Shown here: one piece after another, positions 1-64,000 of the stretch
How positions within the stretch are numbered: position 1 is the first letter of the stretch
Layout of the letters: each line of letters opens with the position of its first letter
From: Anthostomella pinea
Lineage: Eukaryota > Ascomycota > Sordariomycetes > Xylariales > Xylariaceae
Reading direction: 5' to 3'
Length of the DNA: 64,000 nt
Assembly: GCA_963556695.1 (NCBI GenBank)
Contig: CAUWAG010000004.1
Span: forward strand, 1-64,000
Program-made: the position numbers and the translations under genes
Notes under the pieces: model-generated
The model's input: the letters and a program-made list of their open reading frames with translations, nothing else
The model's database searches: none
Told to the model about the DNA's origin: nothing

Positions 1-202
1 TAACCCTAACCCTAACCCTAACCCTAACCCTAACCCTAACCCTAACCCTAACCCTAACCCTAACCCTAACCCTAACCCTAACCCTAACCCTAACCCTAAC
101 CCTAACCCTAACCCTAACCCTAACCCTAACCCTAACCCTAACCCTAACCCTAACCCTAACCCTAACCCTAACCCTAACCCTAACCCTAACCCTAACCCTA
201 AC
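1..202. repeat. Telomere, (CCCTAA)n
   Basis: An uninterrupted array of about 34 CCCTAA units (TTAGGG on the other strand) occupies the first 202 bases. This is the standard filamentous-fungal telomere repeat, in the orientation expected at a left chromosome end. It stops abruptly at base 203, where LINE-derived sequence begins with no intervening subtelomeric spacer. Confidence 0.98.
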
Positions 203-1480
203 AAGACGACGTCACGGCCTCCGACTAGGACGAATAGATCAGAGACACCCTCTGGTTGGCAGGCTCCAAATACAAGCTCGCAAGGATCCAACAAGGCTAC
301 AAAGAAGCTTCCAGCTAGTCCCTGACTTCCAGAGACCAATACTTACCAGGCCATCATGGAGGAAGCGCCCAATCCGCAAAGACAAAGACAAAGAAACAGA
401 GCTCTTCAAGCAATGGTTACAAGAGAGAAACGTGAACACTGACCTTGTCATCTACTCAGATGGATCACAGTTGGATGACCAAGGCACAATCCGCACTGGA
501 TGGGGTTATACCATCAGGAAAGGCGGCACTACACAAGAAGTATACCGGGGAAGGGGCAGACTTCTACAAGCAGAAGTAGTAGATGCTGAAGTCCATGGTG
601 CTCTCCAAGGTCTTGCAGCAGCCAGGGCAATTGGACACGGAAAACAGCTATATGTCTGCCTGGACAACACGTCAGTGATAGATGGGCTTAATAGGACTCC
701 ACCCGAGACATCACAAACCATTTTTCTACGATTTCAAGAACTTGCCACAGCACACACTCCTGGAGTGACCGTCAAATGGATTCCTGGACACAGAGATATT
801 GATGGCAACAAAGCTGCCGACACACTAGCAAAAGAGGGTGCCATGCTGGAAACAGACACAACAAATCTTCCTACAATCTCTTGGGTCAAGAGAGATCTCA
901 AAAGACAGGGCAAGAAAGAGTTCAACCAATGGTGGAAAGACCAATCAGAATCTAGGTATCAAGAAGTATACTCACATATAGTAACTGAAAGAGACCTTAT
1001 ATCTTTTAAGAGGAGTACTTTACACAGACTTCTAGCGGCCAGATCTGGACATGGCGACTTTGCCAGATACCATGAACGCTTTGGGCACACAGACTCAAAT
1101 GATCACTGCAGCTGTGGTGAGAAGAAAACACCACAACACATTTTCTTTTGTAAGAGGCTGGGGAAAAATCGGCTACTGTCTAGGCATTCGCCTAGGGCAG
1201 CTTGTTTACAATACTTAGGGGAGAGGAACACAGAATGGGCAAAATTCGTGGAGAAGAGCAAGTTCTTTTCAACAATCTGCCCCCGATAGATAGCCTTCCT
1301 TGAAGGACCAGATGGATGACCCCAAGGTCATCCCGCCGCAACAACGGGGATGGGCCCGTGAGCGGGACTGACTGTACTTATTATCTTGAGACCTCCACAA
1401 CCCTGCGATGCAGAGGCTCTGGGAGGCGTGGTTTGCACTACTGAGGAGCTACCCCCACGTTAAATACAAAACAAACAAAC
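203..1480 (+). mobile_element. LINE copy A, 5'-truncated, fused to telomere
   Basis: Almost identical to bases 29838-31115 of the full-length LINE in this window, starting exactly at base 203 next to the telomere repeat. It retains the last third of ORF2, the 3' UTR (1290-1460) and a tail of AAAC/CAAA units to about 1480. Only scattered single-base differences separate it from the full copy, so it is young. The 3' flank is not telomeric. That favours a chromosome break inside a LINE healed by telomere addition over insertion into telomere repeats, though both remain possible. Confidence 0.93.
204..1289 (+). pseudogene. LINE ORF2 C-terminal fragment (RNase H)
   Basis: The reading frame is open from the telomere junction to the stop at 1287-1289 but has no start codon of its own. 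It encodes the end of the LINE polyprotein. The RNase H domain shows the acidic residues of IYSDGS, AEVHGAL and CLDNTS and the PGHRDIDGN motif. It ends with the cysteine/histidine motif CSCGEKKTPQHIFFC typical of the C-terminus of such elements. Endonuclease and reverse transcriptase are absent, so it is a remnant and not an autonomous element. Confidence 0.9.
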
Positions 1481-2646
1481 CATGGCTCCCCCTCTACATC
1501 TCTTTCCGGGCTGCCATTTACATGGCCTTAAGCTTGTCACGGCAGTGTCTGGCATGACCTTAAAAGGGGCATTTTTGACACCACATTTGCGGGATGGAGT
1601 TGTTATATGGAACGTGGTATGCATGCCAGTTACAAGACCGAAAGGTGGCCACCTGTTCACAGGAAGCGATCAGAGTATCAGACGTATAGCAGCCGCGCCC
1701 ACCTGGCGGAGATGATGGGAAGCCCGCGCAGGCGCTCCTCACTTCGGCCGAATCGAGTCATAAGTTCTTCACGGGTAAAGGTAAGCTCTGGACATCCCCG
1801 ACTCGTCTCTTCCTTGCTGGTGAGATACTGCTCGGTCTGTAGGGGACTTCCGTGCAGGTATAACTCCCGGCGAGCATTTCGCTCAAAGAGAAGGGGACCA
1901 TAACCATGCTTGAAGGGGAGAGTCGAGCCAAGTTCCTTGCCATGATGCGGCAGATGCTCTAATGAAACCACTAAAACGGTCCACGGCGAAGGCGCTGAGT
2001 GACGATGAATGGATTGCCCATGAACCCTGACCACGAGGCATTCTCGCGCCAGTCGAGCGGACAACCCCTTCCCAGGCCGGCAAAGGCGCGCCCGAAGGAA
2101 GCGGCGTCGACTGGCCAAAGTTCCGACCTATAAATATTTGCTGTAGTATATAGAACTTTAATGGACTCGAACTTTATGGGGTGGGTAATAAAGCAGGGAG
2201 CAAATCCTTCTGGGTTATGCTCATGTCAAGCTTTCTTTGCCACCATCCCACGTGCCCCGCTAAGGCAGGCTTTCGTAAGTTCGCGTGAAAATCAAGATCC
2301 CTGGAGATAGTCGGAGCTCTTCCGGTAACTGACACGTCGATGTAAGTGCTCAGCAAAAAACCTTGACAGTCTTTAAATAGATTTTACGACGACATGATCT
2401 GGTACATGTTGGATTCTGGGCTACGTTAGCCCATCCATAGTCATCCTTCAGGATCACCATCCCCATCTGTGACTCTGTCACATACGTGGCAACATAAGGC
2501 CACGTATCCTTTCCTTTAGTATCTTGGATATATAGGGCCACTCTGGCCGCTCCAGAGTAGCTGGAATTCCTCTCCTTAATAGAACACTTTGAAATCTCAC
2601 ATTACATAAGGCGAAAGTCCTCCTCACCATCAGAGTCAAGCCATTC
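1481..2646. other. Gene-poor interval with one doubtful ORF
   Basis: Unique sequence between LINE A and the secreted-protein gene. The longest frame is minus strand 2118-1678 (146 residues, Arg-rich). Its second half reads like ordinary protein, but I recognise no domain and see no introns or promoter, so I do not call a gene. The last 150 bases hold a TATA-like GATATATAG at about 2527-2535, suitably placed for the gene that follows. Confidence 0.4.
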
Positions 2647-2755
2647 CTTGCACATCACTTCAAAGTACATCCATCCATCACATCAAAGCCCAACACTCTC
2701 CCACACAACAGTCCAACTACCTGTATCCCACATCGCAGCAGCACCAGCCGTCATC

Positions 2756-3160
2756 ATGCACCCGTCTTCTGCCCTCGTCATCATGCTCTCCGCAGCAGGA
2801 GTCCTAGCAGTGCCCTCGTCGAACGGGGGACGTAGAGTCCACCTGAGAGCAGCCTCCGAACAAGAGGGCCACCTCGCCCGCGGCTTCGCCCGGGCGGTTT
2901 CACTGCCGCGGGCGCTAAGTCTGGACGACATCGTGAAAACCCAAGAAAAATGCATGGAGAACTGCCAGGAAGCGCACCGCAAGGAGCTCAAAAACATCCC
3001 CGACTCTGACTCTGACTCGGGAGCCGATGTGGATTATGACAGGGACAATAGGCACGCTGACGCTGAGCTGGTGAGGTGCGAGGACGAGTGCAATGACACG
3101 GCCGAGGAGGAGCGGAAGAAGTACAACAAGGAGAACGGGGTGGACAGCGACAGCGACTGA
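2756..3160 (+). CDS. Small secreted cysteine protein, effector-like
   Basis: Unrecognised 134-residue protein. I chose the ATG at 2756 over the in-frame ATG at 2648 because it puts a signal peptide at the N-terminus: a hydrophobic stretch (SALVIMLSAAGVLAV) followed by small residues, with likely cleavage near residue 18-20. The mature part has four cysteines in two CX3C pairs (CMENC and CEDEC). Acidic Ser-Asp runs (DSDSDSG and DSDSD) follow the first pair and end the protein. A single exon, a TATA-like box about 225 bases upstream and a location 2.7 kb from the telomere fit a candidate secreted effector or cell-surface peptide. Function is inference from these features only. Confidence 0.6.
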   Translation: MHPSSALVIMLSAAGVLAVPSSNGGRRVHLRAASEQEGHLARGFARAVSLPRALSLDDIVKTQEKCMENCQEAHRKELKNIPDSDSDSGADVDYDRDNRHADAELVRCEDECNDTAEEERKKYNKENGVDSDSD

Positions 3161-3438
3161 GTTCGCAACTCATGCGGCTCGGGGTTCGACCGCGAGACAA
3201 GCACTGACCCCCATCAGCATTAACATGGACGTGTTCCAAGAGGAATACAGGCACCAAGCTTGACTGAAGAAGGACACACGTATACGACACTGGCCTATAA
3301 TCACCTAGGCTACCCTCTCTATACTATCCTTTATACTACCCCTTTTAGATTTTCGGATGGGGTTAACGGGTCCGCGCGCAACACTGTCGAGCAGCATATA
3401 TATTAAGCAGTAGCAAAGATCAACGAAATATTATATGT

Positions 3439-3510
3439 GACGGCCTGCACAGACCTTCCCACATTGATTGATTGATTGTTTGATTGTATTTAACGTGGGG
3501 GATAACTCCT
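3439..3510 (-). mobile_element. MITE end plus short LINE 3' tail (CAAT type)
   Basis: Bases 3439-3465 match the first 26 bases of the 220-bp MITE found whole at 13362. They run directly into an inverted LINE 3' terminus, a (GATT)n tail and the conserved last about 25 bases of the UTR, which is itself cut off at 3510 by the next LINE piece. This is a stack of truncated insertions. No target-site duplication can be read. Confidence 0.6.
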
Positions 3511-3833
3511 CAGTTTGTTTGTTTGTTTGTTTTGTATTTAACGTGGGGGGTAGCTCCTCAGTAGTGCAAACCACGCCTCCCAGAGCCTCTGTATCGCAGG
3601 GTTGTGGAGGTCTCAAGATAATAAGTACAGTCAGTCCCGCTCACGGGCCCATCCCCGTTGTTGCGGCGGGATGACCTTGGGGTCATCCATCTGGTCCTTC
3701 AAGAAAAGCTATCTATCGGGGGCAGATTATTGAAAAGAACTTGCTCTTCTCCACGAATTTTGCCCATTCTGTGCTCCTCTCCCCTAAGTATTGTAAACAA
3801 GCTGCCCTAGGCGAGTACCTAGACAGCAGCCGG
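3511..3833 (-). mobile_element. LINE copy B, 3' end only
   Basis: Inverted LINE 3' terminus: the (GTTT)n tail at 3511-3533, the complete 3' UTR, and about 100 bases of the ORF2 C-terminus up to about 3833, where similarity to the full-length element stops. It is strongly 5'-truncated, as is common for LINE insertions, and carries substitutions relative to the intact copy. Confidence 0.85.
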
Positions 3834-3956
3834 TTGGCCAGGGAAGTGGTCTTATTTCTATAATAACAAAGGAGTCATCCAGTTCTCACGACTCTGTTTT
3901 GATATCCATAGTAATAGCAATAAATACAAACGCGACCGTGAGTGCATACTCTGGCA

Positions 3957-5843
3957 TTACTCGGGAGAATCATCAAGACGCCGTCTTTTAGGCTGAGGCC
4001 CTCGACATGTCTTTTCGTGGCGAGCCAAATGCTTCTTTGACCGTATCTCGCCACAGAGTCGACATCTATCATTCAACTTTCCGGTCTGGTTTATTCTAAT
4101 AATATTATTAAAATAACTCAAGATTAAGATATTGAGTACTTACTGGTGAGATTTAATATGTTTACCCACCTCTGACCGAGAACCTTGATATCCACAAGTA
4201 CGACAGGTATGTTTGGCCTCGGCAGAGAGAATGAAACCGTCAGAAATAGAAACCAGTCGGTCTGGCCGTACTGTGGCTGGAAAAGAAGGACCCGGGTCTT
4301 GTGAGGGTCGCTCATGCAGTTGCAAGTTCCCGCTGAGATGTGTGGTCGAGTCCTCTTCTCTGCCATGACCCGTGCGATTACAAGTATTGCCTGCAATATG
4401 TCGATGTAACTCAATCGTACATAGAGAACAGAATGGGCAGATCTTTTGTGAGTGCTCGTCACATATGTGTGAAGGGAGCTCGTTTTCAGGACAGACTTTA
4501 TTACATGTCGAAATGGGACAGTGCCGAGGTACATGGCTACTGACATGCTTCTGTAACAAGTCTTCTCGAAAAAGGCCCTCGCAGAACTGGCACGCCTTCC
4601 ACTGATGAGAGTTGCGAAGATGGGGAGAAAGTGCTGATAGTGGATATCTTTCTCCACATTCTTCGCATAATTCGGTCTGGTTGTGTTCAGTGAAAAGATG
4701 CCGCCGTATATCGCTCTCTGCTGCCGTGTGCTCGCAGAAAGGACACTGCTTCCAATTGTGGACCTTGCAGACATGGCTATCGAGTTCTGCACGAGGGTGA
4801 GGTTCGCTGCAGATTGGACAGCTCTGGGGCTGATGGACCTCTGAGACATGCGTTGAGAGGAAATCTCGGTCTTGCACCATCTTGCAGTAATAACACCGTT
4901 CCCATGAATGAATGTCGACTAGATGGTCGTCAAGTTCCGCCTTGGGCAGCCTTAATTGACACCATTCGCAGACAACTTCGGGATGGAACAAGTTGAAATG
5001 CTCCCTGGTGCATCCGGATTCCAAATCAGCGCAATCAGGACATCTTTTCCATCGGTGGGCTTCTCTCAGATGCAGCCAAAGCGTCCCAACGGCAATATAA
5101 GCCTTACATAGTAAGCAACTGTTCCACTCATGGAACATGGCAACGTGAACTTCGAAACCTTCGCTCTGAGGCCGGCATCTTCGGCAAGCCACCCACAGGT
5201 GCTCCGACAAAAGATGACTTTCGAAGCGACAGGAGGGCTTGAATGAGGCCTCGCAAAGAGGACAGACAATCGCTTCCCGGTGTCTCCAAAGAGATTTCGT
5301 TTCTTGAAACTCATACTGGCAATCTGCACACGAGTGTATAGAAAGCTTGTGTTGTACTAGGTTAATGACCTCTTCCTCTAGGCAGATAGAACAGAGGTGA
5401 TTGTCAACGTAATGTCCAGGGGCGGCTTCTAACGAAACGAGTCGTTTGCAAATGCAACATTCTTCCAGTTGATGTTCATGCTCCAGGTGATTGGGTTGAG
5501 AGGCAGTCTCCATAGGCATCTTACATTCTGGGCAAGTAATGAAGCCATCAGAATGGCACTCTTCGTATGCGCTCGGATCCCCGGGTTGATGACGCGTGGG
5601 GAAAAAGGTGCGCGGGAAATGCTGATATCGTTTTATGATATCCTTTGTGTCCATGGTCAAGATGAAGTCGCGGGATGCATTTAAATGGTCAATAGTAGGC
5701 CATCTCTTGTGGTCCACCACCATGTTGTCTCGCTTGTCTGGGTGACAATGTTTCGCTGCCTTTCGAAATGCGATGTTTAAGGCTCTGGCGTCATAAACAC
5801 CGGGAGTAATCCCAAGTGCATCAAACGGACTATACTCCAGCAT
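3957..5843 (-). CDS. J-domain/multi-C2H2 zinc-finger protein
   Basis: Two exons, 5843-4144 and 4095-3957, with a 48-nt intron (GTAAGT...TTAG); 612 residues. Residues 1-70 form a J domain: helix II is followed by the invariant HPD at residues 34-36 (HCHPDKR), and helix III reads PTIDHLNASRDFI. From about residue 105 to the end come about 18 C-X2-C...H-X3-4-H units of roughly 27 residues, many linked by H-x-W-x-x-C. Exon 2 supplies the last finger (CRLCGEIRSKKHLARH) and a basic PKRRRL that looks like a nuclear signal. J domains stimulate Hsp70 ATPase, so a nuclear co-chaperone with a nucleic-acid- or protein-binding array is a reasonable inference. I know no family with this architecture. A GATGGGGAT repeat abuts the start codon, and two damaged paralogues lie at 32 kb and 40.5-43.1 kb. 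Confidence 0.85.
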
Positions 5844-5952
5844 GATGGGGATGATGGGGACGATGGGGCGATGGGGATGATGGGGACGATGGGGATGATG
5901 GGGACGGTTGGGACGGTTGGGACGGTTGGGATGATGGGGATGATGGGGATGG
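5844..5952. repeat. GATGGGGAT minisatellite at 5' end of J-domain gene
   Basis: About twelve imperfect 9-base units (GATGGGGAT, with GGTTGGGAC variants) lie directly upstream of the start codon. On the coding strand they read CCCATCATC and encode Ile/Pro repeats in an open frame. One unit is 8 bases long, which throws that frame out of register with the J domain. Related arrays sit at 13934 and 32101. Confidence 0.9.
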
Positions 5953-6243
5953 TTTTATACCCAAACCCTATTACCAGCAATTTCTGACAAATCTAGCGTC
6001 CCGCGAGAGCAAGGATATGAAAAGCTAACCCTGTGCAACCTTGCGCATAGACATACTTGGCGCTGCATGGTGCAGGGCCAGGGTTACCGGGGCCTTTCTG
6101 GTAGAGAAGAACGTAACTTCGCACGTTGCGGGCCGCAACTCATTGAATCTCGCTTAGTGAGGAGAAGCGCCAGTTGAACTCGACATCGATGCTCTGGACG
6201 AATTACGAGATTCTCTAGGTTGTCCGAGATGACGTTACTCAGG

Positions 6244-7487
6244 TCATTTGTTCTGGGTAACTTGCTGGACAGCGTCTGGCTGGGTGGGCCAGAAGCTTGA
6301 TATAAACAACTGTGCAATGTTATTGTCAACTCCGACCGCATACGACAGAGCATCAACGCGCGTCGCGTCCTGGCATTTCGCAAGCACCGTGTTGAACTTG
6401 TCCGCGGCGTTGAGGCACGCCGCCCCGGCACCGGCACACTGATTTGCCGCGACCCAAAGGTCACCCCGCGTGCCCCCCTGAGCCTTGAATTCGACAGCAA
6501 AGAAAGGAACCGGAGACCTCTGGCAGTGGCCTCGGCCGAGCGAGGATTTCTAGGATCCAATCCAGCCTGGGCAATGTGCTGCGCCCGTGTGAAGGCACCA
6601 TCATTCGCATCGCCTGAGTAACCGTACAGCAGATCAGGTTCCGGCTGCGTAACCCGAAAGGCCGCCTGCGGCAGGGCAGGGACGAGGTAAGATAACATGG
6701 GGACCGATTTAGATGTCTCCAGCCCTCCCCGGCGTCCGTAGACAGGGTCAGAGTCGGTAGGGAAGACGGTATCGCAGAGAAAGTCCTTCACCTCCTCTTC
6801 TGTGCACCCTCTTCCAAGAGCTTCCAGCCTTTGCATATACCCACTCATCTGCTCGGGACTGGGGCTAGGCGAGGATCTCGGCGCTTGTAGTACCTGGGCG
6901 ATGTTGTGGGATACATGGTTGGGCAATTGTTCGTCGGCTCGTCGGATCCCAATGCCATTATGATACAGGTCATCGCGACGGTAGGAGGGAGAGCGGACAC
7001 CGGCGCTGCTGTTGCTGGCCGAGTCGCGACTTGCACTGTATTGATTATCGCGCACACTTCCTTGGCAGGAGGGAGTGGGAGGAACGAAGTTGGCCATCTC
7101 TGGAGCGGAGTTGGCGGTATTGCTTCGGGTACGGAGGCATGGTGCGCCAGGGTTGACACGGTCAATCGATGGACAATCTTTGTGGCCTTCTCCCAACTCG
7201 ACTGAGTCAAGCGCGAAGAAACTGCGGATCGTGGTTTGGATAGGCAGGGTGGTCCGAGTTGTGAAGATGGGGTCTAGGTTGCTGTTTCAGAGGCAGCTCG
7301 TCCACCTGCGACCATGATATCTCTTCCCCTCGCTTGAGATCTCGAATGGCGTGCTATCCGTCTTCCGCTTCTTGATCCACGGCGGTGCAGGCGCGGACCT
7401 AATGTGTTCATTGTTGGCCTGTCGGCGTGCCTCATGGGCTTCAATGTCGCTTGCACGAATACCTGGAGCTCGACAAAGGCCGCCAAA
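6244..7487 (-). pseudogene. DUF7924-like gene, frameshifted and 5'-cut by LINE
   Basis: The long frame 7196-6520 contains PEPDLLYGYSG. A +1 shift near 6515 then leads into VPFFAVEFKAQG and DLWVAANQCAG, ending at the stop 6246-6244. These blocks correspond to the fungal DUF7924 family, whose Asp and Glu-x-Lys pattern resembles PD-(D/E)XK nucleases; the nuclease link is inference. A basic Pro/Lys-rich segment at about 7487-7290 in another frame could be the N-terminus. It is cut at 7488 by the LINE insertion. No intron explains the frame change, so the gene is probably dead. Confidence 0.6.
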
Positions 7488-7609
7488 ATTATTTTTTCTT
7501 GGCGCCCCGCTGTTAGGGCGCAACCTCGATATCTGTACTAAAGCAGGCACTTCTCTCAGTAACTGACTATCTTTGTTAAGGCACAAGAGAATTTTTTCTC
7601 ATAAGCCAG

Positions 7610-9090
7610 ATGGCACCCTTCCACGACGGGCCCCCAAACACGCCAGTGGCCGTCCCAAAGACGACTACTGGCGGCGTGCTCAAATCACCGGTCCCTAAAA
7701 GAACATATGGCCCGGCAACCCCAAGCAAGCTCCGCCAGGCACTGCTCGACGACATCAACAGCAGCCCGTCACAGGTCTCTGAGGCTGACTTCACCATTAT
7801 TTCCCCTCTGAAAGGAAAATCCCGAAATATTAATACTAGCAGCATCATTGATATGGAAGTACCTCAATCAAACGAAATCTCTATGAGGCCAGGATGACAA
7901 TGTTTCAGGAGTGTGCTGCAGCAGTCGATAAGACACTGGAAAAAGCTGGAACCGAACTATACTCTCATGCCAAGGAGTTCAGCACTTTCTTTTCCAAATG
8001 CCTGAATGAGTGGCTGGAAACCCGAGATCTGCCCAAAAAAAAGACCACTCCTGGCGGGATAGGGACAGGGAAGCCCATCATGACCTTTGCCCAAGCTGTC
8101 TCCTCTGGCCAACGACAGCATCCATGGACAGTCAACACTACCATGAAGAAAACGCAGCCTGGCACCCTTATCACTACCAACCAACTGAAGAAAAAGCAGG
8201 ATGATCTCTGGGTCTTTGTCCGCATGGATAATAGCCATCTAGAGCCTTATGGAATCAAGTCTACACTGAACAGAAGACTTAAGCTCCACCCTTAGGAGCT
8301 TAGAGAAGTGACACGGTGTCCTTCTGGTTTTACCTTACACCCAAGGGACAAGCCAACTTAGGCTAAGCTTCTGGCTTTCCAAGAAGAAATTGCCGACATT
8401 CTCAAGGCACAAAAGATTGAGACCCACACAGTCTGGCATCATTACAAGGTCGATGGATGCCCAAGAAAGGTCATCAGTGCAGAAGGGTTCACAATCGATA
8501 TTACCGACACTGTTGTTACTGATGAAGTTGAAGCACAAACAGGCGACAGACCTCTGAGGTGCATACTCTCAAAGAACACGATTGATTCTGATCCAGAAAC
8601 CACGTGGATAATCTCTCTGCCCAGTGCAGCAAGGAAACCATTCACGCTTTTTGCCCACTCAATGACCTCAAGGCATATTCAACACACCCCCAAGGTTCAC
8701 CAGTGTGCAAGCTGCTTCAGATACCATAGTAGGAATTACTGATGCGAAAAGCAAGTATGTGCACACTGCGCCAACACAGTACACCAGGGAGAGTGCGAAA
8801 AACCAATCCCAAAGTGTGTCAACTGCAAAGGACCTCATGCTGCCAATTTCAACAAATGCCCTGCCCGCCCCAAGATTGTGAAAGGTACCATCCATAAGCA
8901 CACATGGGAGCAAATCCAGGAAATAAGGCTAGCCGGAGAAAGAGCCAGATCCAAGGCCTTCAACGAAGCAGGCAGAAACCAAGCTGGGTCCACACCCAGC
9001 AACAATAACAAAGACACCACAATGCAAATCGACACAACAGATACAACTCATCCCAGAGATGCCGATACCATTGTTGTCAGTCAATGTTAG
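7610..9090 (+). pseudogene. LINE copy C ORF1 (gag-like), disabled
   Basis: Corresponds to the intact 525-residue ORF1. A 97-bp deletion has occurred between two ATCTCTA direct repeats (25928 and 26025 in the intact copy), shifting the frame at about 7880. In-frame stops follow, for example CCTTAGGAG at 8291 and the loss of Arg in the first zinc knuckle at 8741. The zinc-knuckle region (CAHCANTVHQGEC, CVNCKGPH) remains readable. Confidence 0.88.
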
Positions 9091-12000
9091 GTACATCAAA
9101 CAAAACACATCGACACAGGCACCTAGTCATCCATTCTGTGAATACAACAGGAGGACAAAAGAGTGCAGGCCCTACAGAGTTAGCCATCAACCTGGCTGAC
9201 TACAAAGGAGAACAAGCAGACATCATTCTGATGCAAGAGCCCTGGGTCGGCATATCACCAAGCAAGAGAATGGGAGTAAAGACACACCCTAATTACGATA
9301 TATACTCCCCAGTAGATTCCTGGGACAGCGACAGTACACGACCCAGATCTCTCATCTATGTGAGAAAACACCTTCAAGCGGATCAACTTCGGCCCTATGC
9401 TACACGAGACATCACCTGGGTCAAGGTACAAGGCATCACTTTTGCCAGTGTCTACCGACCATGTGACAACCCACAGGAAGTGGATGACATTCTAGAAGTA
9501 TGGACTCCACCTTTTGGCTGTGTTATAGCTGGAGATTTTAATGCTGGCGACACATCCTGGGACTCGAACAATCCAGGATATCACGGTGGTATCATACTTG
9601 CACAGACTATGGCAGACCACGGACTGGATCTGATTTCTGAACCAGATGTCCCAACACATGACGATGGAAATGTACTGGATCTGGTGTTCTCAGATGTCCC
9701 CATGGCTGAAGCCTCAGTCAATGATGCACTTCAGTGCACCTCAGATCATGAGACATTACGAATAGTCATTCCAATTCAGGGAGATCTGGACCGAGTCTCT
9801 AAGGCCAATTACTGGATAGTACCGGATGACAAACTACAAGAGCTGGCAGATAATGTCCAAACCAGGATCCATGAACTCCCCCGGCTGGGTGTATCCCCTG
9901 GCCAGGTAGATGCCTTTACACAAAGCTTGATCAACATGATCCAAGGCTGTATCAGGACAGTGGGCAAGAAGCCCTGTCAATCTAGGCCCACTGCTTGGTG
10001 GAATGATGACTGCAAAGCAGCTGTTCAGACATACAGGGCCCTTTCTAAACAGACTACAAGCCAAGAAAGGCGGAATTCAGCCCGACGGGAATTTTGCCGC
10101 GTGGTTCGGAAAGCTAGGAGAGAGTACTGGCAGACTCTAATTGATTCAGCGACTAAGGAAAAGGACCTGTATAGAATCGTTTCTTGGCATAAGCTGTCAG
10201 CAGGATTGCGTTCCTCTCTAATCATCATAAGAGACCAAATATTTGAGTCACAAGAGAGCAAAGCAAATGCACTACGTTCAGCCACGCTTGAACAAAGTAC
10301 TTCAGACAACGATATCATCGACCCCTGGTCCGCTCAGATCACACAACCCAAGCCATATATCCCCCTTGAATACCATGTCGGACTGGAAGAGGCTGAAGGG
10401 TGCACTTTAGAGACCAAGAGCAACTCCCCGGGAATAGATACCCTCACAGTACGGATTCTGAAAGCTTGCTGGCCATTCATTGGGGAACATATCAGAGCCC
10501 TTTTCCAGACCTGTCTACAGATTGGACACCACTCTAAACCATTCAAAGTAGCTGAGATAGTGATGATCCCAAAACCAGGAAAGAAAGACTATTCCAATCC
10601 CAGGGCCTACAGACCAATATCGCTACTGTCATGTCTTGGCAAAGGCCTAGAACGACTCATCGCGAAAAGAATTACCTGGTTTGTTGTCAAACTTGGAATT
10701 CTAGCTCCACAACATTTTGGAGCTCTATCAAAGCGCTCTGCCACTGACCTGGTAGCTGCACTCATACACGATATTGAGCAGGCCCTCGACCAAGGCCTCG
10801 TTGCAACAGTAGTCACGTCAGATGTAAAAGGGGCCTTTGATGCTGCCCTAATGGGACGGCTGGTGGTTCGCATGAGAGAACAGGGCTGGCCGGGCTTTCT
10901 CATAAGATGGGTCCAGTCATTCATGTCCGAGCGGTCCGCAAGGGTTTGGTTTGAAGGTATTGTGACCGACATAAAAGCTCTCACTTGTGGGCTACCACAA
11001 GGCTCACCAGCTTCTCCAATCCTTTATATGCTGTATATAGAGCCAATCTGTGCCCGACTCGGTATGAAAAGGAGACACTTTGGATATACAGACGACCTAG
11101 CGACTCTCTGTATTGGAAAGAACCTTGAGGAAACAGCTACAGAGGCTTCTGAAAATCTTTACTTGCTTAGTCAATAGGGATATAACAACATGTTTGTTTG
11201 TTTTGTTTGTTTGTTTTGTATTTAACGTGGGGGGTAGCTCCTCAGTAGTGCAAACCACGCCTCCCAGAGCCATTGCATCGCAAGGTTGTAGAGGTGTCAA
11301 ATTAGATACATTCAGATCCGCGCACGAGCCTATCCTCGCTGTAGCGGTACCAATCTGGAGTGTTCAGATGGTTTTAGTCAATACCCAAGCACGATTCCGT
11401 CAGAAAAACCTCCTATCTAGTGACAAAGCGACCCAGTGAACCTCAGTTCTCTGGTGTACATATCGTTCCAGTAGCCGTTCGATATATGTCGCATTGGTGG
11501 GTGGAGTAGGTGTTTGTTATCTGCTGGCGAGGGAAACCACAAGGGGGAAAACCTCGCAGGAGTGGGTATTGTGGAGACAAGCTGCTTGGCTATCGGGCTC
11601 TGCGATAAAATGGGGCCTCTCCACTGTCGTGTGCTGGTTATCGACTCGCACAAGCCGGGTCAGAAAGGGGGCCATAGCAGGATTCGAACCCACTTGTTCT
11701 CGTCGCCCACCGCACAAACGAGAACACAACCAGGCGCATTTGACCATTGCGCCATACGGCCGGGATATAACAACACTATTGAATTTGACCCTGACAAAAC
11801 TGAGATCATGCACTTTTCAAGGAAAAAGAACTCAGACAACCCTCCAGTCCGCCACAGGACAATGAACAAAATAGCACAAAATAGCAAAGGACTCCATGCA
11901 ATGGCTGGTTGTCTTCCTGGATAAAAAACTAAACTTCAAAAATCACGTTTCCTACTGGGCCAAGAAAGCTAATAAGGTAGCAAATCACCTTCGAGGACTA

Positions 12001-13353
12001 TGCAACACAGTCAAAGGACTTCCAGTAAAGTCAACCAAGAGGGCTGTGAAAGCTTGTGTTATTCCTATTCTTACACACGGCCTGGAGGCCTGGTACCCAG
12101 GAATCAAGAAAGTTGGGAGCTTAGGTGGGACATCAGCATGTCGCATTAAGGGGCTTCTTGGAACAATAGATGCCGTACTACAAACAGTGATCAGGGCTAT
12201 CTTGCCAGTCTGAAAAACACACCCTGGACATATCCTACACTTTGAATTGCAGATTCCCCAAGCAGGAGTTCTTACAGAGTCAATAAGACGACGTCACGGC
12301 CTCCGACTAGGACGAATAGACCAGAGACACCCTCTTGTTAGCAGGCTCCAAATACAAGCTCGAAAGAATCCAATAAGGCTACAAAGGAGCTTCTAACTAG
12401 TCCCTGACTTCCAGAGACCAACACTTACCAGGCCATTATGAAAGAAGCCCCCAATCCGTAAAGACAAAGACAAAGAAATAAAGCTCTTTAAGCAATGGCT
12501 ACAGGAGAGAAACGTGAACACTGACCTTGTCATCTATTCAGATGGATCACAGTTAGACGACCAAGGCACAACCCGCCCTGGATGGGGTTATACTATCAGG
12601 AAAGGCGGCACTACACAAGAAGTATACCAGGGAAAGGGCAGACTTCTCCAAGCAGAAGTAGTAGATGTTGAAATCCATGGTGCTCTTCAAGGTCTTGCAG
12701 CAGCCAGGGTAATTGGACACGGAAAACAGCTATATGTCTGCCTGGACAACACGTCAGTGGTAGATGGGCTCAATGGGACTCCACCTGAGACATCACAGAA
12801 CATTTTTTTATGATTTCAAGAACTTGCCACAGCACACACTCCTGGAGTGACCGTCAAGTGGATTCCTGGACACAGAGATATTGATGGCAACAAAGCTGCC
12901 GACACACTAGCAAAAAAGGGTACCATGCTAGAAATAGACATAATAAACCTTCCTATAATCTCTTGGGTCAAGAGAGATCTCAAAAGAAAGGGCAAGAAAG
13001 AGTTCAACCAATGGTGAAAAGACTGATCAGAACCTAGATATCAAGAAGTATACTCACATACAATAATTAAAAGAGACCTTATATCTTTTAAAAGGAATAC
13101 TTTATACAGACTTCTAGCGGCCAGATCTGGACATGGCGACTTTGCCAGATACTATGAACGCTTTAGGCATACAGACTCGAATGATCACTGCAGCTGTGGT
13201 AAAAAAAAAACACCACAACACATTTTCTTTTGTAAGAGGGTGGGGAAAAACTGGCTGCTGCCTAGGTACTCGCCTAGGACAGCTTGTTTATAATACTTAG
13301 GGGAGAGGAACACAGAATGGGCAAAATTCGTGGAAAAGAGCAAGTTCTTTTCA
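9084..13353 (+). pseudogene. LINE copy C ORF2 (EN-RT-RNase H), disabled
   Basis: Open from 9084 to 11177, covering the endonuclease (QEPWV, GDFNAGD, SDH) and reverse transcriptase (DVKGAFD, GLPQGSP). The catalytic box reads YTDD where the intact copy has YADD; the two aspartates are kept. The frame stops where TGG has become TAG (11175-11177), two bases before the SINE target site. Further stops follow at 12211 (TGG to TGA) and 12811 (CGA to TGA) and in the RNase H domain. The same disabling changes occur in LINE copy F. Confidence 0.9.
11191..11761 (-). mobile_element. SINE copy 1, inserted in LINE C
   Basis: A 571-bp element, minus orientation, flanked by the 14-bp duplication GGGATATAACAACA (11177-11190 and 11762-11775). 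Its head (at the right end) is tRNA-like with box B GGTTCGAATCC. Its tail (left end) is (AAAC)n preceded by about 90 bases shared with the LINE 3' UTR. LINE copy F carries the same site unoccupied at about 56930, which proves the insertion boundaries. Confidence 0.93.
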
Positions 13354-13361
13354 ACAATCTG

Positions 13362-13581
13362 TGACGGCTGTGGCGGCCTGCACAGACCTTCCCACATGAC
13401 AAGTGGATACCTCCCAATAGGGGAAGGATCTGACCAGAGGATCCCCTTAAAGGGGCAACCTCCCACTGTACCTATCTCTCTCTCTCTCTTCCTTTCCTCT
13501 CTAGTCTTGATATTCTCGTCAATAGAGTAATAGCTGCTTGCTGCCGGCCATGTCCCAGCTCCTCAGTACGCTCGCCGTGAC
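13362..13581 (+). mobile_element. MITE copy 1 (TGACGGC terminal repeats)
   Basis: A 220-bp non-coding element between 8-bp direct repeats ACAATCTG (13354-13361 and 13582-13589), inserted at the end of LINE C ORF2. The ends are near-perfect inverted repeats (TGTGACGGC / GCCGTGACA if the shared bases are counted). The interior has a (TC)n run and no ORF. The 8-bp duplication fits hAT-like cut-and-paste transposition, but the terminal bases are not diagnostic. Confidence 0.85.
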
Positions 13582-13933
13582 ACAATCTGCCCCCGATAGA
13601 TAGCTTTTCTTGAAGGACCAGATGGATGACCCCAAGGTCATCCCGCCGCAACAACGGGGATGGGCCCGTGAGCGGGACTGACTGTACTTATTATCTTGAG
13701 ACCTCCACAACCCTGCGATACAGAGGCTCTGGGAGGCGTGGTTTGCACTACTGAGGAGCTATCCCCCACGTTAAATACAATCAATCAATCAATCAATAAT
13801 TAAAACCGATACCAATGTATTGTTCCCATTTGCAGAGCCACGTTCCCGCCTTGCCAAGGGGATATTGGCGAAGATTCATCCTTGCTAGAAATGACAGTAA
13901 TCGCTCTCCTTCCCCCGTGATATGGTTTCTCAC

Positions 13934-14037
13934 GGGGATGATGGGGATGGGTGGGGATGGGTGGGGATGATGGGGATGATGGGGATGATGGGGATGATGG
14001 GGATGGTGGGGATGGTGGGGATGGTGGGGATGGTGGG
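13934..14037. repeat. GATGGGGAT minisatellite, second array
   Basis: About eleven 9-10 base units (GGGGATGAT, GGGGATGGT). The same unit precedes two of the J-domain/zinc-finger genes, but no J-domain sequence is visible on either side here. In one frame it would encode His-Pro-His repeats, which I regard as incidental. Confidence 0.85.
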
Positions 14038-15112
14038 AACGAACTCGCCAGTCCCGTGCTGAAGAGCAGACTCGAAGTCCCGTCGTCAAAAACGAGCCGA
14101 TAGTACAAGCGCAGCAATATGCAACATTGGCTTCAAGCCAGGACAAGCCTTTGTGAACAGTCGCCCTGAACCAGGCAGCAAACAACACCAAGGAGGCGAA
14201 GTTTGACACCCCTTTCGACGAATTATTAAAGGTAATACATACAGCCAGAGCAAGGTGCAAAGGAGTCAGTGGCCGCTTTCAAGGTCCAACAAGACCGGAT
14301 AATAAGCAGAACAATGCATCTACCCCCTATCCATACTTACCCATGGCACTTTAAGGAGTTCGTGAGCTAGATAAGTACACGTATATACTGATTGAAAACT
14401 TTCAAATTCTGTGCCTTCTGTGCGTATCGCAATTTTCTGTTACGTGGCGATAAAACTGTTAGATTTTACTGAGAATAATAACTACAAAAAGAGTGACTGG
14501 CCCCAAGATGACCCCTAATGGCACCCCTTACTACAGTTGCAGTGGCTTAGATAGCTTTCAAGGGGACTCAAAATACCAGGAACTTAGCAGGGGTTCAATA
14601 GCCGCTATATCTCCCAATTAAGGCATGGCCTTCCAACCTTTGGCCGATAATCTAGGCTTGACCTAATCCATCCCTCCCAAACCAAACTGAATCTCGGATT
14701 CCCGTGTGCATGCTGGCGGCTGATGAAAGGAGCTCGGGCTAGAGCATCTGCTTGAGTACTCCATACTCCTCTACCTATTCTTATGAGCTCCCAGTAAAAT
14801 AGGTAATCTACAAAGAGAGTAGGTTGGTTGTTGCGTGGTCAGGTGACCCACTTAGGCTGGCATATTGCCCACATCCACTGCAGCTGCGCACCACCTCCAG
14901 ACCTTCAACAACAACAACAGCAACAGCACCAATACAGCGGATTTGCATCCTTTCTGGCCTTCTTGCTGTGCAACAGAAATCAAGCCATAAATAACAGGGC
15001 TTCTAAGTCGAATGGCCAGCATCGCTCTCATAACCGCAGGAAGGAGACTCAAGACTAGACCGCCGATAATGCCCTAACTGATCACTCGACGGAACGATTT
15101 GATAGTAGTTGA
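14038..15112. other. Intergenic, nothing recognised
   Basis: No frame longer than about 75 codons looks coding. There is a short CAA-rich run near 14905 (ACAACAACAACAGCAACAGCA). No recognised mobile element is present. Confidence 0.5.
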
Positions 15113-15903
15113 GTGCACCAGAGTTGGAATGGTTTGGAAAAAGTTATTGATTTCGCTGTGCTCTCAGTCACTTGCCATGCAAACTCAGTCCGAGTCGAGG
15201 GGATTAGCACGAGGCTACGCTTCTCGGTAAGTATCTCGAACCCACCTAGCTCGCTACGGTTACGCCTACCTTGCGCGACCTATTCCTTCGCCGTACATTT
15301 CGCTTCAGACACGCATGGGTAGTCCTTACAGCGCGCGCCTTCACTGGCGCCGCTACGTCTCTGAGTGACCCAATTCAGCTAATAACATTGCTATAGAAAG
15401 TCCCGAGCCTAAGAGGCCATCATCAGGAGCCCAACATACACCTCCACCATACTAGCAACATGGCCCCGAGAAAAAGGAAGAATGTGGCCAAGTGGGGAAG
15501 GGGCCGACCGCGGACTGAGCGTACGGGAAGGCGCGGTCGCTCACGCAAGTACTCGGCCCAATCCGCTCCTCAGTTGTCTCTCCACGCGACAGACGACAAG
15601 CAGGACAATCAGAATGAGGAATCGCTCATTGTCTTACCCAGAGGAAAACCCCGTCCTTGCAAGGTTGCGTTGTTCAAGGAGAGACATAAATCAGCCGGTC
15701 CAGATTCTGAATTGACCCTTTCTAATGGCGTCCAAAAGGGGCACCCCGGCGAAGTTGCCAGAGCAGCCGTCGATTCGGATCATGTTTTGAGAGTGGCATC
15801 GCCCCAGAGAGTAACATTAGGACGCCGCTTTTACGAATCTGCCTTGGCAGCGGTAGCCGAGCACCCTGATATCACATCCAGCAAGCAAAAGGCACTACTG
15901 TGA
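15113..15903 (+). CDS. AT-hook basic protein
   Basis: The main exon carries an ORF from ATG 15460 (good context, CAACATGGCC) to 15903, 147 residues. Its N-terminus (MAPRKRKN...GRGRPRTERTGRRGRSRK, residues 1-29) contains an AT-hook core GRPR flanked by basic residues, suggesting a chromatin- or DNA-binding nuclear protein. The rest is polar and unrecognised. A clean intron, 15227-15396 (GTAAGT, CTAATAAC branch, ATAG), joins an upstream exon 15113-15226 in the same frame with no stop, which would give 206 residues. I think the 15460 start with a 5'-UTR intron is more likely, because the upstream part does not look conserved. Confidence 0.5.
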
Positions 15904-18030
15904 CGCATGTCTGTAGCTCTCATAAGATCTACGTCATTAACTTTGGTTATTAAATTCCAGGACGAACATGTATTGCTGGGATTATAGTTGGTGGGTAGAT
16001 CTATCGTCAAACTTATTTCAGCCTTTACAGCGCTATTTGCTTCGCCAGTGCTGCCCTTGAAATGAATGAAGTCGGTGTCGTAAGATCTACTGAGAAGAGT
16101 ATTGTCACTATTACGGCAGACGAGTCTAAAAAGGTCGTCAACATGGCCTTCACTGGCTGTCTTGCAAAAACAATGTCACCTTTTTCGGCTGCTTCAGCTT
16201 CATGATGGCGGCTCCATCATGTTTTGAATGAAAGTTTCACGGCTCGGCCGAAGCCACCGCCAGCACTGCAATGGCATTTGAGATTACATAAAGTATCACT
16301 CTGGACATGGTGGCGAAGAACTGTCGGGTCTCCGAGAAGCGTAGCTACTGCCTCGGGGTCTCGCACGGACTGTATTCACTGGCCGAGAAGATGAAGAAAG
16401 AGGTTGTGCTAATCATGAGCCTAGAGACTCAGGTACGACAGCACCACCAACGTCATGAAGAACTGGTTGGTCTAATGCACATTGGACGCAACTCCGAGGA
16501 GCACGAGCACGGCTCGAGGTTGGCTCGCAGTGTTCAAGAGCTGAGAGGCTGGGAACAATCGTGCAGTTTCGGCCAGGGACGCCGTTCGAGATTAGATGAA
16601 GCACCACACGTCCAAGCATGTAGAAATAGAGCTCAAGGTACGAGATTTGGATTACCATCCAGAATCATGATCTCCTCGCCCTCCCTTATGGTTGGCCTTC
16701 TAACAGTTTGTTCTGCCTTTAACCAATAACCTTACGATCACAGCTTCAATTGCTGCTCCAGTCATTGCCTCGTGTTCACATACCTCAGCTCCAGCCTCCA
16801 GACTCCTGACTCCTCTTGCTTACGGGTCGTTATTATGCGAGCGCTGATTCAGCTCTTTGTTCACAGACGATCACTGCCTCCAGCCTCCAGCCTCAGTCTC
16901 AGTCTCAGTCTCAGTTTCAGGTTCTTTGTTCACACGAAAAGTCATCTCAGGGCCAACCAATCACAGGATATCACGCCTCACACCTCGCGTTCACAGACCT
17001 CATGGACCTCAAAAAATCAAGAAAAATCAAAGGAAGATGGCGCTGACGCTGAAACACGCCGTGCTGCCGGTAATGGCGTTGAATCCGATGTCAGGAGACG
17101 CGCTGAGAGCACGAAAAAAGGATACGTTGGAGCCTTTTTCTCCCTCGAGCAGCATCTTGACAACCCACTTGTTATCATTCGGTACTCACACGATCTTCAC
17201 TGAAACAGACCCTGACCCTGACCGTACATTGGCAACCTCATCCAACAACACTGACACCTTTGGGACCGCCGGTACGGTGCCCCTCAGCATCGAGGCTCTC
17301 CTCGACGGCAGCTGACCATCTGTGCTTCAAGTGTGCCTCCAGCACAATATTGTCGGTTGATTTTCGCCCCTTCCAAGGCGCGATCCTTGGTGACAACAGC
17401 GCGAACTCTCAGGCGAGACTGATCTTTGCGAGATGTCACGCCACTTGGCGAAGCAAATCTAGCAATGCTGATGGGACGAAATCCTCCTGACCCCCAACCT
17501 CGCTGCTAATAGCTCCTAGCTCGTCGCAAAAGAGCCGTTGGAGTGGCTCTCTCCACTGCCACGGCCACATCAAGCATAACCACTGCCTTTGCTTTCCCAA
17601 CAATCCTTTGGTATAGGAGACACCCAGCATGATCGTGCTTCAAGCCTAAGCTAAATCCACGTACAAACACCTTCGCTGGCCCGTAACTTAATAGTGTGGC
17701 ACGTCTGGCCTGCCACCATCACCAGCCACATAGTACAATATCAGATATATTCCTGGTTACCGCAACCGACCAGCCCCCTGTTAAAACAAAACACCCTGAA
17801 GCCTACCAGTTTCCGCTCCTTCTCATGCAGCCTGGGTCTTAGTCTATATGTCCGAGCGACGGCTGAAAATCAGACGTCGCAAATCAAACGAATACCCAAT
17901 TAAATTATACTTCTACAGGGAAAGTATCCTAAGCCCTGTTACCTCCTTCCCAGCACTCTCCAGCTAGTTATCAGGGGAGTCTAGATCCGGAGAGGATATC
18001 TCAGGGTAGTCAGGGCAGGGAAGGTTGACG
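15904..18030. other. Interval with possible gene relics
   Basis: Several short overlapping frames (about 16076-16200, 16307-16729 and 16857-17315, all plus strand) have protein-like stretches but stops and frame changes between them. None matches a family I know. A CTCAGT hexamer is repeated at 16888-16915. From 17640 to the wetA stop I see no coding sequence. Decayed subtelomeric genes are the likeliest explanation. Confidence 0.35.
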
Positions 18031-19827
18031 TCACATCACAAACCCCTCCTCTACAAGCCTATTAATATCCCCGCCAGCAGCCCGCACGGCCTTCAACGCC
18101 GCCTCGCTCATCTTCCGCCCCTTCTCCATGGCCTCTTTCTCGCGGCGCGTCCTCGTCGTGCTAGACCCGCTGGGCGCCACGCCCGCCATCAGCATATCCT
18201 TGTCAGATAGTGTGAAGTTGACAAACTCGATCCCACTGCCGCCCCCACCCATGCCCATTCCTCCACCCCCTCCAATAGACCCAAAACCGCCAGACTTCGA
18301 AGTCGGCGTGCGCGGCCGCCGCTTGCGCACCGAGCTTGAGTGGCTGCGCTGCTGCCCTTGCCCAAGCCCAAGCCCTGGCGGTCGCGCGTGTGGCGTCGGC
18401 GACGTGGATTCCTCGCGGAGGTACGCCCGGCTGCGGTGCAGCTTGCGCGGCGAGGTGAGGGAGCCGCGGTGGCGGGCGCCCGAGGACGGCGCGCGGGGGA
18501 GGGGTCGCCGCTCGCTGTGGCGGTTGTGGTAGTGGTGGGATGAGCGGGGAGTCGCTAGCGAGAAACGCGACGCCTGCCCTGAGAGCTCCGTGTTGTACTC
18601 ATGGGGCAGCTCAGTTTGCTGCTGGTTGTACATCGAAACTTTGAGGGAGGCGTTGTTGCTGTGGGCGCCATTGGTGTAGTGGGTATTGTGGTCTGAATGG
18701 GCTGCATCGCCGTTATGGGTGGTGTCGGCGTGGTGTGTCTCCCACCACCGTGGACTCGGCATGTTGCCGCTGTCGGGGATATACGCTGCCGATGGCGAGG
18801 AAGAGTACAACAGGTTGGCGTCATCGGCGTCCTTGCTGTTGAAGAGACCCTCCATGGACCACTCGGCCGAACTCGTGCTCCGCTGTTGCTTTGGCTGTTG
18901 CTGGTAGGGACTTGTGTACATGTCCAGGGAGGCTATTGGATGTTGATAGAACAAGTCCCTATTGATTATCGGCGTGTTTATTGGCGTGTCGGTATTGTGA
19001 TTTTTGGCCGGGTTGAGGACTGCGGGTGGTGCCAGTATGTCCTTACTGAAGGGGTCGTCTAAGTGGCCGCTCACAAAGCGCATGTTTCTAGACTGGTGTT
19101 CTTCAGGGATTTTACCTGTTGACAGTGGCGATAAGAGCAGATCATTGCTGTCAATTGGCGCCTGCTCCATGTCTAATATGTCCCTATTATAATCGTTGAT
19201 GTCTAAGCTTTCAAGTTTATAATATGGTCTCATATCACCCTGAAATGCACCCATTGCTGTTATATTCGTCTGACCAGGCCTTTGCGGCTTTGGATAATGG
19301 GCAACATGCTGTGTTGTGGCGTGAACCGATTCGCGGAACTGATTGTGCTTGTGTGGATTCAAGAACTTTGCATTGTCGAAAGGTAGGCTTGGAAGTGCTG
19401 TAAGGTTCCCTTTTAGTGATTGTAACGAGATCCCCTCGAGGCGCAGGAGCTCCGAACCAGATACCGAACCAACATTTAATATCGGGTCTGCCGCCAGAGC
19501 TGTAAGTACTGCCGGACCGGAGTTGCTTTGTTCGGCTATCGTAGCATAAGGGGGTATCGTGAGATAATCGCTCGTAGCTGCGCTCTCTCCCTCAACTTCA
19601 AATTGTTTAAAGTGCAGCTCCTGGTTATTAGAGGACGAATTGGTCAAGTTACTGTCGATGGTGTCAAGGAGAATGGATGGACTAGGCGGATTTTCGAGAG
19701 GGTTACCGCCCATTAGTGATGGATCGCCAGAGTCAAAGCTGACAAACTGATCAAAGAAGTTGTCACTTGTTACTGCCAGCTCATTGTTGTCCTGCCGGTA
19801 CGAGAACTGGCTCCCGTCGTTGTCCAT
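18031..19827 (-). CDS. wetA: WetA-type conidial maturation regulator
   Basis: Single-exon, 598 residues (A. nidulans WetA is of similar size). The C-terminal 65-70 residues carry the WetA signature: EFVNFTLSDKDMLMAGVAPS, then a Ser/Thr-Arg stretch, REKEAMEKGRKMSEAALKAV and AAGGD. The rest is low-complexity and rich in Ser, Asn and Pro, with His-rich (about 380-400) and Gly-rich (about 520-535) tracts, as usual for this family. WetA acts late in the BrlA-AbaA-WetA cascade, controlling spore wall maturation and metabolic programming in conidia. Start ATG 19827 begins the full frame. Upstream sequence has three CATTCY AbaA-type sites within 900 bases. It is odd to find it 18 kb from a telomere and 13 kb from abaA. 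Confidence 0.88.
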   Translation of the reverse strand: MDNDGSQFSYRQDNNELAVTSDNFFDQFVSFDSGDPSLMGGNPLENPPSPSILLDTIDSNLTNSSSNNQELHFKQFEVEGESAATSDYLTIPPYATIAEQSNSGPAVLTALAADPILNVGSVSGSELLRLEGISLQSLKGNLTALPSLPFDNAKFLNPHKHNQFRESVHATTQHVAHYPKPQRPGQTNITAMGAFQGDMRPYYKLESLDINDYNRDILDMEQAPIDSNDLLLSPLSTGKIPEEHQSRNMRFVSGHLDDPFSKDILAPPAVLNPAKNHNTDTPINTPIINRDLFYQHPIASLDMYTSPYQQQPKQQRSTSSAEWSMEGLFNSKDADDANLLYSSSPSAAYIPDSGNMPSPRWWETHHADTTHNGDAAHSDHNTHYTNGAHSNNASLKVSMYNQQQTELPHEYNTELSGQASRFSLATPRSSHHYHNRHSERRPLPRAPSSGARHRGSLTSPRKLHRSRAYLREESTSPTPHARPPGLGLGQGQQRSHSSSVRKRRPRTPTSKSGGFGSIGGGGGMGMGGGGSGIEFVNFTLSDKDMLMAGVAPSGSSTTRTRREKEAMEKGRKMSEAALKAVRAAGGDINRLVEEGFVM

Positions 19828-21233
19828 TTCGTAGTGTACCGCTATAGAGGCTCAAATGTCGAGAAAAGGATAAATAAACAACAATTCTATCCTTGATGGG
19901 AGTTGAGTGGAGGGAACCCCATTATGTCCAGGGAAATGTAGGTAGAAACTTGCCAAAAAAAGCTCGAAAGTGGGAAAGATAACCGTTTACCTACTTTCGG
20001 CATATAAACCAATGAAACTTGAGCAGTTCTGCCACGGCAGCAGCAGGTATAAAAACAATGTGAACCACGTTGACGCTGAAAAGGCTACAGATAAATTATG
20101 ACAGGTGCCCGTGGCAACGAGACGAACAATTGGGAGATTGTTTAGAAGAATGTGAATCAAGGCATTGAGTATGAGTCGGGACCAGGAGAAAAGACCATTC
20201 AACGGCCAGTCTTTTAAATATTTCAGCAGCAAAGTATGTCTCCCTCCACGCCGCCAGCAAAGTGGCCGAGTCCACCCACCCACTTGGGGCTTTTGCGCGC
20301 CATGTCGAGACGGCCCTTGAGAAAAGGAGCAAAGATACTTGAAAGAAAGAACCATGGCCGTTCTCGTCGAAGCAGAGTTATAATGAGATGCCTACCATTT
20401 AGCACACCAGATTTCTGCCGGGTGCGTTAGGAGGCAAAAGGCCCCTGGGACGTAAATTTATCTCCCCGAGGAATGGCCCATTATGAGATTCTTTAACAAA
20501 CCAACTCGTGTATTTTGCCGACCAGCCCCGACCAGTATAGCTGCAGGCCTGATTGTCACAGTATTCTAGTGATAGCAGACCGACACCCCTGCTCCTAAAA
20601 AGGAATTTTGTACATATAAATTTGTGCAAGTTTATCCCTTGCTTGTGTTTCACCAGTGGCAACTAGGGAGAGCAAAGGCCATGCCCCTAAAAATGACTTG
20701 TCGACCATTCCTCGATTGTCAGCGACAGAAATGGGACAGGAGGGGAAAGTATAAAAAGCAAATATGTAAGTGGCGTACCTACGGCATGACCTGTGTAAGC
20801 AAAGGGGTAAGTGGAAGCATCAGAAAATTCCTCCAAGGACGTGCTCTTGTCTAGGGATCAATCGAAGAACATAACCTAGCACGGAAGCATTACCACTTGT
20901 TTCTGCTTTGCTTTTTTTTTTTTTCATATGTCGATGTCACTCTATCTTGAACGCCGCCTTTGGCATTCGAAACACTAATAGAGATGGGAAGACCGGGAGG
21001 CGCGGAAGTTTCACTTTACGTGTAGCCTTTCCTCGAAGTGTACCTTTGTTCTCTATTAATAGCTGTGTTTCACCTCATCTAAGCGAACGCAGTGGTAAGC
21101 TTACACTTGGGTACAATATTACAGGTCATCTCGCTTAGCAGCACAGGCCTACATTCCAGACCCATAGCTCGCGAAACGATTTTCTTTGTCTGCTTCTTTT
21201 TTTATAAGAAAGCCATGACAACAGTTACCGTAT
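19828..21233 (-). promoter_or_regulatory. wetA upstream region with AbaA- and BrlA-type motifs
   Basis: No convincing gene lies here. For wetA (minus strand) the region holds CATTCT at 20152-20147 and the CATTCC type at 20475-20470 and 20706-20711. It also holds one BrlA-type element, (C/A)(G/A)AGGG(G/A), as CAAGGGA at 20641-20635. AbaA is known to bind CATTCY. Three sites in 0.9 kb exceeds the roughly one per kilobase expected by chance only slightly, so this is suggestive. A poly-T run occurs at 20912-20924. Confidence 0.4.
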
Positions 21234-22157
21234 ATGTTTCTAGATTGCCATTCTTCACCGAATATGTTTTGCGGCAACCCCATCCACTGCCAGGGAAACC
21301 ATGGTGAACCTCATCAGATTATCAATACTACCCAATCATCCAGCCACACATTCCAGCCACAGTGCTTCAACCATCTCGTGTCTACCCCATTCATACAAGG
21401 CAATACACATACAGAACTTCTTTTCTCCTCTCGGCCATACGCACAGTTCTACGACAATGTCAATCAGACATTCAACGAAGCTCGGAAACAACTGGATGTT
21501 ATTGCCCAAGATATCCAGTGGGGTACGCAAGACCACGAGAGACTCCAGCATGATAACGAGAGACTCCAACATGACAACGAGAGGCTCCAGCGTGACAAGG
21601 AGAGACTCCAGCATGACAACGAGATATTCCAGCATGACAACCGCCGGTTGGATTCAACTGTGGATCTTCTCGAAGGCAGATTAGCATATGCCAACATCCA
21701 CATCAAACAACTCAAGTCGGAAAAGAAAAGCCTCTCTAAAGAACTGCGACTCTTTCGGGAAAATCAGGACCTAGTAAAGGTGGCTGGCTATATATCCTCG
21801 CAGTCCAAACCAAGTTCTTTGCCCGTCCTCTGCCAACTCATGCAGATGCATCTCGACCTCTACCCTAGTTATAGCCGGGATCAAGAATGTTCTGACGTGC
21901 AAGGGCCTGTGGCTGGTCAATGTTCGATATGCCATGAGCCAGGGCGCCGGATGATTCGCCTACCATGCTCCGGGAAGCATGAGTTTGGGGGGGCGTGTCT
22001 CAGAGCATGGGTGATGACGGATGAGAATAAAACGTGCCCACTATGCAGGGAGGCTATTCCGTCAGACTGGTTGTCGAGCCTTAAGTCTGGTGTTCTTATC
22101 ACGAACGAGGTTATATTAGACTCGTGTGACTTAGAACGCGCGCCAATCGTCAGCTGA
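21234..22157 (+). CDS. RING-finger protein with repeat-built coiled coil
   Basis: 307 residues, one exon. A RING domain at residues 230-271 shows CSIC, LPC, KHEFGGAC, a Leu-x-x-Trp and CPLC. The usual second His position is Gly (HEFGGAC), a form common in fungal RING proteins. RING domains usually make E3 ubiquitin ligases. Before it, residues about 102-136 are five tandem 7-residue units (ERLQHDN type), giving a heptad coiled coil encoded by a 21-nt DNA repeat, followed by more predicted coil. It is probably a self-associating cytosolic or nuclear E3. The substrate is unknown. The exact start is uncertain; a later in-frame ATG is possible. Confidence 0.7.
   Translation: MFLDCHSSPNMFCGNPIHCQGNHGEPHQIINTTQSSSHTFQPQCFNHLVSTPFIQGNTHTELLFSSRPYAQFYDNVNQTFNEARKQLDVIAQDIQWGTQDHERLQHDNERLQHDNERLQRDKERLQHDNEIFQHDNRRLDSTVDLLEGRLAYANIHIKQLKSEKKSLSKELRLFRENQDLVKVAGYISSQSKPSSLPVLCQLMQMHLDLYPSYSRDQECSDVQGPVAGQCSICHEPGRRMIRLPCSGKHEFGGACLRAWVMTDENKTCPLCREAIPSDWLSSLKSGVLITNEVILDSCDLERAPIVS
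21537..21641. repeat. 21-nt coding minisatellite in RING gene
   Basis: Five tandem 21-nt units of the GAGAGACTCCAGCATGACAAC type. Each encodes one heptad (ERLQHDN), so copy-number change would lengthen or shorten the coiled coil without a frameshift. Confidence 0.9.
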
Positions 22158-22360
22158 ACTCCTTGAACCTCATGGACACATTGAGAAGAGAGACAATAAA
22201 AAGGCACGAATGAAGCCATAAGACTATGTCAGGTCGGGATATTTTCAATTAATTTATAATCAGTTTGAAAATTTCTACCTGCCATCCTTCTAGATGCTTC
22301 ACGGAGCTCTGTCCCACATCGATCAAACGGGGCGTCCCCTTCACCCCTTTACCCCTTTTG

Positions 22361-22545
22361 TTGGATCCATACGATTCCAGCCTGCAAACCATCTATACAG
22401 GACCCACATATATGATTAGATAAGAGATTAGATACCAGATTGTGAGGATATTTAGCCAGACCTTCAAGTCCAGCTAGACCTCACAATCCAACCCATCAGC
22501 AACATCATGACTTTGACCTATACTCGAGTATTATGATTGATCGGT
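22361..22545 (-). repeat. Dispersed repeat R1, copy 1
   Basis: Reverse-complement match of roughly 75-80 per cent by eye to 31156-31349. It shares blocks such as AATCATAATACTCGA, GACCTCACAATC and CTCTTATCTAATCATATAT. Non-coding. Differences are mostly transitions. It lies between genes, with no duplications I can define. Confidence 0.65.
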
Positions 22546-23478
22546 CAAGCCTGTTCCAACACCTTCACCCACCCCTTTACCCTCCACCCACCCCTACCTT
22601 TTCCCCGCGGGACGTTTCCACGTCAAGCAGATCGCCCAAGTCCCCTGCCTTGCTGCGTCAGCATTATCAGCATTACCCACGCCTAGCTGCAGCAAGACCC
22701 GTTCGAGGGACTTTTATCGACAATTTTCTGCATGTCCGGTTTATCCGGCGGCAAAGGGGGTATATGGTTAATGGCCTAATCCCGCGGGCAAAATGGCGTC
22801 CATGTATACTACCACCATTAGATCCATCTCTCAGCAGACGGGTCCGAAGCTTGTTTCTAAGACAAATGGGCCTTACTATTGCAACCGAAAATAGTTACAG
22901 CTCTTGATCTTCTTCCTGGTTATTCGGAACTTCCGGCTGGTCATGATCGGACCTCACGACCTCGGCGATCGACCGCGGCCTGTCCTCCGCAAGAGCTTCC
23001 AGCGAACCCTCTTTCACATGTGGGACGGCCGCCTCCTGTAGGACCCGAACTTAAACTCGAGCGCCTTAGCTCTATGGTCGGATTAATGATTCGATGAGTT
23101 GAAGCCGGCTCTGGCAGTAAACTTCTCCTAGTTAATCTAGAAACGATCAGCTGGTATCGTATGGGTTTATGCGTGGAATGAAGGAGCGAAATCTTGAATA
23201 GGAGTGAGTACCCTGGGCTTTGTGTCGAAGCATTCGTAGAGCTTGATGAGGGCCGCCATGTCGCGCATGGTGATTTGATAGGGGACCGAGCTTTAGATGC
23301 CATCTTCTGTTAAATCAGCAGGCGCAGTGTCAAATGTACGTATATGGAAGCATGAGTGTGGGTGTGGTGGGCGTTGGAGGAGAAGTTGACTCGGGGAGTG
23401 GGACGGCCCGATACGCAATCTGCCAAGTGAGCTTAGAGCACGTCTGAACCTCTCGGATTTGCAGAGAATGAGCAATAA
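22546..23478. other. Intergenic with a short coding relic
   Basis: Mostly non-coding. On the minus strand at about 23285-23185 there is a protein-like stretch (ITMRDMAALIKLYECFDTKP) ending in a stop, possibly the last exon of a lost gene. The other frames are overlapping and unconvincing. Confidence 0.3.
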
Positions 23479-23994
23479 CTATGGCAAATAGTATCGGTTG
23501 TTTCCCTTGCCCTCTACGTAGATGCAGTTATGGTCTGACATAAGCTCCGAAGAACCTGTTGCTGCTGGCCTAGGTACGGCAGGTATGAAACCCGGCACTG
23601 TACCATTTGCACGGAATGGATTGGTTGCCCGCATCAACAATGAATTTATATAGGTGAACATACGCCTTGCGCTCTCTAACCAAAATCCGATTCGAGTGAC
23701 CCACACACGTTTACACATTTCGTGAACACAATCTTCCAGCTCCGTTTGCTTTCTGTCAGGATTATTCTCATTCAATAGTCTATTCAATGCCCTCCGTCTC
23801 AGCAGTCCTCGAGAATCGCACCTTGGCGATGCCATCCCGACGGCTTGCGCCCATTGGCTGGACAGGAGGGTGCACAAAAGACCCGAAGCCATGCCGCATT
23901 GTTCCGTGAGAAGGTATGTTCGACCCTTGGCTCGGCAGTGGCGGGAGTAGCATGCATAAGAAATTTGCTTAGGCTGCACATGCACAACACGCAT
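23479..23994 (-). CDS. Hypothetical protein, doubtful
   Basis: 171-residue open frame, no recognised domain, no signal peptide. The middle (about residues 68-115, with LLRRRALNRLLNENN and ELEDCVHEMCKRVW) reads like a helical protein, but there is no independent support. The frame may be chance or a relic. Confidence 0.25.
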   Translation of the reverse strand: MRVVHVQPKQISYACYSRHCRAKGRTYLLTEQCGMASGLLCTLLSSQWAQAVGMASPRCDSRGLLRRRALNRLLNENNPDRKQTELEDCVHEMCKRVWVTRIGFWLESARRMFTYINSLLMRATNPFRANGTVPGFIPAVPRPAATGSSELMSDHNCIYVEGKGNNRYYLP

Positions 23995-24504
23995 AACACT
24001 AACACTTTTTATGCTGTGGTGGGGCAGGAGTTGTGGATTCCAAACGCTCGCTCATCCATCCCATCACGGCTACTCACGGTTCCCATCACGCCTCCCATCA
24101 CAGTTCCCATCACGCCTCCCATCACGCCAGGAAAGCATGCACAGCCGGGAAGAGCTTTGTGGGCGCCCCAAGTGGACGACTCAGAATGGCAGGATTGCTG
24201 AAATCATTCTTGTGCATTGCTGACGGACCACTCGTTCCTCTCGCGTCTGCGTATAGACGAGTACACTACCGCTTCACAGTCCATATCATTGTAGTATCGA
24301 GCGGAGCCCTTAGTGTCACATTTAACCGTAGGATCCCTTCCACAACAAACACTCTAATCATCGAAATTTCTTCTACCGGCGGTCTTCACTACCGAGGACC
24401 TGGTCACGTGGTATTAGTCTTCATTGTTTTCCCATCCGCCTACTTTCTAACCGTCCAAGGTATCGGTGATGGTAGAAACCGTGACTCGAACGAAACGCGT
24501 GGAA

Positions 24505-25067
24505 TTGATTGATGATTGATTGTATTTATCGTGGGTGCAGTCCCTCCACAGGGCAAACCACGCCTTCCAGAGCCATTGCATCGCAAGGTTGTAGAGGTGT
24601 CAGTCTAGATACATTCAGATCCGCGCACGAGCCTATCCTCGCTGTAGCGGTACCAACCTGGAGTGACCAGATGGTTTTAGTCAATATCCAAGCACGATTC
24701 CGTCAGAAAAACCTCCTGTCCAGTGACAAAACGACCCAGTGGACCTCAGTCCTCTGGTGTACACATCGTTCTAGTAGCCGTTCGATATATGTCGCATTGG
24801 TGGATGAAGTAGGTATTTGTTATCTGTTGGCGAGAGAAACCATAAGGGGAAAAACCTTGCAGGAATGGGTATTATGGAGACAAGCTGCTTGGCTATCGGG
24901 CTCTGCGATAAGGGGCCTCTCCACTGTCGTGTGCTGGTTATCGACTCGCACAAGCCGGGTCAGAAGGGGGCCATAGCAGGATTCAAACCCACTTGTTCTC
25001 GTCGCCCACCGCACAAACGAGTAACGAGAACACAACCAGGCGCATTTGACCATTGCGCCATACGGCC
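24505..25067 (-). mobile_element. SINE copy 2
   Basis: 563 bp, minus orientation, flanked by the 14-bp duplication CGAAACGCGTGGAA (24491-24504 and 25068-25081). It belongs to the (CAAT)-tailed subfamily, with a variant tail reading TTTATCGTGGGTGCAGTCC on this strand. The tRNA-like head at the right end has a small internal duplication (ACGAGTAACGAGAAC) and a box B changed to GGTTTGAATCC. Confidence 0.92.
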
Positions 25068-25426
25068 CGAAACGCGTGGAAGTTATAGCTTTAATAACGG
25101 ACTACGATACTGCAATTTCACATTCCAACCAAGGACACTCTGGTCTCCCAGCATCATGCGAAGACGTTGGCATGCGGTGCGCCGATTGGGCGCTGACCGA
25201 GGACCAAGTCAAAGCCATCTTCGAGCGCACTAGAGCACTGCCTAAAGTATGGCCTCGACTACCCATTGATGGTCATCAGAGTCCATTGTATGCTGACGTT
25301 TTCCCTCCAGTTCATTGTACTCGTTGGAGGCTTGAGTGGATGCAAATACATCTACGGAAAACTCAAGGCCCGCTACGAGGGAGCCGGCTTGACGAAGATT
25401 GGCACTTCCAAAATTCAAATTGCTGG
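25068..25426 (+). pseudogene. Hsp70-like ATPase relic
   Basis: Frames here encode ALTEDQVKAIF followed, after a frame change, by FIVLVGGLSGCKYIYGKLKA. The second block matches the phosphate-2/adenosine region (LVGG...S.Y....L) of the Hsp70/actin-like ATPase proteins expanded in fungi. The protein is cut at the right by a MITE fragment and at the left by the SINE. There is no complete ORF, so this is the decayed 3' part of a gene. Confidence 0.45.
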
Positions 25427-25479
25427 ATAGCTGCTTGCTGCCGGCCATGTCCCAGCTCCTCAGTACGTTCGCCGTGACA
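25427..25479 (+). mobile_element. MITE fragment (3' end)
   Basis: The last 53 bases of the 220-bp MITE (TAGCTGCTTGCTGCCGG ... GCCGTGACA), without its left three-quarters. Confidence 0.8.
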
Positions 25480-25660
25480 CTTATCTGTGTTGCTTTGGGG
25501 GACAACATTGATCAGTGTAGCACACACTCTTACCAAAAACAACTATTTTTCTTGGCGCCCCGCTGTTAGGGCGCAACCTCTATATCTGCACTAAAACAGG
25601 CATTTATTTCAGTACCTGACTATCCTTGCCAAGGCGCAGAAAATTTTTCTCACAAGCTGG

Positions 25661-27238
25661 ATGGCACCCCTTCACGATAGGCCCCCAAATACGCCAGTGG
25701 CCGTCCCAAAGACGACTACTGGCGGCGTGCTCAAATCCCCGGTCCCTAAAAGAACATATGGCCCGGCAACCCCAAGCAAGCTCCGCCAGGCACTGCTCGA
25801 CGACATCAACAGCAGCCCGTCACAAGTCTCTGAGGCTGACTTCACCATTGTTTCCCCTCTGAAAGGAAAATCCCGAAATATTAATACTAGCAGCATCATT
25901 GATATGGAAGTACCTCAATCAAACGAAATCTCTACAGACCAAGCCATTGGAGGCGATACAGGGAACAAGGTCTCTTCCTCAAAGTGCCAGGACCAAGTAG
26001 CCAAAATACTGGCTAAAGACAAGCATCTCTATGAAGCCAGGATGACAATGTTTCAAGAGTGTGCTGCAGCAGTCGATAAGACACTGGAAAAAGCTGGAAC
26101 CGAACTATACTCTCATGCCAAGGAGTTCAGCGCTTTCTTCTCCAAATGCCTGAACGAGTGGCTGGAAACCCGAGATCTGCCCAAAAGAAAGACCACTCCT
26201 GGCGGGATAGGGATAGGGAAGCCCACCATGACCTTCGCCCAAGCTGTCTCCTCTGGCCAACGACAGCATCCATGGACAGTCAACACTACCATGAAGAAAA
26301 CACAGCCTGGCGCCCTCATCACTGCCAACCAACTGAAGAAGAAGCAGGATGATCTCCGGGTCTTTGTCCGCATGGATAATAGCCACCTAGAGCCTTATGG
26401 AATCAAGTCTACACTGAACAGAAGACTTAAGCTCCACCCTCAGGAGCTTAGAGAAGTGACACGATGTCCTTCTGGTTTTACCTTACACCCAAGGGACAAG
26501 CCAACTCAGGCTAAGCTTCTGGCTTTCCAAGAAGAAATTGCCGACATTCTCAAGGCACAAAAGATTGAGACCCACACAGTCTGGCATCATTACAAGGTCA
26601 ATGGATGCCCAAGAAAGGTCATCAGTGCAGAAGGGTTCACAATCGATATTACTGACACTGTTGTTGCCGATGAAGTTGAAGCCCAAACAGGCGACAGACC
26701 TCTGAGGTGCATACTCTCAAAGAACACGATTGATTCTGATCCAGAAACTACATGGATAATCTCTCTGCCCAGTGCAGCAAGGAAACCATTCACGCTTTTT
26801 GCCCACTCAATGACCTCAAGGCATATTCAACACACCCCCAAGGTTCACCAGTGTGCAAGCTGCTTCAGATACCATGGTAGGAATTACCGATGCGAAAAGC
26901 AAGTATGTGCACACTGCGCCAACACAGTACACCAGGGAGAGTGCGAAAAACCAATCCCAAAGTGTGTCAACTGCAAAGGACCTCATGCTGCCAACTTCGA
27001 CAAATGCCCTGCCCGCCCCAAGGTTGTGAAAGGTACCATCCATAAGCACACATGGGAGCAAATCCAGGAAATAAGGCTAGCCGGAGAAAGAGCCAGATCC
27101 AAGGCCTTCAACGAAGCAGGCAGAAACCAAGCTGGGTCAACACCTAGCAATAATAACAAAGACACCACAATGCAAATCGACACAACAGATACAACTCATC
27201 CCAGAGATGCCGATACCATTGTTGTCAGTCAATGTTAG
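25661..27238 (+). CDS. LINE ORF1, gag-like zinc-knuckle protein
   Basis: 525 residues. The N-terminal third is basic and Pro/Ser-rich and the central part is unrecognised. Near the C-terminus (about residues 395-455) are three Cys/His clusters: CASCFRYHGRNYRC, CAHCANTVHQGEC and CVNCKGPHAANFDKC. ORF1 proteins of this class bind element RNA and package it into the ribonucleoprotein that carries ORF2 product. The start is the first ATG after the 5' UTR, matched in copies C and F. The stop TAG overlaps the ORF2 start (ATGTTAG). Confidence 0.93.
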   Translation: MAPLHDRPPNTPVAVPKTTTGGVLKSPVPKRTYGPATPSKLRQALLDDINSSPSQVSEADFTIVSPLKGKSRNINTSSIIDMEVPQSNEISTDQAIGGDTGNKVSSSKCQDQVAKILAKDKHLYEARMTMFQECAAAVDKTLEKAGTELYSHAKEFSAFFSKCLNEWLETRDLPKRKTTPGGIGIGKPTMTFAQAVSSGQRQHPWTVNTTMKKTQPGALITANQLKKKQDDLRVFVRMDNSHLEPYGIKSTLNRRLKLHPQELREVTRCPSGFTLHPRDKPTQAKLLAFQEEIADILKAQKIETHTVWHHYKVNGCPRKVISAEGFTIDITDTVVADEVEAQTGDRPLRCILSKNTIDSDPETTWIISLPSAARKPFTLFAHSMTSRHIQHTPKVHQCASCFRYHGRNYRCEKQVCAHCANTVHQGECEKPIPKCVNCKGPHAANFDKCPARPKVVKGTIHKHTWEQIQEIRLAGERARSKAFNEAGRNQAGSTPSNNNKDTTMQIDTTDTTHPRDADTIVVSQC

Positions 27239-30200
27239 GTACATCAAACGAAACACATCGACACGGGCATCTAGTCATCCATTCTGTGAATACAGCAGGG
27301 GGACAAAAGAGTGCAGGCCCTACAGAGTTAGCCATCAACCTGGCTGACTATAAAGGAGAACAAGCAGACATCATTCTGATGCAAGAGCCCTGGGTTGGCA
27401 TACCACCAGGCAGGAGAATGGGAGTAAAGACACACCCCAATTACGATATATACTCCCCAGTGGATTCCTGGGACAGCGACAGTACACGGCCCAGATCTCT
27501 CATCTATGTGAGAAAATACCTTCAAGCGGATCAACTTCGGCCCTATGCTACACGAGACATCACCTGGGTCAAGGTACAAGGCATTACATTTGCCAGTGTC
27601 TACCGGCCATGTGACAACCCACAGGAAGTGGATGACATTCTGGAAGTATGGACTCCACCTTTTGGCTGCGTTATAACTGGAGATTTCAATGCTGGCGACA
27701 CATCCTGGGACTCAAGCAATCCAGGATATCATGGTGGTACTATACTTGCACAAACTATGGCAGACCACGGACTGGATCTGATTTCTGAACCAGATGTCCC
27801 GACACATGATGACGGAAATGTACTAGATCTGGTGTTCTCTGATGTCCCCATGGCTGAAGCCTCAGTCAATGATGCACTTCAGTGCACCTCAGATCATGAG
27901 ACATTACGAATAGTCATTCCAATTCAGGGAGATCTGGACCGAGTACCCAAGGCCAATCATTGGATAGTACCGGACGATAAACTACAGGAGCTGGCAGATA
28001 ATGTCCAAACCAGGATTCATGAACTCCCCCGGCTGGGTGTATCCCCTGGCCAGGTGGACACCTTTACACAAAGCCTGATCAACATGATCCAAGGCTGTAT
28101 CAGGACAGTGGGCAAGAGGCCCCGTCAATCTAGGCCCACTGCTTGGTGGAATGATGACTGCAAAGCAGCTGTTCAGACATACAGGGCCCTTTCCAAACAG
28201 ACTACAAGCCAAGAAGGACGGAATTCAGCCCGACGGGAATTTCGCGGCGTGGTTCGGAAAGCTAGGAGAGAGTACTGGCAGACTCTAATCAATTCAGCAA
28301 CTGAGCCAAAGGACCTATACAGAATCGTCTCTTGGCACAAGTTATCAGCAGGAATGCGTTCCCCTCCAATCATCATAGGAGACCAAATATTCGAGTCACA
28401 AGAGAGCAAGGCAAATGCATTACGCTCAGCCACGCTTGAACGAAGTACCTCAGACAACGATATCATCGACCCCTGGTCCGCTCAGATCATACAACCCAAG
28501 CCACACATCCCCCTTGAATACCACGTCGGACTGGAAGAGGCTGAAGGGTGCACTTTAGGAACCAAGAGCAACTCCCCGGGAGTAGATACCCTCACAGTAC
28601 GGATTCTGAAAGCTTGCTGGCCAGTCATTGGTGAACATATCAGAGCCCTTTTCCAGACCTGCCTACTGATTGGACACCACCCTAAACCATTCAAAGTAGC
28701 TGAGGTGGTGATGATCCCAAAACCAGGAAAGAAAGACTACTCCAATCCCAGGGCCTACAGACCAATATCGCTACTGTCATGTCTTGGCAAGGGCCTAGAA
28801 CGACTCATTGCGAAAAGAATTACCTGGTTTGTTGTCAAACTTGGAATTCTAGCCCCACAACATTTTGGAGCTCTACCAAAGCGCTCTGCCACTGACCTGG
28901 TAGCTGCACTCATACACGATATTGAGCAGGCCCTTGACCAAGGCCTCGTTGCAACGGTAGTCACATCAGATGTGAAAGGGGCCTTTGATGCTGCCCTAAT
29001 GGGACGGCTGGTGGTTCGCATGAGAGAACAGGGCTGGCCAGGCTTTCTCATAAGATGGGTCCAGTCGTTCATGTCCGAGCGGTCCGCAAGAGTTCGGTTT
29101 GAAGGTACTGTGACCGATATAAAAGCTCTCACTTGTGGGCTCCCACAAGGCTCACCAGTCTCTCCAATCCTCTACATGCTGTATACAGAGCCAATCTGTG
29201 CCCGACTTGGCATGAAAAGAAGACGCTTTGGATATGCAGATGATCTAGCAACACTCTGCATTGGAAAGAACCTTAAAGAAACAGCTGCAGAGGCTTCTGA
29301 AAACCTTCATTTGCTCAACCAATGGGGACATAACAATGCTATTGAATTTGATCCCGACAAAACCGAGATCATGCACTTCTCACGGAAAAAGAACTCAGAC
29401 AATCCCCCAGTTTGCCACGGAACAATGAACAAAACAGCTAAGCATTCCATGCGATGGCTAGGTGTCCTTCTGGATAGGAAACTAAACTTCAAAGACCATG
29501 TTTCTCACTGGGCCAAGAAAGCTAGTAGGGTAGCAAATCACCTTCGAGGACTATGCAACACAGTCAAAGGACTTCCAGTAAAGTCAACCAAGAGGGCTGT
29601 GAAAGCTTGTGTTATTCCTATTCTCACACATGGCCTGGAGGCCTGGTACCCAGGAATCGAGAAAACTGGGAGCTTAGGTGAGACATCAGCATGTCGCATT
29701 AAGGGGCTTCTTGGAACAATAGATGCCGTACTACGAACGGCGATCAGGGCTATCTTGCCAGTCTGGAAAACACACCCTGGACATATCTTACACTTTGAAT
29801 CGCAGATTCCCCCAGCAGGAGTTCTTGCAGAGTCAATAAGACGACGTCACGGCCTCCGACTAGGACGAATAGATCAGAGACACCCTCTGGTTGGCAGGCT
29901 CCAAATACAAGCTCGCAAGGATCCAACAAGGCTACAAAGAAGCTTCCAGCTAGTCCCTGACTTCCAGAGACCAATACTTACCAGGCCATCATGGAGGAAG
30001 CGCCCAATCCGCAAAGACAAAGACAAAGAAACAGAGCTCTTCAAGCAATGGTTACAAGAGAGAAACGTGAACACTGACCTTGTCATCTACTCAGATGGAT
30101 CACAGTTGGATGACCAAGGCACAATCCGCACTGGATGGGGTTATACCATCAGGAAAGGCGGCACTACACAAGAAGTATACCGGGGAAGGGGCAGACTTCT

Positions 30201-30924
30201 ACAAGCAGAAGTAGTAGATGCTGAAGTCCATGGTGCTCTCCAAGGTCTTGCAGCAGCCAGGGCAATTGGACACGGAAAACAGCTATATGTCTGCCTGGAC
30301 AACACGTCAGTGGTAGATGGGCTCAATGGGACTCCACCCGAGACATCACAAAACATTTTTCTACGATTTCAAGAACTTGCCACAGCACACACTCCTGGAG
30401 TGACCGTCAAATGGATTCCTGGACACAGAGATATTGATGGCAACGAAGCTGCCGACACACTAGCAAAAGAGGGTGCCATGCTGGAAACAGACACAACAAA
30501 TCTTCCTACAATCTCTTGGGTCAAGAGAGATCTCAAAAGACAGGGCAAGAAAGAGTTCAACCAATGGTGGAAAGACCAATCAGAATCTAGGTATCAAGAA
30601 GTATACTCACATGCAGTAACTGAAGGAGACCTTATATCTTTTAAGAGGAGTACTTTACACAGACTTCTAGCGGCCAGATCTGGACATGGCGACTTTGCCA
30701 GATACCATGAACGCTTTGGGCACACAGATTCAAATGATCACTGCAGCTGTGGTGAGAAGAAAACACCACAACACATTTTCTTTTGTAAGAGGCTGGGGAA
30801 AAATCGGCTACTGCCTAGGCATTCGCCTAGGGCAGCTTGTTTACAATACTTAGGGGAGAGGAGCACAGAATGGGCAAAATTCGTGGAGAAGAGCAAGTTC
30901 TTTTCAACAATCTGCCCCCGATAG
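27232..30924 (+). CDS. LINE ORF2, endonuclease-reverse transcriptase-RNase H
   Basis: 1,230 residues, uninterrupted. The apurinic-type endonuclease spans about residues 1-230 (catalytic E52 in QEPW, GDFNAGD, SDHETLR). The reverse transcriptase spans about 430-720 (PKPGKKDYSNPRAYRPIS, motif A DVKGAFD, motif B GLPQGSP, YADD at about 668). RNase H spans about 945-1080 (YSDGS, AEVHGAL, CLDNTS, PGHRDIDGN). A terminal Cys/His motif lies near 1170. The enzyme nicks chromosomal DNA and primes cDNA synthesis from the LINE 3' end. It begins at an ATG inside the last codons of ORF1, implying stop-restart or frameshift translation. Confidence 0.95.
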   Translation: MLGTSNETHRHGHLVIHSVNTAGGQKSAGPTELAINLADYKGEQADIILMQEPWVGIPPGRRMGVKTHPNYDIYSPVDSWDSDSTRPRSLIYVRKYLQADQLRPYATRDITWVKVQGITFASVYRPCDNPQEVDDILEVWTPPFGCVITGDFNAGDTSWDSSNPGYHGGTILAQTMADHGLDLISEPDVPTHDDGNVLDLVFSDVPMAEASVNDALQCTSDHETLRIVIPIQGDLDRVPKANHWIVPDDKLQELADNVQTRIHELPRLGVSPGQVDTFTQSLINMIQGCIRTVGKRPRQSRPTAWWNDDCKAAVQTYRALSKQTTSQEGRNSARREFRGVVRKARREYWQTLINSATEPKDLYRIVSWHKLSAGMRSPPIIIGDQIFESQESKANALRSATLERSTSDNDIIDPWSAQIIQPKPHIPLEYHVGLEEAEGCTLGTKSNSPGVDTLTVRILKACWPVIGEHIRALFQTCLLIGHHPKPFKVAEVVMIPKPGKKDYSNPRAYRPISLLSCLGKGLERLIAKRITWFVVKLGILAPQHFGALPKRSATDLVAALIHDIEQALDQGLVATVVTSDVKGAFDAALMGRLVVRMREQGWPGFLIRWVQSFMSERSARVRFEGTVTDIKALTCGLPQGSPVSPILYMLYTEPICARLGMKRRRFGYADDLATLCIGKNLKETAAEASENLHLLNQWGHNNAIEFDPDKTEIMHFSRKKNSDNPPVCHGTMNKTAKHSMRWLGVLLDRKLNFKDHVSHWAKKASRVANHLRGLCNTVKGLPVKSTKRAVKACVIPILTHGLEAWYPGIEKTGSLGETSACRIKGLLGTIDAVLRTAIRAILPVWKTHPGHILHFESQIPPAGVLAESIRRRHGLRLGRIDQRHPLVGRLQIQARKDPTRLQRSFQLVPDFQRPILTRPSWRKRPIRKDKDKETELFKQWLQERNVNTDLVIYSDGSQLDDQGTIRTGWGYTIRKGGTTQEVYRGRGRLLQAEVVDAEVHGALQGLAAARAIGHGKQLYVCLDNTSVVDGLNGTPPETSQNIFLRFQELATAHTPGVTVKWIPGHRDIDGNEAADTLAKEGAMLETDTTNLPTISWVKRDLKRQGKKEFNQWWKDQSESRYQEVYSHAVTEGDLISFKRSTLHRLLAARSGHGDFARYHERFGHTDSNDHCSCGEKKTPQHIFFCKRLGKNRLLPRHSPRAACLQYLGERSTEWAKFVEKSKFFSTICPR

Positions 30925-31155
30925 ATAGCCTTCCTTGAAGGACCAGATGGATGACCCCAAGGTCATACCGCCGCAACAACGGGGATGGGCCCGTGAGCGG
31001 GACTGACTGTACTTATTATCTTGAGACCTCCACAACCCTGCGATGCAGAGGCTCTGGGAGGCGTGGTTTGCACTACTGAGGAGCTACCCCCACGTTAAAT
31101 ACAAAACAAACAAACAAAACAAACAAACATTGATCAGTGTAGGAACAGGCGTGAT

Positions 31156-31349
31156 CAATCAATCATAATACTCGAATATTGGGTCAAGGTCGTGATGTTG
31201 GAGATAGATGGATTGGGAAGTCCAGCTGGACTCGAAGGTCTGGCTGAGCGACCTCACAATCCGATATTTAATCTCTTATCTAATCATATATATGGGTCCC
31301 GGTATGGATGGTTTGAAGGTTGGAACCGCATGCATCCAACAATTTGTAC
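31156..31349 (+). repeat. Dispersed repeat R1, copy 2
   Basis: Inverted partner of 22361-22545, starting 14 bases after the LINE D duplication. The bases to about 31640 after it are unique and non-coding as far as I can see. Confidence 0.65.
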
Positions 31350-31787
31350 CTTTAACTGCTGTCTACAGATGCGTTGGATTAAAGGTACGCCTAGAGGGCA
31401 CCTTGACAGTTAGACAACGGAACCTAGTTGTTCCGTCCCGATCCAGCCCCCTCTGGCAAAAAGCTGCCACGGTCGCACAGGGACACTTCAAGGACACAGA
31501 ATACACACATACACCTCAACCTCACGATTGGCTCAAATCTAACAAAATGCTGCATCAGCCGCGCATCAGCCACGGATCGTCTGCCATCATCCGTGTTTGC
31601 CCTCTTAATTCTAACCCTTATCCCCATTAAATACGCCACGGAGGGGAGCGGAATAGTAGCCTATGAGAACGAAGAGCGCCCTCGAAATCCTTACCAGGCT
31701 TCTGTTCAGACACGTTAGTAGATGTCATGCTTTGGTCGGTCTTGGTCTCGTACAGTCCCGGGACTGATCGCCTTCGTGATGACGTTC

Positions 31788-32268
31788 TTGGGCAAGCAAC
31801 GAAGCCATCGGAATGACACTCTTTGTATGCGCTCAGATCTCCGGGTTGATCATGCGTAGGGAAAAAGGTGCGCGGGAAATACTGATATCGTTTTGTGATA
31901 TCCTCTCTGTCTATGGTCGAGATGAAGTCGCGGGATGCTTTTAAATGCTCAATAGTAGGCCATCTCTTGTGGTCCACCTTGTTGCATCGTTTGGCTAGGT
32001 GACAATGTGTCGCTGCCTTTCAAAATACGTTGCTTAAAGCTCTGGCGTCATAAACACCGGGAGTAATCCTAAGTGCATCAAACGGACTATACTCCAGCAT
32101 GATGGGGATGATGGGGATGATGGGGATGATGGGGATGGTGGGAATGATGGGGATGATGGGGATGGTGGGGATGATGGGGATGATGGGGATGGTGGGGATG
32201 ATGGGAATGGGTGGGGTGGGTGGCGTCGGTGGGGTTAGTCTACCGGTGGAAGCCATGGCCGGCATCAT
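31788..32268 (-). pseudogene. J-domain/zinc-finger gene fragment
   Basis: Closely similar to the first about 115 residues of the intact gene at 5843: YSPFDALRITPGVYDARALS, a frameshift, then DHKRWPTIEHLKASRDFIST and CHSDGFVACP. The HPD-containing stretch is damaged (bases 31980-32020) and similarity stops at about 31788, before the fingers proper. Upstream of the conserved ATG (32100) the GATGGGGAT repeat is in frame, and the frame opens at 32268. It would add an N-terminus of about 56 residues of Pro-Ile repeats. Confidence 0.85.
32101..32215. repeat. GATGGGGAT minisatellite, third array
   Basis: About thirteen 9-base units directly upstream of the J-domain fragment, the same position as the array at 5844. 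It is more regular than that one and in frame with the downstream J-domain start. Confidence 0.9.
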
Positions 32269-32575
32269 GGCCTATGAAGGCAGTGACGCCAGGCTTGGGT
32301 AAGTGATGCTGCAGCCGTGGATGGATAGATGAGTGAGAGGGTAGGCTGCACGGCAGGCCTTTCAGTCACGGCATCATGCTTGCCACATATAACGACGCTT
32401 CTCATTTCCATACACCGGTGTAGCTGGTGTGATTCTGCTGGTTTCAAGGGTTCGCGGTTGCCAACCGTATGCACGAGCCAGATGATCTATCAATTCTCTC
32501 ACCGGGATCGCCTGCCACTTCCCACACGAGAGAGCCAGTAAGGAATGAACCAGAGTTTCAAGCTGTAGTTATGTA
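32220..32575. other. Intergenic, no gene seen
   Basis: Contains the putative promoter of the J-domain fragment and the 3' flank of abaA. No supported ORF or element. Confidence 0.5.
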
Positions 32576-34816
32576 CTAAAGGAGAGGCTGCCCTAGCCGT
32601 GGGTTCTTGTTGCTACGGTCCATACTGTGTCGTACCTCAGTATCTCCGTCCTCTTCTTCGTATGTCCTCTTGTATCCCTGGCTTGGCGCCTGTATGTACA
32701 ATGGCGGGAGCCTCGCCCTGTGGTCAGCCATGCCTGCGCTATCAGCCATGCTCAGGCTCGCCTCGTTGTTGGCGTATCCAGCACACCACGGGGCATCTAG
32801 ATTCCAGGTCGGGCTGGAAACATTGGTCCACGGCATATCAGGGCTGATGTTTGGAATGTACCAATCTGGAAAGGTAGTGGTAAGGCTGCTACCACCACTT
32901 GCCATACCGTGCATGCCTACATGGTCGCGCGTGTTGTAGGGCGTGAGGCTTGGTAGGCCGTATAGGAGCTCATTGCTACCGGTCACGGTAGTAAAATCGA
33001 CATTATCAAAGCTCGCTGTGTGGCTGTTGTCATTGGCGTAGGCGCGCGGCGCTGGGGTATCCAAGTTGGCGAATTTATCGAGGATAGGTTGGCCTTCCTG
33101 CTTCTGTGTGGCGGCACAGGTCGTGGTCATGGTATATTGACTCTCGTGAAACCGAGGCATGTATTGATCCGGTAAGGCAGAACTGTCTGCCGACATGGTT
33201 GACGAGCGAGAGAGATAAGCATGCCGCTGATGGTATTGTGACGATGGATCTAATCTGGTGAGGAACTGCCATTTGGTGCCCGGCACCACGGTTTTGGCCT
33301 TGCCTTTCCCAGACCGATGCTCGTGGGTAGGGACAAAACTCCACAAGATCACGGCCCGCCGTGTCCAGGTCCCTTCGGCTATTTCATCACCGTTGTTCCG
33401 AGCAGACCATACTTCCTGGTACATGGCAACCTTAGATAGAAGCTCCATGACGCTTGGGGCCTTGTCAACCAGTGGCATGGGAGGATAAGTACCCGGGCTT
33501 GCCCCCTGTGACTTGTGGACTGGGAGCCCATGTTCCTTCTCGCGTTCTTCAGTGCTGCACGGGGCTAGTTTGCCGAACGTCTCTGCCCAATTGGTTGCTG
33601 GGAATGGCACACGAATCATGTGATGTTGACCGCCAACGGTAAAGCCATACGGCTCGTTGCCATAGCCGGCGGCGTCTCCAGGTGCAAAGGACTCCACCAG
33701 CTCATTATGGTTCCAGAAGCCCATTTCAAGCCCAGAGCTTTGCAGCTCTTTTGGCTTTGCGATTGACGTCACAGATTTCCAGCTATGATGATGAAGGGAG
33801 GGCTGACAGATGGCGAGGTCGATCACGCCTCGGAGCTCGGAGCCGTTCGGGAATATAGAGCCCGAATGCATATCTAGGGCGATTTCGAAATGGAAAGTAT
33901 CACAAGGGCCCACAACATAGCGTGAAGTCCGCTCGTCAGCTAACCGTATGTCGTTCAGGGCACCCATGAGTCGATTGCTTAGCTCTGGAAAGCTGACGGC
34001 CCATTTGCGAGATATCTCTTCGATGGATGACGACGGTTTTTGCGAAAGTGCCCGCGTGTAGTCGTGTAGTACTATTGCAGGATTGTTGTTGCCGTGCTCC
34101 TTTTTAGCGTTAATCCAAGGTGGCGAGACGAAAATCAAGCATTGCTTTGGTCGGAGGAACACATCTTCGTCTGCACCTAATAGCATGGAGAAGTAGTCGT
34201 AGTTTGGAAGCTCGTTAGGGAGGATGCCATCGGCAATAGCGGTGAGGATCTTGTTGGATTTTAAGTCGTTCGTGTCCTGATCGGTTGGGATAGCTTGATT
34301 GACAGGCAAGATAAAATGACCTAAGAAAAGATCAGTCTAATATCTATGGAATAAGGGACGATATGCTTACCAGTGACCAAGGTGGCAAGGTAAGGCTTTA
34401 AGACCTGGATATGGCTCGAAACTCGCTTTCGCCCATTTTGTGTTAGAGGCGATCGTCTTTCACGGCCATCTTCTCCTGCATTGCTATCCAAGATCCATTC
34501 TTTGTTATAGGGGATGTCAATCTTTATTCCACGTAGCAAGATGTATTTCGCAATGAGCATATTGCGGCCGTACGTAATAGACGGGTTGGTGCTCGAAGCA
34601 ATCCGTTTTCTACCCATTGGCTGGATCAAAAGGAGGGCTTTAACGATAGTTAGTTGCTGCAAATAACTACTAGCAGGTAACATAGAAGCGGAGGAACTTA
34701 CCATCGAAAAATGCATCTTGTAGCTGACGTGGCCAAGCTAGTGATTCTTTTCCTAGATATCTCTGGAACTGTCCGATAGAATAGAGGGGATTCTTAGTCT
34801 CCTGATTATTAGCCAT
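32576..34816 (-). CDS. abaA: AbaA/TEC1-type TEA-domain transcription factor
   Basis: Three exons: 34816-34702, 34637-34371 and 34320-32576. The introns are 64 nt (GTAAGT...AAAG, CTAAC branch) and 50 nt (GTAAGC...TTAG). The joined frame is 708 residues. The TEA/ATTS domain lies at about residues 28-119: WPRQLQDAFFDALLLIQPMG, YGRNMLIAKYI, then the recognition helix RKRVSSHIQVLK. About 30 residues (78-107) are inserted between helices 2 and 3; shorter insertions occur in other filamentous-fungal homologues. The remainder has a conserved-looking central region and a low-complexity tail with an acidic EEEDGD. AbaA binds CATTCY and drives phialide differentiation, activating brlA and wetA. It is transcribed divergently from brlA. 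Confidence 0.78.
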
Positions 34817-35114
34817 GCTTGGTTCATACCTACTTTACATGATCTAGATATCAGGCAGTAGACGTGCCTTCTTATAGAGGTCTTGTTATCAATCATCCAA
34901 GGCTAAGGAACAGGCCTAGAAGGGTCAGTGCTGAGACAAGTGGAAATCGCAAATCATTTTCTTACTTCGTTAGCGGTGCAGGAGCGGAAGTGGCAGATTA
35001 AGAAACGGCTGACGTTTCATTCGCTTCTAACAAGTCTCCCTTGGAAGAAGCGTTGTGATCAGTCACTTTCCCTCGGGCTATTGTCTCTATGATCAATCAC
35101 TTTGCTTTAAACCT

Positions 35115-35275
35115 GAGACAGCCTGCACAGACCGTCGCACATGATAAGCTGATACATCCTAGTAAGAGAAGGATCTAAGTAGAGGGAACACTGTAAGAGG
35201 AAGGGCCTCTAGCTGTATATGGCTTCCCGTTCTCTCCTTTTCCTCCCTAGTCTCCAGATCTCCAGGGACAGTGCA
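35115..35275 (+). mobile_element. Diverged MITE relic
   Basis: Alignable by eye to the 220-bp MITE at 13362. It has GCCTGCACAGACC, then CACATGA.AAG..GATAC.TCC, AGAAGGATCT and a CTCTCC..TTCCTCCCTAGTCT block. The terminal repeats are not preserved. It lies 0.3-0.46 kb upstream of abaA. Confidence 0.6.
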
Positions 35276-35696
35276 TATACACCCAATGAGTACCGGTACA
35301 GCGATTTCGCAAAGAAGTCCGAGTCGACAAACTTCTGTATATGACAACTCTGTATGCTTAGATATGCTAGATGCAAGCGAGATCAGAATATCCAGGTGGT
35401 CAATATTGTTCTTCTGCCTTTTCTCCTCGAGCGTGCAGGAAATAAAGGTATGTCTTCTAGGTGGGTCAGATGCCCTGTGCGTCTCTGCCCGTCTGGAGAT
35501 ATTCCTACACGCTGGGCAACTAGGTATCTTAGATCTAAATTTAGGTGACAAGGACCTATCACATGAACAACCTTGCTTGCTTGTAAAATTTGGCCATGGG
35601 TGGCGCCGTGCATGAAGCCATAATGGGAGCAAGGGTTACTTTGGTGGTTAGTTATCCCTCTATCTCTTTCTTTCGTCCACGTGTTAATGTCATGTT

Positions 35697-35889
35697 GGAA
35701 TGTATCAAAGCTTGTGCCAGCCATTTTCAGGCCCCTGGTAATATTAATGTTTTAGTTGGGGAATGTGAAACAAGGAATGTAACGGCTAAACCATCTGCAG
35801 TTGACATGTGAGAGGACCGGAATGGAATTTTTAGCGACAAGAATAAACCTATTCTGGAATGTTGAGCTTGCAATCCTAATAAGCATTCC
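35697..35889. promoter_or_regulatory. Cluster of six CATTCC (TEA/AbaA) sites
   Basis: GGAATG at 35697, 35760, 35774, 35819 and 35856, and CATTCC at 35884. All six are the exact TEA-domain consensus, where about 0.1 would be expected in 193 bases. The cluster lies 0.88 kb from the abaA ATG and 1.09 kb from the brlA ATG, so it could serve auto-regulation of abaA and feedback on brlA. Binding is inferred from the known AbaA consensus CATTCY. Confidence 0.65.
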
Positions 35890-36977
35890 GAACATTTCGA
35901 GCCGGGAAGTTCGGTCCATGCCATAGTGAACATATCCCGGTACTTAGGTTTCAAGGCTCCAAACCGAGAGGCAAACTGAAGCTAGATATTATCTGTTGTA
36001 CTAAAAATAGGGAGGCTAGGGGGGTAGGAAGAAGCACAATATTACATCTGGCTTTTAAACAATGCAATGGTTTGGAATTAGTTAATCTGTGATATATTAC
36101 TTTGGCAAGCTACTTGTTCTTCGCTACTGCTTTGATCTATATTCCTTGTCATATTCGAATAATCAATCCTGTCATGTTTTCCTTACGCCTGGCGACGCAG
36201 GTTATTGAGCAACTACTTGCGTCCGGCCTGACATTTCCACGTGTTTCAAGAAATCTTAGTGGCTAAAACTAGTGTCAGATGTGGCAGACCGTCTTCGTGA
36301 CAATGTATTATTAAATGGCGCGCAAGCCACCGCGGCGTTCAGGAGGTGGCAGTGCACCAACAAGGCCAATAGGGCATTTTTAGGCCACTTAGCCTACAGC
36401 AGGATTTTCACAGACACAAGAACAATACGGATTACACTAGAATATACGTTTTCACCCATCTAAAATCCCTTACGCACTGTTTGACAAGTATCACTTATCT
36501 TAGGAGCAAAGGACAGTACTAATATTACAGATTGCATGTACGTTACAGGCCACTTTGGTGAGCTTTGTTGGGTACATGTTTCATTCTTAATATTAAAGCA
36601 TAGATACCGAGAGACGGATAATGTTATGCTAATTAATTAAAGCAAGGGAGCATTAAGATCGGATTGACAAACCTTGCGCGCTTATTATTCTTCTTGCCGA
36701 AGGCGCGCTTGAATTCATAGTAAGGAGACACAAGTGGCGCCCGAAGATACCTGTCATATCTTGGCTCTCCCACTTGAAACCGACTACTTTCTCGACAAAG
36801 AATAGCGAAAATCCTAGATCATCTCATCCAGTGAATATATAATAACGCATTATTATTATTTTTTATCTCACAAATTCTACCATCTACTGTTTTATCCTAG
36901 TAGATATCTAGCCTTTACCATAAGATCACACCCTTTGATGGAGAACCGTTGCTTAAGGCCTGCTCTAACTTACGACG

Positions 36978-37786
36978 ATGGCATCTAATCACGACATCAC
37001 GAGAACAAGCCTAGACGATGACTTTACCTTTGAATCGTCTTACGACCTATTTATACAGACATTGGACCTTTCTCCGCCAACATGGACAGCACTTACGCTC
37101 AATCATGCTTTCGATGTTAGCACAGTATATCCCAACTATATGAATAATGGCGCATATTCAAGTTGGGAAAGCAGTATACAGCCCACTACGATCGACTTCG
37201 CTCACACAATAGCGACTTCTGTGAACCCGACTACCTATGGCAAATCCCCTGAAATGCCTAGCCCTCGGCCTTTCCGTCATGGCGCGCTCCTGGATCCGAT
37301 CATCCTGCCATGGCCCCCGCACAGTCGCGACATACCTTTGGCCACCTCTACGTTGTCTGGCAGCGAGCCAATAGCATACTCTGGACGGATCCCATATACT
37401 CCTGTCGAACACATGAGTGAAATCCCTGTGGCCACTTTTAGATGCGACAGGCCTCAGTGCACCGACCGTCCCCCATACCGGAGGCGGGAGCATCTTTCAA
37501 GACACATACGAACGTAAGAATTACTTGAGGTGAATTCAATATATAGCGGCTAACATGAGATATTAGACACCATCACCCCCAAGCCATGACATGGTCCTGT
37601 CCATTCTGCCATAAGTCTTTCAACCGTAAGGAGAACTATCATCAACATCTCAAACGGCACACTTCGAAGAATGGTCGCACAAAGTTCTATCCCAATGCCA
37701 CGGAACTATATAAAAAAGAAATAAGCAAAACCAAACGAAGGCGCATCTCAGAGAGGCACGGCGGTCAGAATGGCGCCAGAGGATAA
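36978..37786 (+). CDS. brlA: BrlA-like C2H2 conidiation regulator
   Basis: Two exons, 36978-37513 and 37567-37786, with a 53-nt intron (GTAAGA, GGCTAACATG branch, ATTAG); 251 residues. Two C-terminal C2H2 fingers: the first at C156/C161/H172/H176 (CDRPQC...YRRREHLSRH), the second at C190/C193/H206/H210 (CPFCHKSFNRKENYHQHLKRH). The intron splits the finger linker. After the fingers come a Phe-Tyr-Pro segment and a basic KTKRRR, as in BrlA, where FNRQDN-like residues and a basic tail follow. The N-terminal 150 residues are Ser/Thr/Pro-rich and not conserved. BrlA starts asexual sporulation and activates abaA. It is shorter than A. nidulans BrlA (about 430 residues), and a generic C2H2 factor remains possible. 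Confidence 0.72.
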
Positions 37787-38500
37787 AAGGGGAATGGAAG
37801 AGCGTAACTGCTACCTGCTAGGACATATCGTGTCATGATGGATGGTACACAAGGATAAGTCTTTGAAATACCAATACGATTTAGAAGGGGGATCACCAGG
37901 GCAACTGGGACCTGCTGTTATCAGTAAAGTAAATATAATATATAAGGGGGATTTTTAGCATGGAAGGTTTTACCTTGGTGATTTATCGAAGCCCTTTTAA
38001 TTCGAGCTGCGCATGATCTCGTTTAAGGGAGTAGCTCTAAAAGATTAGTAATCTTGTATCATGTACCTAGCAGCGGCAAAGTATCCGATAGATCACGCGA
38101 CCTTGCCTCTTTACGTATCTTCAATGGCCGAGCCTTTTCCGAGTTATTATGTATTAGCTTGCTGGTAGATGTCTTCCTTAAGTAGACCGCTAAATATAGC
38201 CTGGCCTGCTGTTGTTATTTCAAGCCACAATGCTTTACCAACTATACACCTTCTTACTTAATACTACTTGTTTTAAATACCTCTTAAGCATATAGCGGGT
38301 GGTATAAAATATGGTTTCAACATGTATATCCCTTGTTATTTATGATAGAAATAGAGGCGAGGTCTAAGATATAGATGCTATCGCGCGTAAGATATTATAT
38401 CAACATACTTCTAAGTAACTAGATAAGCTATCACAGCTAGTTACATGTTTGTACTTTGTATGAAACATGGCTCTTCTCGAAATTGGTTGCGAATAGCACT
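37787..38500. other. AT-rich intergenic, nothing recognised
   Basis: Low-GC sequence between brlA and the 14-bp array. No ORF of note, no repeat copy. Confidence 0.5.
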
Positions 38501-38570
38501 GTATTCCTACGACTGCATTCCTACGACTGCATTCCTACGACCGCATTCCTACGACCGCATTCCTACGACC
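38501..38570. promoter_or_regulatory. 14-bp tandem array carrying CATTCC
   Basis: Five head-to-tail copies of GCATTCCTACGAC(T/C). Four contain an exact CATTCC, at 38516, 38530, 38544 and 38558, spaced 14 bases apart; the first unit starts GTATTCC. The array ends 157 bases before the ATG of the next gene. It is either an upstream array of TEA/AbaA sites or a minisatellite that happens to contain the motif. Confidence 0.7.
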
Positions 38571-38726
38571 GCAAACGGCATGCCGGTAAATGGCTTACAT
38601 TATTTTGTTTCTAGGTATGCGGACAAAGGAATAAGATCGATATATCTACCTTATTTTATCATTACCTATCCCTAATATTCTAGAGTAATGATTCCTTGAC
38701 GGTTTATAGAAGGCCGTTCTGCTGCA

Positions 38727-39509
38727 ATGAACTTGCCGTCGCATCTACATCAAAACCAGCCCCAGGGTGATCGGAACACAGGATTCTTTCGCGGCGAAAA
38801 TAACTATTGGCTTCAGAACCCTCATCACAGTATTCCTTACCATAGTCCCAGGGCTCCTTCTAATGGCGCAAATCCAAGTATCGGAACAGAAACGCAGGCT
38901 CCGCCCAAATTCTCGACCCAGCTCGAACCGGGTTCGCAAACTCAGTTGCAGCAACTCCCGGTAACAGAATTGTTTTCTCAGCAAGCCGCAGAAATATCGG
39001 CGCCTGATTCACGACCAGCAGAAGGAACAAGCTCCTTAAACGAAGCAAACGAAACAGCCGCTTTTGGCCATAGCGACTTGGAGGTTGCAAGGGAACCAAC
39101 CTCCCAGCTTAAGAGATGCAAGAGCTACAGCTGTGCCGATTATACGTTGCAGCCACTGGCTCAGAAAATCCACGAATCTAAGGAGCGAATGCAGCGGGAT
39201 CGGTGCCGGATGATGGAGCTGGACAACACAATACGCGCACTGCAGGTTCTACGAGTTGAGGCGGAAATCCAGTATTCTGACTCGAAGCAAAAGTATGACA
39301 GATACTTCAGGCAGTTTCGAGACGTAAGAGACGCGTTAGGTAGGCAAACTTCCCTGTCGCGACAATCGCCCGGGTCGTTAGTTAAACAGCAAACAGACAA
39401 CCATTACAAGGACGATAACAGTACCAACAAGAGGAAAATATATGCCAAAAAAATCAATCATTTAAAGCGATGGATAAGTGGGAATAGCAATAGGGTCCTT
39501 GAAGTATAA
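38727..39509 (+). CDS. Coiled-coil protein of unknown function
   Basis: 260 residues, one exon, no family recognised. The first 120 residues are polar, Gln/Pro/Ser-rich and probably disordered. Residues about 140-200 (LAQKIHESKERMQRDRC ... RYFRQFRDVRDAL) predict a charged coiled coil. The C-terminal 40 residues are basic (NKRKIYAKKINHLKRW). No signal peptide or membrane segment. Its position just downstream of brlA and 157 bases after a CATTCC array suggests, by inference only, that it is a target of the sporulation regulators. Confidence 0.5.
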   Translation: MNLPSHLHQNQPQGDRNTGFFRGENNYWLQNPHHSIPYHSPRAPSNGANPSIGTETQAPPKFSTQLEPGSQTQLQQLPVTELFSQQAAEISAPDSRPAEGTSSLNEANETAAFGHSDLEVAREPTSQLKRCKSYSCADYTLQPLAQKIHESKERMQRDRCRMMELDNTIRALQVLRVEAEIQYSDSKQKYDRYFRQFRDVRDALGRQTSLSRQSPGSLVKQQTDNHYKDDNSTNKRKIYAKKINHLKRWISGNSNRVLEV

Positions 39510-40554
39510 GGAGCTTAATAATAGTCGGGAACAATTGTTACGAACCAACGGGAAGTGCAAAGGGATGAGGCCCGCTGGCAGGCCCAACAGGACAGACGGG
39601 AACTAGAAGGAGCCGAGGAAACACACGGACCACATAATTGTACAAGTCACGTGATTAGTGTGTTACATAAGCGGGTACGTTGGATCACACATATTCCGGA
39701 TATCCACCCCATCAGTGAGAGAGATATTGAATATATAAGGATGGACATTTCCTAGCTAGAACAGATAGACAGTCTCTACCTCAGTGATCAATCTAAGCAT
39801 CTTAGCCAACCCTAAGGTGAGAGGAATCTCCTGACTCGACTATTTAGTGGACCCTCATTCAGACCAAGCCCCAATATCCGAGTGTCTTCTTAGTGACAGA
39901 AGCCTCTATTGTCCTTTGTGTTAATTTACCTCAGATCATAAACCCTATAGAGCCCTTTAGTCTATAGTCTAGATTGCTTGTTACAATAGATCCCGCAGCA
40001 TGTCGTGACATGGTGCTGGGGTACCTCTCCGAACCTGTCTGTTTGATCTGTCATATGGCCGTCCTAGGGGTGCACCTACCTTGTCCAGTTTCGTCCTTGC
40101 AGGTGAGCAGCACCTCAGCTGGCTAGGATTAAGCCCTCCTAATTAGTCAAGTAAATTGTAAGCGTGAAACCGTAGGCAAGACCAGAGCACACTGAACGAA
40201 ATTGCTGAATTTGTGCATAACATAACTACACAGCTGGGTGTGCTGCTCTCATGGCCTTGGATGGCCGTTGACAGTGCTGCGGGACGGGGCTTCGTTTTCT
40301 GCCGGCGGACAGGCCTGCCGAACTCGGGCCTGGCTGGCTGTCTGCTTTTCTTCTTGACATGGTCGCCCCTTAAGGCTCGTGCATCCCAGCACCAGCTCTT
40401 GTGTAACGGTCCAGACCTTTGACAAGAAGCCTAAGAGGTAGGGTGAACGAATTTATGTTGGTTCTATGGAAGAGGGAAAAGGGGGAATAGAAGAGCCTGC
40501 CGGCTCTGGGGGTCCTAGTCTCTATATATAGCATGCCATGCTTATGTAAGGGAA
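39510..40554. other. Intergenic, nothing recognised
   Basis: Short frames only. No repeats shared with the rest of the window. It includes the 3' flank of the zinc-finger pseudogene. Confidence 0.45.
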
Positions 40555-41883
40555 CTAGCGGAGGTTCCGGTAACATCTTCGCTCTTCTTCACGTGGTTCT
40601 GGGTCGTGTGGGGCTGTCTGCCCGGTCCTGACTTGGCTACGATAGCCAGTATCACGTTTCAAGGCATCCAATGCCTCCTGGCTATGGTTTAGAGCCGTGT
40701 TGAAGTCGCTGCCCCCCGTGTTGTCCTGGCGTATCTGAGTAGCGAGAGACGTCAGAGGACCGGCCAGTTCGGACGAACGGTCTTGTTGTGGCTGTGGCGG
40801 TATGCTCTGCCTTCGAGGATAGGAATGGTGGATATGATTAAACAGCTCCCTGAACAGACTGGGACAAAAGGGACATCGTTGGTAGGAATGGCTCTCGATC
40901 TGATGCAGTTCGAGGCTCATCGCGGGCTAAGTGACTTCGCAATCTGGGCACTGTTGAGGGTCATGTTCCTGAGATATGTGGATGTCCAATGTATCGGCAG
41001 CATAATACTGACTGCAAAACGGACAAGTGCTCCATGAGTGCTGGTCGTGGAGGTGAGAGGAAAGAGCACTCTGTGGTTGAGGCTCGCCGCAGACCCTACA
41101 CTGCTCTGATTCTTTATGATCCTCTCATAAGTGCCTTTAAAGATTTTAGATCAGTGCCAAAATATCACAAAAAGGGCACTCCTTCTACCCGTATTGGGAG
41201 AAATAAGGGCGATAATACCTGTGTAGAATCCGTCCTAGGCATTCAGGGCATTGCGGGTGATCTTGTATATGGTTCTTCAGGTCTTTATCGGATGGCTCTG
41301 CGTTTCTACAGATGTTGTACTTTAGCCAAGAATGCAGCAGGCAGAAGTGGCCGGCCAGACTCTCGGCCGGCAGCAGTACATCACAGAGCTTGCACTGCTC
41401 CCACTGGTGATGATGGCGAACGTGCTACAAGTCGAACTCGGGTCTGGATTGAAAACCTGGGCATCCCTGTAATTCGTGTTTCTTAAAGAGATGCCACTGC
41501 AGCTGGCTCGTCACGGTGTCGCAGTTACAGACAGGGCAAGGTGCGGAAAGGTGCGGAAAGGTGCGGAAAGGTGCTCGTCTACAATGTGGCAAAGAAACTC
41601 TTCATCCTCATCGGGTCTGCAGGAGCCACATGAACGCCAAGAGTACTGGTTCAAAAGATGTGTTTGAATATACTCCTTATTGGTCTTGAGTCGGCAGAAT
41701 GGGCAGGTAACCCATAGGTGTAGTCCTGACAGAATGTGCTCATATAGGCTTGGCTGGGCCGAATCGCAATCATAGCAAGGGTTGAGGTCATAAGACCGCT
41801 CTAAGTGACGCAAGACATCATTATAAACCACCATGCAGAGAGGGCAATGGTACTAGTTGGTGATGTGAGACTTGAATATGTCT

Positions 41884-42660
41884 TGATTGATTGATTGATT
41901 GATTGTATTTATCGTGGGTGCAGTCCCTCCATAGGGCAAACCACGCCTCCCAGGGCCATTGCATCGCAAGGTTGTAGAGGTGTCAGTCTAGATACATTCA
42001 GATCCGCGCACGAGCCTATCCTCGCTGTAGCGGTACCAACCTGGAGTGACCAGATGGTTTTAGTCAATATCCAAGCACGATTCCGTCAGAAAAACCTCCT
42101 GTCCAGTGACAAAACGACCCAGTGGACCTCAGTCCTCTGGTGTACACATCGTTCTAGTAGCCGTTCGATATATGTCGCATTGGTGGATGAAGTAGGTATT
42201 TGTTATCTGTTGGCGAGAGAAACCATAAGGGGAAAAACCTTGCAGGAATGGGTATTATGGAGACAAGCTGCTTGGCTATCGGGCTCTGCGATAAGGGGCC
42301 TCTCCACTGTCGTGTGCTGGTTATCGACTCGCACAAGCCGGGTCAGAAGGGGGCTGTCACGGCGAGCGTACTGAGGAGCTGGGACATGGCCGGCAGCAAG
42401 CAGCTATTACTCTATTGACGAGAATATCAAGACTAGAGAGGAAAGGAAGAGAGAGAGAGATAGGTACAGTGGGAGGTTGCCCCTTTAAGGGGATCCTCTG
42501 GTCAGATCCTTCCCTTATTAGGAAGTATCCACTTGTCATATGGAAAGGTCTGTGCAGGCCGTCACAAGGGCCATAGCAGGATTCGAACCCACTTGTTCTC
42601 GTCGCCCACCGCACAAACGAGAACACAACCAGGCGCATTTGACCATTGCGCCATACGGCC
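41884..42660 (-). mobile_element. SINE copy 3, interrupted by MITE
   Basis: (CAAT)-tailed SINE in minus orientation with the 14-bp duplication ACTTGAATATGTCT (41870-41883 and 42661-42674). The tRNA-like head (about 42567-42660, box B GGTTCGAATCC) is separated from the body by a 212-bp MITE. Without the MITE the element would be about 565 bp, like the others. Confidence 0.93.
42355..42566 (-). mobile_element. MITE copy 2, inside SINE 3
   Basis: TGTCACGGC ... GCCGTCACA ends, internal (GA)n run, inverted relative to copy 1. It split the SINE at the end of its tRNA-like part. Flanking bases (GAAGGGGGC / AGGGCC) suggest a short, imperfect duplication that I cannot size with certainty. Confidence 0.88.
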
Positions 42661-43147
42661 ACTTGAATATGTCTGTGTCAAAATGTCCGCCGTAATATTG
42701 GCATATTTTGTATTCGTGATCCAGGTAGTGGTTGTCAATGCTGTCAAGCTCGACCAGTTGATTGTATACCAAATAACCTTTCAGCCGGTGCTCGTCGTTG
42801 AGGTGGTCAATAACGTGGTACTCGCGGAGAACCATATGACAAACCGAGCATTCTCGCAAGCCAACCAACAGATTGTCAGAGGCATTGAATAAAAGGCATT
42901 CTTTTGAAAAGAATGTACAGGGATAACCATCAAAATCGATAATTGCCTATTGGCAATCCTCCAAAAGAAGTTTCCTTACATTGGCCAAATGTTATTGTAG
43001 TGGTCAGCGAGTGTCCAGTAGTCCGTGTCGCTGCCGGTGGTCAGGGTGGCAGACAAGCGAGGCATCTTTATAAGCCTTGTCAGTTTTCCGCTTTTCGTAA
43101 ATAGTTAAGGGGAGGCCAAGAGCATCAAAAGGGCTATAGAGTAGCAT

Positions 43148-43854
43148 TGTTGGACTGTTAGTAGATGTGGTAGGAAGGGAAGGTTGGTCGAGAAGGTAGG
43201 TGACCGTTTGAAGCAGGGACGACAAGCAGGAGCACGGACCATAGTCTCGACGCGTGTATTACGGTCCGTGCACACACAACCCCACACCAACCGGGGTAAC
43301 CTGTCACATTATTCCGAGTCGATTAGATCTCGCCCCCCTCGCTCGCTATATGTCTTGGCCTTTGGCGATGAATGTGCCTGATAAACAGTACTCATGTATA
43401 GTTGCAATCAGATCACAGACGTTTATACTTCCTCCAGGAACCGCACCACTAAATTCTCGCAGCACGCGACTCTTACTCAAGTTAATCCTAGCACGCAAAA
43501 TGTTGCGAAATATAGAGGTCGTTGGCAACAGTGTCCTAGCCTATAAATCTACATATACTGGACTCGCAAGCGCAAGCGCAGCAATTCACTTGTCCATCAT
43601 AGCATTGCTGTGGCCCCCACAGCCTCTCCCGGTTGAACAAGTATGTGATTGGTCCATTAGCTCCACTCTTAGCGAACAGCCTCCCTTGCGGAAAACAGTC
43701 TGGTCGTGTGGATTTGGCTAGGGAAGAGAACAGTGCCATACCTAGCGCGGGGCTTTTCCAAAACTGAGGCATTCAGTTTGGGTTGAGCAGCCCAGGGGGC
43801 CAGCGGCAACGAGGTTATTATCCCTCAAACTACGGTTGGGGCCAATGCTGAGGC
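43148..43854. other. Upstream region of the zinc-finger pseudogene
   Basis: No supported gene. The GATGGGGAT repeat seen upstream of the other two J-domain loci is absent. A short relic may surround 43700-43850 and resume after the SINE. Confidence 0.4.
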
Positions 43855-43869
43855 TATGGTTGCCGTGGG

Positions 43870-44438
43870 GCCGTATGGCGCAATGGTCAAATGCGCCTGG
43901 TTGTGTTCTCGTTTGTGCGGTGGGCGACGAGAACAAGTGGGTTCGAATCCTGCTATGGCCCCCTTTCTGACCCGGCTTGTGCGAGTCGATAACCAGCACA
44001 CAACAGTGGAGAGGCCCCATTTATCGCAGAGCCCGATAGCCAAGCAGCTTGTCTCCACAATACCCACTCCTGCGAGGTTTTCCCCCTTGTGGTTTCCCTC
44101 GCCAGCAGATAACAAACACCTACTCCACTCACCAATGCGACATATATCGAACGGCTACTGGAACGATATGTACACCAGAGAACTGAGGTTCACTGGGTCG
44201 CTTTGTCACTAGATAGGAGGTTTTTCTGACGGAATCGTGTTTGGGTATTGACTAAAACCATCTGAACACTACAGATTGGTACCGCTACAGCGAGGATAGG
44301 CTCGTGCGCGGATCTGAATGTATCTAATTTGACACCTCTACAACCTTGCGATGCAATGGCTCTGGGAGGCGTGGTTTGCACTACTGAGGAGCTACCCCCC
44401 ACGTTAAATACAAAACAAACAAACAAAACAAACAAACA
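43870..44438 (+). mobile_element. SINE copy 4, best-preserved
   Basis: 569 bp, plus orientation, between perfect 15-bp duplications TATGGTTGCCGTGGG (43855-43869 and 44439-44453). The head is tRNA-derived: a seven-base acceptor-like stem GGCCGTA with TATGGCC, box A TGGCGCAATGG, box B GGTTCGAATCC. The anticodon arm is replaced by an 8-bp hairpin, TGTTCTCG/CGAGAACA. A body of about 330 bases follows. The last 90 bases (GCTCTGGGAGGCGTGGTTTG ... CACGTTAAATAC) and the (AAAC)n tail match the LINE 3' end. Confidence 0.95.
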
Positions 44439-44453
44439 TATGGTTGCCGTGGG

Positions 44454-45882
44454 CTTTAAGCCAGTCTTTGTTCCTATTGATCCAGATTCATGGCTCCTGT
44501 CGCTGAACACTCCATCTTAGAGAAAACCGTAGCCATCATCACTCAATGTGATCTCGGACACTTCCGCCAGCTAGCCGACAACCTGCGATGCGGTTTCCCT
44601 TCTTCGTGAAATGGGTCCCGTCGCCATTCTTGGGCTCGTACACACGTACAAGCGCATCGATTTTCCAGCCATTTCTGTCGGCGCAATCCTCGAATCAGGG
44701 CCCCAACTCGGGATACTGCTCGCTCACAACATCTTCGCCCAGGCCAAGGTGGTAGATCGTCATAATTTTAGCCATACAGGAGCTCTATCTCGCTGCTCAG
44801 ATCAATGCCGTGCTTCTCGGCCTCCGCATCCAGAGGATCCCGTGTGGCATACTAGTATAATGTTACGTCGTTAATCTTTTCTGAGATGATGCGAGGAAAC
44901 ACCGGCGGCTGGGTGGCTCTGGGGTGGAATTTCCTCTCCATGAACAGATTCGACGCATCGGCAACTTGGCCCTTGAGGCGCCTACCAGCTCAAGTCAAAC
45001 CCATGGTGGGCATTGATCAGGCTTAACTACCATGAAGGACGGCGACCGGCGGCAAAGCCACTAAACTTGCTGCTCCTGCTGCTGCTGTTGCTCTTTTTCA
45101 TGCTCGGTTATGTTAGCGGAAATGTGTTATCGACTTTAGGTAGATGTCTAGAGCAGGGGAGGTTTGTTAATGGTTATAACCTAGGCATAGTTTTTGAGCA
45201 AACAGCGAAATTAGCGAACTTAAATTTGTACAAGACAGAAGCTTACATGCTAATAACAAGAAGCGACCTTCAAACAGTGCCAAGTCGCAAGCCAACATAT
45301 TATAGTCCACATGCAGGATTAAATGTGTACGAACCGGCGTGCCTTGAACGACTAAGCCTCACTGCCTTGTAGAGGAGTAGTTACTTGTTAGTAAAACAAG
45401 GCGTAAGTACAGCCTCAACTCTGCTACATTGTGAGTACTGTTTAAATCTATAATGCCTGCAGCTGAGAATACAAAACTGTTTCGCATTAAATACCTAAGT
45501 GGCTTTTATGAAATATGAATTATGCACAGAGCCGATATTCGCCAAGAACAAAGGAAATCAAGGTAATACAGAACAAACAGCAAGCTTTATCATCTCTCCA
45601 TCTCTAAACGCTCCATGTTTCTTTGTCACCACTGCGAGACTTTTGCTACATGCTGACACGCATCAATTAAGGAACTGATTTCCCTTTCTGAATTGGCTCA
45701 ACAGTCTCGCACCACTTCATTCGGGGCATACATACCTGCCATCAACCCCTCTCCATCAGTTTGCTCTTCCGCTTTTCTTCTACATCCGGACGTCAACTCC
45801 CACGACTTGCGGAATTCCTGTTATAGTGGCCGGGCCCGTTGGGCTCCCATAGTCCACCGCAACTTGTGCCAGAGACCGTGAC
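44454..45882. other. Interval with unrecognised coding relics
   Basis: From 44490 to about 45010 the plus strand has protein-like stretches in alternating frames (for example ILEKTVAIITQCDLGHFRQL) that look like a decayed gene split by SINE 4; family unknown. A frame at 45013-45372 with a poly-Leu segment is doubtful. Nothing else is seen up to 45882. Confidence 0.3.
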
Positions 45883-48297
45883 ATGGAAGCCGCCACCGAG
45901 GACCACTTGCGAGAGCGAGAGCGCCGCCACCACGAGACTTCGTCGCGATCCTCCAAACCACGAACTCCTGTAGAAAGCGAATCGCGCACCTCATATCAGA
46001 GGCATCGCACGAAGAAAGAGAAAGAACATAACCGAGAGAAGAAGGCTCCCTCGATAAGCGACCTAGTACCAGAGATCTCAAGAACGTCGATCCCCAGTAG
46101 TCGAGTCAGCTTGCCGCACACTAGCTTCAGCAAGGTACATAGTAAACAAGCCGTACATTCACACAGTCAAGAGGACGTAGGGACACCCACTCTTGCCAAC
46201 AAATATCCCCTCACCCCGGAGGTCGCCGATCTCGGCTCCAAAAACAGGGGAAGGTCTAATCCAGCAGATGGGTTAGGAAGTAGGAAGCAGAGCGCGCAGA
46301 AAGATGATCATCGACCACCTAGCCCTCCTGGGACCGATGTATCAGATGAAAAAAAGAGACGGAGCAAGACGCCCACACCGAGACTGAGGAAAGAACATGG
46401 GTCTGGATTAGAAAGACCGAGATCTACAGCAACAGGCCTTTCCCGTTCGAGCTCACGGCGAGATGAAGAGTCCCAGCTGTCTACCAAAATCAAGACCCCG
46501 AGCCGAGCTACTTTCATCAAGTCACCTACGTTGAAGCAACCGCCTGGCGCGCAGATAGTCGACAATAATGGAAGATCCTCCATCCTCAGTGGTACCAAGA
46601 CCTCGGTTGCGCCTAAGAGAAAAGCATCGGCGAAAGACCCGAAATTGCTCAGCCCGATCGAGACTGACGACTCACCAGTTTATGTACAGAATATACAGGA
46701 AGTACCTCGGGTTGACTATCTACTTCAGAATGGTGGATTGGCACATACGGTATCCAAACACTTTCTATCTGCTATACCACGCCAAAGTGGGACGCGGCTA
46801 TCAAACCCACCCCTAGCAGGCTGTGAAACCTTGTTTGCACCTCTTTTTAACATCCTAGATCAGTACCATTCCGTCATCCACAAGCAAGGTTCAGTTGCAG
46901 TGGCCACGGGACACGAGTCCGGTACCCGCCGGTTACTAGATCGACTGGAGGAAGTCTTCTCTAGAGATCTACCAGCTGAAGGATGCTCTTGTATCATGTG
47001 CGAGATCGCCCCTGAGGAACACCGAGGATTGGGATGGGGGGAAATCCTGGAGCACGTAAGTGGTAAGGTGGAGCTACCATCATGGCCACCATTCGATCTT
47101 GCATCTCTGGGAGCGACTGCAACCAAGAATACGGCAGACATACCACCAAGGCCACGTTCACCAATCAAGTTAGTCCCTGACATTGCAGAAGAGTTCCGGG
47201 ATCATTACCTACAGCAATGGAAGAAGGTCAGGTCGGCTGTCGATACGTGGACGAACAACTGCACAGAATCACCCGCACCATCCCCTTCCCATGTTGATGA
47301 TGAGATCTTAACGTTCGCTATCCATACAAACCTAGATCAGGAGGAGCGGCCCTACTTCAACGCCCTATTGTCCGGTACTCGGGAACTACAGTCTGCTTTT
47401 AGGGCACCGACACCGTTGCGGAAGCCTCGGACGGACTTCATTATGATGACTGGGCTTCAGCTACAGCGACTATATCGCTTGTCTCAGACACCGCGAGATG
47501 CTGAGACTGCCGTATATCGCGTCAAGCACCCATTGTACCACGACATCCTAACAACGATGATGGACATCAGACCACAAGAGTGGGAGTTCCTTATTTCAGG
47601 CTGGTGTGATGGTTTCCTGTGTCCTGGGGCTGATAGGGACGATGCGATGACGATTACCGCCGACAATCCATTGTCTCGAGGCAGTTTGCCTGGCCATGGG
47701 TTCTTTCCTCCACCGCCATCTAGGGAACCGATGGATCCGGGCATGCCACGAGCTCCCGGCTTTGGTGCTTCTCGCTCTAGCAAGCCGTATTCTCAAATCA
47801 ACTCCTGTGGCGCGACACCCGCTTCCTTTATTTCGCTGTATTCTTCATCGTCAACATCTCCGGGTCACAACCAGCCACCGGTGTCTCATGATGAAGAGAT
47901 TGAGATGGTCGCTCTGGCGGGAATAGAGCAAGGGATATACCAGGGCATGGAGGCGCTCGAAGATGCGTTCGAGAAACTACACGAACGTGCCGAGATGGTG
48001 CGGCATGCCCTTCGGCAGCGTAACAAGGGTCTATTGATGAGCAAGCAGCGTCGCCGTCTTGGGAAAATCGATATGCTGCCTCAACTATCTGACACCTCGG
48101 CAGGTAATGAAAGGCCATCTTGGGCTACTGGAGACGACTACAAAGTCATGAGCGAAAGCGACTGGGATGAGGATGATTTCGACATAGCGCCGGAGGATTC
48201 GGCAAGCAACATTCCGAGCTCGAAGTATCGACGTCCGAAACGACAAAACCAGAAGAACATACCAGCAACCATCAAAGAGGACGATAATGAGAACTGA
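45883..48297 (+). CDS. Conserved ascomycete protein of unknown function
   Basis: 804 residues, one exon. Residues 1-270 are disordered, very rich in Arg, Ser and Lys (RERERRHHETSSRSSKPR), and probably nuclear. Residues about 285-620 look globular and conserved: YLLQNGGLAHTVSKHFLSA, a CSCIMCE cysteine cluster near 365, and WEFLISGWCDGFLCPGADRD. The C-terminal part has a helical segment (about 675-720) and an acidic tail. I recall close relatives in filamentous fungi being labelled 5-methylcytosine G/T mismatch DNA glycosylase, but I see no helix-hairpin-helix glycosylase motif and would not use that name. This looks like an ordinary core gene among the subtelomeric debris. Confidence 0.75.
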   Translation: MEAATEDHLRERERRHHETSSRSSKPRTPVESESRTSYQRHRTKKEKEHNREKKAPSISDLVPEISRTSIPSSRVSLPHTSFSKVHSKQAVHSHSQEDVGTPTLANKYPLTPEVADLGSKNRGRSNPADGLGSRKQSAQKDDHRPPSPPGTDVSDEKKRRSKTPTPRLRKEHGSGLERPRSTATGLSRSSSRRDEESQLSTKIKTPSRATFIKSPTLKQPPGAQIVDNNGRSSILSGTKTSVAPKRKASAKDPKLLSPIETDDSPVYVQNIQEVPRVDYLLQNGGLAHTVSKHFLSAIPRQSGTRLSNPPLAGCETLFAPLFNILDQYHSVIHKQGSVAVATGHESGTRRLLDRLEEVFSRDLPAEGCSCIMCEIAPEEHRGLGWGEILEHVSGKVELPSWPPFDLASLGATATKNTADIPPRPRSPIKLVPDIAEEFRDHYLQQWKKVRSAVDTWTNNCTESPAPSPSHVDDEILTFAIHTNLDQEERPYFNALLSGTRELQSAFRAPTPLRKPRTDFIMMTGLQLQRLYRLSQTPRDAETAVYRVKHPLYHDILTTMMDIRPQEWEFLISGWCDGFLCPGADRDDAMTITADNPLSRGSLPGHGFFPPPPSREPMDPGMPRAPGFGASRSSKPYSQINSCGATPASFISLYSSSSTSPGHNQPPVSHDEEIEMVALAGIEQGIYQGMEALEDAFEKLHERAEMVRHALRQRNKGLLMSKQRRRLGKIDMLPQLSDTSAGNERPSWATGDDYKVMSESDWDEDDFDIAPEDSASNIPSSKYRRPKRQNQKNIPATIKEDDNEN

Positions 48298-48587
48298 CCT
48301 CAATGCGCTGGGATGCACTGCAGTGAAGCAGAAAAGAAATGGGCGTTCTTCGAGGCTGGTCCTGGGATATGGCTATTACAGCACTTAGGCAATATCACGC
48401 GGTTGTCAACCTTAATGGTTGACTCGCAGTAGTAATCAACTTATTACTTAGACATACCGTGCTTGTCGTACCGGTATTACCAGGGTTTACCAAGCCAGGT
48501 GCACCGAGTGAAGATTACAGCACGTCCGACTGCCTTGCGCAAATGTTAGTCTCAGTGAGCAGGGGGCCAGTGCATTGACAGTCGAAT

Positions 48588-49149
48588 GATTGATTTGATT
48601 GATTGATTGTATTTATCGTGGGTACAGTCCCTCAACAGGGCAAACCACGCCTCCCAGAGCCATTGCATCGCAAGGTTATAGAGGTGTCAGTCTAGATACA
48701 TTCAGATCTGTACACGAGCCCATCCTCGCTGTAGCGGTACCAATCTGGAGTGTCCAGATGGTTTTAGTCAATACCCAAGCACAATTCCGTCAGAAAACCC
48801 TCCTGTCCAGTAACAAAGTGACCCAATGAATCTCAGTCCTCTGGTGTACATATCGTTCCAGTAGCCGTTCGATATATGCCGCATTGGTGGGTGAAATAGG
48901 TGTTTGTTATCTGCTAACGAGGGAAGCCATAAGGGGAAAAACCTCGCAGGAGTGGGTATTATAGAAACAAGCTGCTTGGCTATCGGGCTCTGCGATAATG
49001 GGGCCTCTCTACTGTCGTGTGCTGGTTATCGACTCGCACAAGCCGGGTCAGAAGGGGGCCATAGCAGGATTCAAACCCACTTGTTCTCGTCGCCCACCGC
49101 ATAAACGAGAACACAACCAGGCGCATTTGACCATTGCGCCATACGGCCA
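48588..49149 (-). mobile_element. SINE copy 5
   Basis: 562 bp, minus orientation, (CAAT)-tailed subfamily. Flanked by the 12-bp duplication TGACAGTCGAAT (48576-48587 and 49150-49161). It is more mutated than copy 4, with several C-to-T/G-to-A changes in the body and GGTTTGAATCC at box B. Confidence 0.92.
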
Positions 49150-49161
49150 TGACAGTCGAAT

Positions 49162-49420
49162 TGTTGAATGTTGTATGGGTGCGTGAGTGTGGGTGTTGGA
49201 GGAGTGACTGTGATGATGTGGATACCAAAGGCTCACTGCTACTGACCGTGCCCGATTTAAGACTGCGATCAGTCCGCACGGGTTTCTCGTCAAGCAAGAG
49301 AGCGATCTGCTGGTAATGGTCTACACCACGTTCGATGAAGTCATACAATACGTCTACTTGCATGCCGAACCCCCACGCATTCAAGTTGCATTTATTGGAC
49401 ATATTGTTCGTTCCCCACAA
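49162..49420 (-). pseudogene. Possible gene fragment beside SINE 5
   Basis: The minus-strand frame from 49420 (VDVLYDFIERGVDHYQQIALLL) reads like protein up to the SINE insertion point and does not continue convincingly beyond it. Unknown family. It could equally be chance. Confidence 0.25.
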
Positions 49421-49726
49421 TAAATACGCTCAAACATTAAAATACGGCCTGCCCGGAGACAAATTCATTACACGAGCAAGCTTTCCATTCCCAGCCCCTG
49501 TCGCTCGGTTCCCTGGCGCGGGGGATCGGATGCCATGGTCGCGTTTTCCCGCGCTGGTCTGGTCTTTCCGTCCACAAACCCTGTCATGACCGTCCTGTGT
49601 GGTTGAGTCCCCTGGCCTCGGAGTTCATTTTTTCCGTGTCGCCGAGGGCCTTCCTTCATTCCCTCTTGCGCCCGCAACAGAGCGTTTACAAACCTTAGTC
49701 CCGTGTGCTGGGTATGCATTGGTGCA

Positions 49727-50158
49727 TTACCTGCTCAGGTCGAACCGAACACGTTTCAAAGATGGGTTTGGTGATGTATCACGAAAAGTGATTTCTTTGT
49801 TGTGCCCAGCGATCCTTAAATTTTGCCAGAGCTCTTTCACAATTTCTTGGTACTGGGTAGATTCTTTATTTATGTGCTCCTGTGAGGTCTCGGGGGCCCT
49901 CTGTTCCATCTGGTCACGTTTTGTTCTAGCTTCTGGATTTATCGCCGCCCGGCTGCGCTCATGCCGTTCAGGTTCGTCGTATCCGTCATCCCCTGCTCTG
50001 GTCTTTTGCTTCACTTCCAGGCGCCAGACTTCACAACAAATCCGACACAGAATCGTTACCCGTTCGCTTCTAGTCTGGAAGCAATGTTTCTTGGGAAAAA
50101 GGTCGTCGGTTTTGGGACTGGAACTGTGAGGCTCGGGATGAAATAAATCTGTCGACAT
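49727..50158 (-). CDS. Small charged protein, unknown
   Basis: 143 residues from ATG 50158 (the same frame extends upstream to 50296, but this ATG gives a cleaner N-terminus). Contains CRICCEVWRLEVKQK near residue 40, a charged middle, and a helical segment with IVKELWQNL. No signal peptide or known domain. The opposite strand is also open over this stretch, so the strand is not certain. Confidence 0.35.
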   Translation of the reverse strand: MSTDLFHPEPHSSSPKTDDLFPKKHCFQTRSERVTILCRICCEVWRLEVKQKTRAGDDGYDEPERHERSRAAINPEARTKRDQMEQRAPETSQEHINKESTQYQEIVKELWQNLRIAGHNKEITFRDTSPNPSLKRVRFDLSR

Positions 50159-50296
50159 GGTACTGGGTGAGAGGTGACGGTGAGAATCCCTGCCGGTGTC
50201 CAACGGAGTCGCGCGCCGCACCCTTCGACAGTGGTGGGTAAATGTAATGGAGGACATTAAGGCCTGACTTGCTGCCTCTGGTAGAACATAAAGCAA

Positions 50297-50713
50297 GCAG
50301 ACACGTATATTATGATCTAAAAGAAAAAGTTTCTGGTGGCTTTAATACCAGTGCTAAAACAAAGAACAGACAAAATAACCTGGCGGCTTTATAGTACGTG
50401 ATCATCTAGAATCCTGGTCTTTGGCATGGCAAACAAGTATTTTCATGGCCAACTGCCCGCATTACGTTACAAGGGATGAGAACAGGAATGTAGATTCATG
50501 TGCTATGGACCGGACCTGCCGCATGCGGCCAAATAAACCATACCAATCGAATCTAGTCTATGGACCAAGCCTCCTAAAGTCCCCCCGGTTGGCCAGCAAT
50601 CCGCAGAGCCCGTCTCTCTCCCCAGAATCTCTCATCCGCAGACACAGTACATAACTTGGGCTCTTACTCAATTTTAGATAAAGTTATTGTCAAGCTGTTC
50701 ACAGATAGCCCTG
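50297..50713. other. Intergenic
   Basis: No gene or element recognised. It contains the possible shifted C-terminus of the neighbouring DUF7492-like gene (about 50680-50790). Confidence 0.4.
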
Positions 50714-51193
50714 CTATTCGCGTCTTGTTTGTGGATAAAGTTCACGTTCTGGTCCGCCGACAGGCTGAACTCGTCTAGGTTGATGTCCATACATGATGCC
50801 ACTCTTGTCTGGCTTGACGTTTGTGTTGCTTTTGGTAAGGGTTACATGGCTATTTTCCTGGTACCGCAAGGCAACAAGGTCACCGGGCGCAACGTGCAGC
50901 ATTGGGTAGTTTTCACTGTAATTGCTGACCTGCTGTGTTGCTTTGCAGATGCGGTCGTCGGAGTGGATCACCTTGCCATCAGGACGACCGTTGGAGGGGA
51001 GCAGGTACGTGTTCTCAGCATCATTGAACCCTGGCTCTGTGTGACCAACATAACCTCGGATAAAGCCTGCCAGTGCGATCATGGTGCCGTTAGAAGCAAT
51101 CCTTACAAGCTGCTTGACCCACGAATATGTCAGGATGAGCGGAATAGAAATTGCTAATATAAGAAGCAACGTGTAAAGGCCAAACGGCGCCAT
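50714..51193 (-). pseudogene. DUF7492-like secreted protein, truncated
   Basis: 159 residues. A hydrophobic signal segment (LYTLLLILAISIPLILTYSW) precedes a domain resembling the fungal DUF7492 family: GYVGHTEPGFNDAENTYLLP, then CKATQQVSNYSENYPMLHV and GDLVALRYQENSHVTL. In such LPMO-like proteins the first mature residue is normally His (HSWV); here it is Tyr (YSWV), a one-base CAT-to-TAT change. After HVTL the expected continuation is lost and a different frame (MDINLDEFSLSADQN) runs on to about 50680. The family is usually longer, so I take this as a broken gene. Confidence 0.55.
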
Positions 51194-51532
51194 TATGTAT
51201 TGATAACTCTAAAACTCAGTCTGGTCTTTTACCTTTTATGTGGAAAGAACGGGCAAGGAAGATACTTGGCGATAGGCAAGCCTATAAGGCCAATGTGAGG
51301 TATTGAGCTTCTTATTTATATCATAGCAGAGCTTTAATACAGAGCAAGTATTTGGGATACAACGAGTCCCAAGTCCAGGATTTGGTTTGTCTCCGCAGTT
51401 ACCGGCTATTCATTGCCCGTCCAGCGCCCCCAGCCCGTAATAAATTTGTAATCAGGGTACAAAAAACTCGATGTCTAGCAACTTTAAGGTTCCCTCTTGA
51501 AGACGAGGTGAAGTCTTCCAAGATCGTCCTCG
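51194..51532. other. Intergenic, nothing recognised
   Basis: No ORF with support. Probable promoter of the DUF7492-like gene at its left side. Confidence 0.5.
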
Positions 51533-51910
51533 TCAGGACGTGCAAAAATTCTTCTTTGACCTTGGGGCACCACTAGTCTTTGCACCTCGTGCCTGTATGG
51601 GCGATTCCGCGCCAGAATCAAGCGTGTAGGTAGAGTCGCTCAATATAGACTCGCAGGAAGGCATAGGGCGACCAATCCTGCTAGATTTAGGAATGTCATC
51701 CGGTGCAATGTGGTCGTCAATGGGCGAGGTGAATCCGAGACGGCGCAACATGCCTTCTTCTGGCTCAAACGCAAAGGTCCTCCCCCCGCTGATGCCCACG
51801 AGCACCACATGGGCACTCGTAATATTGTTTATCTCGTACACTTTCCTGACCAAGCTTTCTCGTCGCATCTCAAATGCCCTCTTTTCCTTCTGAGTATATG
51901 TCCGCGCCAT
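51533..51910 (-). CDS. Short MADS-like protein
   Basis: 125 residues from ATG 51910 (an upstream in-frame start at 52006 is possible). Residues 6-60 (QKEKRAFEMRRESLVRKVYE then INNITSAHVVLVGISGGRTF) follow the pattern of the divergent MADS-type domains expanded in some ascomycetes: a basic helix, (K)KxYE, and a hydrophobic strand pair. The tail is Ser/Pro-rich. If correct, it is a DNA-binding or dimerising regulator. The match is by pattern only. Confidence 0.4.
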   Translation of the reverse strand: MARTYTQKEKRAFEMRRESLVRKVYEINNITSAHVVLVGISGGRTFAFEPEEGMLRRLGFTSPIDDHIAPDDIPKSSRIGRPMPSCESILSDSTYTLDSGAESPIQARGAKTSGAPRSKKNFCTS

Positions 51911-52006
51911 TCTGAAGCTAGTTCTTTGTCGAAGTGGGCAGGCTGCGTGATTGATCTGGAGTAAGCGTCTATGAATATTGGTGAAATTGTGCGGCTGGTG
52001 AGGCAC

Positions 52007-52430
52007 AAATTGCGAGCGGGATGGCTATTTCTTAAAACCCCGGCATGGGGTACCGTGTCTGGTGTTGTGCAATCCGCATATAGCTACCATTGCCTGGGTC
52101 TGGGATGTGGTTGACCCCTCGTGGTTGGAAGGTATGGTCCCATACTCTGAATAATTCTGTCATGTGGAACGGGGCGCGTCAGTCGTATTTTTAGCTCAAG
52201 GGCACAGAGGAAATATTTGTGCAAGGGAGTCGGCGTTCGTAATGCTCACCGTACAGTGTGGGGATCCAGTTGCTGTCAAACGCATGCGGTACATTGCTAC
52301 CTACGATGAGCAGACGGCGACTAATAAACTGTGTCATCGTAATACTGGTAAGGATGCAACACTGGTAGGATGGGACATTTGGGTACTGGTCAGGGGCTCT
52401 ACTAGTCCATGCAAGATCCGTCTAACTAAG
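52007..52430. other. Intergenic with doubtful ORF
   Basis: A 100-residue plus-strand frame (52164-52466) runs into the 41-bp repeat and has no recognisable content. Confidence 0.35.
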
Positions 52431-52590
52431 AAGGCAGACTATTTTCATACCAGAAGGAGGCTGTGACTAATAGGGCACACTATTTCTATACTAGTATCAG
52501 GCCGTGATTAGTAAGCCACCCGATTTTGGTACCAGAAAGAGGCCGTGACTAGTAATGCACGTTATTTTCATACCAGTCAACCCAGGGAGA
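52431..52590. repeat. 41-bp tandem repeat, about 3.8 copies
   Basis: Units start at 52431, 52472, 52513 and 52554, with a shared core GGC.GTGACTAGT and TATTTTCATACCAG. Units differ at 20-30 per cent of positions, so the array is old. Confidence 0.8.
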
Positions 52591-52829
52591 CCGTTAAGGG
52601 CAAGGCACATTGTCTGTGTGACTGGTAAGGTGCCTAAAAATACGAAATTTTGGTTCATCGAGACATTATAGCACCTAATATATCCTAAATCGAGGCATGA
52701 CTGGTACAAGGTCCTGGCTATACGCGCCCCCGTTTCCAGGATCTAGCGGCAGTGGCAACGAGCCGCAAGTAGGGCTTTTCAAGAAATGGGTTTAAGTCCT
52801 GACACCTCATATCCGGCAGGGCGATATTG

Positions 52830-54431
52830 ACACAAAATTTTTGGATATTAACAAACAAATCTCTGCAAAACGCCATGCTCATCTCGGCGCGGGTAGATAC
52901 ATACTCAACTATAATGGGCACAGGTGAAATCTATTATATTCTGTTTAGTGGGCTTATCGGACTGTATCCTTTGTACATAATCATTCGCTTCTTTGTGCAC
53001 CTGGTCCTGCCGCGTCTCATTGTTAGCTTTGCCGGCCATGTGCGGTATCCTATACTTGTGCGGCGGAGCAACCATAGGATGAGTATCACACGACTGGAGT
53101 TTCTTATTTTATAGCCTATTTGACTTCCAATGTCCTGTTACTCGCCCTGTGGAACTGCGGCATCGAGGACCTGCAATAAAGGACCGCGGTTTTTGCAATT
53201 ATTAACATGGCCCCGCTATTTCTCGGAGGCTGTACCAACCCCCTCGCCGACTTCCTCCGAGTTCCTCTATCAACGTACTACCTGTGTCATCACTGGGTCG
53301 GGAGGATCGCCATTTTGGAAGGCCTGATACATGCAGCATTCAGCTTGAGGAGATCCCGATCGGACCATGTTACCATCTCCGGATACATTGTAGGTCGTGC
53401 CCCTTGCCATCCCTACGAGGTTAACATTTTTGTACGAAGGCTGCTAGAGGACTTTTGATGCTCCTGATCACCTTACCCTTTTTTATGCGCCGCTTTTTCC
53501 GAACCTGATTCAGCGTCCAGCACGGTGTTCTGTCTTTGATCTCGCTGGCTGGTATCTTCTGGCACGTGCTCTCACAGCCGACAAAACATAGTCCCTAAGA
53601 TCTGCGTACTCATTGCTAGTGCTCTATGGAGCTTGACAACATTGTACCGGCTTTAAGGACGTTCTGCTTTCTACCAGTGGCCAAGGTAGAATGGTGTGAG
53701 GTGTCCGAAAGAACAAACCGCATCTGTCTCAGCACTAAATGACAGGTCAACACCTATCCGGGTAGTTACTTCTATCTATTCCTTCCCGGTGCTCTACTCG
53801 GCTATGACCTTTTTAACAGTCGCCCGCTCATGGTGATGTGGCGCCATCTTGACCAAACGCGCACGAATGCTAGCCAGCTGACTTTCCTGATATCCCATGA
53901 GGATTAAAGCTCCCCCTTCTTGCGTCTGAAGAAGGGTCAGAAATTCCTCCTCAACGGTCCGTACGGTCAAGACCTTGGCCTTCGGCATTACGAGACAGTC
54001 ATTATGGCCGCCCAGGGGATTGGGATTGCCGGCATCCTCGCGTCCGCTCTGGATCTAGCAGAACGCCAGCAGCATGACTAGGCGATCAAGGCCAGCAAAT
54101 CGAGGGCTTACCGAGCAGATCTCTTCCGAGACCGGACAAGGAAGGTGGCCATTGTCTGGAGCCTCGATGAAAACACACAAAAAGAATGGGTAACTATAGA
54201 ACTAAACGCTTTAAAGAGACTGGACGAAAAGAATGTAAAACCCCCCTCCTTCCTTGAGCCGTGCCGCGCACTAACACGCTAGGCTTTCCTTGTCGTCTGG
54301 TGTATTTACCCGTTTTCTTGGGACAAACCACCACCGTTCGAAACTTCACAGTTCTGGAAATGTGTCTACCCAAAAGATGTGCCGGCACAGCAAGAGCGCT
54401 ACCTGAAATTATTGATCCTCAAGATATTGAA
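52830..54431 (+). pseudogene. Ferric reductase-like gene, decayed
   Basis: Membrane part: YYILFSGLIGLYPLYIIIRF at about 52930, then, after a TAA at 53176, INMAPLFLGGCTNPLADFL and STYYLCHHWVGRIAILEGLI (the heme-His segment of the ferric-reductase transmembrane domain). NAD-binding part: LLNGPYGQDLGLRHYETVIM, AAQGIGIAGI, KVAIVWSLDENTQKEWV, with stops (for example TAG at 54079). Family members reduce extracellular Fe(III) or Cu(II) at the plasma membrane. The 3' end is replaced by LINE fragment E at 54432. Confidence 0.75.
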
Positions 54432-55196
54432 GTCCCCAGTAGATTCCTGGGACAGCGACAGTACACGACCCAGATCTCTCATCTATGTGAGAAAACACCT
54501 TCAAGCGGATCAACTTCGGCCCTATGCTACACAAGACATCACCTGGGTCAAGGTACAAGGTATCACATTTGCCAGTGTCTACTGGCCATGTGACAACCCA
54601 CAGAAAGTGGATAACATTCTAGAAATATGGACTCTACCTTTTGTCTGCGTTATAACTGGAGATTTCAATGCTGGCGACACATCCTAGGACTCGAGCAATC
54701 CAGGATATCATGGTGGTGTCATACTTGCACAGACTATGGCAGACCACAGACTGGATCTGATTTCTGAACCAGATGTCCCAACACATGATGACGGAAATGT
54801 ACTAGATCTGGTGTTCTTAGATGTCCTTATGGCTAAAGCCTCAGTCAATGATACACTTCAGTGCACCTTAGATCATAAGACATTACGAATAGTCATTCCA
54901 ATTCAGGGAGATCTAGACCGAGTCCCCAAGGCCAATCATTGGATAGTACCGGACGATAAACTACAAGAGCTGGCAGATAATGTCCAAACCAGGATTCATG
55001 AACTCCCCCGGCTGGGTGTATCCCCTGGCCAGGTAGATGCCTTTACACAAAGCTTGATCAACATGATCCAAGGCTGTATCAAGACAGTGAGCAAAAAGCC
55101 CCGTCAATCCAGGCCCACTGCTTGGTGGAATGATGACTGCAAAGCAGCTGTTTAGACATACAGGGCCCTTTCTAAACAGACTACAAGCCAAGAAAG
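54432..55196 (+). mobile_element. LINE copy E, internal endonuclease fragment
   Basis: Matches bases 27452-28216 of LINE D (endonuclease and following linker), truncated at both ends, with TAG/TAA stops from C-to-T changes (for example CAG to TAG at 55153). It has no LINE 3' end, so it is not a simple retrotransposition product. It abuts LINE F head-on at 55196/55197. Confidence 0.88.
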
Positions 55197-55339
55197 CCTC
55201 TGCATCGCAGGGTTGTGGAGGTCTCAAGAAAATAAGTACAGTCAGTCCCGCTCACGGGCCCATCCCCGTTGTTGCGGCGGTATGACCTTGGGGTCATCCA
55301 TCTGGTCCTTCAAGAACAGCTATCTATCGAGGACAGATT

Positions 55340-58300
55340 GATGAAAAGAACTTGCTCTTTTCCACGAATTTTGCCCATTCTGTGTTCCTCTCCCCTAAGT
55401 ATTATAAACAAGCTGTCCTAGGCGAGTACCTAGGCAGCAGCCAGTTTTTCCCCACCCTCTTACAAAAGAAAATGTGTTGTGGTGTTTTTTTTTTACCACA
55501 GCTGCAGTGATCATTCGAGTCTGTATGCCTAAAGCGTTCATAGTATCTGGCAAAGTCGCCATGTCCAGATCTGGCCGCTAGAAGTCTGTATAAAGTATTC
55601 CTTTTAAAAGATATAAGGTCTCTTTTAATTATTGTATGTGAGTATACTTCTTGATATCTAGGTTCTGATCAGTCTTTTCACCATTGGTTGAACTCTTTCT
55701 TGCCCTTTCTTTTGAGATCTCTCTTGACCCAAGAGATTATAGGAAGGTTTATTATGTCTATTTCTAGCATGGTACCCTTTTTTGCTAGTGTGTCGGCAGC
55801 TTTGTTGCCATTAATATCTCTGTGTCCAGGAATCCACTTGACGGTCACTCCAGGAGTGTGTGCTGTGGCAAGTTCTTGAAATCATAAAAAAATGTTCTGT
55901 GATGTCTCAGGTGGAGTCCCATTGAGCCCATCTACCACTGACGTGTTGTCCAGGCAGACATATAGCTGTTTTCCGTGTCCAATTACCCTGGCTGCTGCAA
56001 GACCTTGAAGAGCACCATGGATTTCAACATCTACTACTTCTGCTTGGAGAAGTCTGCCCTTTCCCTGGTATACTTCTTGTGTAGTGCCGCCTTTCCTGAT
56101 AGTATAACCCCATCCAGGGCGGGTTGTGCCTTGGTCGTCTAACTGTGATCCATCTGAATAGATGACAAGGTCAGTGTTCACGTTTCTCTCCTGTAGCCAT
56201 TGCTTAAAGAGCTTTATTTCTTTGTCTTTGTCTTTACGGATTGGGGGCTTCTTTCATAATGGCCTGGTAAGTGTTGGTCTCTGGAAGTCAGGGACTAGTT
56301 AGAAGCTCCTTTGTAGCCTTATTGGATTCTTTCGAGCTTGTATTTGGAGCCTGCTAACAAGAGGGTGTCTCTGGTCTATTCGTCCTAGTCGGAGGCCGTG
56401 ACGTCGTCTTATTGACTCTGTAAGAACTCCTGCTTGGGGAATCTGTAATTCAAAGTGTAGGATATGTCCAGGGTGTGTTTTTCAGACTGGCAAGATAGCC
56501 CTGATCACTGTTTGTAGTACGGCATCTATTGTTCCAAGAAGCCCCTTAATGCGACATGCTGATGTCCCACCTAAGCTCCCAACTTTCTTGATTCCTGGGT
56601 ACCAGGCCTCCAGGCCGTGTGTAAGAATAGGAATAACACAAGCTTTCACAGCCCTCTTGGTTGACTTTACTGGAAGTCCTTTGACTGTGTTGCATAGTCC
56701 TCGAAGGTGATTTGCTACCTTATTAGCTTTCTTGGCCCAGTAGGAAACGTGATTTTTGAAGTTTAGTTTTTTATCCAGGAAGACAACCAGCCATTGCATG
56801 GAGTCCTTTGCTATTTTGTGCTATTTTGTTCATTGTCCTGTGGCGGACTGGAGGGTTGTCTGAGTTCTTTTTCCTTGAAAAGTGCATGATCTCAGTTTTG
56901 TCAGGGTCAAATTCAATAGTGTTGTTATATCCCTATTGACTAAGCAAGTAAAGATTTTCAGAAGCCTCTGTAGCTGTTTCCTCAAGGTTCTTTCCAATAC
57001 AGAGAGTCGCTAGGTCGTCTGTATATCCAAAGTGTCTCCTTTTCATACCGAGTCGGGCACAGATTGGCTCTATATACAGCATATAAAGGATTGGAGAAGC
57101 TGGTGAGCCTTGTGGTAGCCCACAAGTGAGAGCTTTTATGTCAGTCACAATACCTTCAAACCAAACCCTTGCGGACCGCTCGGACATGAATGACTGGACC
57201 CATCTTATGAGAAAGCCCGGCCAGCCCTGTTCTCTCATGCGAACCACCAGCCGTCCCATTAGGGCAGCATCAAAGGCCCCTTTTACATCTGACGTGACTA
57301 CTGTTGTAACGAGGCCTTGGTCGAGGGCCTGCTCAATATCGTGTATGAGTGCAGCTACCAGGTCAGTGGCAGAGCGCTTTGATAGAGCTCCAAAATGTTG
57401 TGGAGCTAGAATTCCAAGTTTGACAACAAACCAGGTAATTCTTTTCGCGATGAGTCGTTCTAGGCCTTTGCCAAGACATGACAGTAGCGATATTGGTCTG
57501 TAGGCCCTGGGATTGGAATAGTCTTTCTTTCCTGGTTTTGGGATCATCACTATCTCAGCTACTTTGAATGGTTTAGAGTGGTGTCCAATCTGTAGACAGG
57601 TCTGGAAAAGGGCTCTGATATGTTCCCCAATGAATGGCCAGCAAGCTTTCAGAATCCGTATTGTGAGGGTGTCTATTCCCGGGGAGTTGCTCTTGGTTCC
57701 TAGAGTGCACCCTTCAGCCTCTTCCAGTCCGATATGGTATTCAAGGGGGATATGTGGCTTAGGTTGTATGATCTGAGCAGACCAGGGGTCGATGATATCG
57801 TTGTCTGAGGTACTTCGTTCAAGCATGGCTGAGCGTAGTGCATTTGCCTTGCTCTCTTGTGATTCGAATATTTGGTCTCCTATGATGATTAGAGGGGAAC
57901 GCAGTCCTGCTGATAACTTGTGCCAAGAGACGATTCTGTATAGGTCCTTTGGCTCAGTTGCTGAATTGATTAGTCTGCCAGTACTCTCTCTTAGCTTTGC
58001 GAACCACGCGACGAAATTCTCGTCGGGCTGAATTCCGCCCTTCTTTACTTGTAGTCTGTTTGGAAAGGACTTTGTATGTCTGAACAGCTGATTTGCAGTC
58101 ATCATTCCACCAAGCAGTGGGCCTAGATTGTCGGGGCTTCTTGCCCACTGTCCTGATACAGCCTTGGATCATGTTGATCAAGCTCTGTGTAAATGCATCC
58201 ACCTGGCCAGGGGATACACCCAGCCGGGGGAGTTCATGGATCCTGGTTTGGACATTATCTGCCAGCTCTTGTAGTTTGTCATCCGGTACTATCCAGTAAT

Positions 58301-59024
58301 TGGCTTTAGAGACTCGGTCCAGATCTCCCTGAATTAGAATGACTATTCGTAATGTCTCATGATCTGAGGTGCACTGAAGTGCATCATTGACTGAGGCTTC
58401 AGTCATGGGGACATCTGAGAACACCAGATCTAGTACATTTCTGTCATCATGTGTTGAAATATCTGATTCAGAAATCAGATCCAGTCCATGATCTGCCATA
58501 GTCTGTGCAAGTATGACACCACCATGATATCCTGGATTGCTTGAGCCCCAGGATATGTCACCAGCATTAAAATCTCCAGCTATAACGCAGCTAAAAGGTG
58601 GAGTCCATACTTCCAGAATGTCATCCACTTCTTGTGGGTTGCCACATGGCCGGTAGACACTGGCAAATGTAATGCCTTGTACCTTGACCCAGGTGATGTC
58701 TCGTGTAGCATAGGGCCGAAGTTGATCCGCTTGAAGGTGTTTTCTCACATAGATGAGAGATCTGGGCCGTGTACTGTCGCTGTCCCAGGAATCCACTGGG
58801 GAGTATATATTATAATTGGGATGTGTCTTTACTCCTATTCTCCTGCCTGGTGGTATGCCAACCCAGGGTCCTTGCATCAGGATGATGTCTGCTTGTTCTC
58901 CTTTGTAGTCAGTCAGGTTGATGGCTAACTCTATAGGGCCTGCACTCTTTTGTCCTCCTGTTGTATTCACAGAATAGATGACTAGATGCCTGTGTCGATG
59001 TATTTCGTTTGATGTACCTAACAT
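55340..59024 (-). pseudogene. LINE copy F ORF2, disabled
   Basis: The endonuclease frame 59024-57954 is followed by a frame change into the reverse-transcriptase frame 58105-56933 (DVKGAFD, GLPQGSP, YTDD). It is then broken pieces through RNase H (56181-55882) to the C-terminal Cys/His region. The 7-base overlap with ORF1 (ATGTTAG) is preserved. Confidence 0.87.
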
Positions 59025-60595
59025 TGACTGACAACAATGGTATCGGCATCTCTGGGATGAGTTGTATCTGTTGTGTCGATTTGCATTGTGGTGTCTTTGT
59101 TATTGTTGCTGGGTGTTGACCCAGCTTGGTTTCTGCCTGCTTCATTGAAGGCCTTGGATCTGGCTCTTTCTCTAGCCAGCCTTATTTCCTGGATTTGCTC
59201 CCATGTGTGCTTGTGGATGATGCCTTTCACAACCTTGGGGCGTGCAGGGCATTTGTCGAAGTTGGCAGTATGAGGTCCTTTGCAGTTGACACACTTTGAG
59301 ATTGGTTTTTCGCACTCTCCCTGGTGCACTGTGTTGGCGCAGTGTGCACATACTTGCTTTTCGCATCGGTAATTCCTATCATGGTATCTGAAGCAGCTTG
59401 CACACTGGTGAACCTTGGGGGAGTATTGAATATGCCTTGAGGTCATTGAGTGGGCAAAAAGCGTGAATGGTTTCCTTGCTGCACTGGGCAGAGAGATTAT
59501 CCACGTGGTTTCTGGATCAGAATCAGTCGTGTTCTTTGAGAGTATGCACCTCAGAGGTCTGTCGCCTGTTTGGGCTTCAACTTCATCGGCAACAACAGTG
59601 TCCGTAATATTGATTGTGAACCCTTCTGCACTGATGACCTTTCTTGGGCATCCATCGACCTTGTAATGATGCCAGACTGTGTGGGTCTCAATCTTTTGTG
59701 CCTTGAGAATGTCGGCAATTTCTTCTTGGAAAGCCAGAAGCTTAGCCTGAATTGGCTTGTCCCTTGGGTGTAAGGTAAATCCAGAAGGACACCGTGTCAC
59801 TTCTCTAAGCTCCTAAGGGTGGAGCTTAAGTCTTCTGTTTAGTGTAGACTTGATTCCATAAGGCTCAAGGTGGCTATTATCCATGCGGACAAAAACCCGG
59901 AGATCATCCTACTTCCTCTTCAGTTGGTTGGCAGTGATAAGGGCACTAGGCTATGTTTTCTTTATGGTAGTGTTGACTATCCATGAATGCTGTCGTTGGC
60001 CAGAGGAGACAGCTTGGGCAAAGGTCATGGTGGGCTTCCCTATTTCTATCCCCCCAGAAGTGGCCTTTCTTGTTCTCAGATCTCGGGTTTCCAGCCACTC
60101 ATTCAGACATTTGGAGAAGAAAGCGCTGAACTCCTTGGCATGAGAGTATAGTTCGGTTCCAGCTTTCTTAAGTGTCTTATCGACTGTTGCAGCACACTCC
60201 TGAAATATTGTCATCCTGGCTTCATAGAGATGCTTGTCTTTAGCCAGTATTTTGGCAACTTAGTCCTGGCACTCTGAAGAGGAGACCTTGTTCCCTGTAT
60301 CACCTCCAATGGCTTGGTCTGTAGGGATTTCGCTTGACTGAGGTAATTCCATATCAATGGTGCTGCTATTAATGATATTTCGGGATTTTCCTTTCAGAGG
60401 GAAAACAGTGGTGAAGTCAGCCTCAGAGACCTGTGACGGGCTGCTGTTGATGTCGTCGAGCAGTGCCTGGCGGAGCCTGCTTGGGGTTGCCGGGTCATGT
60501 GTTCTTTTAGGGACTGGGGATTTGAACACGCCGCCAGTAGTCGTCTTTGGGACAGCCACTGGCGTGTTTGGGGGCCTGTCGTGAAAGGGTGCCAT
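59018..60595 (-). pseudogene. LINE copy F ORF1, disabled
   Basis: Readable in three pieces (60595-60260, 60214-59951, 59800-59018). TAG at 60262-60260 and other changes break the frame. The 97-bp deletion of copy C is absent here. The zinc knuckles are intact in the last piece. Confidence 0.85.
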
Positions 60596-60734
60596 CCAGC
60601 TTGTGAGAAAAAAAATTCTGCGCCTTGGCAAGGATAGTCAGGTACTGAGACAAATGCCTGCTTTAGTGCAGATATAGAGGTTGCGCCCTAACAGCGGGGC
60701 GCCAAGAAAAATAGTTGTTTTTGGCAAGAGTGTT

Positions 60735-62036
60735 GATTCCTATTCTTACACATGACCTGGAGGCCTGGTACCCAGGAATGGAAAAAATTGGGAGCTTAGG
60801 TGGGACATCAGCATGTCGCATTAAAGGGCTTCTTAGAACGATAGATGCTGTACTACAAACGGCAATCAGAGCTATCTTGCCAGTCTAGAAAACACACCCT
60901 GGACATATCCTATACTTTGAATCACAGATTCCTCTAGCAGGAATTCTTGCAGAGTCAATAAGAAGACGTCACGGCCTCCGACTCGGACGAGTAAACCAGA
61001 GACACCCTCTTGTTGGCAGGCTCTAAATACAAGCTCGCAAAGAACCAACAAGGCTACAAAGGAGCTTCCAACTAGTCCCTGACTTCCAGAGACCAATACT
61101 CATCAAGCCATTATAGAAAAAGCCCCCAGTCCGTAAAGACAAAGACAAAGAAATAGAGCTCTTTAAGCAATGACTACAGGAAATAAATGCGAACACTGAC
61201 CTTGTCATCTATTCAAATGGATCACAATTGGACGACCAAGGCACAACCCGCACTGGATGGGGCTATACCATCAGGAAAGGCGGCACTATACAAGAAGTAT
61301 ACCGGGGAAGGGGCAGACTTCTACAAGCAGAAGTAGTGGATGCTGAAGTCCATGGTGCTCTCCAAGGTCTTGCAGCAGCCAGGGCAATTGGATATGGAAA
61401 ATAGCTATATGTCTGCCTGGACAACACATCAGTGGTGGATGGGCTCAATGGGACTCCACCCGAGACATCACAGAAAATTTTTCTACGATTCCAAGAACTC
61501 GCCACAGCACACACTCCTGGAGTGACCGTCAAGTGGATTCCTGGACACAGAGATATTGATGGCAACAAAGCTGCCGATATATTAGCAAAAGAGGGTGCTA
61601 TGCTAGAAACAGACACAACAAACCTTCCTATAATCTCTTAGGTCAAGAGAGATCTCAAGAGAAAGGATAAGAAAGAGTTCAACCAATGATAAAAAGACCA
61701 ATCAGAACCTAGATATCAAGAAGTATACTCACATACAGTAACTGAAAAAGGCCTTATATCCTTTAAGAGGAGCATTCTACACAGACTTCTAGCGGCCAGA
61801 TCTAGACATGGCGACTTTGCCAGATACCATGAACGCTTTGGGCATACAGACTGGAATGATCACTGCAGCTGTGGTAAAAAAAAAACACCACAACACATTT
61901 TCTTTTGTAAGAGGGTGGGAAAAAACCGGCTGCTGCCTAGGTACTCGCCTAGGGCAGCTTGTTTATAATACTTAGGGGAGAGGAACACAGGATGGGCAAA
62001 ATTCGTGGAAAAGAGCAAGTTCTTTTCAACAATCTG
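60735..62036 (+). mobile_element. LINE copy G, C-terminal fragment
   Basis: Plus-strand piece starting in ORF2 (ATTCCTATTCTTACACATG, equivalent to about 29615 of LINE D) and ending at the ORF2 terminus, where MITE 3 begins at the same position as MITE 1 in LINE C. Many stops. It meets the 5' end of LINE F head-to-head at 60733/60735 across a GTGTT microhomology. Confidence 0.87.
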
Positions 62037-62254
62037 TGACGGCTGTGGCGGCCTGCACAGACCTTCCCACATGACAAGTGGATACCTCCCAATAGGGGAA
62101 GGATCTGACCAGAGGATCCCCTTAAAGGGGCAACCTCCCACTCTACCTATCTCTCTCTCTCTTCCTTTCCTCTCTAGTCTTGATATACTCGTTAATAGAG
62201 CAATAGCTGCTTGCTGCAGGCCATGTCCCAGCTTACCAGTATGCTTGCCGTGAC
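62037..62254 (+). mobile_element. MITE copy 3
   Basis: 218 bp, the same orientation and the same LINE insertion site as MITE copy 1 (ACAATCTG before it). The right-hand duplication is lost: TGACATAATATC follows instead of LINE 3' UTR. LINE G plus this MITE therefore descends from a LINE C-like locus by DNA-level duplication. Confidence 0.85.
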
Positions 62255-64000
62255 ATAATATCAAGACTCAACCATACCAGATCAGAAGCCTTGTCTTCAG
62301 ATCACCACTGTAAGGAGTTTTGCCTCTAGCGGTGGCAGGTGCAGTGTCTCTGAACACCCACCTATCCCAAGACTTTATTATCCCTTTATTATCCCACTTA
62401 TTATTACTACTGATTCCGTCCAACACATTGTGACAATGAGTACCATTATCATTCCAGAACATCAAGATAGTTCTGTAGGGACTGGAAGACCAGCCCAACC
62501 TATCCAAACATCCCCCAATACCAACAACCTTCCCCCAAAGAAAGAACCAAAGAAATAGAGAACCAAGGCACAAGGGGGCCAGAGCAAGCCAAACACGCGA
62601 TCAAGGGTCACTTTGACCCACAGCAAATCTCCCTCAAACGTTTCATTGTCTTCATCTTCCTCCAGGATCACATCCTAGGACCCACAGACCCAGCCCATGG
62701 CACCAACTATGAGCGGTGCTCTGGGCCGATCAAACGACCCCTTGCTCTCCAACCTGGATGCGCTTACGCCAGAGCAGCTAGCCAGACTGCAAACCGAACT
62801 ACATACCCGGATCCCGAGGTCTGAGCCATCAAGGCCCACAACAGAACTAGCCTTTCCTTCCTTGGGAACAGGTTCTCCACACACAACGACCCCTAGGTGG
62901 GACTCCCCAGCTTCTATGGCATCAACCTCAAATGCCATGCAACATTCCATCAAGCTGGCAGACCCTGCAAAGCTGAGTGATGATCAAAACCCAACCTTTG
63001 AACAGTAGAAGAACAGTACTTAATGCAAGCTACGGACCAACTAGTGGCTCTTTATTATAAAAGAATCAAAATTTAACTGGCTTTGCACGCTAATAGAAGG
63101 TGATGTAGCTATAGCATTAGAACCATTCGTCTCTAAAAAGAACGCCGAGTCACTTACTACCATTAAAGAGGTGTATGACCTTCTCCGGTCCTCTTACAGC
63201 AATCCTGACGCAGCTGCTCAAGCCAGAGATCAGCTCCATGATCTGTGGATGGAACCAATGCAAGACTTTTACTCCTTTTGTTCCACATGGGTTCTCTTAG
63301 CCAGCAAGGCAGGCCTGTCCCGGACAGAATGGAAGTATGAACTAAACCAAAAGCTGACACCACCCCTGAGGATACAAATGATGGCTTCTTACCTTGACTC
63401 TAATATTTCTTTTAACCAATTTTGAAATATCTATTCTAACAATGCTCAACAGCTTGCAGAGATTGAATGAGTCAAGAAGCAGCGCCAAAGTTTCTTAAAA
63501 GCTTCCTCTCGCCATACCATCACTGTGGCACCTGGACCCCAGCAGTCCACCAGAAGCCTACCAACCCAAGCTTTGTCCAACCAAGCGATTGACACTACCT
63601 TCCAACCAGCAAGAGCATCACCTGATCAGTAGACTCCCCGTCTCTCTGCAGCCCCTGAAAGGAAGCACATTGACCGATCACGCACACCTCACAAGGCAGA
63701 AAGCATTATATGCTACTTATGTGGCAAAGAGGGCCATATTGCTCCTAAATGTCCAGACAAAAGAACTCCTTATGTACATTTTTTGGAAGAAGACAATCAG
63801 GCCTCTTCTGGTCTGACCCAGGATGTTACTTCTGACAACGAGTCGGAAAACTCAAAGGCCTAGGGAAAGTCTCTCACCTAGGCCTCCAATGTACTATTAA
63901 TCAACTAGCTCACCACTCCCTTGAAATTCCATCACTTCGATCAGACCTCTCAGGCTTGATTGGCGGCAGTACCTTTGTGATGACTGCAACCATCTGATGG
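62255..64000 (+). mobile_element. LTR retrotransposon, 5' part, decayed, runs off window
   Basis: After about 440 non-coding bases (possible LTR/leader, ends not defined) a gag-type frame begins at 62697. It continues in fragments to a CCHC zinc knuckle (CYLCGKEGHIAPKC, about 63712-63755) and a protease-like stretch near the window edge. I cannot assign Copia or Gypsy without the polymerase. Confidence 0.7.
62697..63862 (+). pseudogene. Retrotransposon gag, disabled
   Basis: Frame 62697-63008 (polar N-terminus, NLDALTPEQLARLQTELHTR) stops at CAG-to-TAG. The capsid-like part (EVYDLLRSSYSNPDAAAQAR, WMEPMQDFYSFCSTWV) continues at 63150-63425 and ends in TGA. Further stops at 63632 and 63861 surround the zinc knuckle. 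Gag coats element RNA in virus-like particles; this copy cannot make it. Confidence 0.75.

Follow-up and report, generated by a model that had tools for sequence, protein, structure and literature searches.

The core asexual-spore regulators AbaA and WetA are usually encoded by single-copy genes. In some Aspergillus (carbonarius), abaA and wetA each occur twice, according to PMC5307856, which also describes BrlA as confined to Eurotiales. PMC8779605 describes BrlA as regulating conidiation in Metarhizium, a Sordariomycete, and PMC8557821 reports that AbaA binds the wetA promoter in the same genus. Here we describe a stretch of 64,000 nucleotides from Anthostomella pinea (Xylariales), referred to as the window, which forms the left telomeric end of contig C3. 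The original prediction for this DNA was that homologues of BrlA, AbaA and WetA lie together in one subtelomeric block.

Telomere repeats, (CCCTAA)n, filled window positions 1–202 (no strand assigned); the window is therefore a chromosome end, and the predicted subtelomeric location was correct. A 5'-truncated piece of a LINE retrotransposon (203–1480, + strand) abutted the telomere repeats directly. In the two stretches compared, this piece was 100% and 99% alike to the copy at 29835–31118. The latter is part of a LINE with long open frames (25534–31118, + strand; open frame at 25595–27238; endonuclease, RT and RNase H within 27157–30924), which lies between two genes that we call wetA-2 and abaA-2. 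Self-repeats made up 38.7% of the window, and both genes were 35 kb or less from the chromosome end. We somewhat favour the view that abaA-2 and wetA-2 are diverged extra copies beside the telomere, of probably separate origins judging from their gene trees, which would form a modified AbaA-WetA side branch and not a relocated cascade.

Gene abaA-2 occupies 34816–32576 on the − strand, with exons 34816–34702, 34637–34371 and 34320–32576, and its open frame encodes 708 aa, with the TEA domain in exons 1 and 2. The spliced product (P0001) was identical to the public A. pinea model Uu.00g095480. The Pfam TEA profile PF01285 matched AbaA-2 with 48.9 bits (cut-off 25.1), which identified a TEA/ATTS domain and upheld the prediction of a spliced TEA factor at 32.6–34.8 kb. 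TEAD structures matched residues 27–75 (best E 5.6e-5). The protein keeps a VSSHIQVL stretch and is without about 100 N-terminal residues. Of the 45 near-invariant TEA columns (≥95% conserved), 13 were changed in AbaA-2 and none in AbaA-1, the canonical A. pinea protein. The reference for these counts comprised 107 of the 120 listed AbaA rows, A. pinea AbaA-1 included; eight AbaA-2 rows and five long-branch rows (P0106, P0108, P0110, P0112, P0117) were left out.

The proposed search of the rest of the genome for further copies found canonical abaA-1 at C2:1.426 Mb and canonical wetA-1 at C3:1.096 Mb. The conserved copy is abaA-1, and AbaA-2 is a paralogue, not the orthologue. Besides abaA-1 there were five other AbaA-type loci (one on C4, two on C5, two on C16), all of which were fragments, broken or without TEA; thus, decay is common in this genome.

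The AbaA search gave 147 hits, of which 120 were listed, and trees were made from 27 of the listed rows (the tree with the grouping test), from 47 of them plus one joined A. pinea piece, and from all 120. The 32576 protein fell inside AbaA, as had been expected: it was nested among Xylariales AbaA in trees built from AbaA-family rows. The window copy grouped with five short Xylaria/Nemania-type copies (support 100/99). Forcing AbaA-2 together with A. pinea AbaA-1 cost 49 log units (p-AU 0.00017), and that grouping was rejected. In the tree of 120 listed rows, the short-AbaA clade contained eight rows, two of them from A. pinea. By raw score, the best matches of AbaA-2 among those listed were ordinary AbaA (Durotheca, 475 bits), ahead of the short copies from Xylaria/Nemania, which reached 386 bits at most, and the tree program flagged long branches in the AbaA trees. 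Long-branch attraction is possible for this clade; the shared TEA insertion argues against it, since a 3-residue insertion and an absent N-terminus were found in all six AbaA-2 rows aligned and in none of the five AbaA-1 rows. These results point to a diverged AbaA paralogue clade that is kept in some Xylariaceae. Horizontal transfer of AbaA-2 from a Xylaria-like fungus, with wetA-2 as a local duplicate beside it, would also place AbaA-2 with Xylaria/Nemania copies in a patchy distribution (eight rows among the 120 listed from 147 hits). We consider such a transfer quite unlikely: the window copy forms a sister lineage of the five Xylaria-type copies, on a long branch of its own, instead of falling among them, and vertical descent with losses explains the pattern equally well.

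The second gene, wetA-2 (18031–19827, − strand), is an open frame of 598 aa as read, and the WetA homologue foreseen at 18–19.8 kb is indeed present. A protein search returned 103 matches, some of them named wetA, and precomputed annotation placed the WetA family domain PF28419 on P0121 as well as on each of the 103 rows listed. Profile searches of Pfam and NCBIfam with WetA-2 gave no match in the library copies used; the WetA assignment is based on the PF28419 rows of the protein search together with the WetA tree. A C-terminal signature was recognisable, and four of the 25 near-invariant columns in the C-terminal region were changed. The start ATG of wetA-1 aligned with a TGA in wetA-2, in which the first ATG in frame matches Met10 of WetA-1; the ancestral start codon is lost. 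The downstream flank of the gene extends over 17771–18030 (− strand), and position 17771 is also an edge of the match to a wetA relic on C9 and of two 68-bp repeats elsewhere.

The WetA tree comprised 35 rows (34 of the 103 WetA proteins, plus wetA-1) and paired WetA-2 with A. pinea WetA-1 (support 99), with end branches of 0.34 and 0.15, respectively. In the tree made, wetA-2 is an A. pinea-only duplicate of wetA-1, and wetA-1, not wetA-2, is the conserved genomic copy. DNA similarity between the two covered the gene and ~670 bp upstream, indicating that wetA-2 was copied together with about 0.7 kb of promoter. The upstream region of wetA-2 (19828–20498, − strand) is homologous to the wetA-1 promoter, and one CATTCY (AbaA-type) site was found at an aligned place in both. 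The gene trees suggest that abaA-2 and wetA-2 arose at different times, and a joint duplication of the two is unlikely.

Both genes might instead be dying duplicates, unexpressed in a silenced, transposon-rich end, in which stop codons have not yet gathered. We regard this as possible, if doubtful. The subtelomeric position and the repeat content of the window agree with it, as do the altered start codon of WetA-2 and its changes in columns with a conservation of 95% or more (20 of 82, against 1 of 82 in WetA-1). The AbaA-type loci on C4, C5 and C16 and the C9 wetA copy, which are fragmentary, broken or TEA-less, also speak for it. In contrast, the frames of 598 and 708 codons are free of stops, the abaA-2 introns are intact, and the AbaA-2 clade has been kept in several Xylariaceae. 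A comparison of WetA-2 with WetA-1 over 594 codons gave a dS of 0.72 and a dN/dS of 0.30 (0.27–0.32 in each third of the gene), an average over both lineages of which WetA-2 is the faster. An unconstrained copy would be expected to raise the pairwise dN/dS to roughly 0.5 or above.

The third gene (36978–37786, + strand; exons 36978–37513 and 37567–37786; 251 aa) is a genuine C2H2 gene encoding two fingers, which are separated by a clean intron (37514–37566). It had been predicted to encode a BrlA-like factor; however, it belongs to a local family and not to BrlA. The gene is a member of a multi-copy family, of which this A. pinea genome contains eight or more further copies or relics. It resembles A. 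nidulans BrlA in carrying two C2H2 fingers, which align at 33% over 80 aa. It differs in its tail and in having closer relatives in its own genome, such as L038 at C16:5.02 Mb (44% over 88 aa, tail shared). Its second finger has the C-X2-C pattern, which is shared by 8 of 10 relatives compared, whereas both fingers of the BrlA sequence used are C-X4-C. Searching the genome with BrlA gave 26 stretches, all of them outside the window, although the window gene scores lower in such a search because an intron separates its fingers; the best match has CreA-type fingers. A database search with the 251-aa protein returned 80 candidates, none at E ≤0.01, a result that says nothing on family. As far as its sequence indicates, the zinc-finger gene stands outside the AbaA-WetA relay.

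The attractive reading of a linked BrlA-AbaA-WetA cascade is thus wrong. That the whole pathway had been gathered at the chromosome end is contradicted by the third gene and by the canonical copies, which are unlinked. The other proposal, a second, accessory set, holds for abaA-2 and wetA-2, which have canonical counterparts on C2 and C3, and fails for the third gene. A complete accessory cassette moving as a unit could be imagined from three regulator-type genes within 20 kb and from the alignment of the 36978 fingers with BrlA, yet it is already contradicted, and we judge it highly improbable. The zinc-finger gene is closer to its local family and absent from the BrlA-search stretches, a search in which its intron handicaps it, and the trees give abaA-2 and wetA-2 different ages: the AbaA-2 clade is common to Xylaria/Nemania and WetA-2 is A. 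pinea-only. Moreover, the abaA fragment on C4 and the wetA relic on C9 each match the window over a single gene, repeats apart. Transfer of the three genes as a unit was rejected on the differing ages and the single-gene fragments. The outcomes named beforehand as refuting the original prediction were found in part: the 36978 protein lies outside BrlA, and canonical copies exist elsewhere. With their reading frames open, however, the extra copies themselves cannot be called obvious relics.

CATTCY sites numbered three in each of the four wetA and abaA promoters, against about 1.3 expected (P about 0.15), and were not above chance. BrlA-type sites were likewise not above chance in these promoters, save in abaA-2, where four were found upstream against 1.04 expected (P 0.024); this was one of ten tests, so it was not counted. 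RIP, considered as a cause of the divergence, was not seen in abaA-2 and wetA-2, whose dinucleotide indices were near whole-window values. The C9 wetA relic was the sole case with a raised RIP index, and only one index was raised. At 217 of 326 transitions wetA-2 has the A/T state, the commonest context being CpG and not CpA.

Under the favoured reading of diverged extra copies, AbaA-2 would recognise CATTCY sites of the AbaA type. At genes of late conidiation, wetA-2 included, it would be a competitor of AbaA-1 or would retune it. WetA-2 differs at many otherwise near-invariant sites and would act as a WetA of weakened or specialised function. The meeting of the two genes at a repeat-rich end would probably mean that copies entered a permissive region independently. 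A bolder extension, which we hold to be unlikely, is that the chromosome end served as a nursery: a second AbaA-to-WetA relay would have been assembled from separately born parts, an old Xylariaceae AbaA paralogue clade and a young wetA duplicate with an AbaA-responsive promoter, and would give A. pinea an alternative route to spores, switchable and governed by telomere position. The AbaA paralogue clade and the accessory AbaA/WetA telomere pair would offer a natural case for the duplication and retuning of a core developmental relay.

Compared with AbaA of A. nidulans, Fusarium graminearum and Metarhizium robertsii, AbaA-2 is alike in its TEA domain, similar body and VSSHIQVL stretch. It is unlike AbaA in being a second copy alongside a conserved AbaA-1, in lacking the roughly 100-residue N-terminus, and in its 3-residue TEA insertion and its changed TEA columns (13 of 45, relative to Xylariales AbaA). 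WetA-2 is similar to WetA over its full length, C-terminal signature included; it differs as a second copy that has lost the ancestral start and changed 20 of 82 near-invariant columns. At the level of the genome, A. pinea is like Aspergillus carbonarius in that both regulators are present twice, whereas A. carbonarius, according to PMC5307856, is a member of Eurotiales in which brlA is present.

Two lines of evidence identified wetA-2 (18031–19827, minus strand) as a WetA homologue: PF28419-carrying homologues and a tree. A database search that scored the 7997 candidates sharing most words yielded 103 matches at E 0.001 or better, and PF28419 was found on every row (103/103), which bears out the original prediction of a WetA homologue at 18–19.8 kb. 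Named sources of these matches were nearly all Xylariales, and some proteins were named wetA. Elsewhere in the genome the best match was the canonical copy wetA-1 (C3:1,095,758–1,097,824), and a C-terminal wetA relic was located at C9:733 kb. DNA similarity between wetA-2 and wetA-1 spanned the gene and ~670 bp upstream; thus, a DNA segment was copied with its promoter. The A. pinea WetA-1 was sister to WetA-2 in a 35-row tree (SH-aLRT 99), with end branches of 0.34 for WetA-2 and 0.15 for WetA-1. A 68-bp edge of the wetA-2 flank (17771–17838) recurred alone at C9:686752 and C7:262392 (87%), and is therefore a possible terminus of some small mobile element.

The spliced TEA-domain factor predicted at 32.6–34.8 kb was likewise recovered. 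Gene abaA-2 (34816–32576, minus strand) was assigned from its TEA domain and its place in AbaA trees; its spliced protein is identical to A. pinea Uu.00g095480 at 708/708 residues, which fixes the species as A. pinea, and its exons matched the intron positions of abaA-1 by eye. The TEA score exceeded the Pfam cut-off, TEAD structures matched residues 27–75, and a TEA search of the genome returned two stretches, abaA-2 and the canonical abaA-1 on C2. In the trees abaA-2 clustered with short-form AbaA proteins from Xylaria, Nemania and a further Xylariaceae, with SH-aLRT 100 (48 rows) and 100/99 (27 rows, mixture model); a constraint placing it beside A. pinea AbaA-1 was rejected (p-AU 0.00017). 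The short clade made up 8 of 120 rows in a tree of the matches listed (best 120 of 147). By plain score, the top matches among those same 120 of 147 were ordinary AbaA proteins, above the short copies, and the tree program flagged long branches in both the 48-row and 27-row trees. Because score ranking and long branches run against the placement, a structure check was made. Among the rows aligned, a 3-residue TEA insertion before YGRN/NGRN was present in 6/6 AbaA-2 and 0/5 AbaA-1 rows, and ~100 N-terminal residues were absent in 6/6 versus 0/5, a difference that depends on gene models. Locus tags placed AbaA-1 and AbaA-2 together in Xylaria sp. FL0064 and one X. arbuscula genome.

The main rival to a working pair is decay of both genes in a silent region. 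AbaA-2 departed from near-invariant columns at 13/45 TEA and 22/102 body positions (A. pinea AbaA-1: 0/45 and 1/102), and WetA-2 at 20/82 (WetA-1: 1/82), counting WetA columns shared by 95% or more of 102 homologues. The wetA-2 triplet aligned to the WetA-1 start ATG is TGA, and the next in-frame ATG corresponds to WetA-1 Met10. WetA-2 also departed at 4 of 25 columns of the C-terminal signature; three Nemania proteins departed at 3 or 4 of those columns, so this count alone is no proof of function loss. Comparison of wetA-2 with wetA-1 over 594 codons gave dS 0.72, dN 0.21 and a ratio of 0.30 (0.30, 0.31 and 0.27 by thirds). Had WetA-2 been unconstrained since copying, we would expect a ratio near or above 0.5; the lower value therefore suggests constraint for at least part of its history.

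The BrlA-like factor predicted at 37 kb did not hold up. This two-exon C2H2 gene (36978–37786, plus strand) has a sound gene structure, and its fingers aligned pairwise at 33% over 80 aa with A. nidulans BrlA, which explains the BrlA reading. Searching the genome with BrlA returned 26 stretches, the gene not among them, its score being depressed by an intron between the fingers; the top stretch carries CreA-type fingers. A search with the gene's own finger region, at an E limit of 1, gave 25 stretches: two were the gene itself and 23 lay elsewhere (13 of the 23 at E 0.001 or better). Eight of ten relatives examined, some with stop codons, shared a C-X2-C second finger and an [FY][HY][PH]xA-type tail, which BrlA lacks; by eye, the other two resemble Msn2 and TFIIIA. 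BrlA identity was thus rejected, the two-finger relatives within the genome being closer. The closest relative compared as a spliced protein (C16:5.02 Mb) was 44% identical over 88 aa, and no match at E 0.01 appeared among 5.8 billion proteins, where only 80 candidates had common words. On C9, four relatives of the gene share a 0.45-Mb interval (0.54–0.99 Mb) with the wetA relic. One comparative paper restricts BrlA to Eurotiales (PMC5307856); another takes it as a pathway member in Metarhizium, a Sordariomycete (PMC8779605), and a Fusarium paper states that the nearest BrlA-like protein has no relation to conidiation (PMC3769392).

Telomere repeats occupy bases 1–202 of the window, the first 64 kb of C3 (4,287,689 bases) in a 53.7-Mb genome of 16 contigs. 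According to the genome paper, isolate F5 (53.7 Mb) came from a lichen thallus, and section 5 describes vegetative mycelium; a term search of its main text found no word starting with 'conidi' (PMC10763133). Self-repeats of at least 150 bp make up ~39% of the window, much of this being pieces of a LINE retrotransposon, one copy of which (25534–31118, plus strand; long open frames) separates wetA-2 from abaA-2. A 5'-truncated piece at 203–1480 directly adjoins the telomere repeats and matched 29835–31118 at 100% and 99% across two stretches; the same family occurs 7 kb into the telomere-capped start of C4. Two opposite-strand telomere-repeat arrays abut at C2:4266029–4266398, internal to that 8.9-Mb contig, an arrangement suggestive of either a fusion between chromosome ends or a join introduced by the assembly. 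Other frames were a RING-finger frame between wetA-2 and the LINE (21219–22157, plus strand; zf-RING_2 above cut-off, with a repeated RLQHDNE-type stretch), a 604-aa frame (4140–5954, minus strand) with many C-x2-C motifs and a DnaJ-like match under cut-off, a portion of which reappears at 31789–32125 (91%), and a frame at 51533–52024 (minus strand) whose MADS-box (SRF-TF) match was weak (E 0.0062, under the Pfam cut-off).

The AbaA-2 body as query found five more loci besides abaA-1. One, located 18 kb into C4, is frame-broken, shares 88% identity with the window across 1.25 kb and is bordered by transposon sequence (by eye); three TEA-less copies split between frames (C5:3.56 Mb, C5:3.86 Mb, C16:6.33 Mb) are near one another in sequence (dS 0.02–0.07); and a 69-residue piece lies at C16:6.38 Mb. 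Both C5 copies sit, by eye, within a shared segment with HET-like genes. Including abaA-2, 4 of 6 AbaA-type loci are no more than 60 kb away from the end of their contig. The original prediction allowed for an accessory set exchangeable as a unit; the accessory part stands for abaA-2 and wetA-2, given abaA-1 and wetA-1 elsewhere, and falls for the C2H2 gene. Exchange as a unit is contradicted by trees giving separate births and by fragments each of one gene only. The pair is accessory and, judged by the trees, its members were not born together: AbaA-2 would be older than the split from Xylaria/Nemania, or else transferred, and WetA-2 would not be older. With 6 AbaA-type loci and 2 extra WetA-type ones in 53.7 Mb, a simple calculation put the chance of an AbaA-type and an extra WetA-type locus within 16 kb at ~0.7% if random and several percent if both types prefer chromosome ends, so the linkage is suggestive at most.

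Judged from sequence, the pair is likely a modified AbaA–WetA side branch, in which the TEA domain of AbaA-2 is predicted to bind DNA and the wetA-2 promoter is copied from a promoter to which AbaA would bind. The wetA-2 and wetA-1 promoters share one CATTCY site at an aligned position, and site counts in promoters do not exceed chance. AbaA binding to the wetA promoter is reported in Metarhizium (PMC8557821). Within the open-licence papers searched we found no paper on abaA in Xylariales or on wetA in Xylaria conidiation, and among the papers listed none, judged by its title or opening abstract lines, deals with a clade of AbaA paralogues or with abaA and wetA paired at a telomere; the AbaA-2 clade therefore seems undescribed there. 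Duplication of abaA/wetA appeared in one Aspergillus paper only, which reports that A. oryzae and A. carbonarius carry both genes in duplicate (PMC5307856).
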